Assembly (NCBI GenBank): GCA_029168955.1 | Contig: JAPDOI010000009.1 | Coordinates: forward strand, 1,984,001 to 2,048,000 | Direction of reading: 5' to 3' | DNA: 64,000 bases | DNA from: Aplectana chamaeleonis | Taxonomy: Eukaryota; Nematoda; Chromadorea; Rhabditida; Cosmocercidae | Shown: positions 1 to 64,000 of the stretch, piece by piece | How the letters are laid out: every line of letters starts with the position of its first letter | Numbering within the stretch: position 1 is the first letter of the stretch | Made by a program: the position numbers and the translations under genes | Notes under the pieces: model-generated | Seen by the model: the letters and a program-made list of their open reading frames with translations, nothing else | The model's database searches: none | What the model was told of the DNA's origin: nothing

Positions 1-343
1 CGTGAATTTCAATAGCACGCACTATATGTTTTAACCTACGAAAGTAGGGGTTCAGCTAGCTTCGCTTCAAATGAATTTTGTTGGTTCGTTATGTTTAGAG
101 TTCTTTTAGTTTTGTTGCCATCATCTTTATTATTTTTTATTCACATTTCCAGTGTATTCGTTTTGCTGCTTGGACCATATGGGCATAGAGCACCTTGCGT
201 AAAGGTAATAAATAATAAATTCGTTCAAGCCATTTGAATCCGATGTGTTGGTGTATTTTCAACAATGAAAAAAAAACTGAGTGCCGTGAAGTAACAAAAT
301 TCATTGTTTTGGGAGGCTTATCAGCAATAGAAATTCATACAGA
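1..343. other. Left edge, no feature recognised
   Basis: AT-rich DNA in which I see no open frame, RNA or repeat I can name. It probably contains the left end of the mariner relic that follows, but I could not identify a terminal inverted repeat. Confidence 0.3.
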
Positions 344-930
344 ATGGTGAGCGTTCTAAAAGAATCTGCTTCTTCATTTCCATTTGTACATCGATGGGTT
401 TTAGAGTTTAAACGTGGTCGTAGAAGCGTTCAAGATGAACTACGTAGTGGACGACCAAAAACTGCTACAAAACTAAAAATCATTGAGCAAGTACATAATA
501 TTGTCAGTTAAGATCCTAGTTTCACTAAGCTTGAAACTGCTAATACCATAGGCATCTCAGGCGAACGAGTAGTGCATCTTTTACATAACGAATTACGCAT
601 GAACAAGCTGTTTGGAAAGTTAGTGCCGGATTCATTAACATGCACGCGTTCACAAAAGCGTTCTGACGATGGTTAAATTGAATAAATTAAATAAAGTACG
701 AATTGCTTGTACATCCACCGTATTCACCAGATTTGGCTCCCAGAGACTACTACTTTTTTAGAAACTTGAAAGATTTCCTTCGTGGAAAGCGTTTTTCATC
801 GAATGAATAAGCTAAATCAGTCGTGGAACAGTATTTTGCAAAGCTTCCAGAAAATCATTACAGAGATGGTATAAAATTATTGCAGGATCATTGGAATAAG
901 TGTATTGGAGTTGGAGATTATATTGAATAA
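344..930 (+). pseudogene. Internally deleted mariner transposase relic
   Basis: Two recognisable pieces of a mariner/Mos1-type transposase lie close together. From 386 a frame reads VHRWVLEFKRGRRSVQDEL and continues through IGISGERVVHLLHNELRM, which is the helix-turn-helix DNA-binding half. It has an in-frame TAA at 509. From about 700, in another frame, comes VHPPYSPDLAPRDYYFFRNL, then KRFSSNE, a stop, and HYRDGIKLLQDHWNKCI, ending at a TAA at 928-930. This is the C-terminal catalytic part, containing the PDLAP motif with the third acidic residue. The middle of the protein, including the first two catalytic Asp residues (about 500 bases), is missing, so the element cannot make active transposase. 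Family assignment comes from motif recognition; the element ends were not located. Confidence 0.85.
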
Positions 931-1066
931 AAAAACCAATTTCATTTAAAAGTTCACATTCTTTCATTTTTGCTTTCAATACTTTTCAACCAGTCTGTAA
1001 TTCAACTTCCTCAATCCCTACTGGCGTACAAGGGAATTGTCGTTAACAAAACTTCTCTTATTCTTG

Positions 1067-1132
1067 CCCCCCCCCCCAATTGACTGTTTCGAATGTTCGT
1101 ACGGAATGATTCGGGGAGGGGGGGGGGGGGGG
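1067..1132. repeat. Poly-C / poly-G pair
   Basis: Eleven C (1067-1077) followed 40 bases later by fifteen G (1118-1132), so the single strand can fold back on itself. The short frames called across it on both strands are artefacts of the homopolymers. Confidence 0.7.
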
Positions 1133-1810
1133 CGGAAGAGCAGTGAGACGTTTCCTTCGAATTCTCCTCGACCGAGTGATAACGACCAAGTCAGGTCCAT
1201 TCTCTTCGAGAACTTCCCCACTGGCGTGAGCATTGTTGATTCTCTCGAACCGATGATTCTACCCAAGAGTTATAGGTGATCTGATAGTTAGAGATATACA
1301 AGGTCAAATACCTCCATAGACACAACAACAGAAACAATTACTTAAATTCATTGCACTTCATTATTAACAATATAATTACACTATAATTCACGAAAAATTT
1401 GAAAGACAGTCATTGAGGCAAGAACGTATTGCAACGTCCCAATCGGCGCCTAGTAGAACATTATTGTTGTACACGGTTCTATCAAATCCTGTAGCAATCA
1501 CTACATATACTGTACGGAGCTAAGCTATGGTTCGGCAGGATAGAACTTCGTCCTTCATCACTTGAACTGAGCTCCCATCTCCTTGTAATTGCCAATTATC
1601 GTTCGAGCATAGCAGGGAAGGCTTGCCACGAACCGTGAATTGCACGCGAGCCTCCACTTCGTTATTCTAAACATTTGACCGAGTCAAGTGTGAAACTCAG
1701 TGGATATAAAAAAAACAACTACAAAGGAAACATCATCATTCTACAAAGCACCTATGTAGGTTAGCTAGGTTGCTTAGGCTCAGGTTTCTAGAATGCGTCC
1801 GGGCAAAGTA

Positions 1811-2417
1811 AGGCCCCGGTAAGAGTTGGTTCTATTTGCATCTGTAACCCACCGACTCCCCCCAACACCCACCCGGTCGATACGTATGATTAAAATTAAG
1901 GGGTGAGGTTGAGAAAATCACTCGGTGTATCCAACTAGATATGACGATGATTACGTGACCAACAGGATTGCACCTGTTCAGAGAAATAGTGAAGGAGAGT
2001 ATGGTGAAGTAACGGAGGTAGCAGTAAGGTTAGCTTTCGAGTGATACGCAATGTTTTATCATCGGCCCGCCCACCCGGTAATTTTCTCATCCGCCGTCAT
2101 CCACGTATAGCATGAATATCGACCGCGTCGGGTACACCGAGTGATTTTCTCAACCTCACTCCATCATTTTAATCATACGTATCGACCGGGTGGGTGTTGG
2201 GGGGGGGGGTGCTGGAGGGGTGTTGGAGGGATACACCGAGTGATTTTCTCAACCTTACCCCACCACATTGTTCATACGTATCGACCGGGTGGGTGTTGGG
2301 GGGTGTTGGGGGTTGTTGGAGGGATACACCGGGTGATTTTTGCATCCCATTTCCAATGCTTTCTGTGTGTATCGACCGGGCTGGATACGTCGGCTCATCC
2401 AACTATGACCGGGGCCT
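1811..2417. mobile_element. Palindromic MITE with internal minisatellite
   Basis: The ends are inverted copies: AGGCCCCGGTAAGAGTTGG at 1811 and CCAACTATGACCGGGGCCT ending at 2417. Inside, a unit containing ACACCGAGTGATTTTCTCAA and CATACGTATCGACCGGGTGG occurs inverted at about 1858-1937 and then in direct tandem at about 2125-2380, separated by G-rich runs. About 607 bp, no coding capacity. An internal unit array between short inverted ends is typical of a non-autonomous DNA transposon. Confidence 0.65.
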
Positions 2418-3400
2418 AAGCAGCGGAGCAGTCGGTGATAGCAAAATATATCAGTGATAAGGATATTTTGACATGATAAGCCCAACGAGCCTTGCTTCGA
2501 CCGGCTTAAAATGAGCGACCTAGGTTATATTCCATAACATTGTCAGACACAGCGCTAAGACCAGTCGGACAGGAGCCCCCCCCCAAATATGTTGGATACG
2601 GGCCCAAAGATCGATATTCCAGATCATTCGTGCACGTGCTCTTCTCTGCACTCTTCTCATGCCATGTACTAAGTTGTGCTCTCTAACATTCTTCCTAAAA
2701 ATAAGGAATGTTCTAGAAAGCCTAGTCAAGATGTCTGTAAGCAGACTATTGTTGTTACTGTTATTACTGGTTCTTCACAAGAAACTTTTCCTGCTTAGCT
2801 GGTGCTCAACTCCACATGAAAAACTGAAGAGTGGCGAATTGCTCGTTTTCTCCCGGGATTTAAATAAACAAACGTTGATCTTTCAAAAATTGAAAAAACA
2901 TATATAGAATGTTAGTTCAACTTTCAAACAAAAACTTTTTTTCTGCTATGACTACTTGGACTATGAATATAACTGCCCCTTTTCGCTCAAATTTCTTGTA
3001 ATCTGCCCTCGTCTCGCCCAGACTCTCGGCCCCCTCGTACGGCGTCACCGCGACTGCGGCCCCAGTACACACTTAGGATACCTACTAAATAAATAAATGC
3101 CTACCAAAAAGACCAAATTTTCCCAGAGCCTATGTTTCTTTATACAAACCTGCGGAAATCAGTTCATAAGCGTTCATAGGCTTTTTTGGCAATTAGGAAG
3201 GAGAAACCGTCGTATCCCAAAGCTCACCTTTTCCCTCCTGCCAACTTGTAGAAGACCGCCCTCCTCGCATGGTATATCTGCGACGCAGCCATCGTTTGAG
3301 ATACCGAGGTTTGTATCGCTGCAGGAATTCGAACACGATTGGATCAAGACAGGATGCCGGCAGGAACATTTTTTTCTCTCCAGGGGTGAGACTTAATGGC
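2418..3400. other. Intergenic DNA, no supported feature
   Basis: Contains short overlapping frames (for example 2520-2729 minus, 2659-2907 plus and 3097-3396 plus) with no family motif and no consistent splice signals. Nothing here is called as a gene. Confidence 0.4.
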
Positions 3401-3401
3401 G

Positions 3402-3407
3402 TTTATT
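3402..3407 (-). terminator. Poly(A) signal of the C6-domain gene
   Basis: Minus-strand AATAAA, 26 bases downstream of the stop codon at 3433. It supports this stop as the true 3' end of the gene. Confidence 0.6.
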
Positions 3408-3432
3408 TACAATGAAAAAGATTAATCACTTT

Positions 3433-5228
3433 TTATATGGGGATCATACCTCTGTTCTGGCACATCATTCCAACTACTTTATGTGTGATATGACCATCAT
3501 CGACCACAGTCCATTCGCCATTACAACGGACGTTTTCTGGATAGACCGTCATGAATGATCCGCCTTCCAACGCCACTCTGAAGGTTCAAGCTACAAATTC
3601 TCCACTGGCCTGACCGAAGCAATTAGACAAAGGAGAAAAACGAACAACATCTCAGCTCCAGGACAAGCTACAGTAAGCTGTTCACATCCTGACGTTGCAT
3701 TGAGTTTCGTTTCGATTTTCGCCTCAGAGCAGTGGAAATCATTTGGACAACGGTAACGATCGATGGTATGCATAATCAAAGAAGAGCAGACAGCACAGGT
3801 CGGTGGCAGATCAGCAGTGCCTGAAAAAAGGTTTATGATCCGGAAATACTGTAGAAGTTTGAAACAGAGCGAGTTATGAACATGTCTCTGGATCTCAGAA
3901 CCAACCAGAAGAACAGAATCACCTGGTTTCTTGTTGGTGTCAGCAAGTGAACTGAGGGTGTCCCATCGAATTTCTCTTTTGCTTGACTTCGAAGCTGGAG
4001 GAGCTGGAGGAGCTGGAGGAGCTGGAGTCGGATCTGAAAAGATGTAAAATACACTGTGGGCAGGGTAGGAAGTCTTAAGCGCAGAGAATGGAGATCGAGC
4101 TCCTCTATCCACCACTAGAGTCAACCACCTTTCCCTAACACACCGCAGCCGGTGCACTGCCCCGCCATAGTCGGCAAGAGGCCGGACTGAGCCGTCTCGA
4201 GCAATCCTTCGCTGTCCTGCACCGATTCTAGTTGCCGGTTGTATGCCAATCGATTACACAAGCGTTCTGGAGCGCACTGTGGCCGGCACAGGCCGGCCAT
4301 TCAAGGGCATTTTCCACCTCAGTAAGCAATGCACTGCATACGTATGTACAGACCGGGAGAGCCACAGCTGTATCAGACCGGACAAGGCTGGCTCAAGCCG
4401 GCCATATCGGAGGGCTTCTTGACTTAACTATAAGTGGGCAATGCGTATCGAATAGGATGGCAACGATCGGCTCAAGCGTGCTCAGTCAGGACGCAGCGGG
4501 TGGAATTTTGACACCTGATTTACATGCCGTAGATGCTCATCAACCGGGTGGGGGTACAGTCGATCGACCGACTATGACGGGGCCTACACCGTAAGTGCGA
4601 GACAATAGAACGAGGCGTCACTATGGATCCAAAATTCGATCGTAAACGCTGTTTCTAATACAATTCACCCCAGCTGAAGACAGGGCTCACGGTAAAGATC
4701 ATCGTTGGGCTATATTCATGAGAAAGTAGATCTGGCCACCACAAAAGCGAACGTTAATGAAACACCGAAGAAAACGCGCAGGAGCAACTCATGGCGGCTC
4801 ATAATGGGTGTCCGCCCGCCCACAATTTATGTTTTTATAAACGCTTATTTTGCCGTCTTTAATTTTGATCTCAAAATTGTTGCTAGTCTCTTGGAATAGT
4901 TAGCAACTTTTTTTGAGAGCAAAATAAAATTTGGCAAAACATGCATTCATAGAAAACTCATAAATTGGGGGCGGTAGGACACCCGTAATTAGCCGCTATA
5001 ACCTGCTCCAGCGCGTTTTTCTACGACTTCTCCAAAATCAAAAGCGACCTGCAGGTTGTCAGAAAGCTGTTTATTTTTTCATTAGGCATCGCAACGCAGA
5101 TAACGCACCCGGTACCAAGCAGTTGATGTTGGTGATTCCTCCTGACTGCTCAGCATATGGACCAGTGAACCTCCATGTTGTTCCTTCACATTCAATTGTA
5201 TGCTGCGCGAGGAACTGTTGGACATTGA
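3433..5228 (-). CDS. C6-domain (DUF281) nematode protein, 5' end not found
   Basis: Four exons in consistent phase: 5228..5109, 4033..3923, 3820..3649 and 3577..3433 (stop TAA at 3433). The first exon carries the end of one C6 domain (IECEGTTWRF ... NINCLVP). The next is a Pro/Ala linker (PAPPAPPAPPASKSSKREI). The last two make a second domain: PPTCAVC, YRCPNDFHC, GCEQLTVACPGAE, then after an intron IVALEGGSFMTV, VRCNGEWTV, MMCQNRG. The spaced cysteines and the C-(x)3-W motif near the end match the nematode C6 family (presumed extracellular; biochemical role unknown). Joins checked: phase 1 at 5109/4033, phase 1 at 3923/3820 and phase 2 at 3649/3577, all with GT...AG borders. The 1075-base intron between the first two exons holds a palindromic repeat. 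I found no signal peptide or start codon, so the gene continues upstream of 5228 or is truncated. Confidence 0.72.
4160..4580. mobile_element. Palindromic repeat in C6-gene intron
   Basis: Begins CCCCGCCATAGTCGG and ends CCGACTATGACGGGG, an inverted pair. Its right edge (TATGACGGGGCCTA) resembles the terminus of the MITE ending at 2417. Internal sequence is rich in GGCCGGC palindromes. It lies wholly inside an intron. Confidence 0.5.
4690..4995. repeat. Dispersed palindromic repeat, family A
   Basis: Contains GATCTGGCCACCACAAAAGCG, GGGTGTCCGCCCGCC and an inverted partner around 4960-4990 (GGGGGCGGTAGGACACCC). Related text recurs at about 15585-16018, 43600-43770 and 44990-45140. Non-coding. 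Confidence 0.5.
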
Positions 5229-5339
5229 CTGCAAGAAATACAGTGTATAGGACTACCACCGTAGGTCACTAGTATGTTGTGTATTTTTGACTAACATTGT
5301 GAACTCATGTCACATTGTATTTATACTCTGTTCATTATA

Positions 5340-5560
5340 GTTGTGCCATTCGAATAGATTCGAGTCGATTCAAATAATAGCCATTCGAATACGTATTCCT
5401 TATGGGAATTTCCAAAACAGCACCATTCGAATACTATTCAAAAATCGGACCTCAAAAAACAGGGTCATTTGAATCTATTAGATATTCGAAGCATGCAATT
5501 CGAATGAACATTCGAACAGTTATCATTTCGAATAGTTCCGAATAAATCTGCCCCGTCGTC
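5340..5560. repeat. ATTCGAAT-rich minisatellite
   Basis: Degenerate units of about 45-50 bases built around CATTCGAATAC / ATTCGAA with GGACCTCAAAAAA spacers. The same array type recurs at 7225-7440. Confidence 0.6.
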
Positions 5561-7030
5561 GCTATTTAAGGTGTACGGTAGGTGGCCGTGTATTACATGG
5601 GCAGGCATGATCACCTCAAAGGATTTCGAAATCACTTGGCGCCTCGCCGCGTGCAAAACGTGGTATCGTCAGTCACTGGATGAGGGATCGCCGCGACGCT
5701 GCTTGGCGGAAAAAATTGAGCGCGAGAAAACGACGGGAGGGTGGCTATTGATCGAACGACGCCCAACTGCTGAGTGCGGCTATCTCCCTGTGAGACACCG
5801 ACGATAAAACCACATGGTTTGATGTGCGTCCTCACCGCAGTTTCTGTGTTCGTCAGCGCTGCAACAAACGATTGCGTTGACTGGTTCCCCCTCATTTAAT
5901 TATTTATTATTTATTATACGACTATTATGCAATGGACTCATGGTTTTTTTGGGATATGGCAAACCTTGTACTCATGGCATTTGTTGGTATATGGCGAACC
6001 TTGTTTTTTTTCCTTCTGTGATGGGCCGTAGTTGACGTGACAGACATTGTCTTGTTTTTCGGTTATTATTATTGTCTATAGCAAAGCTATAACAATCATT
6101 CAGTTCCCATTTAAAATCTTTTAAGGTCGTCCCTAATACAGTTCGGAGCCATATATTTTTCTATCTCTTCTTTTTTTGCTTCACCTTACGAGTTCCTCCT
6201 ACATTACTAAACTAAGGGTCGTGCCAGATGACTGCAGCTAGAAACGAACGTAATTGCCTTCATCTACACTTATCAACCATTGGTACATCGAAACTGTATT
6301 GAGACATCTCGCCCAGATACCTGACTGTGGTCGGAGAACCTCTATGCATCCTAGGATGCCGCGTGGGTAGGGCCGCTTGTACAACAATCTTTACAACAGG
6401 ATACGGATTAGAATGAATTCCTCTTCTGGAACATGAGAAACTGATGGTTTCAGTTTTCTGGCGCTTTATGGGTTCTTTCTTACTGCCCCCTCTCTACCAT
6501 TAGCGGCTCCAAACTTTAACTAGGGTCGCCCTCCAAAAATTTTTCTGATTAAAGCAATGATCTTACGTCCGCTGTTGAATCTTTGCGCTGAGTTTTTGAT
6601 TGTTTTTAATTGCATTTGTGTTTTTTTTTCAAGTTTCTATCCATTGTTTTCGATGTTGTTGAGCGCGTCGGCAACGACGTATAATAAATAATAAATAATT
6701 AAATGTGTAACTGTACCCAATGAATCTGTAACTAATAATATTTTGACTAGGGAATCAGAGGAGCACGCTCAAGTGCTAAGTTGTTCGAGAACCTCCAATA
6801 GTTTTTTTCTCATCATAAAATTCTGAACCCCTTAGAAATGCCTAAATTGCAAAAAAAATCCTTTCAGAGGCATACCAATTCCCGCAAGTTCCAAGATTAT
6901 CTGACAGAGCTTAGTTTGTAAAGATATTGTGTAAATAAAAGAAAAAAATGAAAATTCTTCGAAGGCAACGATTGAAACTACCCTCAACTTATCACCAGAA
7001 ATCGTAAGGTCCTTGGCCCATTGCAACAAT
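5561..7030. other. AT-rich intergenic DNA
   Basis: No gene or RNA recognised. Contains TTATT/TAATAAA-rich simple sequence near 5896-5920 and 6680-6705 and short frames without motifs. Confidence 0.35.
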
Positions 7031-7034
7031 AGCG

Positions 7035-7135
7035 TTCAAAAACCGGCTTAAACCAATAGCAGTATGCGGCCGCAAAGCCCCACCCACTCCCTCGGTAGCC
7101 ACAGGAAAGTGGGCGGAGTGGACACACAACATTCA
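7035..7135. repeat. Short GC hairpin repeat, copy 1
   Basis: CCCCACCCACTCCC pairs with a downstream GGAAAGTGGGCGGAGTGG. A second, diverged copy lies at about 8690-8800, also preceded by a GGCT(T/A)TAAA-like stretch. A dispersed non-coding repeat. Confidence 0.45.
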
Positions 7136-7224
7136 AGTTTTGGGACGCGCGCACATGCTCACGATCAATGGTAGTGAGATTCGCTCCGAGATAGAGGAAA
7201 CATTGACTGCTAAACTGACTTGTT

Positions 7225-7440
7225 TTCAGTCTGTCGATTCGAAATCATTCGCTAAATTATTCGAATATATATTCGAATCGAACTTATCCGAATCTATTCG
7301 AAATTCGGAGCTCGAAAAAAGGAGGTCATTTGAAAATATTCAAAATTCAGACCTAAAAAAGGGGTCATTCGAATGTATTCAAAACTCGGACTTTGAAAAA
7401 AAGGGGGTCATTCAAATCTATTCGATATTCGATCTTTTCG
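7225..7440. repeat. ATTCGAAT-rich minisatellite, second array
   Basis: About four units of GGTCATTCGAATCTATTC / AAAATTCGGACCT type with A-runs between them. Same family as 5340-5560. The apparent frame 7140-7571 is produced by this repeat. Confidence 0.6.
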
Positions 7441-7837
7441 TCCAGGGCACAACTACACTGTTTATAAAGCAGTGCCAAACTCTTGGTCCGCCATTGGTCC
7501 TCGACAGGCCCTCTGTTAAGATTATCGACGCGTTCCCGGCCGGCCCCGGTCCGTATCGGCGGCCTGTTTGAGTTTATTTTTTTAGAATGCAGAGGAAAAT
7601 TCGGGCACAAGAAATTCTTGAAATCCTCATTTTTTTTATCCACCAGGGCTATGTTAGTTCATGGAACATTTGGACCCTGTGAGAACTAGATTGTGTTAAC
7701 AGAACAATATATGTACTTCACGGAACTTTTCCGATGAGGCTAGTCATATAACAAGTCAATCCCTGGATGGAGGGAAACCGTTCCGTTCCGCTTCCGATAT
7801 TTCTGGCCCGGGAACGGAAAAAATAGTGTTACACGGC

Positions 7838-7978
7838 TAAGGGGCCGCATAGAGTCCCGCCGTTGAAAGGCGCGGCAGCATGCAACAGAGGGGAACCGAT
7901 CGTGCGGCGCCGCACGATCGATACTCCTCCATTGCATTCCGCAGCACCTTTCAGCGGCGAGACTCTATGCGGCCCCTA
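7838..7978. mobile_element. GC-rich palindromic MITE (about 141 bp)
   Basis: Near-complete inverted repeat from GGGGCCGCATAGAGTC to GACTCTATGCGGCCCC, with the palindrome GATCGTGCGGCGCCGCACGATC at its centre. A close relative lies at 56226-56366. Confidence 0.75.
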
Positions 7979-8039
7979 ATGGTAGTATGTCTAGGCAATG
8001 GTGTTTAAAGGCATCATGAGGGCCTGCAAATCACTGCCG

Positions 8040-8347
8040 AACTCTTGTTTTCAGCAGAGTGATTTTTTAAGTGTCCTGGGTCCTTTTCGGACTCTCCAGG
8101 AGCGAGGACTCGATATTGTGGAATGCCTCAAGATTTTATGTAGCTTGAATCATTATTAGTTTATTGACTGAAACCAAAGGTTATCGATTGAGGGCTGCAG
8201 TCAATGAGCAGCGATGAAATGTGAGAATGAGGCAACGCATAATTTTTTGGTCTCTTCCGTTTCCGAATTTCCGCTTCCGGCATGTTTTCGCAATTTTTCT
8301 TCCGTTTCCGCTTCCGAAAATCTCGACAAAGATTTCCGCACAGCCCT
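8040..8347. mobile_element. Truncated hAT-like MITE
   Basis: Right end TTCCGCACAGCCCTG, preceded by TTCCGTTTCCGCTTCCG repeats. The inner text (ATTATTAGTTTATTGACTG, GGAATGCCTC) is the reverse complement of sequence just inside the left end of the full-length element at 52886-54745. The matching left terminus is absent here. Confidence 0.55.
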
Positions 8348-8689
8348 GGAGGTAATAGCAGCGACGCGGTTTCAACAATACGTATCCGGAAGATCCGCGA
8401 AAAGGAAATTTTCATAATATCTTCATTATCCAACGAATCCGAATTCACGCTTATCTAATACAGAGTCTTTTGAGGGACCAGTTTTTTTTCTCTCCAGAAA
8501 TAGAAAAACAATTTAATTTTCCAGATAAAGATAGACGAATGACAAAAGAAATATTATCGGATAAGACATAATACGCAATCAACAAAACGATTAATTTGAA
8601 AGCTGTGTTCGCGATAGAAGCAGTCTTTAACTTTTTCCCTGGAAATCAACAATTCTGAAGTCCAGTGCAACAGCAATGTCAAGGCACGG

Positions 8690-8800
8690 CTGAAAACGAG
8701 TCATAAATAGCCCTACACGGCTTTAAAATTAGAATATGGTATGCCAGCCCCGCCCACTTACCATAGGAAGTGGGCGGGACGGGCACACCTAGTTCATGCT
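8690..8800. repeat. Short GC hairpin repeat, copy 2
   Basis: CCCCGCCCACTTACC pairs with AGGAAGTGGGCGGGAC. Same family as 7035-7135. Confidence 0.45.
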
Positions 8801-9079
8801 TTGCGCTGTGAAAGGCTATTTGGGTCTCGCTTTTATCCGATTACTCGACATTACTGTTGCAACAAAACCGTGACTTCTGATTTCCGGTGAGAATTCAACG
8901 AGTATTTTCAATGTCAACCCTGCTTGTGAAATATTTAGACAATGGAGAGATGGTGTATATTGTAATTTTCAGAAACTCCCGGGAAGAGCAAAGTTCGCCC
9001 CCCCCCCCCGAGACGGAATTCCGTGAACCTTTTCGGTGATCGAATCTAACTTCCACAGGGTTAATTGTTGCATGAACTC

Positions 9080-9859
9080 CTCAGGCAACAGGTGCGGACT
9101 GACCGCTGGCAATAAAGGCCCCTCCGGGCGGTACGCCGGCAAGCTGGGGGCGAATGGCTGCTCATCGTGCCTCGGCGGGCGGATCGCTGCGTTTTGGCGG
9201 GCGGATAGCGGCACCTGGGAAACTTGATCACGTTAGCGGGCGGATCGCCGGCAAGCACTAAAGCGGCGATCCGCCCGCAACCTGCCAGCGATCCACCCGC
9301 AAGGGCTTTGGTAGCCAGCGATCCGCCCACTGAGCTATGAGATGCAGCGATCTGCCCGCAACCTGCCGGCGATCCGCCTGCCACTGCCTTGATAGCCAGC
9401 GATCCGCCCGCTCAAATTTTACAAGCAGAAACTTGTCAATCATTGACGAGTTCTTCTCTGGTATCAGTATCATGCGCAAAGTAAGTAAACCGAAGGGTAT
9501 AAAAAACGCTCCATCGCACTGAATGCTCAGTCGGCATTTAGAGGCCGATCCTCCTTTTGAGGTCAAGTCACCTTTGAAGGACCACTTAGAGGCCGGAGAA
9601 TAATATTTGGCAGCTGAGGGGATGGTCCCCAAGGCTAGGGGGGCGGTCCCGCACATGGAGACCGTGGTGGGAGACATCGGAACAACCCATATGAGGCATC
9701 GAGGGCGGATCGCTGGCTACTGGCGGGCGGATCGCTGGCTACTGGCGGGCGGATCGCTGGCTACAAGTTGGCGGATCGCTGGCTACTGGCGGGCGGATGG
9801 CGGGGGGATGTCTATCTTCCCGCCGAATGCCAGCGATCCGCCCGCACCTACTGTCTGAG
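9080..9859. mobile_element. GCGGATCGCTGG element, copy 1
   Basis: Palindromic element of about 780 bp. Left edge is a diverged CTCAGGCAACAGGTGCGG; right edge CCGCACCTACTGTCTGAG. The outer parts are made of GGCGGATCGCTGG units and their complements, including a short tandem at 9705-9800. The short frames in this stretch follow the repeat and are not genes. Full second copy at 22129-23031. Confidence 0.7.
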
Positions 9860-10574
9860 TCAATTAGCTCTGTAAAGCTCAGAGCCGATTGAGATTTTCG
9901 AATAACGATGAATTCTATTAGATAGAGCAAATATTAAGCTCTCGATGGGTATACCAAAATTGATCTAAAGATATTAGTTGATTGATATTTGGTGCAAGAT
10001 TTTCTGTCCAACGTAACAGTACGATTTTGCACGATTGGCAATGGGTTCAAGTATTTACATACGTGACACCCTGTGAGTCATTTGAAGAAATGAAAAACTA
10101 ACTGTCTCTCACAGACGGTCCATCGGCAAACCTGATGGCGAGTGATGCCCCGGCGGGACACCTCAGAATCATGAAGCATTTACCCATTCGTCGGTCAAGA
10201 TAGTATACCTGAATTACGTTATCTGTCAATATGAATACATTTCATCGATATGTGTACGCTACACCTAGAATTTTAACGAGAGCAGGTGCCCCGCATTCAC
10301 AAGTCTATGACCGGGAGAACGCTGATTGCTCTAGAGAGCTCACTAACGATGAGAAGCTTCGAATGTGGCACACCACCTTCCACAGCATAAAGTCGGAAAA
10401 AGGTTCTTGAAAGGTTATGTGTAGTGTTCCTATCGCAAAATACGAATATGGTAGTTAGCCCATGGTGCAATGTGCAGAAAAGGTCATTAGTGTGACGCGC
10501 GAAATTGTTCGCTTTCAACATTGACGCTGATAGACGCGCCGCCATAGCTTCGTTGGGTGGAGCCATGTACTCCA
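9860..10574. other. Intergenic DNA, no supported feature
   Basis: A 93-codon minus-strand frame (10578-10297) looks somewhat protein-like, but I recognise no domain and see no flanking splice signals, so it is not called. Confidence 0.3.
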
Positions 10575-12160
10575 CCAACCTTAACCCCTGGGCAGGTGAA
10601 AAGAGGAACCTTCACCATTGGGAAAACCATTGACAACCGGTGGAACGCTCCGAAAAGGAATGAAAGTCATTCAACACTCATGCAAGTCATTTTCAACATT
10701 GATTGGGTGTCACTGCCGGTTTTTCGGCCATAACTTTTTTACCCTGAAAGATAGCCCCTCGGTGAAGGTTGTTTTCAGAATCCACATGAAATTCTGCATC
10801 GAATAGCTATTCCAGTTTCAAAAAATACGTTCCCCTTCTACCAGCCGACTTCAGTTTATAAAGTGCATTTTTTTCGCCTGAAGTTATCGGTTTTTCGTCC
10901 ATAACTTTTTTGTGCTTGGAGACAGACCTCTGGTAAAGGCTGTTTTCGAAACCTCGATGAAATTCTGCGTCTACTGGTGTTTCGAGTTTGGAAATATATT
11001 TTCTCGATCCTTCAGCCCAACTCATTTTACGAAACACCGGTTTTTCGCCAATAACTCTTTAACCGTTGAAGATAGCCCTGGTGAAGTTTGTTTTTGAAAT
11101 CTACGTGATATATCGGGTTCCTAACTTCGTTTGCTCCATAAGCCAGCCAGGCCGGTGGAGCCGAGCTCTATAGTTATCTCCATAGGGTGCTCTCGCCTCT
11201 ATGGTGTAAGTAGGAGACGCGGAGTTCTCCTGGAGCCTACAACGGGGCTCGGCTCCACCGACCTGGCTGACTTATGGAGCAAGCAAACTAAGGAATCCGA
11301 TATATCATTCGACGCAGAATTTTACGCAGATTGCAAAAAAACCTCCACCAGAACCCTATCTTCAAAGAGTTATAGGCGAAAACCCGGTGTTTCGTAAAAT
11401 CAATTAGGCTGAAGGATCGAAAAGATATTTTTCCAAACTTGAAACACAAGTCGACGTAGAATTCCATCGAGGTTTCGAAAACAATCTTCACCAAAGGTCT
11501 ATCTCCAAGCACAAAAAAGTTATGGACGGAAAACCGATAACTTCAGGCAAACAAAAATGCACTTTATAAACTGAAATCGGCTGGTAGAAGGGGAACGTCT
11601 TTTTTGAAACTGGAAAAGCTATTCGATGCGGAATTTCATGGCGATTCCGAAAACAACCTTCACCAAAGGGCTATCTTCCAGGGTAAAAAAAATTATGGAC
11701 GAAAAACTTATTGAATTTTGTAAAAGAAACGTTACTTCATAAATTGAAATCGGCTGAGAGACTGGAAACGTATTTTTCTCAACATGAAAACATTATTCGA
11801 CGCGAAATTCCATGGAGACTTTGGAAACAGCTCCGTTCGAAGATATTTCTTGAAGGGCAAAAATTTTATGAGCGAGGAACGTGTAGTTTTTCAAAAATCG
11901 CTTCGAAATTTTTTCCGAAAATTTTTGACTCGAAAATAGCTTAAAGGAAATTTTTCATGACCTAGGCAGATCATATCATTAAGAATAGTGAATTCCAAAA
12001 GGAGGTCATCTAACTAAAAAATGTTTCGAAATTATTGATTAAAAATAGAAATATACTGAATGGAAGAGAAAGAGTATTGAGAAAACGTCACATTTTGAAG
12101 TTGCATGTCTATAGGGAACCTTCACCTTTACCTACTCAGGTATTCTAAACAACCTTCACC
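10575..12160. mobile_element. Large palindrome, about 1.5 kb
   Basis: Long inverted arms around a centre near 11200. ACCAGCCGAC and GTTATCGGTTTTTCGTCCAT on the left match GTTATGGACGGAAAACCGAT and GTCGGCTGGT-type text on the right. The innermost arms are GCTCCATAAGCCAGCCAGG (11138) and CCTGGCTGACTTATGGAGC (11262). Each arm holds several diverged copies of a GAAATTCTGC...TTTTTCG unit. The outer edges carry GGAACCTTCACC. No coding potential. Confidence 0.7.
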
Positions 12161-12774
12161 TCTCGGACGGCCGTCTCCACCCCAACGAACCTATGCGCGC
12201 CGCTCGTCTCGCGCACGGAAATTTGAACTGTGGACGCAGTGACGGAAGGACGAAAATCATTCTTTCTTGTCTCCAGCGCCGAGTGTGGTAGTCGATCCTG
12301 CTCACCTATCCACTGTGCCGCTTTCTGGGATCGCCAATTACATAGATAGTGCTCATCATCCGCTACCTGCTTGTGGCCTGTGAGAACGACGCAACGCTCA
12401 CGACTGGTGGTAATCGTAATCGAGAGCCCACTACCGATGCCCCAAAGCTTAACAAGAAGGGTAAGCACGAACCTCTGGTGTGTTGGGACACGTATTATCG
12501 GGCACACATAGCTCAAATTCATAGAGACTCCTAGGACAGGTACAAGCTGAAAAACAAATTTAAGACAATAATTTGAAAATTTTCAAACAAAAACCGCCGG
12601 TGGCTTGGAAGTTTGCAAACACAGCAATGACCAATCAGTTGTAATGCATACACTGAAACAAAAGTGGGAGTTCACCGGATATCGGAATTCGAGTCATTCC
12701 ACAACTGAAGATCATGGATATCCGTTTCCCTTTCAAACGCATGTTTCCGCACAATGTAGTGGAATTTAATGAGG
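12161..12774. other. Intergenic DNA, no supported feature
   Basis: Overlapping frames on both strands (12145-12522 minus, 12349-12534 plus) lack recognisable motifs. Confidence 0.3.
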
Positions 12775-13205
12775 ATGGCCTCTGAGAGTTTTGGCCGAGA
12801 ATTAGCCGCGAAATAATGCTCGCCGCGAAATAGCCGAGAAATAGTGCTTTCCAGGTAGATATACGGAGCATTCCAGAGGAATGCTTTAGATGTCAGCACC
12901 TCCGTCAGTTCAATTACCCAAGTTTGAGGTACTTGGACCTCGTTCAGTCTCTGGAGGCCCGCCCAACCGCTGAAGGCCCCAGATGGTGACTCGGCGAGCC
13001 GGCGACGGTTGCGTCTTGGTTAATTTTGTTACTCCTGAATATTTCTCGGTTATATCTCGGCTATTTCTCGGCTACTTCTTGTCCGTTCGGTGAGAAGCCG
13101 GGAAATAGCCGCGTAATAGCCGGGAAATAGCCCACCAGGAGCCGCTGCAAAGCCTAGTGGGCTATTTTACGGCTATTTCGCGGCCAAAGCTCTCAGAGGC
13201 AGATG
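12775..13205. mobile_element. GAAATAGCCG palindromic element
   Basis: Inverted ends: CCTCTGAGAGTTTTGGCCG (about 12778) and CGGCCAAAGCTCTCAGAGG (about 13181). Inside are many GAAATAGCCG/CGGCTATTTC units on both sides of an SL1-like sequence at 12907. Confidence 0.65.
12907..13010 (+). ncRNA. SL1-like spliced-leader locus S1
   Basis: Positions 12907-12928 match the nematode SL1 leader at 20 of 22 bases, and the next two bases are GT, the donor position used in SL RNA. Downstream text (GGCCCCAGATGGTG...CTCGGCGAG) is shared with locus S7 at 50839, so conservation extends well past the leader. Lies inside a palindromic repeat. Whether it is transcribed or a relic cannot be told from sequence. Confidence 0.45.
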
Positions 13206-13214
13206 GTGTGTTCC

Positions 13215-13680
13215 ATGCTACACAGTCTCAGACATTGGGAGCAGCGCACAGCTGGCGAAAATTCGCCAGTTGCTCAACAGCTGGGGGACAGCTGGCATTT
13301 AGCTGGCCAATGGCAATCACGAGGCCAACAGTTGGCACACACTCGGCATGCCATTTAATGCTAGCGACGGACGGCTGACGGATATGTGCCAGTTGCCTAA
13401 CAGCTGGGCGATAACTGGCATTTAGCTGGAGATTGGCAATTCCAAGGTCGACAGTTGGCTCATCCTTGGCATCTCAATTAGTGTGATCGGCAGACCGCTG
13501 GCGAATATGTGCCAGCGGCATGAGAGCTGCGTGATAATTGGATTCAGCTGGCAAGGGCAATCAAACCTCAAAATTACCGAGCTCATAAAAACGCAGTTAT
13601 CCACCAATCGGGACTTGGCTGGCGCATAATCGCCCAGTGGTCTTCGCTTGGGCACTGAGTCGTCACATGGCTGGCACTCG
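13215..13680. repeat. CAGCTGG minisatellite
   Basis: About four units of roughly 125 bases containing GCCAGTTGC, AACAGCTGGG, GGCATTTAGCTGG and AGTTGGC. Units have drifted. A related CTGGCGGACCGCTGGC array is at 15100-15345. Confidence 0.6.
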
Positions 13681-13869
13681 AGAGAGTTGTCGACTACTCA
13701 CGTTCTAACATGTTATAGTTTGATCTCTGATTTGACTGATAAGCCGAGCCGGTATATACTCAGAAAAATTAAAAACAAGTTACTTGTAATATAAACTTAT
13801 GTTACATGTAACTTACATTTATATTTCCACTATGGGTGGCCATCACGTGACGCAGACAACACGCGACGC

Positions 13870-13969
13870 AGAGCGCGTGTCTCAGACCACACACTAAGCA
13901 AAAAAAAAGTTGTGCGGGGCCTTCGCTGCTGGTCTGCGGTCAAGTACCTCACACTTGAGTAATTGAACC
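13870..13969 (-). ncRNA. SL1-like spliced-leader locus S2
   Basis: On the minus strand, 13969 down to 13948 matches SL1 at 19 of 22 bases and is followed by GT. The next ~75 bases contain the hairpin region and T-run also seen in S3, S4, S5 and S8. Confidence 0.4.
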
Positions 13970-14517
13970 AACAGCAACACCAGTCGTAAGCAAGACCCCG
14001 CTAAAGCGTCGAACATCCCCCTTGGAAATATCTTCTCGGCCGATTTAGGTTACTTGCGACTTATATTGTGCCATTTAAGTTACATGTAACATATCGGAGG
14101 CGCACTGCACACAGTATCTCAGAAAAATGAAAACAAGTTACTTGTAACATAAAAGGCCGAAAACAAGTTACTTGTAACATATCTGAGTCGATGTAAGTTG
14201 CTTGTGACTTATATCAGGTCATTTAAGTTACATGCAACATATCGGTGGAGTACTGCGTGCGGTGCGCCTCCGATATATTACATGTAACTTAAATGACTTG
14301 AGATAAGTCGCAAGTAACTTACATCGGCTTAGATATGTTACAAGTAACTTGTTTTCGGTTTCTAAGAGGATCCTGCGTGCAGTGCGCCTCCGATATGTTA
14401 CATGTAACTTAAATGGCACAATATGAGTCGCAAGTAACTTAAACTGCCCAAGAAGATATTTCCAAGGTTGATGTACGACGCACTCGCGGGGGCAGACTTA
14501 CGACTGGCGTTGCTGTT

Positions 14518-14617
14518 TGTTTAATTACCCAAGTTTGAGGTACTTGGGGCCACAACAGCAGGGAAGGCCCAGCACAGCATTTTTTTGCGTAGTGTGTGGT
14601 CTGGGACACGCCCTCTG
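14518..14617 (+). ncRNA. SL1-like spliced-leader locus S3
   Basis: Best match in the window to SL1: 14518-14539 agrees at 21 of 22 bases, keeping the canonical TTTAATTACCC, followed by GTAC. CAAGT before and ACTTG across the donor can pair, as the leader does with its 5' splice site in known SL RNAs. About 45 bases on is ACAGCATTTTTTTGCG, a U-run that could serve as an Sm site, though it may be closed in a stem. Upstream ATGTACGACGCACTCGCGGG is shared by S4 and S5 and could be promoter sequence. Confidence 0.5.
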
Positions 14618-15099
14618 CGTCGCGTGTCTATGCGTCGCGTGATGGCCACCCATAAAGAAAATTCAAATGTAAGTTACATGTACTATAAGTGTAACTTACT
14701 TGTAATATAATTTTAAGTTACATGTAATATAAGTGTATGTTACATGTAATATAAATGTAAGTTACTCGAGACATTGAACTAAGTTACATTTATAATACAA
14801 TTAACTTGTTCTGATTTTTCTGAGATCCTCTCAGAATATGAAAACAAGTCATTTGTAACATATCTGAGCCGATGTAAGTTACTTGCGACTCCATTTAAGA
14901 TACATGTAACAGATCGGAGGCGCACCGCACGCAATATCCCGCCGATATGTTGCAAGTAACTTAAATGACCCGAGATAAGTCGCAAGTAACTTACATCGGC
15001 TCAGATATCTTACAAGTAACTTGTTTTCAGCCTTTTATGTTACAAGTAAATTGTTTTCATTTTTCTGAGAAAGTCCCCACGGCGTCAAAAAAAATCTCA

Positions 15100-15345
15100 T
15101 ACGCAAGGATCTGCGGTGAGGAACCCACCTCGATTCATCGGTCGCCAAGAGACTGGCGGACCGCTGGCGAAAGATTGCTTAACAGCGGGCTGCCAGATAA
15201 TAGCCAGTAGACTGCCAGCGGTCGGCCAATGTCCTGGCCGACCGCTGGCAGTGTTTTGGTGGACCGCCGGCTGATGGCTGTCCGACACCGGGAATGGTTT
15301 TGCTCGCCAGGCAAATGCCGCCGGTCCGCCAAACCCAATGTCTGA
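15100..15345. repeat. GACCGCTGGC minisatellite
   Basis: Repeated CTGGCGGACCGCTGGC / GCCAGCGGTCGGCC units in both orientations. Same style as 13215-13680. Confidence 0.5.
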
Positions 15346-15584
15346 GTTACGATAGAACTAGTTCTCGTGAACATTTCAGCTCTGATTCTTCTCCAATGAT
15401 CCATTCATTACTGAATCCATTAGAAACATGAGGATCTCAGTTCACGGTAAGCCATGCCACAGAATCACGTCGAAGACTCAGCACGGCATTCAGTCGACAT
15501 TTTTTCTCAAGAATGACGCCTTCAGTCTGCGACTGCTGCGCCACGAAGGTAAGTTAGAACTGAGAAAAAGTCTCATGTTGTCAA

Positions 15585-16018
15585 CCTTGAGGGCAAGGTT
15601 GACGGTAAAATCGGTTGCTGTGCTATCCTCATGGAAAGGTACATCTGACCATCACAAACGTAAAAATAAGTAAAAAACTGGAGAAAAAACAAGTTCCTGC
15701 TGGGTGTCCTCCCGCCTCCAATTATCGAGATTTCCTTGGAAGCCTGTTTTGCCGTTTTCTATTTTCCTTTTGAAGTAATCGCTGAGCACTTTTAAAGACC
15801 ACTTGCTTCTCCAAGAGCAAAATAAAATACGGATATGCAAGCATTCATCAAAATCTCATTAATTGAGGGGCTGGCCGACACCTGTAATTAGCCGTCCTCG
15901 CTTTTTTGGCGCATTTTTCCTGAAAATTTTCATTTTTTTCACTTAATTTTATTTTTGCAACTACCAGACCTACATTTTCATCAAGAGAACTCAAAAATTG
16001 TCTCTATCGCAAACCCTG
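15585..16018. repeat. Dispersed palindromic repeat, family A
   Basis: Left arm GGTACATCTGACCATCACAAA ... GGGTGTCCTCCCGCCTCCAA; right arm AATTGAGGGGCTGG ... CAGACCTACATTTTCATC ... TCTATCGCAAACCCTG. The same right-arm phrase recurs at 45135. Non-coding. Confidence 0.5.
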
Positions 16019-16025
16019 CCTTTAA

Positions 16026-16502
16026 TGGCACAGTCCAACCTCAGGAACGAAATCTGAGATTTCCACATAATTTTGAAGAAGATCCACCCTATATAGCACC
16101 TGCCAAGTGCAAGCTCTCAATTTCTCCGGATAAGCGAGATATAGGAGGAAGCCACCTTCTGGAGCCCACATCAGGAAGCCACTTTGGCAGGCCCCTTTTG
16201 CGATCTTTCGAGCTCAACATTGGCAGGACAAGCGATGGTTTTTGATCAGTAGCCCTGTTCTTCTCTTCACGCTCAATTTCTCTCTTTGTTTGGGTCGGCT
16301 CGCACACATCGAATGCAAATGAGGGAAGCTACAAGCCTCGGACAACTCGTCCACCATGCTTTCGTAGCTCAATTTTCGGGGGGCCAGAACTCCGTTCCCA
16401 GGGGGCCTTGTACGATTTCAGAGATATCATTGGAATCAGAATGGGACCGCCTCCAAGATAGGCAAAAAAACAGAAAACCGATTCTAAGGTTGGACTGCGT
16501 CT
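16026..16502. mobile_element. TTAA-flanked MITE (GGCACAGTCC type)
   Basis: TTAA at 16022-16025 and 16503-16506 flank an element starting TGGCACAGTCCAACCT and ending with the inverted AGGTTGGACTGCG. Inner text CTCGGACAACTCGTCCACCA is shared with 21471-21946, 31890-32376 and about 45292-46105. TTAA duplications are typical of piggyBac-type elements. Confidence 0.7.
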
Positions 16503-16869
16503 TTAAAGCCAGCATAGACGCTCACAAACATGGCCGAGATAAATGAAGCGAATCTGGTCCACATCGAGCAGATCACCAATGAGGATGGACCATCAAAGGT
16601 ATCAAAATTAAGGTATCATAATCAACGAATCAGTACCCCCTCCGTAGAATTGGATTTTTGATGAGAACATCAAGTATGCCACAGTTTTCGCGCCGGGCAT
16701 CATCACTACTTTCTGGTGGTCTGCTGGCAGCTTTATAAAATTAGATGCATTGCTATGAAAACCTGTTACCCGAAAGTTTTTAGGTGTACTGCGTCGATTG
16801 AAATTCGCCGTTTTTCTGCTCACTTCACATAAAATACAGAACTACAAAAATATGGAAGTGCCGTATAGT

Positions 16870-17700
16870 TCTGCCGTGAGAAATGCAAAATACAATACAA
16901 GCGCTAAGTTTTGTAAAAAAGGTAAGCATTTGCTAAACTTGGCAAAAAAGCGTCCGATGCATGTAACTTTTTTGAACAAAGACGTTTTTGGATTCTGAAA
17001 ACGCTATCATATTCACGGCTCGATTTCCTACATAACAATGTGCATTGTAAACCGAAGTTCTCTAAAATAGCTATATTTTTGAGTAAAATTATTTTTGCAG
17101 TCGTTTCTCGAAAACGTCGCGCGCGGCAAAGTGCGTCGAAACTTCGAGTAGTAATTGTACAAGTAATAGAAGAGCAATCTCTATGTGTCCATCGTGAATT
17201 GGATGAGAGTGGGGCTGTCTAAAGATCTGTGCAGATTGAATTCCCGGAATCCTCCACTTATCGGTCTGGGGCTTTCGCAACAAAAGTCTGACTTTTCAGG
17301 AAGCTCCCAAGAGTGTTTAATGGAGGATTTCGAATATTCAAACTTCACAGTTCCAAGATAGCCACACTTTCATCTAATTCTCGGAGAAAACATAGAGATT
17401 GCTCATCTATTACTCGTACAATTACTACTCAAATTTTCTTCGCACTTTGCCGCGCGCGACGTTTTTGCGAAACAACCGCAAAAACAATTCTGATCGAAAA
17501 CAAAGCGATTTCGGGGAACTCCGGTCCACAAGACACACTATTATGTAGGAATTCGAGCCTTGAATATGATAGAGTTTTCAGAATCTAAAAACGTCTTCAT
17601 TCAAAAAAGTTTTATGCATCGGACGCTTTTTTGCCAAGTTTGGCAAATGCTCCCCATTTTTGCAACACTTAGCGCAGGTATTGAATATCCATCATACAAA
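16870..17700. mobile_element. Palindromic element, about 0.8 kb
   Basis: Arms pair from about 16880 to 17270 and 17290 to 17690. AACTTGGCAAAAAAGCGTCCG at 16937 is matched by CGGACGCTTTTTTGCCAAGTT at 17621, and the inner TCTCCGAGAA/GCGCGCGGCAAAGTGCG text mirrors likewise. No coding content. Confidence 0.65.
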
Positions 17701-17855
17701 TCGAATGACTCGAAAAAAAACCATGCAGCTAGTCTACTCGTTGGCGATTGTAGATGGTGGTACACATCACACAGCCGTCCAAAAGTTTGTGGACACCCTT
17801 TTTCAAATCAGATTTTCAGACATATCTCGGGTGGGAGCAAACAAATATGGGTGTA

Positions 17856-18143
17856 CTGTGCTTCTCTGGGCCGAATTCCGGTCCGCAATTGCTTCTCGAT
17901 ACGCTTTGCTGCCGCGCGCTTTCGAGTCGGAAGAGTTCCCAGCGCCGCAGCCGCCGATCTGTTGACTCTAGGTGGGTTTTTGAAACTGGAAACTAATCAA
18001 AATTGGAGAAAATTGTGTAAAAAGCCATTTCGAATCGACTTTGGCGCTGAAAACTCGTATGAGAAATATTGACTCGAGCGCGAGCGGCCGCAAAGCGTGT
18101 CGAGACCCAATTGCGGACCAGAATTTGGTCCAGAGAAGCACAG
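17856..18143. mobile_element. TA-flanked MITE family P, copy 1
   Basis: 288 bp between TA dinucleotides (17854-55, 18144-45). Termini CTGTGCTTCTCTGGGCC and the inverted GGTCCAGAGAAGCACAG. Both arms contain GCGTGTCGAGAC / GCGGCCGCAAAGCGTG text. Copies 2 and 3 are at 18626 and 60181. Confidence 0.8.
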
Positions 18144-18625
18144 TATATTGGATATGTGACAGGGAATAGAATTCTGAGTGAAATGCTAACGAAAGGCTGG
18201 GTTTTATCAAAAAAAAGCTTCCGTGGACTATGCAATTTAAAAAGGAATCTTGTAGGATATTACCAAAAAAATCTCTTGTTTTGGAAGCGATCTTGCTTTA
18301 GCTCTGAATTTCTATCATTTATCTGTCATAGGAGGCCGTCCAAAGACAATTTGTAGAAATAGTTGAAGCAAGTTGTCAGACTGTTAGCAAACACCACAGC
18401 TACTCGTAATTTTTTTATTAGACTACATGAAGATTTTTAAAGGCCATTCTAGTGGTTTGCCAGTAACAGAAGTTGACACTCTACATAAAAGGAACCGTTC
18501 AGGTAAGTAAAGCTCTATTCGATGAAAACCTTAGATTTCTATTAACGAATCCTTCTTACAATATATAAAAAAACAAAAATGAACCTTAAACATGTTTTAG
18601 ACTAGCACGAGACAGCTCCATAGTA

Positions 18626-18905
18626 CTGTGCTTCTCTGGGCCAAACTCCTGTCCGCAATCGCGTCTCGACACGCTTTGCAGCCGCACGCGCTCAAGTCAG
18701 TCGAGTTTTAAGCGCCAAAGCCGACTCGATATGGCTTCTTTTATACAGTTTTCTCCAATTTTGCTTAGTTTTCAACTTCTAAAACCCATCTAGAGTCAAC
18801 AGATCGGCGGCTGCGGCGCTGGAAAGTCTTCCGACTCGAAAGCGCGCGGCCGCAAAGCGTGTCGAGACGCAATTGCGGATCGGAATTTCGCCCAGAGAAC
18901 CACTG
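18626..18905. mobile_element. TA-flanked MITE family P, copy 2
   Basis: 280 bp, TA at both sides, termini CTGTGCTTCTCTGGGCC and CGCCCAGAGAACCACTG. Only about 480 bases from copy 1. Confidence 0.8.
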
Positions 18906-19354
18906 TACATATATCCCAGTTTGGTGAATTTTGGTCGAGTCCAAGTTCAGTAGTGAATATAACATCATGCAACACAGAAGGAGATGCCCACAATCTTTCA
19001 GACGGTAGTGCATGTGTTTCCATAGAAATAAATTTTGAGCTTTTTTATCTCTTCACAACTTTTCATGACCTCTTTAGAAACACTGATATCAAAAGATTAT
19101 CTCTTTTTCAGTAATAATATCTACAGCCGGCTATGAATAATAGAAATGGTGGCTCACGATCTGGTGGTGGTGTCGGAGGCGCTGGTGGTCCCGGTGGCGT
19201 TGGCATACCGCCAGGTTCTGTTTTGATGCATCCACGCGACATTTGTATTCGACTGATAAGCATCAACAATGACAAGATGCCCATCTGAATAAAAAGAAAA
19301 ATTCTTTTGGGATTATCCTGCGCCAGCAGCCAAGTGAACGTCACCAACTCAACG
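18906..19354. other. Spacer with a Gly-rich short frame
   Basis: A 51-codon plus-strand frame from 19133 reads MNNRNGGSRSGGGVGGAGG and continues to a stop near 19288. It has no recognised domain and sits just before a retrotransposon relic. Not called as a gene. Confidence 0.25.
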
Positions 19355-19738
19355 AAATCGCAGCGAAGTCAAAGATCTAGGCGTTCTATACGGCTTCAAT
19401 CTTGAATTCTCTTCACATATTGATTAAATGGTTAAAAAATCTGTAGGCACTGTTTTCTTTATCATTAGATGCATTCACAGCACATTGACAAGTAAATATT
19501 TTTTGAGGCTGTATAGACCGTATGTGCTTCCTCACCTTGAATACTGCAGACAGGTTTGGAGCCCTAACAAATGAAAACTGCAGCTAAAAATTGAAAAAGT
19601 TCAACAAAGTTCACGAGAATCCTGATGTACAAGACATTTCCCGATCCAAAATACCCGTACTCCTTGCCTGGCTACAGCTCAAGACTAGAGCTTTTCGGCC
19701 CGAGAAGCCTCCTTATCAACTGTAGAGTGTTCCACGAC
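19355..19738 (+). pseudogene. Non-LTR retrotransposon reverse-transcriptase relic
   Basis: The translated text EVKDLGVLYGFNLEFSSHID, then after a stop MVKKSVGTVFFIIRCIHS, YFLRLYRPYVLPHLEYC and QVWSPN, then a second stop and KLQLKIEKVQQSS, is the conserved region following the catalytic core of CR1/Jockey-type LINE reverse transcriptases (DLGV, P-LEY-VW and the KIEKVQ helix). A frame change then gives FTRILMYKTFPDPKYPYSL. Two in-frame stops and a frameshift show it is dead. The upstream catalytic YADD part, endonuclease and 3' tail are not present. Confidence 0.8.
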
Positions 19739-19740
19739 GT

Positions 19741-20547
19741 CTCAGAAAAATGAAAACAAGTTACTTGTAACATATCTGAGCCGATGTAAGTTACTTGCGA
19801 CTTATCTCAGGTCATTTGAGTTACTTGTAACATACCGGCGAGATACTGCGCGCGGGGCACCTCCGATATGTTACCTGTAACTTAAATGGCTTGAGATAAG
19901 TCGCAAGTAACTTACATCGCCACAGAGCATCGCCACATTGTTACAAGTAACTTGTTTTAGATTTCCGAAAGGACACTGAGTGCAATGCGCCTCCGATATG
20001 TTACATGTAACTTTAATGACTTGAGAAAAGTCGCAAGTAACTTACATCAGCTTAGATATGTTACAAGTAAATTATTTTCAATTTCTGGAAAGATACTGCG
20101 TGCAGTGCGCCTCAGATATGTTACATGTAACTTAAATGGCACAAAATAAGTCGCAAGTAACTTAAGTCGGCCAAGAAGATGTTTCCAAGGCTGATGTACG
20201 ACGCACTCGCGGGGTCAGCCAAACGACTGGCGTTCCTGTTGGTTCAATTACCCAAGTTTAAGGTATTTGACGCCATACCAGCAGGGAAGGTCCTGCACAG
20301 CATTTTTTTGTGTAGTGTGTGGTCTGGGACGCGCCCTCTGCGTCGCGTGTCGTCTGCGTCACCTGGTAGCCACCCATAGTGAAAATTCAAATGTAAGTTA
20401 CATGTAACATAAGTGCAACTTACATGTAACATAAATGTAAGTTACATGTAATATAAATGTATGTTACATGTAACATAAATGTAAGTTACTTGAGACATTC
20501 AAGTAAGTTACATTTATATTACAAGTAACTTGTTTTGATTTCTCTGA
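19741..20547. mobile_element. Family B palindrome, copy with S4
   Basis: Starts CTCAGAAAAATGAAAACAAG and ends TTGTTTTGATTTCTCTGAG. The same internal GTTAC units as 13759-15069 surround an SL1-like core. Confidence 0.75.
20241..20340 (+). ncRNA. SL1-like spliced-leader locus S4
   Basis: 20241-20262 matches SL1 at 20 of 22 bases and is followed by GT. The hairpin GCAGGGAAGGTCCTGC and the U-run CATTTTTTTG follow at the same spacing as in S3 and S5. Confidence 0.42.
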
Positions 20548-20713
20548 GGTTGTGTTCTGTTTCCGGCGTCTGCGAAGAGAGCTTCGCCTCAGACCTAGCA
20601 GGTATTGGGTCTTCAGACCTAGTCGTGGACGCACAGGTAGGTTTTCTATTCATCCCGCACCTTTAAAAAAAATCTAATTTTTTCAAGGTTAACAATTCCT
20701 ACTTTTTCTCGAT
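20548..20713. other. Short spacer between two family B copies
   Basis: Contains a small inverted motif (GCGAAGAGAGCTTCGC) and nothing else recognisable. Confidence 0.3.
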
Positions 20714-21302
20714 TCTGAAAAAATGAAAACAAGTTACTTGTAACATAAAAGGACGAAAACAAGTTACTTGTAACATATCTGAGCCGATGCAAGTCACTTG
20801 CGACTTATCTCAGGTCATTTAAGTTACATGTAACATGTCGGCAAGATACTGCGTGGGGTGCGTCTCCGATATGTTACATGTAACTTGAATGGCACAATAT
20901 AAGTCGCAAGTAACTTAAATTGGTCTAGAAGATATTTACCAGGGGGATGTACGACGCACTCGCGGGGTCAGGCTTAAGACTGGCGTTCCTGTTGGTTCAA
21001 TTACCCAAGTTTGAGGTACTTGACCCCCCACCAGCAGGGAAGGCCGTGCACAGCATTTTGTTGCGTAGTGTGTGGTCTGGGACGCGCCCTCTGTGTCGCG
21101 TGTCGTCTGCGTCACGTGATGGCCACCCATAGTGAAAATTCGAATGTAAGTTACATGTAACATAAGTGTAACTTACATGTAATATAAATTTAAGTTACAT
21201 GTAATATAAATGTATGTTACATGTAATATAAGTGTAAGTTACTTGAGACATTCAAGTAAGTTACATTTATAGTACAAGTAACTTGTTTTGAATTTTTCTG
21301 AG
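20714..21302. mobile_element. Family B palindrome, copy with S5
   Basis: Left TCTGAAAAAATGAAAACAAG, right TTTTGAATTTTTCTGAG. Same unit structure as its neighbour, in the same orientation. Confidence 0.75.
20994..21093 (+). ncRNA. SL1-like spliced-leader locus S5
   Basis: 20994-21015 matches SL1 at 21 of 22 bases and is followed by GTAC. Downstream GACCCCCCAC can pair with GTGTGTGGTC, enclosing a GCAGGG/CC.TGC hairpin and a T-rich run. Confidence 0.48.
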
Positions 21303-21470
21303 GAGGTGCTAGGCGGTTAAATATGCTGCCTCATGACGTTATAGGGTCCAAATATGTAGCTGGTTTCCTTAAACGCCTGAAGGGCGTAGATAACCTGTCA
21401 TTGCTAAATATTGATGACTTTTGAAATTATTCTAGGAATTCGCCCTGCAATTGGAAATCGGCTACGCTAA

Positions 21471-21946
21471 TGGCACAGTCTAAGCTGGGGGCGAAATCTG
21501 AGATTTCTACATAATTGTGAAGTAGACCCACCCCGTATACCACTTGCCAGGTGCGAGCTCTCAGTTCCTCCGAATAAGCGAGATATGGGAGGAAGCCACC
21601 CTCGAGCGCCCACCTCGGGGAGCCACTTTGGCCCGCCCCTTTTACGATCTTTCGAGCTCACCAGTGGCGAGATGAACGATGCTTCCCGATCAAAAGCCCC
21701 GTTCTTAATTTCATTCTCAGCTTCTCTATTCATTCAGGCCATCTCGCATACAGCGGTTGCAAATGAAGAAAGTTACAAGCCTCGGGCAACTCGTCCACCA
21801 TGCTTGCCTAGTTCAATTTTTGAGGGACCATAACTCCATTCCCAGATGGCCTTGTACGATTCTAGAAACATCATTAGAATCAGCATGGGGCCGTCTTCAA
21901 GATAGGCGGAAAAGCAGAAACCCGATTCTGAGGTTGGACCGTGCCT
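21471..21946. mobile_element. TTAA-type MITE, second GGCACAGTC copy
   Basis: Starts TGGCACAGTCTAAG and ends GGTTGGACCGTGCCT, followed by TTAA (21947-50). The left flank reads CTAA, one base from TTAA. Interior collinear with 16026-16502. Confidence 0.7.
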
Positions 21947-22128
21947 TTAATGGTACCTTGAAAACAGTGTACACCGACCTTTAGATCTGCAGTGATTCGA
22001 TGCATTTTTCTTGTGAAAGATTATCTATGTCTTGCCATTTTTTTTTCATGTGTGTTTGTGTTAACCTTCCCCTTATCGCTTCGATATGCGCATCATTTTT
22101 TCTCTGAAGATCGAGTTTTCGGTCATCA

Positions 22129-23031
22129 CTCAGACAGTAGGTGCGGACTGACCGCTGGCAATCAAGGCCTCTTCGGGCGGTACGCCGGCAAGTTGCGGGC
22201 GGATCGCTGCTCATCGTAGCCTAGGAGGGCGGATCGCTGCCTCTCGTCGTCTAAGCGGGCGGATCGCCGCGTTTTGGCAGGCGGATAGCGGCACCTGGGA
22301 AAATTTATCACGATAGCGGGCGGATCGCCGGCAAGCTCTGAAGCGGCGTACCGCCCGCAACCTGCCAGCAATCCACCCGCAATGGCATTGATAGCCATAG
22401 ATCCACCCGCTAAGCCATGAGATACAGCAATTCGCCCGCAACCTGCCAGCTATCCGCCCGCCAGAGCTTTGATAGCCAGCGATCCGTCCGCTTAAATTTT
22501 ACACGGTGAAACTTGTCAATCATTGACGAGTTCTTTTCTGTTATCAGTATCATGCTCAGAAAAAAACAAATCGAAGGGTATAAAAGGCGCTCCATCGCAC
22601 TGACTGCTCACTCGGTATTTCGAGGCCGATCCTGAATCGTGACTGAAAGTCACCTCTGAAGGATCACCCAGAGGCCGAAGGATGATTTTTGGCAGCTGAG
22701 GGGGTGGTCCCCACGGCTAGGGAGGGGTGATCCCGCACACGGAGATCGTGGTGGGAAACATCGGAATAACCCATATGAGGCATTGAGGGCGGATCGCTGG
22801 GTACTGCCGGGCGGATCGCTGGCTACTGGCGGGTGGATCGCTGGCTACTGCCGGGTGGATCGCTGGCTACTGCCGGGCGGATCGCTCGCTACTGGCGGGC
22901 GGATCGCTGGCTACTGGCGGGCGGATCGCTGGCTACTAACGGGCGGATAGCTGGCTACTGGCGGGCAGATGGCGGTGGGATGTCGATCCGCTCGCCAAAA
23001 GCCAGCGATCCGCCCGCACCTACTGTCTGAG
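22129..23031. mobile_element. GCGGATCGCTGG element, full copy
   Basis: About 900 bp with near-perfect inverted ends CTCAGACAGTAGGTGCGG and CCGCACCTACTGTCTGAG. The right third is a tandem of about ten 20-22-base units of GGCGGGCGGATCGCTGGCTA (22790-22980). Collinear with 9080-9859. Confidence 0.8.
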
Positions 23032-23743
23032 CATTTGGTGTGCTATTTCAACCTAGGTTGATGTTTTGAAATAGTATCAGTCTCCCCGAGGCGGGTTCAC
23101 GTAGGCAGCCAATCCCTGGCAGGCCTGGTTCTACGGGGAAGTCGGTATACCCGTATTCCGAAGCTCCAGGCCTGTTCCTCAGGTGCATTTTTCGCTCCTA
23201 GGACACCCTTGCCGACAGGTGCGGGGTTTTGGTTCCATTTTCTATGGCTCTTCAGATACGATAATGTATCCACGTATATAAATGGAACTCATTACTTGAA
23301 ATAGCTCACTAATCTTGCTCTTTTACCAGGTCCAAGTGCGTATCAGCGGTGAGAGGTTTTGCACTTCTTTTGATTTCTCAAATAGTGCTGAACTATTAAT
23401 GTTTGTTCTTTATTTTTCCTCATCAATCAGCGTCCCGTGTTGATTCTCAACGTGTTTTTTTCAGTTGTATGGCGCACCCTGAGTGCAAAAATAAATAAAT
23501 AAATGAATAAATGAATAAAAATCCTACATTAGTTAGATAACTCTGGATTGGTAAGGTCTGATTCCTAACTCATAGCACCGCCGCACCCTTAACTCTATGC
23601 TCTAACAGCTCCTAGAGGTGGAAAATTGGATTATAAAAAAATTTCAGAAAGCTAAGGTTTCGGCTTACTTCCCAAACCCTCAAATGGTACACTAGTTGGC
23701 CTCTTACATAATCCTTCGCCTTAACCTAACCAAAAACCACTAA
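23032..23743. other. Intergenic DNA, no supported feature
   Basis: No frame, RNA or repeat boundary recognised. AAATAAATAAATGAATAA simple sequence near 23495-23520. Confidence 0.3.
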
Positions 23744-24824
23744 TCAGGGAGGTATACAAAGCGTAGGTCGGATCTTCCAGAACGACCAGTGTCGTTAGTA
23801 TCTCTTGTGGCTCAATATTGAAACTGCGTAGTATCCCGTGCTGAGCTGTAGGTTCCAGGAAGTTACAAGCTTAAAAAGCTCATTTTTTGTGCTTTTTGTA
23901 CCTTCCAAAAAGCGCGTTAGTCTTCGGAAAATCCGGAAACGGACCTTATAAATGTGTTCAGCGCCCAAAACTACCCCCCTGAGCAAAGTTTGGGTGAAGG
24001 CACATTTTCCATACTTTATCCAGACTGACAGCGTTTTGGACTTGTACTAATTTTCGGTTGGGCGTTTATTTCTAGCAATTGAGGGCTCTGGAAACGTTTT
24101 AGAAAAATGTCCCAGACTGTCCCAGACTTTGACTAAAAATTCTCCTAGGAGAGTTTTTTGGGGCGCTGATCACGAATCTGTAGTTTATTAGTCGATTTTC
24201 CAAAGTTTTCGGCTAATTCCGTTTGAAGCTCCCCAATCGGGGAAAATTTTCGAGGGAAAACGCCACAATCGAGATTTCCGGATTTCTATGATAGATATGT
24301 CTCAAAATCATTTGCTGAGGGTTATTTGGAGTGCTAAACACGAATCTGGAGTCCATTTATCGATTTTTTGCAGATTACTGTGGGTATACGGTAGTTTGGT
24401 CAAAATCTCAGATTTTACTCAAAATTTGTATACGGGGGTTATTCGGGGTGGAGAATACGAATTTACCGTCCGTTTATCGATTGTCGAAATACTAAGGTGG
24501 GTTTTGACCTCCTAAATGACATATTACCTAACGTAACCTACATTAAACCCCAAGATTTCGACAATTGGACTCCAGATTCGTGTTTACCACCCTAGATTAC
24601 CCCTACATACAACTTTTGAGCAGAATTCGAGAAAATTTTTTGAAACTTCAAAAAAAAGCCTGATGGGTACCCTTGCCTTTTCGCCAGGCTTAAAAATGCT
24701 CATAACTTTTTTGAACCTGCGGCTCGCGGCGGGATACTGCGCATTTTTACTATTGAGCCAGAAAAGATACTAACCATACCAGTCGTTTTGGCAGATCCGA
24801 CCTACGCTTTGTATACTTCCCTTG
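23744..24824. mobile_element. Tc4/Tc5-like element D1
   Basis: 1081 bp. Right end TTCCCTTG; the left end is a slightly altered CAGGGAGGTATACAAAGCG that mirrors CGCTTTGTATACTTCCCTTG. Flanked by TAA (23741-43 and 24825-27) in the context CTAA...TAAG, i.e. a CTNAG target with a TNA duplication, as in C. elegans Tc4 and Tc5. The interior has tandem-like GGTTATT(T/C)GGAGTGCT...ACGAATCTG units and no transposase. Confidence 0.75.
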
Positions 24825-25499
24825 TAAGGGTGAGAGAAAACTGGTCATTAGTGCGGCACAGGCAAACACTTATTTTTTTAGTTTGTCACCTTATTTATAC
24901 ATATCTGAACCTGGCTGCCCCAATCTGCCCGCAAAAGTCCATCATAATCCCCTTTTTTGAAGCCTTAAAAGCTTCAAGTCGACATTCCATCTACAGGGAA
25001 CACTCCGCGTCATTAAGTTATGCGCATATTTGCGTAATGACATCGCTTTGGTGAGATAGTGATCTCCTCGCCGAAATCGAGGTAAGTAAGTCCTAGATCT
25101 GCTACCGTCATCTGGTATAATCTGGGCCACCACTCATACATTTTCATCTGCGTCAATTACAGCCCGACGCAACGAACGACCTTAGCTTTCTCTTTCCCAC
25201 GGGATTTATGGTTCATTTTCTCCTTACTTCAATTCTAATTGGCATCTAACTGTAACTTTGAGATGATTAGGCTACCAATGCATAATTCACAGTTTATTCG
25301 AATTTTCTATATTTTTTTTGGAATTAGATTCCGCTCGACGAAGTTCTTTTTAGCAATTCGCCTTAAGCTGCCTCCGGGCGGAATAATTAGGGTAAGATTT
25401 CAACAAGTTGTAAGGACCACCTCCAAAACTGTGTTGCACTTCATACTAGACCTATTTTTAGAATAACGAGCCGTATACAGACATGACCAACACAGAAGT

Positions 25500-26480
25500 T
25501 CCAAAACTTTAAAAAATTTAGTTGAACAAAGTCACTGATGTCCTATATTTTCGCAAGGGCCAAAACACCTATAACTAGGGCTTGTTTCACTTACAAACCG
25601 ATGAGTTAGAAAACCATGTTCTGAATATTGTAGTCATAGTCCCGTGTATCAATAATCCGTGTTCCAAGTTTCCTGAATGCCTAAGAGATTTACAGGAGAT
25701 TTCCAGAAATGGGCGTTTTCATAGCTTTGCGAAGAGAAAAGGGGCATCCTAGTGACTATTTTTTCGGGTGTTCAAAAAAAACTGTTCCTAGTTTAGCTCA
25801 AATCTTTGTTGCAGAGTTATTTTGAGTGCTGGTAACGAATCTGAGAGCCATTTGTCAATTTTTTTCTACGTCTGATTTGGTCCCAAGCTTCAAAATGGGG
25901 AATTTTCGCAGGCCAAACGCGACTTTTGACGATTTCGAGAGTGCTTCAATCGAAACGCCTTAACGCTTCTTCATAGGGATTATTTTGGCTGTAACACAAA
26001 TCTGTGGTCGGCCCATCGATTCCCCTAAGACTATGGTATGTAACGGTGGGTATAAGGTAGCTTGGTCGAATTCTCAGAATTAACTCAAAATTTCTCTATG
26101 GGTGTCACTTGGGACGCTGAACACGAATTTGAGGTTCTGTTTTCGATTCTCAGACTATTAGGGTATGTTTCGCCAGTCAAAAGACATTATGCCTACCGTA
26201 GCTTACAGTAACCCTAAGTCTAGCCACAAACAGACCCCAAATTCGCGTTCAACGCCCTAAATGACCCCCATTTGAAAGCTTTCAGCCGATTCCCAATTTT
26301 TTTTTCTACGGAAGCAGTGAAAATCTCCTTTTTGGACACTCTGGAGGCATTTAAGACAATTTTGAGCCAAACATGGTTAGACGATGGGCGCGGAAAACCT
26401 AGTGAGGGGCGGTTAAAATCTACTCCCTTTCCCAATTTTGAGGCCAGCCTGCGTCTAATAGCGCACTCGACGCTATTCAC
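25500..26480. repeat. Eroded interior of Tc4/Tc5-like family
   Basis: Phrases such as GACTTTTGACGATTTC, GGTAGCTTGGTCGAA and CTATGGGTGTC...ACGAATTTGAGG match the interior of the D-family elements, but I could not find terminal CAAGGGA repeats. The frames at 26220-26778 lie in this old copy and the palindrome that follows. Confidence 0.45.
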
Positions 26481-26597
26481 ACGAGTTTATGTAAACGAAG
26501 ACTCTGCCAGAACATCATCAAACGCTTGCGGTTTCGCGTTCCGAAACCCGCAGTTGTGCGCGTTTTTCTCCTCCGCGTTCCGCTTGCCCCGCATGAG

Positions 26598-26960
26598 GCG
26601 CTATTCATGCTACCCAACGCCAGCGCGGCACGCGCGTGCCGCGCTGGCGTGGCGTTTGTGTATGAATACTTTCTACGCGCGTGATGCGCGCGCCGCGCTT
26701 GCGGAGACTATGAATACTCCAGCGGCGACGCCATGGCGGAGCGGTGAAGCTGGAATGAATGAGACGATCGATAAATAATATCAGTGGATGAAAACGCCAA
26801 GGCGTTCCGGGTAGCAGTATGCATACTGCAGCGGCGACGCCATGGCGGAGCATGACGCGCGTGCCGCGCGGGCGGGGCGTCAAGCCATTAATACACAAAC
26901 GCCACGCCAGCGCGGCACGCACGTGCCGCGCTGGCGTTGAGTAGTATGAATAGCGCCTAA
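26598..26960. mobile_element. GC-rich nested palindrome
   Basis: GGCGCTATTCATGCTACCCAACGCC at the left mirrors GGCGTTGAGTAGTATGAATAGCGCC at the right. The arms contain GCCAGCGCGGCACGCGCGTGCC and the centre CAGCGGCGACGCCATGGCGGAG twice in direct order. The two long frames over this segment come from the palindrome. Confidence 0.7.
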
Positions 26961-27395
26961 ACTGCTGCGGAACGCGACGTTTCGGGTTCATTTCGGGTAC
27001 GCGAACATGGTTTTCAAATCTTCGGTGTGGGGGGGGGGATTACAGTCTCTAGAACCGAAGGAGCTAGTCATTCAAAAAATTTCCCGCGTTTCTGGTTCCG
27101 AAAATGGAATTTCCGCGCATTTTCGGGCGTTTCGCATCAGATTTCCGACACCAGAGTAGAACAAATTTTCTGTCGTACATTGTCCAGATAACAGAGAGAG
27201 TGTCGAAAAACTCGGAATCGGTGGCATAGTAAGGTGAGAACATGCCACGCATCCACTTACTTGCTGGCGTCAAAGCCGACACCTGCGAGCTGAGTTCATT
27301 TCGCCTTCTAAATTTACGAAATTTCAAAGTAGAGACACATTAGTGATCTCTGAACGAAGCTTTCAAAAGAGACAGCTATGAAAAAATTTCAGGTG

Positions 27396-27841
27396 ATGAA
27401 GCCAAATAAGGACACGTCGAGCGGCATGAAGACGATCAGCTCCGTCACTGTGGCCGTCTCAATCGGTATCGTGGTCGTCATCAGTAATGCAATATTTATA
27501 CCAGTGGTATGGAATGAAATCTCGTCTACATGGGACAGGCTGGACCACCAACTGAAGGACGTTGAGGTATAACATTCATGTGTAGCATAAGTTAGTGAAA
27601 GATGATCAGGAAACGACTGTGGGGCCGAGGATGAGTGAAGGAATCAGAATCCAGAGTCAAAGTTTCGCATTTTAAGAGTCAATAGGCGTGTCCGACGAGG
27701 TTTTTCAGGGAGCACTTACTGGCCTCCGACACAAGTCAATTAAACACACTTTTTTTGTTTTCAGGCTATCAGAAGCGCAATAAAGGAGACATTAGACGGA
27801 CTTCCTGTGCAACTTACAAGACAGGCCAGAGAGACCGTCAG
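27396..27841 (+). CDS. Collagen gene exons 1-2: anchor and helical stalk
   Basis: Exon 1 (27396-27566, donor GTATAA) encodes MKPNKDTSSGMKTISS, the membrane segment and WNEISSTWDRLDHQLKDVE. Exon 2 (27765-27841, acceptor TTTTCAG, donor GTATGT) encodes AIRSAIKETLDGLPVQLTRQ and ARETV and ends in phase 2. The hydrophobic segment followed by a charged helical stretch matches the arrangement of the nematode cuticle-collagen N-terminal domain, which places the chain as a type II membrane protein before cleavage. Confidence 0.78.
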
Positions 27842-30800
27842 GTATGTAGACACCTGCTTTTAGTGGGAATCCGACAATATTCAGGACTGCTGAAAAATTG
27901 GCTAACAAGGGAACCACTGTAAGTCACAGTAACCATTCCAATTGAAATGTACTTCTCTAGAACCATTTTCTGACGAAAAGTTCGAATACGCCCATCGCAG
28001 CTGCCTAGACCCACTCTGAAAGAAGTTATGAGCGTTTTTAAAGCTTCGCGGCAGGGTTAGGGTACCCCACTCATTTATAATTTCATGTATGTTTTTGATT
28101 TTTTTGCCGGATTTTGCTGAAAACATGTATGTAGGGGCAATCTGGGTGCTGAACACGAATCTGGGGTTCGATTGTCGAAATTTCAAGGTTTACTGTAGGT
28201 TACGGTGTAGGTTAGAACATACCATTACTGTAGGTTAGAACATACCATTTAGGAAGCAAAACCTTTCTTAGTAATTCGAGAATCGTGAAATGGACATCGA
28301 ATTCGTATTCAGCACGCCAAAAAACTCCCACATAGACACTTTGAGACAAATCTGAGACTTTGACCAAACTACCGTATACTATACTTGTTCCAGATGGAAT
28401 TTATTTCGGATATCCGACTTTTCGACTATAGTTGGATATTGCACATTTTCGAATATTCGACTTTTCGACTGTAGTCGGATATCGCCCTTTTTCGAATATT
28501 CGACTTTTCGACTGTAGTCGGATATCGCACTTTTTCGAATAACCGACTTGTCGAATGAAAAAGTCGACTTTTTTATCCGACTGAAACAGTCGGATACTCA
28601 TCCGATTATTCGATTCGGAACAAGTATACCGTATACCCACCGTAATCTACCGCAAGCAGTCAAAAATCGATAAACCGACGTCAGATTCGTGTTAAGCACT
28701 CCAAATAACCCCAGAAGAACGATTTGAGCCACATCTGTCGTCACATTCCGGAAATCGTCAAAAGTCGATTTTGCCGTCAATTTTTGTTTGCCGGTGGGAA
28801 GCTTTGATCAAATTTAGTCGAAAACTTTGAAAAAGCGACGAATGAACCTCAGATTCGCAATCAGCACCCCAAAAAACCCCCAGAGCGAATTTTCAGTCAA
28901 ATCTGGAAAATTTTTCCAAGACGCTTCGAGAGCCCTCTAATTGGTATAAATATGTATGTATACCCTATCCCAAATGAGATGGCAATTGTAGAGCGTAAAG
29001 AAGCAGCGCGCCGCCCTCTGCGTCTCTGACATTTTCGTATTTTTGGACGTTTTTTAACTTTCTCACTACATTTTCTAACATACTCTATTGCTTTTTTCAT
29101 TCTTTTCTCTCAAAATGCTCGTAATATTGACTTTCGATACATATTTTGTTCTTCACGTGGCAGGGAAAGTTTTTCAGGATATGGATAACAGTTCGGAGCT
29201 CACAGAGTCGTCTAACCCGTCGATTTCCCCGTAAACTTGATAGAACCGAGCTGTTTTTACTTGTCTGAGGCCAATATTTCCCTTTATTGTTCGGTTGCAG
29301 TCTCCACAGTCTCAGACAACTTTAACATCGATCCAGGTGCTTCAGGCCGCTGATGATGTCAGAGAAGCAGATGGCGGCACGCTGCTTCTTTGGACTTTAG
29401 GCTTGCCATCTCGTTTGGGACAGGGTATAGGGGTCGTTTATACTTCCACCGCCGAGCAGCGCGGCGAAGCGCAATCCTGCAATATCGATAGTACCGCACC
29501 GCGTGATCAATATTAGGGGTCGTTTATACTCCCGCCGCCGAGGGGCGCGGCACCGTTCATTTCTGTAATATTGATGACGCGGCGCGGTACGATTGATATC
29601 ATGGGATTGCACTTCGCCGCGCCGCTCGGCGGCGGAAGTATAAACGACGCCTTACTGAAATGCACTGTGCCGCGCCGCGCGGCGGCAGGAATATAAACGA
29701 CCCCATAGACGCCCAACCGAAAATCCGTACAAGTCCAAAACGCTGTTAGTCTGCGCAAAGTTTGGTAAATGTTCCTTCACCCAAACTTTGCCTAGGGGGA
29801 TTGTTTTTGGCGCTCAACACGATTATGAGGTCCGTTTCCGGATTTCTCGGAGACTAAGGCACTTTTTGGAAGGTACAATAGGTACAAAAATGAGAAAAAA
29901 TGCCTATAACTTCTTTCAGAGTTGGTCTAGGCAGCAGCGACGGGCATATTCGGACTTACCGTCCGAAAATGGTTCCAGAAAAGTACATTTCATTTGAAAT
30001 GGTTGCTATGACTTATAGTGAATCCTTTGTAAGACACTAGCTAGGTGCGTTCATGATTGTCCAGAGATTTGAAAATGGCATCTCATAATCTGAATCTCAT
30101 ATTTTTTATGCTCATTCAGAATCACAATATCATACTTTTCTGCTCGTTTAGGATGTTCTACTTGCTCTTTCCAGTTGTTTTTCCAACATGCGGCTGTAAA
30201 GTCCATTCGCTTAGTTATTGTCCCTATTAAAAACCTTACCACTTCCTTCTGCAAGTGCCTGTGAAGATCTGAGGATGCGAATTTCAAAAACAGATTTTTG
30301 GCCGTACCCTGGCTTTTAAACAATGGCCTTTCCTACTCCTTGCTTCTGTTGAAAATGTCCTTTCTCCTTTGGCAGGCCTCAGTCATTTTCCCAGAGAGTT
30401 TTCTGGCTGATTCATCACCACACATTCAAAACAAGATCCCCAGATCATCGAAAATCCTGTGAATGGTTAGGAGCAGATCTTTCTCGGGGATCGACCACAC
30501 CCAATAATCTATATATGGCTAAAATTAGCACTAGTTACTCTGAGAAAATTTGCCGCGTAAGCGCCGGGAAAGTATCGCGACCCTCGACTGTGCCGCGATA
30601 GTTCCGCGATAGTATCGCAGCGGCTCCGTGATCGGACGATTTTGTTGCCGTGTCTTGAACATCGACATCCCTCCAATAGTACCGCAGCGGCTCCGCGTTA
30701 GAACCGCGCCAGCTCCGCGAGGATGCAGCAGTGAACCCACGTGGAGTACGATGTACTATCCTGTGTGGTAAAACGAAATATCCGCCGGTTTAATTACCCA

Positions 30801-33800
30801 TGTGTGAGGTATATTCCGTATTTCCTTGGGCGCAAAAGCGGCGGTAACCTCTGTCCCTCTCAGACAGACGACGTAACGAGCGCAGGTGCGTATTTATGTT
30901 CCTAGACCCCCCCAGTTGTATTATCATTTTTAGGTAACTTCATATCAGATACCCTCCCGGAGCCGCTGCGGCACTATCGCGGAGCCAAAGCGGCACTGCC
31001 GCACCACCGCTGCGGCTCCGCGATAGCTCCGCCGCGGCCCCGCGATTGTGCCGCTTCGGTGCCTGTAGGCCCCTAAGCGGCACTACCGCGGAGCCGAGCC
31101 GGTAATTTCTCCCAGAGTACGACCACGCTTGGGCTGCTACAGAATCAAGGAAATTAAGGGTAAGGCTTGGTCAAATTTTTTTCTGATTTTACCAAATTTG
31201 GGTTAGATCGGTCGACATGGACTAGGTGACCTAATCTGAAGTCCGGATAAAATTCTTTGACATAAAAAAATTGCCTGTGGGGTAAGCTTGTCTTTCCGCC
31301 CAATCGACAAAATCTTCCACATAACTCGGTGCAGACAAGTCTTCAGCAGCTACGAAATTAGATTCGAATCAAGGAGAGACGCAATTCCGATTTTCGATGG
31401 TTTTTGGCCTCCCGAGTATTGAATAAAGCCTGAAAATGAGGGAAACATCGTGAATATCCGCGAGATTAGAATTTTTTGAATTTCTTCTTGCCAAATCCCT
31501 AAGAGGTTATTTCGGGCGCTAAATCCGAAATCGAGGTCCGTCATCACTTTTCAGAAAGCCAGTTGACTATATTTACATCAAAATTATTTAACAAAACAAG
31601 ATAAGCACAAGTTTTTTTGGTAGGCACAGTGACCAGAGAGGGTTAAAAATTTCGCTGGACGAATTTCCTATTTCGAATAGTTTTTGACGTTCCGATTCCC
31701 GAAATTGAGAAGGTCGTTTCAGTTTAGGTAATTCAGAGAAATTCCGCTCAACCCTAATTCGAATACGTCTTTGAAAGTACCTAAACTGCTACGAATTTCG
31801 TTGGAAGCGGGGGTTTCGACCGGACGTGAATCCCTAGTATGTCTTTATTCCTGTGCATGTCGAATTATACTCGTGAATCATTTTATTAAAGGCAGTGTTC
31901 ACGATGAGAATCGTTTTTCTGCTTTTCCGCCCATCTCAAGGACGGTCCCATGCTGATTCCAATGATGTTTTCGGAATCGTACAAGACCTTCCAGGAACGG
32001 AGTTATGGTCCCTCAAAAATTGAGCTAGGGAAGCATGGTGGACGAGTTGTCCGAGGCTTGTAACTTCCGTCTTTTGCAGCCGATCTGTGCGATCTGACCT
32101 GAGTAAAGAGAGAAGTTGAGAATGAAGAGAAGAACGGGGCTATTGATCGGAAACTATAGCTCATCTCACAATCTCGAGCACTCATTTATTCATGTCGGTG
32201 GGCGTGGAAAGTGAATCTGGGGTGTGAAGAGCTGACGGGTGTCCAATTTTGGGGCCGTAGGGGACCGTTCCGAGCTCATTTTTCTTAGTTGTTTTTGACG
32301 TTAGGGTTGCGCTAGGCTCCGCAGCTGCCGATCTCCACCAAAAAATCAGACATGGTTTCTATCGTGGACACTGCCTTCAGGCCTAACATTTCAATGGTCC
32401 ACATATAATCTTAACAAGTGACGCTTTCTCCATGAAACAGAAGGATCCGGTTCCAGGCGCCAACAGACGCAATTTATTCGCTGTCGCGAACTTGTTAAAA
32501 ACTCATATAACGTCTAATCGCATGAGATTCCAACACCAGTTAAGTGACTGGGTCACCGTGCCGGCTGAAAACCACAAAAACACGCCATTGACACCTTTCA
32601 GCTGGGACTGCGCATATGAAATCCAGGTTCTTATGACGATAATATTGGAAATTGAATTTCTGGGAAACATAAAGCCAGGACTTACTCAGAACACCTCGAG
32701 GTTCCTACAAGGCCATAAAAAACAAATCTGAATTGTTTCCTTCCACTCTTCTTTATTAGCAAGTAGACTTTGTAACTAAAAATGCAGATGGGTAAGGAAT
32801 GGGTAGTTTACCAATGTGTTAACTGAAAGATTTTGTTGAACGTCAGTCTTTAGACTTACAGAAAATTCTGTTCTGACTGACCATTATTTCACCTTCAGGA
32901 GAACTCTCGATGATGAAACCATGTCAACGTCAAGGAGGCGAAACAGAACTGTCATCAGGCGGCGAAGAATACACAGGAGAAAACTCGATGTGAGCAACAC
33001 TTCTTCAGCCCATATTCCTTCTCCTTGTACACTGCGTATTATGAAGATAGGACACCCCCTAAATTTGCCGGTCTCGTATTTGTTTAGCAGGATAGATCAT
33101 TTCCATCAATACTACTGTGATCAGGATGTTTACACAAGGTGCTGATTTGATCACAAAACGCTTGGCTTCGGGCGAGATTGAACCAGCATACTCCCTTTCC
33201 GGGGAAGCGCCTTATCGCACTGCACCACCGAAGCCCCAGCGCCGCTCTCACTCAACTGCTCGGTAAATCTTCACCGAAGCGATCATCTTTTTACCCGCAT
33301 AACGGGATGAAACAGGAATACCGCCAGAGACTATCTAACAGTCGTAGACCTGTCAAGATGATGCCCTACTTAAAGGCAGTGTTCACGATGATTCTCGTTT
33401 CCAAGTTTTCCACTCAAAACAATGCTTCGGCAACCAAGTGTTACCAAAATCACGAAGAAACGGCGAGAAACGCACTATTTCGTCTTATTTCAGTGACATT
33501 CCTTTATGGCCTGGACTAGTTGTCTGGTTGGATGAACATGTTCACGGTGGTTATCACCGGCAAAAAATGGGACTAGTCGAAAATGGAAGAATATTTTGGG
33601 CAAAATAGTATTGGTTCGGGCCCGAAGGAAAGAACGGAGCAACACAGAATGGAGAATTGCAAAAGACGGGTCCACAAACGATTTCATTGTCGCAACGAAC
33701 AGTTCCATTGATACTTAAGAGGCGGGCTGATACTTAAGGAATTCGTGCCCTTCTGGTGCGTTTTTCTCGGTTTCTTCGTCATTTCAGTTCTACTTGGGGG

Positions 33801-36800
33801 CCAAACAATCGATTAAGCGATTAATCTCAAAATCGAAGATTATCGTGAACACTGCCTTTAAGTCTTACACGATTTTTGGATGTTTTTTTGTGATCAGGAT
33901 GTAAAATAATCCCGTAAACCTCTTTTGGGTAAGATAGAATGTTTGTGCACTTTTTAGAATACATTTTTGTTTTGAATCGCGTATCAAGAAGATAGGACAC
34001 CCCAGGGCTAAATCGGAATTCCGTGTGGATAAAATTGTGCGATCACAAATCTGATGGTCGATCGGCTCTCCTTACTCCCGTATCGCACCAAATACTCGAT
34101 TCGGTGTACTATCGACCATGTTAACCAGCATTTGCGAGTCGATCTTACTCCAGTTCCCAGTTATAGCCTGTTTGAGCGCCGAAATCGAGACAAATCGACG
34201 GCGATTGGCTAAGATCCGTCAAACTAAAGTACCCCAAAGATTCCTCGTTCTGTTTAAATCAGAGCTGTAGACTAGCCACTCTGGACAAGATAGTTATTGC
34301 CTAGCGAAGAAGCCGACCTTAGGCCTGCTCACGTGAACATTTTCGTTGTCTTGCTAGAAACTGCAACTTTGTCGCCCGAAAACTTGGGGAAATGAAAGTA
34401 GAAGTTACTCTGAATTTCTCTGGTACTCACTGGAGATCATCCGACTGCTGGCAAACGCAAGCTGTAGACGTCCTTGACGGGAAAATGCTCTGACAGAAAA
34501 TGGGAGATTCACGACTGCAGTTCCGATGGCTAAAGTGGACAGCGACTTCGACTATTTGTGTATAGGTGATGGTTTCTGACGAGAAGAATTTGAATCTTGA
34601 TAAGACTGATGGTTGGAAGTGCAACTAAAATAATTCGAGAATGGGTCCTGTCCAATTTAGCCATCAGAACTGCCAAGGTAGATCTCCCATCTTCTGTCAG
34701 AGCATTTGCCCGTCAAGGACGTCTACAGCTTGCGTTTGCCAGCAGTCGGATGATCGCCAGTGAGTACCAGAAGATGTAAGAGTAACACCTACTTTCATTT
34801 TCCCATTTAAAGAAAAATACTCTCTTTTTGGTTCCGTTTTTGTATGCTTGTTTTAATCAGTAATAGAATTACAAAATTTGTGGAAATTTTTTTGAAAATT
34901 ACATCATATAAAGCATATACTCGTCAGAATGGATGTTGTATATGCGATGGCAAAGAATATTTTTAGATATGAATTGTTTCGGCCCTGTCTTCAGACAATT
35001 CATATCTGTAGCTACCCCGGGGCTCTTCAGTGAAGAAGGTAGCTAGGAAATTTTTTATATAGTTTGGACAAACTAAGAGAATGGTAGTACAAATTTAATG
35101 TTATAATCATATTAGTAATTTCGATTTGATTTATACAAAATCTGATTGAAGCTACTGTGTCGTTATCCTCCGAGAGCTCTGTCAAGCTAGGAACAAAGTT
35201 CCAGGGACTCCCCTCATCCTCGGATAACCATTATTTCCTGAACTAAATTTTGACTTCAGCCAAATTTAAAGTTCAATTTAGATTGAAATCTGAAGATGAC
35301 ATTCAGGAACAAATAGGAAAAGTAGTATAGGTGAGGAACAGAAAAGGAGGCAGGAAAGCCAGAAAAAAGGAAAGAAAGAAGAAAGAGGACAGAAGAAAGG
35401 GACAGAAGAAAGAGGACAGAAGGAAGATAAAAGAAGAAAGAAGAAAGAAGAAGGAAGAAAGAAGAAGGAAGAAAGAAGAAAGAAGAAAGAAGAAAGAAGA
35501 AAGAAGAAAGAAGAAAGAAGAAAGAAGAAAGAAGAAAGAAGAAAGAAGAAAGAAGAAAGAAGAAAGAAGAAAGAAGAGAGAAGAGAGAAGACAGAAGAAA
35601 GAAGAAAGAAGAAAGAAGAAAGAAGAAAGAAGAAAGAAGAAAGAAGAAAGAAGAAAGAAGAAAGAAGAAAGAAGAAAGAAGAAAGAGGACAGAAGAAAGG
35701 GGACAGAAGAAAGAGGACAGAAGAAAGAGGACAGAAGAAAGATAAAAGAAGAAAGAAGAAAGAAGAAGGAAGAAAGAAGAAGGAAGAAAGAAGAAAGAAG
35801 AAAGAAGAAAGAAGAAAGAAGAAAGAAGAAAGAAGAAAGAAGAAAGAAGAAAGAAGAAAGAAGAAAGAAGAAAGAAGAAAGAAGAAAGAAGAAAGAAGAA
35901 AGAAGAAAGAAGAAAGAAGAAAGAAGAAAGAAAAAGAAGAAAGAAGAAAGAAGAAAGAAGAAAGAAGAAAGAAGAAAGAAGAAGAGAAGAAAGAAGAAAG
36001 AAGAAAGAAGAAAGAAGAAAGGAGAAAGAAGGAGAAAGGAGAAAGGAGAAAAAAGGAGAAAGAAGAAAGAAGGAAGAAAAAAGAAAAAGGAGAGAGAAGA
36101 GAAAGAAAGAAGAAAGAAGAAAGAATAATCACGAATGAAGAATGAAAAAGAAGAAAGAAAGAATGGAAGAAGAAAGAAAAAAGAAAGAAAGAACGGAAGA
36201 AAGAAAGGAGAAGGAAAGAAAGAAAGGAAGAAAGAGAGGAAGAAAGAAAAGAGATAAAGAGAGAAACGGAGACAAACAGAGAGAAAGTGAAGAAGAGAGA
36301 AAAGGAAAGAAAGAAAAAGAGAAAGAGAAAGAAGGAAAGAGGGAAAAAGAAACAAACAAACAATCGAACCCACCAAACAATCGCAAAGTGGAAAGGAAGT
36401 TCCACTAGAATAGGTGGGATAGCCACCATATCGCCATGATATTGAAAAAATGAACCATACTGTTTTGCCTCAAACTAATTGTTTTGATAAATTTGACAGT
36501 GTGAAAATTTGGAGTTGATAATATCAGAAAATTTGTCTGACCGTCTCATGTTTCCGCGTGCCAAAGTTGCAGTTCCTAGCAAGACAGCGAGAAAGATCAC
36601 GAGAGCAGGTCTGACATCGGCTTCTTTGCTCGGCAATAACTATCTTGTCCAAAGCGGCTAGGTTGAAACCCTGACGTCAACAACATGAAGAATCTCTGGG
36701 TATATTAGTTCGTTGGGTCCGAGCCAATGGCCGGCGATATCTCTCGATTTCTGCGCTCCAACAGGCCATAACCGAGAAATGGAGCAAGATCGACTCGCAA

Positions 36801-39800
36801 AGGCTGTTTAACTTGGTCGATAGTATACCGAATCGAGTATATGGTGCAATTAGGGAGTGAGGAGAGCCGATCGATCATCAGATTTGTGATCACACAATTT
36901 TATAGAGCCAGAATTCCGATTTAGCCCAGGGGTGTCCTATATTTTTGATACACGATTTAAAACAAAAATGTAATCTAAAGAAGTGCACAAATTTTCTATC
37001 TAACCCAAAAGAGCTATACGGAGGTTATTTTACATCCTGATCACAGTAGTAGTGATGCAAAAGATCTATCCTGCTCAACAAACGCGAGACCTACAAATTC
37101 CGTGGGTGTCCTATCTTTATGATACGCAGTGTATTAACTTCACGTTTTTTTTGTGGAAAGCATATCATACTATCTTAAGGGTTGAAAAGTAAAGACTCCA
37201 AAAAGAATTTTCTTATATTCGGAGATTCTCAAAAATTTTTACTTTCTGATTTTGGACTTGTAAAACTCCACCGGAATGCAATTCCATTTCAACAGTGAAA
37301 TTTATATTCAGCCTCACGGACATTCGGAATTCCATGCTCGACTACATGGCGTCATGAATCGTGAAGTGACACCGCTCGAACCAGCAAGCGTCATCAAAAA
37401 ACAGTGTGGTAAGGTATCACAAGGAAGCCGAATTGAGTAAAAAACTTAGGTGCCAGGCAGGAATCGAACCTGCATCACATCGCTTCCCGGGCGAAAGTGT
37501 TACTATTACACTACCGACACCGCTCTGCGTCCCTCAGCTAATTGGCACATGAAATATAGTTGTACACGAACGAAATTTTCGAAAAATTTTGCGAAAGATA
37601 AAGATTTAAGATAAAGATTTAAGAAGAAAGATAGAGATAAAGATATAAAGACTTTTCGAAATTTTTCTCGTTCGTTTTCGTTCGTTCGAAATTTCGCCGA
37701 ACAAATTTTTTTTTCAAATTTCGTTCGTTCGAAATTTTTTTCGAACGAAAATTTTTAATTTTCGTTTGTTCAAAATCCGATTTTTCGAATTTTTTTCGAA
37801 ATTCGTTCGTTCGGAATTTTTACGAACGGAATTTCTTCAATTTTCGTTCGAACAATTTTCAAAAAAAAAAGTTCGAAATTTTTGACAAATTTCGAAAAAA
37901 TGTCGAAATTTTCAACGAGTTCAGAAAAAATACGAAATTCCAAAAAAAATCGAAATTTCGATTAGTTTCGAATTTCGTTCGTTCGACCTCCGAAATTTCG
38001 AAAGTTTTTCGAAATTCGTTCGTTCGAAATCTTTTCGAACGGAATTTTTTCATTTTTCGTTCGTTCGAAATCGTTTCGAACGAAATTTTTTCATTTTTCG
38101 TTCGTTCGACATTTTTTCGAAATTGTACAACTATAACATGAACTGTGTGGGCACAACTGTGATCATACCCGTTGTCGGCAATCACCCGACAACGGGTATA
38201 ATCCTGCAAGCGCAAATCGGCATTTAATCCAATTCAGCTGAGACTTTTGGGCAGGTTGATTTTTCATGTTTTTGGAACATTTTATGCCTTTAATGGCATG
38301 GTATATGATCAGAGGATAGCACAAGGTGGTGTGGTAAGAAGAAAATCAGCAGTCTAAAATAGACGCCTAATATCTTTACAACGAAAACCATCATACAAGA
38401 GGAGTGTTTATGGCGGTGAACGAATCTGCAAAAAAGACTTGTATTGTTTAGTATCCTTTGGGCCTTCATAGTAAAATTGCGCAGTATTCCGCTTCGAGCT
38501 GCAGGTTTCAAGAAGTTACAAGCTTAAAGAAGCCTTTTTGTAATTGTTGTACCTTCCAAAACAAGCATTCATATTTCGAAGATCCGGAAATAGACCTCTT
38601 AATCGTGTTTAGCGCCCAAGATAGCCCCCTTCCCTGGACAAAGTTTGGCTGACAAGGGAACCACAATAAGTCATAGCGACCATTTCAAATGAAATGTACT
38701 TTTCTAGAACCATTTTCGGACGAACAGTCCGAATATGCCCATCGCAGCTGCCTAGACCCACTCTGAAAGAAGTTATAAGCATTTTTTCTCTGATTTTCAT
38801 ACCTGTTGTACCCTCCAAAAAGCGCATTATTTTACGAAATTCCGGAAACGGACCTCATAATCGTGTTCAGCGCCCAAAACTACCCCACTAAGCAAAGTTA
38901 GGTTGAAGGAACATTTTCCAAACTTTGCGCAGACTAACAGCGTTTTGGACTTGTACGGATTTTTGGTTGGGCGTTTATTTATACCAATTAGAGGGCTCTC
39001 GAAGCGTTTTAGAAAAATATTCCAGATTTGACTTGAAATTTGCTCTGGGGGGGGGGGGGGTAATTTGAGGTGCTGATCACGAATCTGAGGTTCACTTATC
39101 GATTCACCGATGTTTTCGACTGCATTCGTTCACAGCTTTCCATCGGGGGAGAATTTGATGGCAAATCGCGACTTTTGACGATTTTCGGAGTGCTACTGTA
39201 GATTATGCTCAAATCATTTCTCTGAAGGAAATCTGGAGTGCTGAACACGAATCTGACGTTAGTTTATCGATTTTTGACAGCTTACGGTAGATTACGGTGG
39301 GTATACGGTAATTTGGTCAAAGTCTCAGATTTGTCTCAAAGTTTCTATGTGGAGGTTACATATTTGGGGTGCTGAATACGAATTCGATGTCCATTTGTCG
39401 ATTATCGAAATATTGAGGTAGGTTTTGCCTCCTAATTGGCATGCTACCTACCGTGACCTAGAGAAAACCTTAAAATTTCGGCAGGCAAACCCTAGATTCG
39501 TATTCAGCACCCCAGATTACCCCTACATACATGTTTTTAGAAAAATCCGGGGAACAATTCAAAAAACACCCTAAAAATTTCATGAGGGGTACCCTTACCT
39601 TGCCGCGAAGCTTTAAAAACTCTCATAACTTTTTTCAGAGTGGGTCTAGGCAGCTGCGATGGACATTTTCGGACTTTCCGTCCGAAAATGGTTCTAAAAA
39701 GTACATTTCATTAGGAATGGTCACTATGACTTATTCTGGCTCCCTTGTGAGAGGACATTCTTTGAACTTTATACAGAGTGATAGCGTTTTGGACTTGTAC

Positions 39801-42800
39801 GAATTATTTGTTGATCGTTTCTTCTAGCGAATTGCGGGTTCTGAAAGCTTTCAGATTTTTTTCAGATTTGACCTAAAACTTCCTCGTTGGGGTTATTTGG
39901 TGTGCTGATCACGAATTTGAGGTTCATCTGTCGTTTTTCCGAAGTGGTCGACTAATTTGTGGGGGGAGGGGGGCAAAACGCGACTTTTGACGATTTCCGG
40001 AAAGCTACGATAGAAATGGCTTAAAATGTTTCTCTAAGGGTGACTTGGAGTACTAAACACGGATCTGAAATCCGTTTATCGAATATCGACAGCTCATAGT
40101 AGGTTACGGTAGGTATACGGTAGTTGGGTCAAAGTCCAAGAATCGGCTCAAAATTTCTATGCGGGGTTTATTCGGGGTGATGAATACGAATTCAATGTCC
40201 AATTGTCGATTTTCGAAATACTAAGGTGGATTTTGCCCCCTAAATGACATTATACCTACCCTAACTTACAGTAAACCTAAGAATTTTGAGAACTGGACCC
40301 CGAATTCATTTTCAGCACCCTAATTAAACCCTATATACAAGTTTTGAGCAAAATCCAATAAAATTTTTCGAAAAAAAAACGCCTCATGGGTACTCTTACC
40401 TTTTCGTGAAGCTTGAAAAACGCTTATAACTTCTTCGAACCTGCAGCTCGGGGCGGGATTCTGAGCAGTTTTACTATTCAGACCCAAGAGTTACTAACAA
40501 TACGAGTCGCTTACCACTAAAAACACTTCTATTGTAAAAAGTGTTTCAAAAAAACGCTAGTCAAAACCGGGGTCTCCCGGAAATATCCTGGTTCAAAGAC
40601 TCTTTAGGTGTTCAGAAAATGCAGTCGTTTGCATTGTTAAAACTTCTTTTCATGGTATGGTATATGTGAAGGACACTACATTTCAGTATGCAACCTCCAG
40701 AATACTTGTCCAAGCGGCCCTCCTGGACTACCTGGAGCTAGAGGAGATGATGGTGCCCCCGGAATGCATGGGAAACCTGGACTTCGCGGTAATGGTCTTG
40801 CTCTTGGTAGCCTCAAGAAAGGAATGTAAGGATAACTGGCAGGCTCTGATTCGATGGATGTGACCGCTCAGCTGATATTCGTCGGATGTTCAATTTGTCC
40901 TGCTGGCGCAGATGGACCACCAGGAGACGAAGGACAGATTGGTACTTCCCACTTGCTCTTTTCGTAAAACATTCATGACTGTACACCTTCATTAACTGAA
41001 CGCAATTCTTTTCTTACAGTTGTTGTTTTTTTTTGTTCGTTTTGCTTTTCTACAGTTGAATGTTTGAAGGCTTTCCCGGCCCAAGAGGACCCTCTGGCAT
41101 ACCTGGTATGTCAGGAATGAATGGAGCACCAGGCTCACCTGGAGACATCGGGCTGCCTGGGAAACCGGTGAGAGTGCGATTCTTCCCAGTCTCTACAATG
41201 TTTCATATCTGCATGCATGAATATACCACTTTTCAACTCCAGGGAAAACCAGGCAAGATTGGACCGATTGGTCATCATGGCATGAATGGCATGGTATCCG
41301 TGGGAAGACCGGGGCCGAAGGGACACCCAGGGCCAGCTGGTCCACCGGGTCCGATTGGAGACGATGGCGACGATAGCGAACAGGTAGGTAAAATTTCGTG
41401 GTCCTCCTTTGCACAGCTTACCAAGGGCCGATGTTGAAGGAAGGGGAATATGGACCAGATGGAACAACCGGAGAACGCGGCATGCGCGGAAGAGATGGAC
41501 GTAAGGGCAAACCAGGACGACCCGGACCTCCAGGATCACCGGGATACATTAAGGTATGTTCATTCCTAAGCTACTCGGACCTCTTCCATTTATAGAGGGT
41601 TTCCAGGTGTCCCAAAATAGGTTAACACTTCAAAGTCGATCGTGAAAGATTTTGTCATAACTCCACATATAGTCGGTCTGAATGAGAATGTCTGCCTATG
41701 CGGTCAGCGTGCGTGACAAGCGGCCGTCGCTAAGGCATTTTTGGGACTTCTTGATCGGTTAGCGAGAGAGTCATACGGATGGTGAATAACTTTCCTGTCA
41801 GCCGTTTGCGGCCGTGGGGAGGCCCGTCAGAAAATTGCCTTCGCGACGCCTACTCGACACGCACGCCGGTCGTGTGGGCGGACAGTCTCGTTTGGACAGA
41901 CTTCATTTTTATGATGATTCAACTTGATGATGGAACTTAGCCCACCACATGAAGTTTTCAAAAGTCATTCAACCTCGCATGAATCATTACAGGAATGCGG
42001 CTGCTCCGAGTTTATGAAGAGGAAACCTTCCTACTTGGAGCCGTCACAACGACATGGACCAGTACTCCAATTGGACAGTCAACAACAAGACAAACATCTC
42101 AAGCACGTTCTGAAGGACTTGGAATCGCTCAAAACTACCACCAGCACCACCACCACCACCACAGAAAGGTCTGCCAATGAAGAGATCGTCGTCGATGAAA
42201 TGACTTCTGAAGAAGCTTCGGGCGATGAAGTAGCCGATGAAGCGACTGAGAACACAACCATGGCCGATGTAGATAGGGAATACCTAACAAAGACGCCTTC
42301 AACAATCCAGCCAGACAGCGTCACCACAGCGGAACCATCAGAAGATGATGATAAAGGGGAAGAGAACGCTGATGATGATGAGGAAGACGACGAAGATGAA
42401 GAAGAAACAGAAACTACTGATGATGTACCTACTGGTGCTACCACTACCGTCCCGGCAATCGAGGAGGAAACCACCAATGAACCTGACTCACTGACCACAT
42501 CTGAGCGACTCGAGGAGCAAGCAACCACTGAAGCCGGCTTACTGAACACATCTGAGCTAGAGGAAACTACCGCTACCACTACCACAACCCCACCACCACC
42601 AACAACTACTACTGAGGCTATAACCACTACTACAACAACGACCACTCCAGCGGGGGCAGCGATAATCACAGAGCAAGTAATCCCAGTCGAGGAAAGCGAG
42701 AAAATATACGAAACTGTCGTGGTGTTGCCAAAAGAGAAGGCCACAAGTCCTCGTCTGAGCCAGATCACTCAGATAGGCAAGCGAGTGGAGAAAGTAGCAG

Positions 42801-45800
42801 CATGGAAACAGCCGCCACCTCCTAAAGTACCACCACGAGCTCGAACCTACTTCGATGTTGATAGCGACGGAAATCCAAGATCGGTGCGAACAAACAGAAG
42901 AATCGGGTGAGGATTTGTTTATAGCATCTTGCATTTTTTTAACTAGCCCTGCTGGTATGCCTTTCGGAATTGCAACCGAAATCGCATCTAACTCTGTCGT
43001 CTATAGATTCATCCCAATCTTGCGTTACACAAGTACAGTACCGAGCATATTTTTTTGCAAAAAAAAAACGTTTTGCCGCGTTTTTTGCGCTCACAAAGCG
43101 CCGCATCGCCACAACTCACTTCGAAATTGACGAAATGAGTTTTTCAGGTAGTTTTCGTGTTCCTCTCGGAGAGGAGAATGCAATGGTTTGTGTAGAAAGT
43201 CTTTTTGACTTCGGTTTTTTGTTGAAAAATGCGTATTTCCTTCTAAAATTCACATCGACCGCAGGTCAAATCGTGCCAGGTTTCTTCTATTATGACCGTC
43301 TGATCAGTTCATAATGAGGGGTTTAGCGGTGCAAATGTGAAATATTCGATGAACTTTTGGAAATGAATTTTTCATTTTGTAACACTATCGTATAGGGCTG
43401 AATGATAGCAATCCAGAAATGACTTCAGAATTGAAATTGGATCACTTTGAAGCACGTTATTACGTTGCGGCGCTTTGTGAGCGCAAAAAACGTCGCAAAA
43501 AACGTTTTTTTTTGCAAAAAATTTGCTCGGTACTGTATAAACTCAATTGATAAGGGAACCGCCACTGCTGTTACATATCTAAGGATGTACAGCCGTCGCT
43601 GTAGTAAGGTTACAGGAAGGGTTCGCGATAAAAACGGTTTTTGAGCTGTACTCATGAAAATGTAGATTTGATCATCACAAAAGTGAAGGAGAGGGAAAAT
43701 ATGCGCGGAAAGCGTACAAGAACGAGGTCGCACGGCTCATTTTAGGTGTCCGCACCCCCCCCCCAACTAAAGAGACTTCCTTGAATGCTTGTTCATCTAT
43801 CTTTTCTTCTGCTCTTAAAGGCGCCGTACACGATGAAAACCGGATTCCAGCTTTTGCGTTCAGAAGGACTAGTGGGTCATAACAATGTCACCCAGGGAGT
43901 CTGGAGTTTCGAAATCGCCTGTGAATGAAGATTTGCTTACCTCAAAAGGGCTTCCCGGGTTGGGGGGGGGGTCGGCCTTGGGGTCGATCCGTTGTTACAA
44001 GGAACAAAACTCCGTGGCCGCTGCCGGCGATCGTGCGTTGACGCGTCGTAGGGCGCAATTCACGCCACTCGATTTCACTTTCGACGTCGATCGAAAGCAG
44101 CTGACAGCAATGGACACAGCAGGTTAGTAATCCTTTTTTTGTTTCGTTCAAGAAAAAATGATCGGCCGTCTGGATGGTGTCCTCGGTGTAATCTTCCGAC
44201 GCTGCGCCGAGGAACGAATCGTGAAACTGCCACTCGCGTTCTTCGCGCAACTATTCCAAGTAGATGTCGGCGGGAACTTCAAATTTGTTTTCAGCTTTAT
44301 TGCAATGGGTTTTTCTTGGAAAGTTGACGCTTTTGAAGAGGCTTTTTGCAACCTTTAGTCACAATAGGAATACAACAACACGAAAACGTCAAAAACCCAT
44401 GTATGATTTTCTTCGTGTACAATGCCTTTAAAGGCAGCAGACACGCTCGAAAAAGTTGTTGAGATAACTACATTAGTGGGGTCGTGCAGGATCTAGAAGA
44501 GCCCTCACGAAGTTGCAAGCGTTAAAAACGAGTCCAAATGACCGTATTTGACCCGTAGTCAGTCACGAAATCATCCTTGCTCCGCCCATCGATACGGGCG
44601 CCGCTTCTCCATACAGGTATTCCATGCTCGATTGCGGCCACTTTAGATTACTTTTTAGGCTTCTAACGGCGTAAGCGTTCCAGAAAGGGCCGTACGAGTA
44701 CATTAGCGTCGTTTTCCCAACAAATTTGCTGCTAGCTCCGTTATTTCAGCCAGTGCCGTACAACTCGTCCATTTCTGGGCCAATATAGAACGTACCGTTA
44801 TATCTTAATTTCCGTCGATTTGCTTTCGTTTTTTTCGTCATTTCTGAATACTGACTGCTTCAGACCTTCAATTTAATCCATAAAATTGATACCATTTTTG
44901 AGCGTGTCTGCTGCCTTTAACGTAGTAAGTAGCCTCAAGAAATGCTCAGGAATTGCTTTAGAAGAAAATTAATGGTGACAAAACAGGCATTTATAGAAAT
45001 CTCGATAAATAATGAAGGCAGGCGGACACCAAGCAATAACTTGTTCTTCAGCGTTTAGACTTCAGCTTTTCACGTATTTTCACATTTGTGATGGCCAGAT
45101 CTACCTTCTCATAAGAATAGCACAACAACTACTTTCTATCGCAAACCCTGTATTTAAACCCGTTAACGGAACCTATCCAAACGGCAGTTTTTTTTTCATC
45201 AACCGTCATCCGGGTTATATCTTAAAGGCACAGTCCAAACTCATACATGATTTTTGACATTATACTCCGACCACTGTGTATAGCATCACTCTCAAAGGAA
45301 CAGTACAACCTCAGGATCGATTTTGACTTTTCTTGCATATCTTGAGGACTGATCATTTTGGCCTGATCGCAATAGTGTCACCAGAGTCACTCAGAACCCA
45401 CTACGAATGGAGTTATAGCTTCTCAAAGAAATCAGACGGTGTTTGTGGACGAGTTGTCTCGAGCCTGCTTTGCTCGTCGTGCGCAGCCTTCGCATCGGAG
45501 CAGACTACACTCAAAAGCTACACCGATAACAAATAGAGGATCGTAGATTTTTATCAAAGTTCATGGCACGTCTCATCCCTCTTAAGACCGAATACCCTGA
45601 ATAGAGAGGAGGGAAGGGGTGCTCGATGTTTCTCGCTTATTCTGAAGAGCTGGGATTCCTCGTTTGACAGGGTTGCTACACGAAGTGGCCGAGCCGTAAT
45701 ACCAAAGTTCACCCACGAGCTTCCACTGTGCCTTCACGCGCGAAATCTGAGTCCACTCCAATAAGCGAGAAAAAGTTAGGGAAACGTCGGCCCCGCCCCC

Positions 45801-48800
45801 AGAAAAGAGGAAATGGGCAACGCCCACCGATAATTTCCCGGATTGAGCGATTGAGCTCAATTCAAATTTATGCTCTTCCATTTGATACCGGCCTGGGTTC
45901 ATAGTGTTGCCTGCTCCAGTGCGATGGCCGCGAATGACGAAAATACAGGCTCGAGACAACTCGTCCACGAAATTCCCAACATTAAAATTTACAACCTTTG
46001 GGGGTCATAACTCCTCTAGTAATGGTTTTGGACGATTCTAGAGACAACATTGTGACCAGCGTGAAATTCTCTTCGAGGCAAGCAGGAAAACTGAAAAACA
46101 ATAGTGAAGTGGGACTATGCCCGGTGGTGGTATAATGGTAAGACTCTGGCCTGGCCGATAAGCGATACAAGTTTGAACCCTGCCTGGCCCCTCAGCTAAC
46201 CTTTGATATTTTAGGAATACCCCCCCGCTTTTGTTGTTCCTTTTGTTCTTGTAAATTGGTTTGAATTTTTCAGGCACACCCAGCCATCTCGGAAGTCTGT
46301 CGACATCGGAGTGGTGTTTGCTGCTCGTGAAAGAGCCCGTCAACGAATGGTGAACCAAAGAAGACGACTAGCTCATAAGCAACGCATCGAAACAAATAAG
46401 AGCAAATACACTAGACTCAGAAACTTCGGGAACCATGTGGATGTGCAAGGGAACTCATACGTTCCCTACAAGCCTGTCTTGACGCATGTATCTCTCAACA
46501 GAGATAGTAACAGTCCTCTGAAGCAACGGCCAAGAAGCATCTATGCTAGGACATTTGAACACAATGGAAGGTCACAACGTCGAATCCATGGCGCGACAAA
46601 CTTTCAAAAACGTCACAGAACGGTAATACCACTACCATTAGGAGAACAGCCGCCTGTATCAGTTCCAGAAGAGACAGAAATCAAAGCATTCGCCATCGAG
46701 AACGAACTAAAAAGTATAGCAGAACACAGAGTGTCTGATAGGACCACCACATCTGCCCCTATACCTATACTCAAGAATAATGTAAGGTTAGCGACTGAAA
46801 TCAGAGAGGTTAAAAGCATACCCATAGAAAAACTCAAGAATCTCATTCCGGAACCTGATAAGGAGAAAGGGTCCTACAAAGTAGAAGAAGGTCCACAAAA
46901 ACCAACCGAAGAAGACAACAACGACGAGGAACACCTGAAGCCAGTTGGAGGAAACGCTCTCCAATACGTCAGCAGAACCAGCAGCTCCCACAGTTCTATT
47001 CCTGGGCTCGGGTTCTACAACAACAAAGGCAACCCAAATTACGTCAACGTCCTTCTTGAAAGCAATCTACAGGTAAAAACACCAACCTAACACTTTCTCG
47101 AGATAACAGGCCATGCGATTCTTCAGGTACCTTCGCGCAACCACAAGAGAAGACAGAGTTCACCCACAGTGGAAGAAGACGAGGACGAAGAGAGGAAGAA
47201 GGTATACATATAGGGCACACAAAAAGTCAAGGGAAGTATTTAAGGCGATAAACGCATTTGCGAAAACTACTGGTGTTGTTAGTATCTCTTGAGCCCCATA
47301 GTAAAATTGCGTAGTATCCGGTCCCGAGACGCACGCTCCAAGATGTTACAAGCCTAAAACGGTAGTGTTTTGTACTTTTTGTACCTTCCGAAACAAGCAG
47401 CAATCCTTTGAAAATCTAGAAACAGCCCTCATAATCGCGTACAGCGCCTAAAACAGCCACCCTGGGCAAAGTTTGGCTGAGAGCACATTCTTCCAACTTT
47501 GTATAGAGTAATGGCATTATGGACTTGAACGAATTGTTTGTTGACCGTTTCTTTTAGCGATTCGACGGTTTTGAAGGCGTTCACTTCTTTCTTTCAAATT
47601 TGACTGAGAACATTTTCATGGGAGTTCCTAGATGTGCTTATCACGAATTTAAGGTTTATCTGTCGATTTTCCAAGGTTTTCGACTAAATTCGTTCAAAAT
47701 ATAGTTGTACACGAACGAAATTTCCAAAAGATTTTTCGATTTTTTTTTGTTATGTTCGTTCGAAAATTCGTCGAACGAAATTTTTTCAAATTTTGTTCGT
47801 TCGAAATTTTTTCGAACGAAATTTTTTCATTTTTCGTTCGTTGGAAATCCGATTTTTTGAATTTTTTTCGAAGATTTCTTCGTTCGGAATACTTTCGAAC
47901 AAATTTCGAAAAAAATTCGAATTTTCTGACAATTTCGAAATTTCCGACGAATTTCGAAAAAAACACGAAATTTCAAAAAAAATCAAAATTTCGGTTAGTT
48001 TCGAATTTCGTTCGTTCGACCACCGAATTTTCAAAACTCTTTCGTTCGAAATTTTTTCGAACAAAATTTTTTCAATTTTCATTCGTTCGAAAACATTTTG
48101 AACGAAAAAAATTTCGATTTTCGTTAGTTCGACGTTTTTTCTGAAATTGTACAACTATTGTTCATAGCCTCCCATCGAGAGAGAATTCAAGGGTAAAACG
48201 CGACTTCTGACGACTTCCGGAACGCTGCGATGGATATGACTCAAAATGTTCCCCTAGGGGTTGCTCGGACCCCTTACAACAAAACCAAATTTTGCTTATC
48301 AATCAACACATCTTACGGTAGGTTACGGTACATAGGTATACGGCAGTTCGGTCAGCCTCTGATTTGACTCTAAATTTCTATGCGGGGTTTCAATGGGGTG
48401 CTGAATACGAATTTAACGTCCATTAGTCGATTTACGAAATATTGAGGTACATAGGTTTTGTCTCCTAAATGGCACGATACCTACCGTAACAAACAGTAAA
48501 TCTCAGAAATTCGACATGGGACCCCAGATTCGTTTTCAGCATTCTGATCAGCACCCCCACATAGAAGTTTTGAGCCAGATCCGCGTTTTTTTTTCAAAAC
48601 ACCCCAAAAAATGCCTAATGCTGTCGTCTTGAAATGTCGAGAAACTTGAAAAGCGCTATTAACTTCTTAGAATCTGCAGCTCGAAGCGAGACACCGCGCA
48701 AGTCTACTTATGAGGCAAAAGAGATACTGACATTACTAGTCGTTTTCGCATATGCGTTCACCTCTAAAAACACTCCCCTTGTAATAGAGGTACTCCAAAA

Positions 48801-51800
48801 ATTAGGCATACTTCCTCGAAACTGTCATCAGTGAACTTATCTAGACTTTCGAGGGCGTAAAGGCAAGAGGTAGTTACCGAATGTTCCCCTTGGCCAGACC
48901 TATTTCTTTGAAAAACGAACTTTCTTATATGTATGTATATACGGCGTACAGGTCTGCATATCAATAATTTTTTTGTTTTTCTTCCAGTACGTCGGGCTGG
49001 TGGACCGAGTCGCCTATACTCCGCTAGCGGATGCTCGAGTAGTGTTCACAAATGGCATCAACAAAAAGGGCGACCGTGTGGTCAGAAACAAATCAACAGG
49101 TGAGTGCATCCATACGACTAATATCTCAGACGCTCGCCGTTGTCCACGGGACACGAATGAGATGTCACCTCACGCAATGCTCCCTGTAAACATCCGAAAA
49201 GGGCAGGGATCGCCACTCGAGAACTGCCCGTCGCCCCACTCCTTAGTGCCGTAGACAACCTATCCGCGGAAACGCTTTTGCTGTAGACATCTCATCGGAG
49301 GACGGTCTCCATCTCCAATCCCGCGTTCACATCCTATCAACATTCCGTAGACCTGATACCATCCTAGTGAAGCATCAGCCGCCTTATGACGTCCCCCCTA
49401 AAACGGCGGTATGTCTTCTTCCGAAACTCGATAATGAGGCTCGATTTTCTTTATTTCGGTTCTAATCTAACCGGAACAGAGAAATTGTACCCTCCCAATC
49501 AAACTTTTTAGAGAAAAACTAACACTGGCGTGGATCCTAATGAGACTTTTCGTTCCTCTTTGGAGGTTGGCGCAAACTCGGTGCACCTAAGTAATAGCAT
49601 AAGGCACCGAGTTAGTGCCAACCTTCAATAGTAAACGCAAAGTCTCATTAGGATCGATTTGGGTTGCTGATCACGATTCTGAGGTTTATTTGTGGTTTTT
49701 CCTGAGTTTTCGACTAAATTTGTTCAAAGCTTCCCACCGGCAGAAAAATTTGACGGCAAAATCGACTTTCGACGATTTCTGGATTACGGTGGGTATACGT
49801 TATAGTTGTACACGAACGAAATTTTCGAAAGATTTATCGAAATTTTTTCCATTAGTTCGGGATTTCGTCGAACGATTTTTTTCAGATTTCGTTCGTTCGA
49901 AATTTTTTCGAACGAAAATTTTTCAATTTTCGTTCGTTCGACATTTTTTTTTCGAAATTGTACAGCTATAGTATACGGTAGTTCGGTAGATGTCACAGAT
50001 TTGTCTCAAAGTTTCTATGTGGGGGTTATGGCGGTGTGTCGGCTGCGTCGCGTGCCGACGTGCTGCTACGATAACGCTGGATTACCTTGCAGCACGCGCC
50101 TCTGCGATTAAATTTTGCAACACGTGCTCCTACGGTAAAATTTTGCAGCACGTGCTGCTGTTTGGAGCACGTGTCCCTGCGATACACCCTTTCAATAGGA
50201 GTGGTCACTTGAGTTGGATACATATTCGACACGCATTGAGTGCGGCAAATTTTTGAACCCGCAAGGTACTCCATCTCGCTGATCCCGGACTACGCTAAAA
50301 TGGCTTCCTTTGTTAACCAGGAGAGGTGATATCGGCTAACTACGCTTATTTTTTTTTAATCTACATTTTTTCCACTCGCTACATTTACCTTTCCTCGAGT
50401 AGTTTTCTCAGCTGATTTTGGTGCTAAAAACAACCCAGGCGTAGATTCAGCCGCAAAAACTACTTTTTTTTTCCTTTGTTGTCCACACTAGCCGGATCTT
50501 CTGATGCCTTGCTCGCATCGAAAGCCATTCGATGGGACGACGTGGAAAGAGTCCGGAGTCAGTGTGTCGACGATTGGCAGTCTCAGGCAATCGACACATT
50601 CAATGCGTGTCGAATATGCATTCAACTCAGAGAAAAGGTGGTACAGAGCACAGTCAGGGAGCGTGCTGCAACCGGAGCATATGCTCCTATTGTGCTTGAA
50701 AATACAGCACGTGCGCCAACAAATAAAGCGTTCAATGCGTGCATGATACACAATCAACTCGTTGGCGAAATGATTTTCTAAAAAAGGAAAGCATACGACG
50801 CACCCTTGAGGCCGCACTCAAATGATGGCAGCGTCGCCGGTTCAATTACCCAAGTTTGCGGTACATGGCTCGCCCGGGCGCTTGTGACCTTGTCCAAACA
50901 CTGGCGGCCCCAGATGGTGCTCGGCGAGCTGGCAGAGTCGCATGTCGGTGTGCCGGCCGCGTCGCGTGTCGATGTGCTGCTATGACCACCTTGCAGCACG
51001 TGCTCCCGCAATCAAATTTTTCAGCACGTGCTCCTGCGGTGAAATTTTGCAGCACGTGCCCCTACGATAGAACCTTTCGATGGGTGTGGTCACTCGAGTT
51101 GAATGCATATTCGACACGCATTGAATGAGGCGGTTTTCTGAGGTACTGAATGATACCTGAGAAGCCACTATAAGATTTCTCCAAGAAAATAAACCCACAA
51201 AATCACCCATGTTTTATAAAGTTCCTTGAGATTTCCCCTAATGTCTTGAGCTTTGAGCCTAAGAATGTCGCCTAATGTGCGTGCTATGCTAACATCCAGC
51301 CTTGCTCTTATTTCAGTAAGTTTTTCTCAAGATTCCTGTCTTGACAGATGACTATGGCTAACCTTCAGAAAAATTTTAACGGCCGGTATTGTGATCGCTA
51401 ACACTTTTCCAAGAACGACTCCTAATAGACCTCTTTCAGAACCTCATATGATACATCTTTGATCAGTATGCGACAAAGTTCTGCTCCTAAATGAACTATC
51501 AATCCCTTAAAACACGAAAATCACCAAGTGAATATCGAAAACGACGAAAAAAAAAGAAAGAGTTCAGGTAGAGACAAAAAGTAGCAGATTGCCAATATTG
51601 ACAAATAATGTTCTTTTTCTATGTACATTCGCGTTATACTCCTGCAACATAGTTCATTATATCGGCATTATGATCGAAAATATCGTATTAGAAGATGAAA
51701 TTGATAGCCCAAGTTAGAGCAAAGATATCTGGAAAAAAAGCCGATGTTAATAGATTTATGCCCGCTACTGTAAGTATAAATATGTGGGGAAAGTCATCTG

Positions 51801-52655
51801 CAGGATAAGAAAGCTAAGGTATACTATTGCAGGGACAAAACGCCTTGCTATGTCAGATCTAGAAGATGACAGCGAAGGACCCAGCTATTTGGATCCGGAC
51901 TCTTCAAGAAAGCAGACTCAAGGTTTGTTCCAAGGAATTTATCGAGGAGGGCACGGCAGCTGCAAGCAGCTCAAGAAACGTAACTCGAGCTCATGAGTCG
52001 AGATCAAATCTCCGAATCTAACTCTTGCGAAGCTAGGTAAAACATGATCCACTTGCGAACCCACTTAGCCACATTCCGTTATGATTGAGGCTCAAATTGT
52101 TGAAAAATGATAATGTTGCGACGCGTACCTTTTGCACATTTGCATATTTCTTCAGCGTGTTTTGAGTGCAGCTGGTCAATAGTTAGGATAGTCCAACCCC
52201 CGAGCGTCTTAGGACGATGATAGGAGCACGTGCTGCTGCCAGGGACACACGATGTTGCTGCAAAAGTTTTGTCTGTCAGCGCCACGTAGTCGCTATGAGT
52301 AGGCCATGTGCTCCTCGGAGCAGAATGTGCTGCTGCTGAGCATCCTTTCAACTCGACGAGTTATCAGATTAGAAATCGGTGTTGATGTGTTATGATAAGG
52401 CTTTTCCAGGCAATCCGAACGACATGACAGCCCCGGACAGGATACCTTCCTCGGAAGTCAGTAAAACTAACTTCACCTACCTCCACATGATTGATCCGCT
52501 ACATCCATTTGTTACTCTCAATTCCGAATTTTTAGGATACTCCAGGGATGGATGGTGACGCCGACGCTGAGGCATTCGCGAACAGCCGACAACTATTCGA
52601 TGTCTGGAAAGTGAAATCTCCTGGTACACAGAAGCCGCTGAATAGGCTTTTATAG
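27396..52655 (+). CDS. Membrane-anchored cuticle-type collagen with long acidic Thr-rich tail
   Basis: Exons by splice sites and phase: 27396..27566, 27765..27841, (27885..27905 + 30033..30044, split by a transposon), 32899..32989, 40701..about 40825, 40872..40941, 41070..41167, 41243..41383/41387, about 41426..41553, 41993..42906, 46274..47072, 47127..47201, 48988..49099, 51833..51922, 52410..52456, 52536..52655 (stop TAG). Product about 900 residues: short cytosolic N-terminus, one membrane segment (VAVSIGIVVVISNAIFIPVV) like the nematode cuticle-collagen N domain, a helical stretch, an arginine-rich RRRNRTVIRRRR segment as used for subtilisin-type processing, two Cys-led Gly-X-Y blocks, then a tail unlike ordinary cuticle collagens. 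AAAATTTCAG before the ATG at 27396 looks like a trans-splice acceptor; an ATG at 27378 lies upstream of it. Uncertain: junctions at 40825/40872 (phases do not match) and 41387/41426 (intron only 29-38 bases). Confidence 0.72.
28966..29427. mobile_element. MITE nested in D2
   Basis: Inverted ends ACCCTATCCCAAATGAGATGGC and GCCATCTCGTTTGGGACAGGGT, with AAGAAGCAGCG / CGCTGCTTCTTT mirrored further in. It interrupts D2 interior sequence that is contiguous in D3 (GGTATAAAT joined to ACGCCCAACC). Confidence 0.65.
29428..29706. mobile_element. GC-rich MITE pair nested in D2
   Basis: TAGGGGTCGTTTATAC at 29428 mirrors GTATAAACGACCCC-type sequence at 29690-29704. A second GGGGTCGTTTATACTCCCGCC start lies at 29517, suggesting one copy inside another. 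Arms are CCGCCGC-rich. Confidence 0.6.
30537..31118. mobile_element. GCCGCGATAGTACCGC palindrome in collagen intron
   Basis: Ends CTCTGAGAAAATTTGCCGC and CGGTAATTTCTCCCAGAG. Both arms consist of GCGGCTCCGCGATAGT-type units. An SL1-like sequence sits near the centre. Confidence 0.65.
30787..30886 (+). ncRNA. SL1-like spliced-leader locus S6
   Basis: 30787-30808 matches SL1 at 20 of 22 bases and begins with the canonical GGTTTAATTACCC, then GT. The sequence downstream differs from the other subfamilies, so this is the least certain locus. Confidence 0.35.
31119..31889. other. Collagen intron sequence, no named repeat
   Basis: AT-rich stretch with weak similarity to D-family interiors (GGGCGCTAAATCCGAAATCGAGG). 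No coding signal. Confidence 0.3.
31890..32376. mobile_element. TTAA-type MITE (GGCAGTGTTCACGAT type)
   Basis: TTAA at 31886-89, left end AGGCAGTGTTCACGATGAGAA, right end ATCGTGGACACTGCCT; the right-hand TTAA has decayed. Interior text on the reverse strand matches 16026-16502, so the two TTAA subfamilies are related. Confidence 0.65.
32899..32989 (+). CDS. Collagen gene exon 4: basic cleavage segment
   Basis: Acceptor CACCTTCAG, donor GTGAGC. Reads (R)TLDDETMSTSRRRNRTV followed by IRRRRIHRRKLD. Dense RxxR motifs precede the first Gly-X-Y block, where cuticle collagens and membrane collagens are cut by subtilisin-like proteases. Phase 2 in, phase 0 out. Confidence 0.72.
33164..33235 (-). tRNA. 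tRNA-like sequence, possibly SINE head
   Basis: Read on the minus strand it gives 72 nt with a 7-bp acceptor stem (GGCTTCG/CGAAGCC), a 5-bp anticodon stem (CTTCC/GGGAG) around loop CCGGAAA (position 34-36 GGA) and a B-box-like GGTTCAATC. The T stem is imperfect and position 33 is C, so it is probably a pseudogene or repeat promoter. Confidence 0.4.
33374..33857. mobile_element. TTAA MITE inside the 14-bp-TSD insertion
   Basis: Perfect TTAA duplications (33370-73, 33858-61). Ends AGGCAGTGTTCACGATGATT and AATC.. ATCGTGAACACTGCCT. 484 bp, no coding content. Confidence 0.75.
34050..34310 (-). pseudogene. Tc1-type transposase C-terminal relic, left arm
   Basis: Minus-strand text includes SALKQAITGNWSKIDSQML and VNMVDSTPNRVFGAIRE, the usual C-terminal region of Tc1 transposases, with stops and frame changes. 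Confidence 0.65.
34430..34790. repeat. Internal hairpin of the 4.1-kb palindrome
   Basis: GACTGCTGGCAAACGCAAGC at 34442 mirrors GCTTGCGTTTGCCAGCAGTC at 34729, with GACGTCCTTGACGGG and ATTTTCTGTCAGAG text also mirrored. Spacer about 180 bases. Confidence 0.65.
35341..36370. repeat. Purine heptamer array (GAAGAAA)n
   Basis: About 1 kb almost free of pyrimidines on the plus strand, mostly GAAGAAA units with two internally duplicated blocks sharing a GAGGACAGAAGAAAGGGACA segment. A 7-base unit without stop codons leaves every frame open, which explains the long Lys/Glu/Arg and Phe/Leu/Ser frames on the two strands. These are not genes. Confidence 0.9.
36690..36900 (+). pseudogene. Tc1-type transposase C-terminal relic, right arm
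   Basis: Plus-strand text GILVRWVRANGRRYLSISAL, QQAITEKWSKIDSQRLFNLV and DSIPNRVYGAIRE then a stop. It matches the left-arm relic in the opposite orientation. Confidence 0.7.
37134..37448. other. Collagen intron sequence, nothing recognised
   Basis: AT-rich. No frame or repeat border seen. Confidence 0.3.
37449..37521 (-). tRNA. tRNA-like gene or pseudogene, Gly-CCC-like
   Basis: 73 nt on the minus strand. Acceptor GGTGTCG pairs with TGGCACC using wobble, the T arm GCAGG TTCGATT CCTGC is perfect, and the D region is TAGTGTAATAGTAAC. The anticodon arm is poor: CTTT/GAAG around CGCCCGG would place CCC at 34-36 but lacks U33. A related sequence lies at 46121-46192. Confidence 0.45.
37557..38133. 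mobile_element. TTCGTTCG MITE family F, copy 1
   Basis: TA-flanked (37555-56, 38134-35). Termini TAGTTGTACACGAACGAAAT and ATTGTACAACTA. Interior is nothing but variants of TTTTCGTTCGTTCGAAAT / ATTTCGAACGAA. Short Phe/Arg/Ser frames over it are artefacts. Confidence 0.8.
38396..40534. mobile_element. Outer Tc4/Tc5-like element hosting D3
   Basis: Left CAAGAGGAGTGTTTATGG, right CACTTCTATTG, resembling the ends of 47228-48781. Its sequence CAAAGTTTGGCTGA is cut by D3 and resumes as GAGGACATTCTTTGAA, matching the uncut GGCTGAGAGCACATTCTT at 47472. Confidence 0.65.
38653..39747. mobile_element. Tc4/Tc5-like element D3
   Basis: 1095 bp, ends CAAGGGAACCACAATAAGTC and GGCTCCCTTG, TGA duplication (38650-52, 39748-50), target CTGAG. 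Arms of about 130 bases contain CATTTTCGGACG and CGCAGCTGCCTAGACCCAC. Interior carries a 14-base G run at 39047-39060. No transposase. Confidence 0.85.
40701..41553 (+). CDS. Collagen gene exons 5-9: Gly-X-Y blocks
   Basis: 40701-40825 NTCPSGPPGLPGARGDDGAPG...; 40872-40941 GCSICPAGADGPPGDEGQIG; 41070-41167 GFPGPRGPSGIPGMSG ... GLPGKP; 41243-41383 GKPGKIGPIGHHGMNG, one break (GMVSVG), then GRPGPKGHPGPAGPPGP; 41426-41553 GPMLKEGEYGPDGTTGERG ... GRPGPPGSPGYIK. Cys-led starts of both blocks are as in cuticle collagens. The 5' acceptor could be TTTCAG at 40686, but only the CTCCAG at 40700 keeps phase with exon 4. Two acceptors used here end in AAG rather than CAG if phase is to be kept. Confidence 0.72.
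41600..41920. repeat. Repeat in collagen intron
   Basis: CGGTCAGCGTGCGTGACAAG and GCGGACAGTCTCGTTTGGACAG mirror one another loosely, and similar text (GACTGTCCGCCCACGCAGTC) occurs at 57510-57740. A palindromic MITE whose ends I could not fix. Confidence 0.4.
41993..42906 (+). CDS. Collagen gene exon 10: acidic Thr-rich tail
   Basis: Acceptor ATCATTACAG, donor GG|GTGAGG. Starts ECGCSEFMKRKPSYLEPSQ, then about 190 residues rich in Thr, Asp and Glu (clusters such as TTTSTTTTTT, EENADDDEEDDEDEEETETT, TTTTTPPPPTTTT), ending VPPRARTYFDVDSDGNPRSV. Thr/Pro clusters suggest mucin-type O-glycosylation; acid runs suggest cation binding (both inferred). The minus-strand Val/Ser frame over it is its shadow. 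Confidence 0.78.
43036..43535. mobile_element. TA-flanked 500-bp MITE in collagen intron
   Basis: TA at 43034-35 and 43536-37. Ends CAGTACCGAGCA and TGCTCGGTACTG, each followed inward by T- or A-rich text and GCGCTCACAAAGCGCCGC / GCGGCGCTTTGTGAGCGC. Confidence 0.75.
43600..43770. repeat. Family A repeat fragment
   Basis: GTTCGCGATAAAAACGG, TGTAGATTTGATCATCACAAA and GGTGTCCGCACCCC match the family A copies at 4690 and 15585. Confidence 0.45.
43819..44427. mobile_element. TTAA MITE, left member of a tandem pair
   Basis: TTAA at 43815-18 and 44428-31. Ends AGGCGCCGTACACGATGAAA and TTCTTCGTGTACAATGCCT. Confidence 0.75.
44432..44916. mobile_element. TTAA MITE, right member of a tandem pair
   Basis: Starts AGGCAGCAGACACGCTC immediately after the shared TTAA (44428-31) and ends GAGCGTGTCTGCTGCCT before TTAA (44917-20). 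Confidence 0.8.
45292..46105. mobile_element. TTAA-type MITE relative, borders approximate
   Basis: Starts with AAAGGAACAGTACAACCTCAG. Carries GTGGACGAGTTGTCTCGAGCC at 45448 and its mirror at 45947, plus TCATAACTCC text shared with 16026 and 31890. Confidence 0.5.
46121..46192 (+). tRNA. tRNA-like sequence, degenerate
   Basis: GGTGGTGGTATAATGGTAAG (A-box-like) and GTTTGAACCC (B-box-like) at tRNA spacing; similar to the tRNA-like sequence at 37449-37521. Stems are weak. Probably a pseudogene. Confidence 0.33.
46274..47201 (+). CDS. Collagen gene exons 11-12: basic/acidic tail
   Basis: Exon 11 (46274-47072; acceptor TTTTTCAG, donor GTAAAA) joins exon 10 in phase 2 and reads HTQPSRKSVDIGVVFAARER, then a basic stretch (RQRMVNQRRRLAHKQR) and a mixed-charge region ending NPNYVNVLLESNLQ. 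Exon 12 (47127-47201) reads VPSRNHKRRQSSPTVEEDED and EERKK. No known domain recognised. Confidence 0.75.
47228..48781. mobile_element. Tc4/Tc5-like element in collagen intron
   Basis: Ends CAAGGGAAGTATTTAAGG and CACTCCCCTTG; right flank TAA, left flank AGT, so the duplication is not intact. Interior collinear with 38396-40534. Cut by family F copy 2 at 47702. Confidence 0.65.
47702..48157. mobile_element. Family F MITE, copy 2 (nested)
   Basis: TAGTTGTACACGAACGAAAT ... ATTGTACAACTA, left TA, right TT. It splits host text CGACTAAATTCGTTCA from ATAGCCTCCCATCG, which is continuous in D3. Confidence 0.78.
48988..49099 (+). CDS. Collagen gene exon 13
   Basis: Acceptor TTTCTTCCAG, donor GTGAGT. 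Reads YVGLVDRVAYTPLADARVVF and TNGINKKGDRVVRNKST, ending in phase 1. Confidence 0.75.
49100..49533. other. Collagen intron, nothing recognised
   Basis: No repeat border or coding signal found. Confidence 0.3.
49534..49654. mobile_element. 121-bp hairpin MITE, miRNA-precursor-like
   Basis: ATCCTAATGAGAC at 49534 mirrors GTCTCATTAGGAT at 49654, and AGGTTGGCGCAAACTCGGTGC mirrors GCACCGAGTTAGTGCCAACCT around a 17-base loop. It separates two halves of D-family text. Confidence 0.65.
49803..49968. mobile_element. Family F MITE, copy 3 (166 bp)
   Basis: TA on both sides (49801-02, 49969-70). TAGTTGTACACGAACGAAAT ... AATTGTACAGCTA. Inserted in D-family sequence GGTGGGTATACG|GTATACGGTAG. Confidence 0.8.
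50030..51140. repeat. CAGCACGTGCTCC repeat block with SL1-like core
   Basis: Segments with TGCAGCACGTGCTCC, GTGGTCACTTGAGTTG and CATATTCGACACGCATTGA occur direct at 50040-50250 and 50930-51140 and inverted at about 50560-50740. S7 lies between the inverted partners. Confidence 0.65.
50839..50938 (+). ncRNA. SL1-like spliced-leader locus S7
   Basis: 50839-50860 matches SL1 at 20 of 22 bases followed by GTAC. Shares GGCCCCAGATGGTG and CTCGGCGAGC downstream with S1. Lies in the intron between collagen exons 13 and 14, same strand as the gene. Confidence 0.42.
51833..51922 (+). CDS. Collagen gene exon 14
   Basis: Acceptor CTATTGCAG, donor GTTTGT. Reads TKRLAMSDLEDDSEGPSYLD and PDSSRKQTQ, phase 1 at both ends (the split codon G|GG joins exon 13). 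Confidence 0.72.
52410..52655 (+). CDS. Collagen gene exons 15-16 and stop
   Basis: Exon 15 (52410-52456; acceptor TTTTCCAG, donor GTCAGT) reads NPNDMTAPDRIPSSE. Exon 16 (52536-52655; acceptor TTTTTAG) reads DTPGMDGDADAEAFANSRQL and FDVWKVKSPGTQKPLNRLL, stop TAG at 52653. If exon 15 used a later donor, exon 16 would be out of frame, so GTCAGT is preferred. Confidence 0.7.
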
Positions 52656-52762
52656 GTCACGTAACTAACTTTAGCCTTGACAATCATTCCATGTCTTTCA
52701 TTCCACGTTTCTCTCATGTTATGGCTGTACATAACGGATTCACGTGCTAATATTTTGTTAAT

Positions 52763-52768
52763 AATAAA
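52763..52768 (+). terminator. Poly(A) signal of the collagen gene
   Basis: AATAAA 108 bases after the stop codon, followed by T-rich sequence. Confidence 0.6.
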
Positions 52769-52885
52769 TTTTTGTTTGATTATGTTGCAAGGGTAAGTTG
52801 AGAAGTTTTCCATCATGGGCGTCTGCTAGATGTGCGCTAGCCACGCACTGCACGCGAGTTCCAAAAACTTGGTGAGTGTCTAATA

Positions 52886-54745
52886 CAGGGCTGTGCGAAA
52901 ATCTTTTTCAAGATTTTCGGAAACGGAAACGGAAGAAAAATGGTCAAAAATCGCCGGAAACGGAAACGGAAGAGACCGAGGAAATTTGGGGTTTGTTTCT
53001 TTTTTTTTCGCTGCTGCCCCCAGCTCTCAATCAATAACCAATGACTTCAGTTAACAAACTAATAATTATTCAAAATAAAGTCACTACGAGGCATTCAACC
53101 ATTTCGAAGTCTCTCTTCCGAAAATACCAAAAAGGAATCTCTAAAAATACTCATTATATGTTGCCGCCGTTCAAATAGTGTAAATGGGGAAATTCCCTTA
53201 TGATCTGCCTCAAACGAGCCTCTCCGTGGTCACCTCAACCTGTCTCCGCCGAGACTCCTTTCTGTATGCGCAAAAAAAGTTTCTCAATTTGTGTTGGTGT
53301 CGTGGCGGTAAACAAGCGAAGAAGTCGAATCTAGAAGAGAAGCTTTACGAAATCACTGAATCTGACAAGGAAACCACAATATGTCATAGTGACCATTCCA
53401 AATGAAATGTACTTTCCTGGAACCATTTTTGGACGAAAAGTCCGTATATGCCCATCGCAGCTGCCTAGACCCACTCTGAAAAAAAATTATGAGCGTTTTT
53501 CTGTGATTTTCGTACCTATTGTACCCTCCAAAAAGCGCATTATTTTTACGCAAATCCGGAAACGGACCTCATAATCGTGCTCAGCGCCCAAAACTACCCC
53601 ACTAAGCGAAGTTTGGGTGAAGGAACACTTTCCAAACTTTGCGCAGACTAACAGCGTTTGGACTTGTACGGATTTTCGGTTGGGCGTTCATTTATACCAA
53701 TCAGAGGGCTCTCAAAGCGTTTTAGAAAAATATTCCAGATTTGACTTGAAATTCGCTCTGGAGGGTTATTTGGGTGCTGATCACGAATCTGAGGTTCATT
53801 TATCGATTTTGGGAAGTTTTCGACTGTATTCGTTCACAGATTCCTATCGGGGAAGAATTTGATGGCAAATCGCGACTTTTGACGATTTCCGGAGTGCTAC
53901 TGTAGATTATGCTCAAATAATTTCTCTGGAGGTTATTTGGAGTGCTGAACACGAATCTGACGTCAGTTTATCGATTTTTGACAGCTTACGGTAGATTACG
54001 GTGGGTATACGGTAGTTTGGTCGAAGTCTCAGATTTGTCTCAAAGTTTCTATGTGGGGGTTATTTGGGGTTCTAAATACGAATTCGATGTCCATTTGTCG
54101 ATTATTGGAATATTGAGGTAGGTTTTGCCCTCTAAATGGCATGTTACCTACAGTAAACCTCAAAACTTTTAGAAGCGAACCCCAGATTCGTGTTCAGCAC
54201 CCCAGATTACCTCTACGTACATGTTTTTAGCAAAATCCGGAGAACAATTTAAAAACACCCTAAAAATTTCATGGGGGGTACCCTTACCTTGCCGCGAGGC
54301 TTTAATAAACGCTCATAAGTTTTTTCAGAGTGGGTCTAGGCAGCTGCGATAGGCATATTCGGACTTTCCGTCCAAAAATGGTTCTAGAAAAGTATATTTC
54401 ATTCGGAATGGTCACTATGACTTATTGTGGTTCCCTTGTGAGAGAAAAAGCTGTATGTTTAATAAAATAATCCTCGAAAGGCGTTTAGATTCCTGCCACG
54501 CCCATTTCGTGTTACCATTTTATAGGATTCAAATCTCAGACCCCCAAACTTCGGGAATGATCTCAGCCAAGCGGAGATATTTGCTTGGGTTCAAGAGGTC
54601 GGATGTGATTTTCAGCGTCTCATGAAACCTTCAAAAATCCTTGCCTAGACCCGCTATCATAGATCGCATTGCACTAATTTATTCCGTTTCCGGGCCCAAA
54701 AACTCGGAAACGGAATCGGAAACGGAACAGTTCCGCACAGCCCTG
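52886..54745. mobile_element. hAT-like element with 8-bp duplication
   Basis: Ends CAGGGCTGTGCG and CGCACAGCCCTG, flanked by GTCTAATA on both sides (52878-85, 54746-53). GGAAACGGAAACGGAAG repeats lie next to the ends. The 8-bp duplication and CAGGG terminus are hAT hallmarks. Over half its length is the nested element D4; no transposase. Confidence 0.85.
53366..54438. mobile_element. Tc4/Tc5-like element D4 nested in hAT element
   Basis: 1073 bp. CAAGGAAACCACAATATGTC ... TGTGGTTCCCTTG, TGA duplication (53363-65, 54439-41), target CTGAG. Arms and interior collinear with D3. Confidence 0.85.
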
Positions 54746-54753
54746 GTCTAATA

Positions 54754-55317
54754 GCAGTGCTAGCTCTACTCATATGACTTCACAATGCTATATCAATGTT
54801 GAATGTTGCTTCCCTTCGTTACAGCGACACGAAAAAAATTAGCACGGCACGCGACGATTTACAACCATAGCAAAAAAAATTAGCAGGTAACCGTGATATC
54901 CGACCGCGGTTAGACATGATGGGCGAAAAAAAAAGGAAAACCTTTATGCCAATACTGCTGCGTCTCAGAAATTCTCGACATTCTCAATAAATATTATGAA
55001 AGACCAAAAAGAACGAGCAGCCAGAGATCCTTCCGTCGGGACTGACGACATGTGTGGCAGTGTGTACAGAGTGCGACGCAAGGTTTCTGGGAAGGTTTCA
55101 GGGCTTGCGACGCAGAACGTACTCAGTTGCTCTTGCTCTACAGCAAATTAGATTTTCAAAAAGCAACAATATTAGAACTCCAAACAGCTTTTGAACACGA
55201 TTGGGTTCCTTATCTAGTGCTACAGAGTTTTAATTAATGCAGTGAAGTCGGATTTCTGTCGGATGATTCAATATATGCTGAGTATGTCGTCATGAGGATG
55301 TCAAGGAGTAGAAAATG
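54754..55317. other. Intergenic DNA, no supported feature
   Basis: AT-rich. A 61-codon frame at 55052-55237 has no recognised motif. Confidence 0.3.
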
Positions 55318-55545
55318 TTGGGAATGTAAGTAGGGGTCGCCGTATAAAGGGCTCTGCAAAGTTGCGCCGCGGCGAGACCCGATGCGGCATGGCAATGTTG
55401 GAGAATGGGGGACGCCACGCAGCGGGTGAGGGCGGCGACGTGACGCGCGAGAGCGGCAAGGGGATGACCTCGCACAGTGCTTCCGCCGCCGCGAGAGCAG
55501 CGACTTCCGGAGCGACGTCGCCAGCAAGCGGCGGCAGGTACTTTT
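55318..55545. repeat. GC-rich repeat related to TATAAAGGG MITEs
   Basis: AGGGGTCGCCGTATAAAGGG at the left and GCCGCCGCGAGAGCAGCGAC inside recall the GC-rich MITEs at 29428 and 56226. The right border is unclear. Frames on both strands are GC artefacts. Confidence 0.4.
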
Positions 55546-55914
55546 TTTATTTCAAGCTCCAATTTAGGGAAATAGAGTGGGTAATATTTGAAAGCGTACA
55601 TTTTTTGAATTGATCCCTGCTTTGGTTGTTTTGAAATCCAGATTCATTTTTTCTTCTTTTTTTGCTCAAACGTAGCCTAGTGGTGATATCTATATGCAAA
55701 TACCCGTAAATACTCTTCAATTTTTGTTGTTTAAAATCTCCCTGTTGAGGCATATTCACCTTAGCGAACGTGAATGACGGTTTCTTTTCACTACTTCTTA
55801 TTCATATTATTTTTTAGAGATTACTCATATAAATTTCTGGACTCCCACAGCATAGCGAAATAATAAAAGCCGTTGAAAAAATGTGTCGTTGGATGAATTA
55901 GTGCGTACGCAATG

Positions 55915-56055
55915 GTAGAATAGAGGCGCCGACGGCAAACTCGCTGCAACTCTGCGAGGCCCTTGTGTCCAACGCGGCGTGATGTTTCGACTCCGCCCCA
56001 AAACTCTCGCTCGGCGACGCGCCGCCGGTCGCTGCAACTCTGAAGAGTCCTTAAC
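55915..56055. mobile_element. GC-rich palindrome (GCTGCAACTCTG)
   Basis: Contains CTCGCTGCAACTCTGCGAGG and GTCGCTGCAACTCTGAAGAG with GGCGCCGACGGC / GCGCCGCCGG arms. Relative at 56367-56640. Confidence 0.45.
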
Positions 56056-56225
56056 AAAAGAGTAAAAAAATAATGCGTGAAAGATACGTTCGGTGCATGC
56101 GCGCGTAGGTCAAACTATTGATCATTTTTTATATTCGACGAGACGCTGGAATGAGGCGCGAGCAATCTCATGCACCACGGCCAACCCGCCCCACACCTCG
56201 CAATCTTTAGAAGGATCGGTTCTTC

Positions 56226-56366
56226 AAGGGGAAGAATAGACTCCCGCCGCTGAAAGACGCGGCAGCATGCAATGGAGGGGAATCGATCGTGCGGCGCCCC
56301 ATGATCGATACTCCTCAATTGCATGCTGTCGCGCCTTTCAGCGGCGGTAGTCTATTCAACCCCTAT
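56226..56366. mobile_element. GC-rich palindromic MITE, sister of 7838-7978
   Basis: AGGGG..GAATAGACTCCCGCCGCTGAA mirrors TTCAGCGGCGGTAGTCTATTC..CCCCT. The centre GATCGTGCGGCGCCCCATGATC is the same as in 7838-7978. Confidence 0.75.
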
Positions 56367-56645
56367 AGGGGTCTGCAGAGTTGCAGAGACCGGCGAGTGG
56401 TCGCGGAGCGTCAGCCTTGACGCGGCGACAAAAATGTTTCAAAACAATATCGTCGCGGCGTCGGTTGCCGCTCACTGACAGTGACGTAGGGCCGTCGCGA
56501 CAAAATACACTCTGCGGTGCCCCCTTGTCGCCTTTCAAGCCGCGTCTGTCGCCATAGTCGCCGAATGCAATCGATATAACATCACCCAGTGCTGTTCGTC
56601 GCTGCGAGCAACGCTGGTCGGTGCAACTCTGCACACCCCTTATGC
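56367..56645. mobile_element. GC-rich palindrome adjoining the previous MITE
   Basis: GGGGTCTGCAGAGTTGCAGAGACC mirrors GGTCGGTGCAACTCTGCACACCCC. The arms hold GTCGCGACAAAA-type text. The minus-strand 138-codon frame lies over this repeat. Confidence 0.6.
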
Positions 56646-56887
56646 CGGCACCGCTTCCACTTGTTGGTAGTCCTGCTCTGCTGCTGTCATATACACTGAT
56701 CATGTCAGTATCGATTATAGTTTGTTTGTTTTTCGACCAAAAGGTCAAATTTTTATTGTTGTCTCCGTTCACAAATTTTTTATTTCTCCCGAAAAGCTGT
56801 TTTGAAACGTGGGTTCATCCCTTCTTCATCTTCGCTGGATTTGTGTGTATTAGGGTCAAAACGTAAAAACATCCAATCCCGCCAAAC

Positions 56888-57196
56888 CTTAGGCTCCGCC
56901 CATAGCAGACGTCCTAGCGTCAAATGACCATAAAGTGCCGCTGGGGGTTCGCATCATCAGCATTCGTTATTGAGCTGACTCCCCAACGACCACTGCAGCC
57001 GGCCAGTCGCTGACGGTGGAGGCATAGTGACCGTAAGGCTGTCACTAATACTATCGATACCATCGTTAACCACGTGCCGTCCTCGGACACGTTGAATGCG
57101 CCAGCCGTCGAGCGTCATGCGCCAGCGTTTGAGCGCTGGCGCATGATGCTTTGACGCTTTGCTGCTGGTCGTCTGCTATGGACGGAGCCTTACAGG
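56888..57196. mobile_element. Palindromic MITE with perfect inner hairpin
   Basis: CTTAGGCTCCGCCCATAGCAGACG mirrors CGTCTGCTATGGACGGAGCCTTA. Inside, ATGCGCCAGCG/CGCTGGCGCAT forms an 11-bp stem at 57116-57143. Confidence 0.6.
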
Positions 57197-57379
57197 AGGC
57201 ATTAGGCTGATTTTTTGTAACCCTCTCGAGAGCTGCACGTATAGGCCTGCCGCGAAATTTCGTCCAGTGAATATACGGGACCGCGTAGGTAGATCGACGT
57301 TTGCGATCGAAACCCAGCTGGCCGATGGGGTTGCGCACACCGCATGCCCGCCATAAATGGTCGCGCCTCGTCAATTAGC

Positions 57380-58616
57380 TAGCCTATGTCTGGCTGAAAG
57401 CCCTTAAATGTGATCAGTTGTGATAAGATCCAATAGCTTTAGCGACATAGTATTTGTAGCAGACAAGATTCACCCATACGAAGTAACTTTGACGCAGCCA
57501 AAATTCGTCCGAAAGAGACTGTCCGCCCACGCAGTCGGAGTGCATGTCGAACGGCCGTGACGAAAGCATTTTTTGAGCTTGGAAATGGATTAGCAAGATG
57601 GATAACAGAAAATGATGCGTAATAATCCAATCAGCTGATTGCAGCCATGGAAAAGCTCATCTGAAATAATGAACTTGCGACGGCTGCTTCACATGCACGC
57701 CAACACCGTGGGCGGAAGGTCTCTTTTGGGCAGACTTCAGGTACAAAGGCACCCAAGTCTCCGAAAAAAACTATAGTTTTTGACACCACACTTCCTCAAT
57801 TCTCCTCATCTACCACTACATATGTAGTCTGTACTGCTGTACACAACACCACAACACAGCGTGGATCGTCGTATGAACTTCTGCCCAGTTCCTGACGATT
57901 CCCAATTCGATCACGGAATAGTTTCAACAGAAGTTTCTTAGCACACTTGAAAAGATGCTACTTCCTACTCCTCTAACCTTACTCTCCTCCTTCGAAACAT
58001 AATCTGAGCTGCAGTCACAAATCCGTTGGTTCAATAAGCTTCATGCGCCCGGGATGGCCACATCTGGATCAGGACGGACCAGGCGGGCTCACTAGTGCCA
58101 CATCAAAAAAGGGTAGGGGAGGAGTGGGGCCTAGTGGAGGAGCTTTCGCATATTCTCCATTTTTCAGAACCTTCTTAGGAGCAGAGGTCATTAGCGAAAT
58201 ATGTGATACAAAAGTGGAAACAATATGTCTATATCCACTTCACAAGACTGGGAACCCGGTCGCGAAACATACAGTTTAAGCAGTATTAAATTGCACACTC
58301 GACAGCTCCTATTCAAGGGAACTGTTACAGTTTTACCACGAATGCAGAGATGATTTACCAGGAACCCATAAAAAAGTGATCACTAAGTCACTTTTTTGGT
58401 TTTTTTCTTCTTTCTGTCACTATTTCAATCAGGCCTAGTGCAGTACTTACGGAGAAAATGTGCAGTCGACGCGACTGTTCGTCGGTTCGACGTGTTCTAC
58501 CCCAGTCTGTGTCTCTAAAAATCTATGCCTAGGGCGCCTACTCTATACGTCTTCTGCAGTCTGCGTCTGTGTTTATATCTTGTGTATTACAGCAGATCGT
58601 CGAACGATCCAAGCTA
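57380..58616. other. Repeat-derived and unassigned DNA
   Basis: 57510-57740 shares GACTGTCCGCCCACGCAGTC-type text with the collagen intron at 41680-41900. A 78-codon Gly-rich frame at 58043 has no regular Gly-X-Y pattern and is not called. Confidence 0.35.
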
Positions 58617-58831
58617 TAGTTGTACACGAACGAAATTTTCAAATAATTTTTCGTGATGTTTTTCGTTCGTTCTCGTTCGTTCGAAATTTCGTCGAACGAA
58701 ATTTTTTCAAATTTAGTTCGTTCGAAATTTTTTTTCGAACGAGAATTCTTCGATTTTCGTTCGTTCGAAATCCGATTTTTCGAAATTTTTCCGAAATTCG
58801 TTCGTTCGGAATTTTTTACTCAACATTGTAC
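58617..58831. mobile_element. Family F MITE, truncated copy 4
   Basis: TAGTTGTACACGAACGAAAT start and TTCGTTCG units as in copies 1-3. The right terminus is missing. Confidence 0.65.
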
Positions 58832-60180
58832 TGAGTTCTATTCAAATGATATTGTATCTATGCTTATGATGTATGAACGAATACAGATTTCTTAATTTGT
58901 GTTTTCGTTTATTATGTATGTGTTTATGCGGTCATGTTTGCCTCTCACATGTATTTTTTGGGTTAGTAGTCAAATTTGTAGCATGCCGCATTCCCCATTT
59001 TACAACTTCTTTTTTGACATAGTTGTTACGAAGAAGGACCTCAAACGACATCGATAAAGCATGTCAGGTGAGCTCGCCAGGATGATAACGGCTCAACGAC
59101 CAACTGCATAAAAAGCTATTCTCATTTCGATTCACAGAGAGTTCACACCTTCCCGGGACCTTTTGTGGTAAACTGCTGTAAAAATCATGAGCCACCCGTT
59201 TACGCCCTAATTCAAATCATAAGGTTGGTCTATGGTATTAGCGAACCGCACACTGATCTCTGATACGGAACCCGTGTTGCGACCAGCGATTGTTGTTTAT
59301 TCACTCATTCCTCCACATTACACTTGCCCTCCGACAATTTGCAGAATAATAGAAACATGATTGTGATCTTCCGTCTGGGGTTCATCAGGTGATATTCCGC
59401 TTGCAGAAATGCAGGAAACACCCTCGTCAAAAATGAGAAGTTGTAATATTACACTACCAGCCTTAGCAGATCTAGAGGAGGAAATGACGATGTGTTTGTT
59501 AACATATTTGTCATCATCTTGGCCGAGTTATACCGCTAAATTTGAAACTTGATGATATTCAAATTTTGGAACGGAATCGGTTTTTCTGTCCCCGCTTTCT
59601 GGTTAAAACCACTCAATCTTAGACCAGCCCCCGCTGCAAAACTATTTGAAACAACACTAACGTTTCATCACTGTGAGGTCACCACATAAGACCGTACTCA
59701 GACATCGTTATGAGCACACACGCACCTGCACTCCTGCCGACTTGTTTCCTTTGTTGAACTGTTGTCCATGACAAATTCCCTATTTTTAGCGATTCGGCAG
59801 TACACATAGTAAAGATAAGCGAAATCTGGATTGGAATGCAATTTATTAGCCATTTCTCGCACTTTCAAAATCAAACATATTTACCATTTCTTGCACATTC
59901 ATGCCCGATTCTATTGCCACTTCTTGTACTTTCATACCCAAATATAGGTGCCCACCTTCGAAAGGATACAGTGACTTGCGAAGGAAGCCATTTCAGCGTA
60001 GTCGCCCATTGCCGGTAGTAGTAAAAACTGAGTGGCTCGTTTCAGAACCCAATTCTAAAAAAGCTCAAGGACGAGAATCGTAGGGTTGATGTTGTGCCAT
60101 GGTTTCTACCCTAACCTACCAGAGTCGTTCGAAAACCAAAAGCAGGCCACGATTCCGTGATTCACGCCTCGATTCACCTA
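58832..60180. other. Intergenic DNA, nothing recognised
   Basis: No gene, RNA or repeat border seen. Short CAATTTATTAGCCATTTCT..CACTTTCA phrases repeat weakly at 59840-59940. Confidence 0.3.
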
Positions 60181-60459
60181 CTGTGCTTATCTGGGCCAAA
60201 TTCCGGTCCGCAATCGCGTCTCGACACGCTTTGCGGCCGCACGCGCTCGAGTCACTCGGGTTTCCAGCTCCAAAGCCGACTCGATGTGGCTTTTTTATAC
60301 AGCTTTCTCCACTTTTTCTTAGTTTCCAGTTTTCAAAACCCACCTAGACTCAGCAGATCGGCGGCTGCGACGCTGGAAGCCCTTCTGACTCGGGAGCGTG
60401 CGGCCGCAAAGCGTGTCGAGACGCAATTGCGGACCGGAATTTGGCCCAGATAAGCACAG
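60181..60459. mobile_element. TA-flanked MITE family P, copy 3
   Basis: 279 bp between TA dinucleotides. CTGTGCTTATCTGGGCC ... GGCCCAGATAAGCACAG. The same base change is present in both arms compared with copies 1 and 2. Confidence 0.85.
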
Positions 60460-60683
60460 TATCTCGGCCAAGTTTGGGTGGAAGAAAAAAATTTTGGCCC
60501 CAGAACGGTCAAAAATTAGAACAGGACGTACCTTAACTAGGGACTGTTTTGCCCGCACCGCAACGATTTGGAAAACCATGTGAAGACTCCTGCATGCCTC
60601 CGAGGATCATGGTTTTATAAAAACCCTGAACAAGGGTAAGGTAAGCCCAAGTTAGGACTGCGATGTTACAAGGATAGGGGCTC

Positions 60684-61123
60684 TTCACACACTGAGGGAG
60701 GAGTTGTCTCGTTTTTGTAGTTTGAAACGTCACGTTACTCTATTCAAACATGGTGGTTCCGAGTGGAATTAGAGCCGCAAGAGCTCAGAACCTGGTACCG
60801 GGCGACCAATCGCTGCTCGTCCGGGTCGCCCGAAATGGTGAATCGGGTCGCGAGAAATTCTGTACATTGTACATTAATCGTCCGTAGCGTACATTCACAC
60901 GCAAATGCGCTGCACCGGGAAGGCAATTTTCGTCATCCGTGTGGCTGGCAACAATCGAAGGGTTAGCGGGTCGCCCGCAAGGGTTAGGGGTTCATCCGAA
61001 ACGGGATCTGGCCCCGAATTTAAGTGTCCGGGTGGCCCGAAATGCAGTTTTTTTGCGCCGAGAAGGCCGGAACGAAGTTCTGTGAGGCGAAACAACTCCT
61101 CCCTCGTTGTGTAGAGAGCCCCC
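60684..61123. mobile_element. Palindromic MITE (GGGAGGAGTTG)
   Basis: GGGGCTCTTCACACACTGAGGGAGGAGTTG mirrors CAACTCCTCCCTCGTTGTGTAGAGAGCCCC with small differences. The middle has GGGTCGCCCG motifs. Confidence 0.65.
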
Positions 61124-61677
61124 ATTTCGATGTTAGAGTTCCAAGATGCAGCAACGCATTCCGACGCTAATCAAAGTGTACGGTAGAGCAAGATACTCGG
61201 TACTTGAATCCGTTTCGTCTTAGGTAGAAGCGCTGTGGCCGCAGGGTGCTCGCGATTATGGCTGACAAGGGAAGTTATGCATTTAAGTCATATTAATCAT
61301 TCCTAATGAAATGTATTTCCCTAGAACCATTTTCGGACGTAGAGTCCGATTATGCCTATCGCAGCTAAAAGTCACCCTGAGAAAAGTTATAGGTGTTTTT
61401 TTCTCTGATTTTCTTGCCTATTGCAACCTCCAAGAAGCGCATTAATTTTACGAAAATCCTGAAACGGACCTCATAATCGTGTTGAGCACCCAAAACAACT
61501 CCCTGGGCAAAGTTTGGGTGTAAGTACATTTTCCGAACTTTCTGCAGACTGATAGCGTTCTGGACTTGTACGGATTTCCGCTTCAGCAATCAACTTTATC
61601 AATTACGGGGTACAGGAAGCGTTGGAGAAAAATATTCCAGATTTGACTTGAAATTCCCCCAGAGGGGTAGTTTTCGG

Positions 61678-62374
61678 AAAAATCAAAACAAGTTTCTTGT
61701 AATATAAATGTAACTTACTTGAATGTCTCAGGTAACTTACATTTATAATACATATAATACATTTATTGCATGTAAAATAATTTTATATTACATGTAAGCT
61801 ACACTTATGCTACATGTAACTTACATTTAAATTTTCCCTGTGAGTGGTCATCACGTGACGCAGACGACACGCCACGCAGAGAGCGCGTCCCAGACCACAC
61901 ACCACGCAAAACCGCTGCGCAGGGTCTTCCCTGCTGGTGTGGGGTCAAATACCTCAAACTTGGGTAATTGAACCAACGGCAACGTCAGTCGTAAGCCTGA
62001 CCCCGCGAGTGCGTCGTACGCCCCCCTTGAAAATATCTTCTCGGCTGAAATAAGTTCCTTGCGACTTATACTGTGCCATTTAAGTTACATGTATCATATC
62101 GGAGACGCACAGCACGCAGTATCCTCTCAGAAATTTGAAACAAGTTGCTTGTAACATATCTAAGCTGATGTAAGTTACTAGCGACTTATCTCAAGTCAAC
62201 CAAGTAACATGCAACATATCGAACGAAAACCGCGTGAAATGCTCCTCCGATAAGTTACATGCAAGTTAAATGGCACAACAAAAGTCGCAAGTAACTTACA
62301 TCGGCTTAGATATGTTACAAGAAACTTGTTTTGGGGCTTTTATGTTACAAGTATCTTGTTTTCATTTTTCTGAG
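61678..62374. mobile_element. Family B palindrome nested in D5
   Basis: Left GAAAAATCAAAACAAG, right ATTTTTCTGAG. Same GTTAC units as 13759-15069. It splits D-family text that is continuous in D4 near 53765. Confidence 0.75.
61875..61974 (-). ncRNA. SL1-like spliced-leader locus S8
   Basis: Minus strand 61974-61953 matches SL1 at 21 of 22 bases, followed by GT. Downstream GCAGGGAAGACCCTGC hairpin and CACACCACAC-type pairing text as in S4 and S5. Confidence 0.45.
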
Positions 62375-63048
62375 TTTGGGTTGCTGATCACGAATCTGAG
62401 GTTTATTTCTCGTTTTTCTAAAGTTTTCGACTAAATTTGTACAAAGCTTCCCACCGGCAGAAAAATTTGACGGCAAAATCGACTTTTGACGATTTCCGGA
62501 ATGTGACGACAGTTGTGGCTCAAATCGTACTTTTGAAGGTTATTTGGAGTGCTCAACACGAGTCTGATGTCAACTTATCGATTTTTGACAGCTCACGGCA
62601 GATTACAGTTGGTATACGGTAGTTAAGTCAAAATCTCAGATTTGTATCAAAGTTTCTATGTGGGGGTTTTTTGGGGTGCTGAATGCGAATTGGATGTCCA
62701 TTTGCCGATTATTGTAATATTGAGGTAGGTTTTGTCTCCTAAATGGCATGTTACCTATCGTAACCTACAGTAAACCTAAAAAAGTCGACAAGGGAGCCCC
62801 ATATTCGTGTTCAGCACCTCAGATTTCCCCCACATACATGTTTTTAGCATAACCCGGAAAAAAAATTGAAAACGCCCTGAAAATTTTATGGCTTGACGGC
62901 CGCAAAGCCTTGAAAGCGTTCATAACTTCTTTCAGAGTGAGTCTAGGCAGCTGTGATGGGCATATTCGGACCCTACGTCTGAAAATGCTCCTAGAAAAGT
63001 GCATTTCATTTGGAATGGTTGGTATGACTTGTAGTAGTTCCCTTGTGA

Positions 63049-63479
63049 GTCTCATTTCAGGGTGAGGGAGGTATTACTTTTTTCAGATTTTTTCTTTCTG
63101 TAATGATGGGTCCAACATCATTTACCTACGGCAATTACCGCTTCAAAGCTAGAATCATCTAAAACTACGTTTCGAAGTTACTCTCCAGTTTCATCACTAT
63201 TAGCAAGGGAAAACTCATAGGGTTTTCCGTCTTACTCACTTCGGACTAGAATGATTGCCCTTGTCAGTAAAGCGTAAGACAGCAATCAACGTCAATAGCT
63301 CATATTTTACAAAAGTCGCCGCGTCTAACTAGTTATGCAGGGCTGTTATCAATACACCACCTTTGAAGGCCACCCCTACGGAAGTGCCAGACGCATACCT
63401 GGAAAATAATCACGACAACGGAAGTGGAACAAAATTCAATTCTAAATAGAGCTGTGGCGTCACACTAATTACGCTAAGA
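63049..63479. other. Intergenic DNA, nothing recognised
   Basis: No coding or repeat signal. Confidence 0.3.
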
Positions 63480-63612
63480 GCTCAGTTATACCTCGGCTTT
63501 TCGCTGCTGGTGGCTTCCATCGAAGGCCTTCTTTTTGTCAATATCGAAATCTGACCACTTGCTGACGCGTCGCGATTGCCTGCGGCAGCGAAACGCGAAA
63601 GTATAACTACTA
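63480..63612. mobile_element. Small GC-rich MITE
   Basis: CAGTTATACCTCGGCTTTTCGCTGC mirrors GCAGCGAAACGCGAAAGTATAACT. Same style as the other GC-rich MITEs whose ends include TATAC. Confidence 0.5.
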
Positions 63613-64000
63613 GGCCCTGAGGCAACGACACGATAGCTGTCCCTAGAGCGCATTTAAATCAGGATGAAACACTGCCGAAGGAACAGTACTACGGCCTGAA
63701 ACTCTGCACACGGTCACGAAGGACGTTGTCTCGGGCTTCAAAATTCTACAACTCCCTTTAAAATTGTTGTTTAAGATCAAAAATTTTACGATTCTCCAAA
63801 AAAATATTTCATTTTTAGGTAAACGTATCTCACTAACACCCCCGCTATCCGTTGTCCCATGCTTTTCAGGTCCCTATTCATGGATTCCCTTAAATCCATC
63901 ATCACATCGGTATTCCCCTAAACATTTTCATTCTCTCTCACCACCACTACACACCAAAACAGTCACGCCGTCATCTTGGGGGAACCCCATACCATTGCGA
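63613..64000. other. Right edge, nothing recognised
   Basis: AT-rich sequence without a supported feature. Confidence 0.3.

Follow-up and report, generated by a model that had tools for sequence, protein, structure and literature searches.

Spliced-leader SL1 is described as largely invariant in nematodes, and in C. elegans its genes form an array with 5S rRNA, according to the portion of PMC1657053 consulted. In the consulted portion of PMC7986045, SL1 genes of Pristionchus pacificus come in several variants and number from 187 to at least 619. Among nematode mobile elements, the Mutator/foldback element Tm1 of Meloidogyne has inverted repeats of composite structure at its ends and includes one MITE-like group and another bearing a histone hairpin, and SL1 enters its account, in the sections consulted, only as a predicted splice acceptor (PMC3169594). 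Full-text searches pairing SL RNA with NeSL, with MITE/inverted repeats or with transposable element listed no paper whose title or opening abstract lines concern SL RNA genes as transposon cargo. Here we analysed a 64,000-nucleotide stretch of the Aplectana chamaeleonis genome (the window), in which eight SL1-like leaders had been predicted to be carried in palindromic repeats. We consider it very probable that the eight represent decaying members of four palindromic, non-autonomous DNA transposon families with a built-in SL1 gene front end, consisting of an upstream motif, the leader and a GT donor.

Eight leaders and the elements around them

A scan of the window for at least 16/22 identity to SL1 returned exactly eight sites, all with 19–21 of 22 bases matching and all with GT directly 3′ of the 22-nt leader, as the original prediction had it. 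On the + strand these are S1 (AGTTCAATTACCCAAGTTTGAG, 12907–12928, 20/22), S3 (14518–14539, 21/22, T at position 5), S4 (20241–20262, 20/22), S5 (20994–21015, 21/22, the exact form with C at position 5, hereafter C5), S6 (30787–30808, 20/22) and S7 (50839–50860, 20/22); on the − strand they are S2 (13948–13969, 19/22) and S8 (61953–61974, 21/22, exact C5 form). When 25 bases were scored, that is, the leader plus GTA with both T and C accepted at position 5, the eight sites reached 23–25; nothing else in the window exceeded 17, and first-order simulations (six single strands) peaked at 18.

All eight leaders lie inside palindromic, non-autonomous DNA elements that are bounded by CTC(A/T)G, have terminal inverted repeats and measure 419–808 bp, which turns the predicted transposon-like repeats into defined elements. 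A plain inverted-repeat scan (arms less than 1.5 kb apart, spans taking up 28% of the window) covered six of the eight sites and missed S6 and S8, which were assigned to elements via their ends. Two subfamilies had been proposed, S2/S3/S4/S5/S8 and S1/S7; the elements fall instead into four families, A (S2, S3, S4, S5 and S8), B (S1), C (S6) and D (S7). S1 and S7 are 76% identical over 116 nt around the leader, and the similarity listing contains no arm-to-arm match between them.

Scans for ends and duplications delimited the family B element of S1 (12780–13198, +, 419 bp), with CTCTGAGAG ends and the 2-bp duplication GC, the family A elements of S3 (14118–14824, +, 707 bp, duplication AT) and S4 (19741–20548, +, 808 bp, GT), the family C element of S6 (30538–31117, +, 580 bp, TA) and the family D element of S7 (50582–51142, +, 561 bp, GT). 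The remaining family A copies are a partial one bearing S2 (13759–14117, −), which was placed by similarity and end scans and adjoins S3, the S5 element (20714–21302, +, 589 bp), with a degenerate left end and without a matching duplication, and the S8 element (61673–62374, −, 702 bp, duplication TT), which has a degenerate left end (TTCGG) and is nested in another repeat. Matching 2-bp duplications were present for 8 of 11 element entries, namely S1, S3, S4, S6, S7, S8 (six of the eight leader-bearing elements) and two leader-less elements, and were not found at S5, the S2/S3 composite and one outer element. Copies of the repeat surrounding S8, near 53700–53830 and 39000–39110, lack the element; this empty site, compared by eye for S8 only, demonstrates mobility of that one copy. 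Two elements with like ends (9080–9859 and 22129–23031) have a TATA-like stretch in mid-element instead of the leader module.

Upstream motif, RNA body and decay

The upstream sequence that S3–S5 were predicted to share contains TACGACGCAC, which is exact there, exact also in S7 and S8, matched at 8/10 in S6 and at 7/10 in S1 and S2, and present in host SL1 genes. In all four families the TACGACGCAC-like motif lies at −40 to −45, the same position class as in host SL1 genes. The motif scan placed the PSE-like motif as TACGGAGCAT in S1 (12862–12871, at −45), as TACGATGTAC in S6 (30747–30756) and as TACGACGCAC in S3 (14474–14483, at −44), S4 (20197–20206), S5 (20950–20959) and S7 (50794–50803), all on the + strand. 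Three canonical host SL1 genes carry it at −45 with 8/10 or 10/10 matches, TACGACGCAC being identical in L100 and L101, and from this position we infer that the motif may bind SNAPc.

Across the genome, a motif of at least 7/10 within −50 to −38 was found at 66 of 74 sampled leader sites, against 4.35% of random places. Among 31 sites selected for T at position 5 (T5) it occurred at one, L090, which is family A by sequence. Relics of reverse-transcribed trans-spliced mRNAs do seem to be common in this genome, where several families start with the T5 leader and have common downstream but unrelated upstream DNA; that the eight window loci are such relics is nevertheless extremely improbable, given that the elements have the upstream motif and flanking core in common and that every window leader is followed by GT.

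The families agree best in leader and donor, where mean identity reaches 0.89, against 0.34–0.50 elsewhere; the motif peak is indistinct in the averaged profile (0.45–0.48). Pairwise upstream tests were significant for A–S1 (p = 0.003) and A–S7 (p = 0.016) and gave no excess for the four remaining pairs (p = 0.19–0.53), and a family A profile matched S1 (E = 4.3e-9), S7 (1.3e-7) and S6 (7e-4). Judged by sequence, the cargo is an SL1 RNA gene's front end, with the motif at about −45, the leader and the donor arranged as in host 5S-linked SL1 genes.

It is conceivable, though we would not bet on it, that the elements use this module as a promoter and first exon of their own, the leader being used with its donor in cis, so that the transposase mRNA of an autonomous relative would begin with an SL1 mimic. 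Such a role would suit families that are most alike in leader and donor, together with the upstream motif, and not in the RNA body, as well as the two elements in which a TATA-like stretch occupies the middle instead; work on Ascaris is said to have found that the nematode leader is itself a promoter element. It fits less well with the outcome of a Pfam search, which detected no transposase domain in the eight tested ORFs of 36 listed for the window, and with family A, where an Sm-like site is present as well and stem III can be formed. No autonomous relative of the elements was found.

Family A has an SL-like RNA body as well. Cut to 95 nt and with the Sm-like stretch kept unpaired, its consensus, which includes an Sm-like site, can fold like an SL RNA, whereas greater lengths, and most copies taken singly, give other folds. 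With T-runs of 4–9 allowed, all five family A copies in the window have an Sm-like site at offset 37–40 after the leader, among them ATTTTTTTG in S3 (14579–14587, +, 39 nt after the leader) and ATTTTG in S5 (21055–21060, +). These offsets are at or just short of the interval of 40–55 nt after the leader used in the consulted part of PMC7986045. S1 has an Sm-like site only at offset 94, and S6 and S7 have none, so that none of these three has one at the usual distance. A covariance-model scan with Rfam SL1 gave no match in the window at the gathering score; the best, a full-length match at S8 (61866–61974), scored 24.6 bits where the cut-off is 75, and canonical host SL1 genes likewise fell below that cut-off, at 45.6–50 bits.

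The original prediction pointed to about 100 nt of conserved sequence after the leader and named decay at the rate of the surrounding repeat as part of the contrary outcome. Individual copies show no visible maintenance, and equal decay largely describes them: in copies met by accident elsewhere, leaders decay about as much as flanks. The exception is the five family A window copies, in which the leader is the least diverged of eight segments (0.091 versus 0.120–0.196), an estimate that, like the other within-family estimates of leader constraint, comes from a small sample (220 cells only). Among 40 family A copies, stem II was paired in 76.9% of cells, paired cells amounted to 90.4% against 90.7% in shuffles, and no pair had compensatory (two-sided) changes; stem I was uninformative in this test, as the copies had been picked via their leader. 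Because decay resembles that of the rest of the element and compensatory changes are absent, most individual copies are probably dead.

Genome-wide copies and host SL1 genes

The leader followed by GT had 2,607 matches in the 1.037 Gb of genome searched and none in a reversed control, and among the 100 matches listed 96 have C at position 5; the leader patterns found nothing in contig collections from bacteria/archaea or from viruses. Classification of the 74 sampled sites, at which leader conservation is meaningless since they were chosen by exact leader, assigned 45 to family A, 22 to B and 5 to C (72 of 74), leaving two unassigned. A search that favoured pairs bearing a duplication found end pairs at 44 of the 74 sites and none at 30; by reading, 40 of these pairs are true ends, 32 of them with a 2-bp duplication, and four (L004, L027, L033 and L048) are internal palindromes. 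In the genome sample, 14 loci of family A have their leader 399–401 bp from the left end, which, with the S8 empty site, bears out the predicted dispersal of SL1-type gene modules as MITE-like cargo.

The host SL1 body, by comparison, has 14 genome copies, most with 5S nearby, and the canonical genes L099–L101 are linked to 5S rRNA, as had been expected of ordinary SL1 genes. We consider it very unlikely that the window loci are ordinary host SL1 genes merely dispersed in a repeat-rich genome. Hundreds of SL1 RNA genes have been reported in P. pacificus, in the part of PMC7986045 consulted, but host bodies here differ in sequence from the elements, mostly have 5S nearby and number only 14, and CTC(A/T)G-type elements occupy 11.7% of the window yet contain all eight leader sites. 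Canonical host genes have T at leader position 5 (GGTTTAATT) and the elements mostly C (GGTTCAATT), and for this reason gene conversion by host SL1 is disfavoured as the cause of the kept leader.

SL1 front ends in this genome are mobile cargo, at 2,607 intact leader–GT matches to 14 host SL1 bodies, and most bear a changed leader base. In the reading that we prefer, namely transposon families with a built-in SL1 front end, an SL1 gene of the C5 form would have been taken up by an ancestral element; the arms and the RNA bodies would have turned over, with motif, leader and donor retained in master elements. Retention might reflect use of the module as element promoter or first exon, or expressed copies that still donate leaders; most individual copies would be dead. 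Element-borne modules of this kind would offer a concrete route to growth and change of leader sets, and a candidate explanation for species with hundreds of SL1 genes.

C5 leaders, 5S-containing units and known systems

Expression of some element-borne SL RNA genes, giving the C5 leader to mRNAs and letting transposons enlarge or change the host leader set, is a possibility that we rate as tentative. The C5 leader followed by GTATC had 10 genome matches: L127, L131, L128 and L133 match retrocopy-like families and have unrelated upstream DNA, L132 is probably a fifth retrocopy-like locus, four belong to families A, B or C, and L130 carries a promoter resembling that of the elements. With any T→C change allowed there were 144 matches, comprising 133 plain T5, eight C5 starting with GG (four retrocopy-like, that is, the five minus L132, and four element-like) and three with T→C elsewhere, one of them the family A element L134; at eight against three, C5 outnumbers T→C changes at the remaining seven T positions. 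The presence of C5 at four, probably five, retrocopy-like loci is suggestive, though no proof, of use of this leader, and the exact C5 leader occurs in 0 of 14 host SL1 bodies. Retrocopies may, however, inherit C5, and a 9-bp insertion common to L127 and L131 leaves maybe two or three independent events; the decay of the element copies and their lack of compensatory pairs also speak against it. No paper in the literature searched contained the exact strings of the C5 leader. The difference between C5 and T5 provides a ready-made tag: if element SL genes donate leaders, mRNAs would bear GGTTCAATTACCCAAGTTTGAG, and ordinary 5′-end cDNA reads would reveal whether transposon-borne SL genes work.

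Element leaders also harbour insertions of 5S-containing units, up to a three-unit SL1–5S array, and offer sites to leader-inserting units. One SL1–5S unit, at G000:C29, splits an element related to family D, and the three-unit array, at C57, lies inside a family A element. The insertion junction was identical in 8/8 fetched loci, a constancy partly built into the search, whose string was that junction. The 5′ ends vary only in L121 and L122, and this difference favours retroposition there; at C29 and C57, recombination with a circular SL1–5S unit fits equally well. A bolder and rather improbable proposal is that DNA transposons have assumed part of both the leader supply and the address system of trans-splicing: element SL1 genes would make a second leader (C5) that is joined to germline transcripts, and element leaders would be landing sites where 5S-containing leader-targeting units rebuild SL1–5S arrays, MITEs thereby seeding new arrays.

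The elements resemble the 5S-linked SL1 RNA gene (Rfam RF00198) in leader, donor and motif position, and family A also in an Sm-like site and a potential three-stem fold; they differ in being spread by transposition, in being mostly C5, in having other RNA bodies and in scoring far below the Rfam cut-off. With P. pacificus they have multicopy, variant SL1 genes in common, whereas the main text of PMC7986045 lacks the word stem 'transpos'. NeSL-1, of the NeSL clade of SL-exon-specific non-LTR retrotransposons, has its insertion site in the SL leader, like the 5S-containing units described here, going by the consulted part of PMC4640811; here MITEs contain the leaders, 5S rRNA is part of the units, and no reverse transcriptase has been linked to them. 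The 9-bp target duplication of the Mutator/Tm1 superfamily was not found in these elements, whose duplications measure 2 bp. Tm1, as presented in the consulted sections of PMC3169594, is nonetheless alike in being a nematode element with inverted-repeat ends and an RNA-processing motif as cargo, and it differs in having 9-bp target duplications and a histone hairpin, against the 2-bp duplications and SL1 gene module found here.

Palindromic elements carrying SL1-like leaders

Scanning the window for the SL1 leader recovered exactly eight sites, the same as in the original prediction: S1–S8 at 12907+, 13969-, 14518+, 20241+, 20994+, 30787+, 50839+ and 61974-, with 19–21/22 identity and a GT donor directly after the leader in 8/8. 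On a 25-base score these sites reached 23–25, the rest of the window at most 17 and six simulated single strands 18, and the window holds four exact GTTYAATTACCCAAGTTTGAGGT matches against ~0.16 expected from the genome total. By comparing the window with itself and looking for element ends, we delimited compact palindromic elements of 419–808 bp that house S1–S8 (S2 in a partial copy), bearing out the predicted location within transposon-like repeats: the elements occupy 11.7% of the window, yet hold 8/8 sites. A generic inverted-repeat scan of the window covered only 6/8. Element termini read CTCAG or CTCTG at the start and the inverse at the end; outside them lie 2-bp duplications that vary among elements (S1, GC; S3, AT; S4, GT; S6, TA; S7, GT; S8, TT); no matching duplication was found at S5, the S2/S3 composite or an outer element at 13227-15346. 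The S8 element interrupts a repeat whose other window copies are without the insertion. Related leader-less elements at 9080-9859 (duplication TC) and 22129-23031 (CA) have the same type of ends and a TATA-like middle (GGGTATAAAA), which may be a different promoter cargo. The S2/S3 composite appears to lie inside the outer palindromic element, which has CTCAGACATTGGG ends and unequal 2-bp flanks (GT, TT).

Two subfamilies had been predicted. The S2/S3/S4/S5/S8 group stood, as family A, and so did the S1–S7 downstream likeness (p 0.001), but the arms of S1 and S7 differ and S6 is separate, giving four families (B, S1; C, S6; D, S7). Across the four, mean identity rises to 0.89 over leader and donor and is 0.34–0.50 elsewhere. 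Pairwise tests also detected a downstream 13-nt piece common to A and S7 (p 0.002) and upstream sharing for A–S1 (p 0.003) and A–S7 (p 0.016), with no significant sharing in the other upstream and downstream family pairs, and a family A profile recovered S1 (E 4.3e-9), S7 (E 1.3e-7) and S6 (E 7e-4). The PSE-like upstream motif TACGACGCAC lies at -44 in A, -45 in D (exact) and B (7/10), and -40 in C (8/10).

In the genome assembly (1,036,593,504 bases, 2,087 contigs), GTTYAATTACCCAAGTTTGAGGT occurs 2,607 times and its reversed control 0 times; 96/100 of the matches listed have C at leader position 5 (C5). We classified 74 of these 100 (45/45 on contig C1, 28/32 on C2 and 1/23 on C3, the last picked for its T, T5), yielding 45 A bodies (five in one tandem run), 22 B, 5 C and 2 unassigned. 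A script that favoured duplications placed end pairs at 44/74 sites, 35 with a duplication; row-by-row reading showed 4/44 to be internal palindromes, leaving 40 sites with true ends, 32 with a duplication subject to the same favouring. The left end lies 399–401 bp from the leader in 14 A loci. The upstream motif (≥7/10 within -50..-38) was present at 66/74 classified sites, 4.35% of random places and 1/31 T5-selected sites. At G000:C1:5167500-5171500 (L009), lies a run of five leaders, all exact C5, mostly ~370 bp apart and followed by altered family A bodies.

Constraint on copies and possible use of the C5 leader

With the Sm-like stretch kept unpaired, the 95-nt family A consensus is predicted to form stem I across the donor, stem II (GCAGGG/CCCTGC) and stem III; beyond 95 nt it folds otherwise (z -2.29 at 107 nt), and the SL-like fold is absent from most single A copies. 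The predicted stem I partner of C5 is G29, with which T5 would make a wobble pair. Across 40 A copies, 76.9% of stem II cells are paired; no pair shows a two-sided (compensatory) change, and the paired fraction is the same as in shuffles. Leader divergence in the five window A copies (0.091) is the least of eight segments (others 0.120–0.196); in A copies that happened to lie in fetched flanks it is 0.089 versus 0.072–0.181 for the surroundings, rows that include recombinant leaders and cross-family matches. Because flank-copy leaders decayed about like their surroundings and stem changes are not two-sided, single copies look to be under little or no constraint. The point needing explanation is the survival of leader, donor and motif between families with unlike bodies and arms.

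Many T5 leaders with GTA(A/G/T) after them stand at the head of loci that share downstream sequence and have unrelated DNA upstream; canonical T5 SL1 leaders stand atop several such families at L069–L098. In one T5-headed family Pfam identified an endonuclease domain at L084; another locus, L080, has a DUF1759 domain, and five further ORFs gave no match. From their sequence, these T5-headed loci are apparent retrocopies of trans-spliced transcripts, recording leaders once spliced on. Leaders followed by GTATC gave 144 genome matches with C allowed at any T, 133 of them plain T5; C5 leaders followed by GTATC gave 10 when the GG start was not required. Four of the ten (L127, L131, L128, L133) match retrocopy families and L132 does so weakly; the remainder are four A, B or C elements and L130, with an element-like promoter. 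Eight of the ten have the GG start, and three of the 144 carry T→C elsewhere (the single one inspected belongs to family A); T→C is therefore more frequent at position 5 than at the seven remaining T positions. L127 and L131 have a common 9-bp insertion and may come from one source. These matches no more than suggest that the C5 leader is used in trans-splicing.

Host SL1 genes and 5S-containing units

An Rfam SL1 genome search returned three matches at 45.6–50 bits, under the cut-off of 75 (50/256,011 candidates scored). These three canonical host genes (L099–L101) each have a T5 leader, AAATTTTG, a 3′ hairpin, a same-strand 5S rRNA gene beginning 389 nt past the leader start, and the upstream motif at -45 (exact in two). 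The host SL1 body pattern has 14 genome copies at up to two mismatches, 12 exact; copies besides the three canonical genes have differing letters in the leader's first half, and 5S was not seen nearby at three or four of them. Host and element are not cleanly separable, because the canonical gene on contig C29 sits between family D element halves.

The string GGGTCATTAACCCAAGTTTGAG occurs 18 times in the genome, seven of them on C29, C57 and C1353, contigs with host SL1 bodies. Eight of the other 11 loci, when fetched, run from a 183-nt tail (88.5–100% alike) through the leader's second half into an A (four) or B (four) body; since the loci were found by searching for this very junction, its constancy is partly built in. 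L119 and L123 appear to represent a single event. 5S lies upstream in 6/8, their 5′ ends outside the observed sequence, and L121 is truncated within 5S and L122 after it. The combination of one junction across many element bodies with 5′ ends that vary suggests that these units inserted by target-primed retroposition, for which SL-exon-specific NeSL elements offer a precedent (excerpt of PMC4640811). On C29 the halves of a family D element flank an SL1–5S unit, and on C57 those of a family A element, split at the leader, flank three units; both arrangements would look the same had they arisen by recombination with a circular unit rather than by target-primed retroposition. 5S units with the 183-nt tail were seen in A, B and D leaders at L116–L123, L099 and L103–L108 together with the SL1–5S units on C29 and C57. 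In the C57, C1353 and C1520 arrays (L103–L105, L108, L111), internal SL1 units, putative SL genes, have GGGTCATTAACCCAAGTTTGAG replacing the SL1 leader. At L103, the right arm of the C57 family A element breaks off into other sequence, which may resemble a mariner end.

Proposed origin and known systems

The likeliest origin is capture of an SL1 gene by an ancestral element, which would then have acquired C5 and radiated. Master elements would have kept motif, leader and donor as arms and RNA bodies turned over, with individual copies decaying after insertion. In nematodes the SL leader is reported, from work on Ascaris, to act as an internal promoter element. Masters might keep the module as the element's promoter or first exon, or for SL RNAs from expressed copies. 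Among the papers listed by our literature searches, none treats SL RNA genes as cargo of transposons. SL1 genes of P. pacificus number from 187 to at least 619 (excerpt of PMC7986045). Tm1 of root-knot nematodes, as described in an excerpt of PMC3169594, likewise has composite inverted ends and carries a histone-hairpin cargo, but its duplications are 9-bp, compared with 2-bp in these elements.
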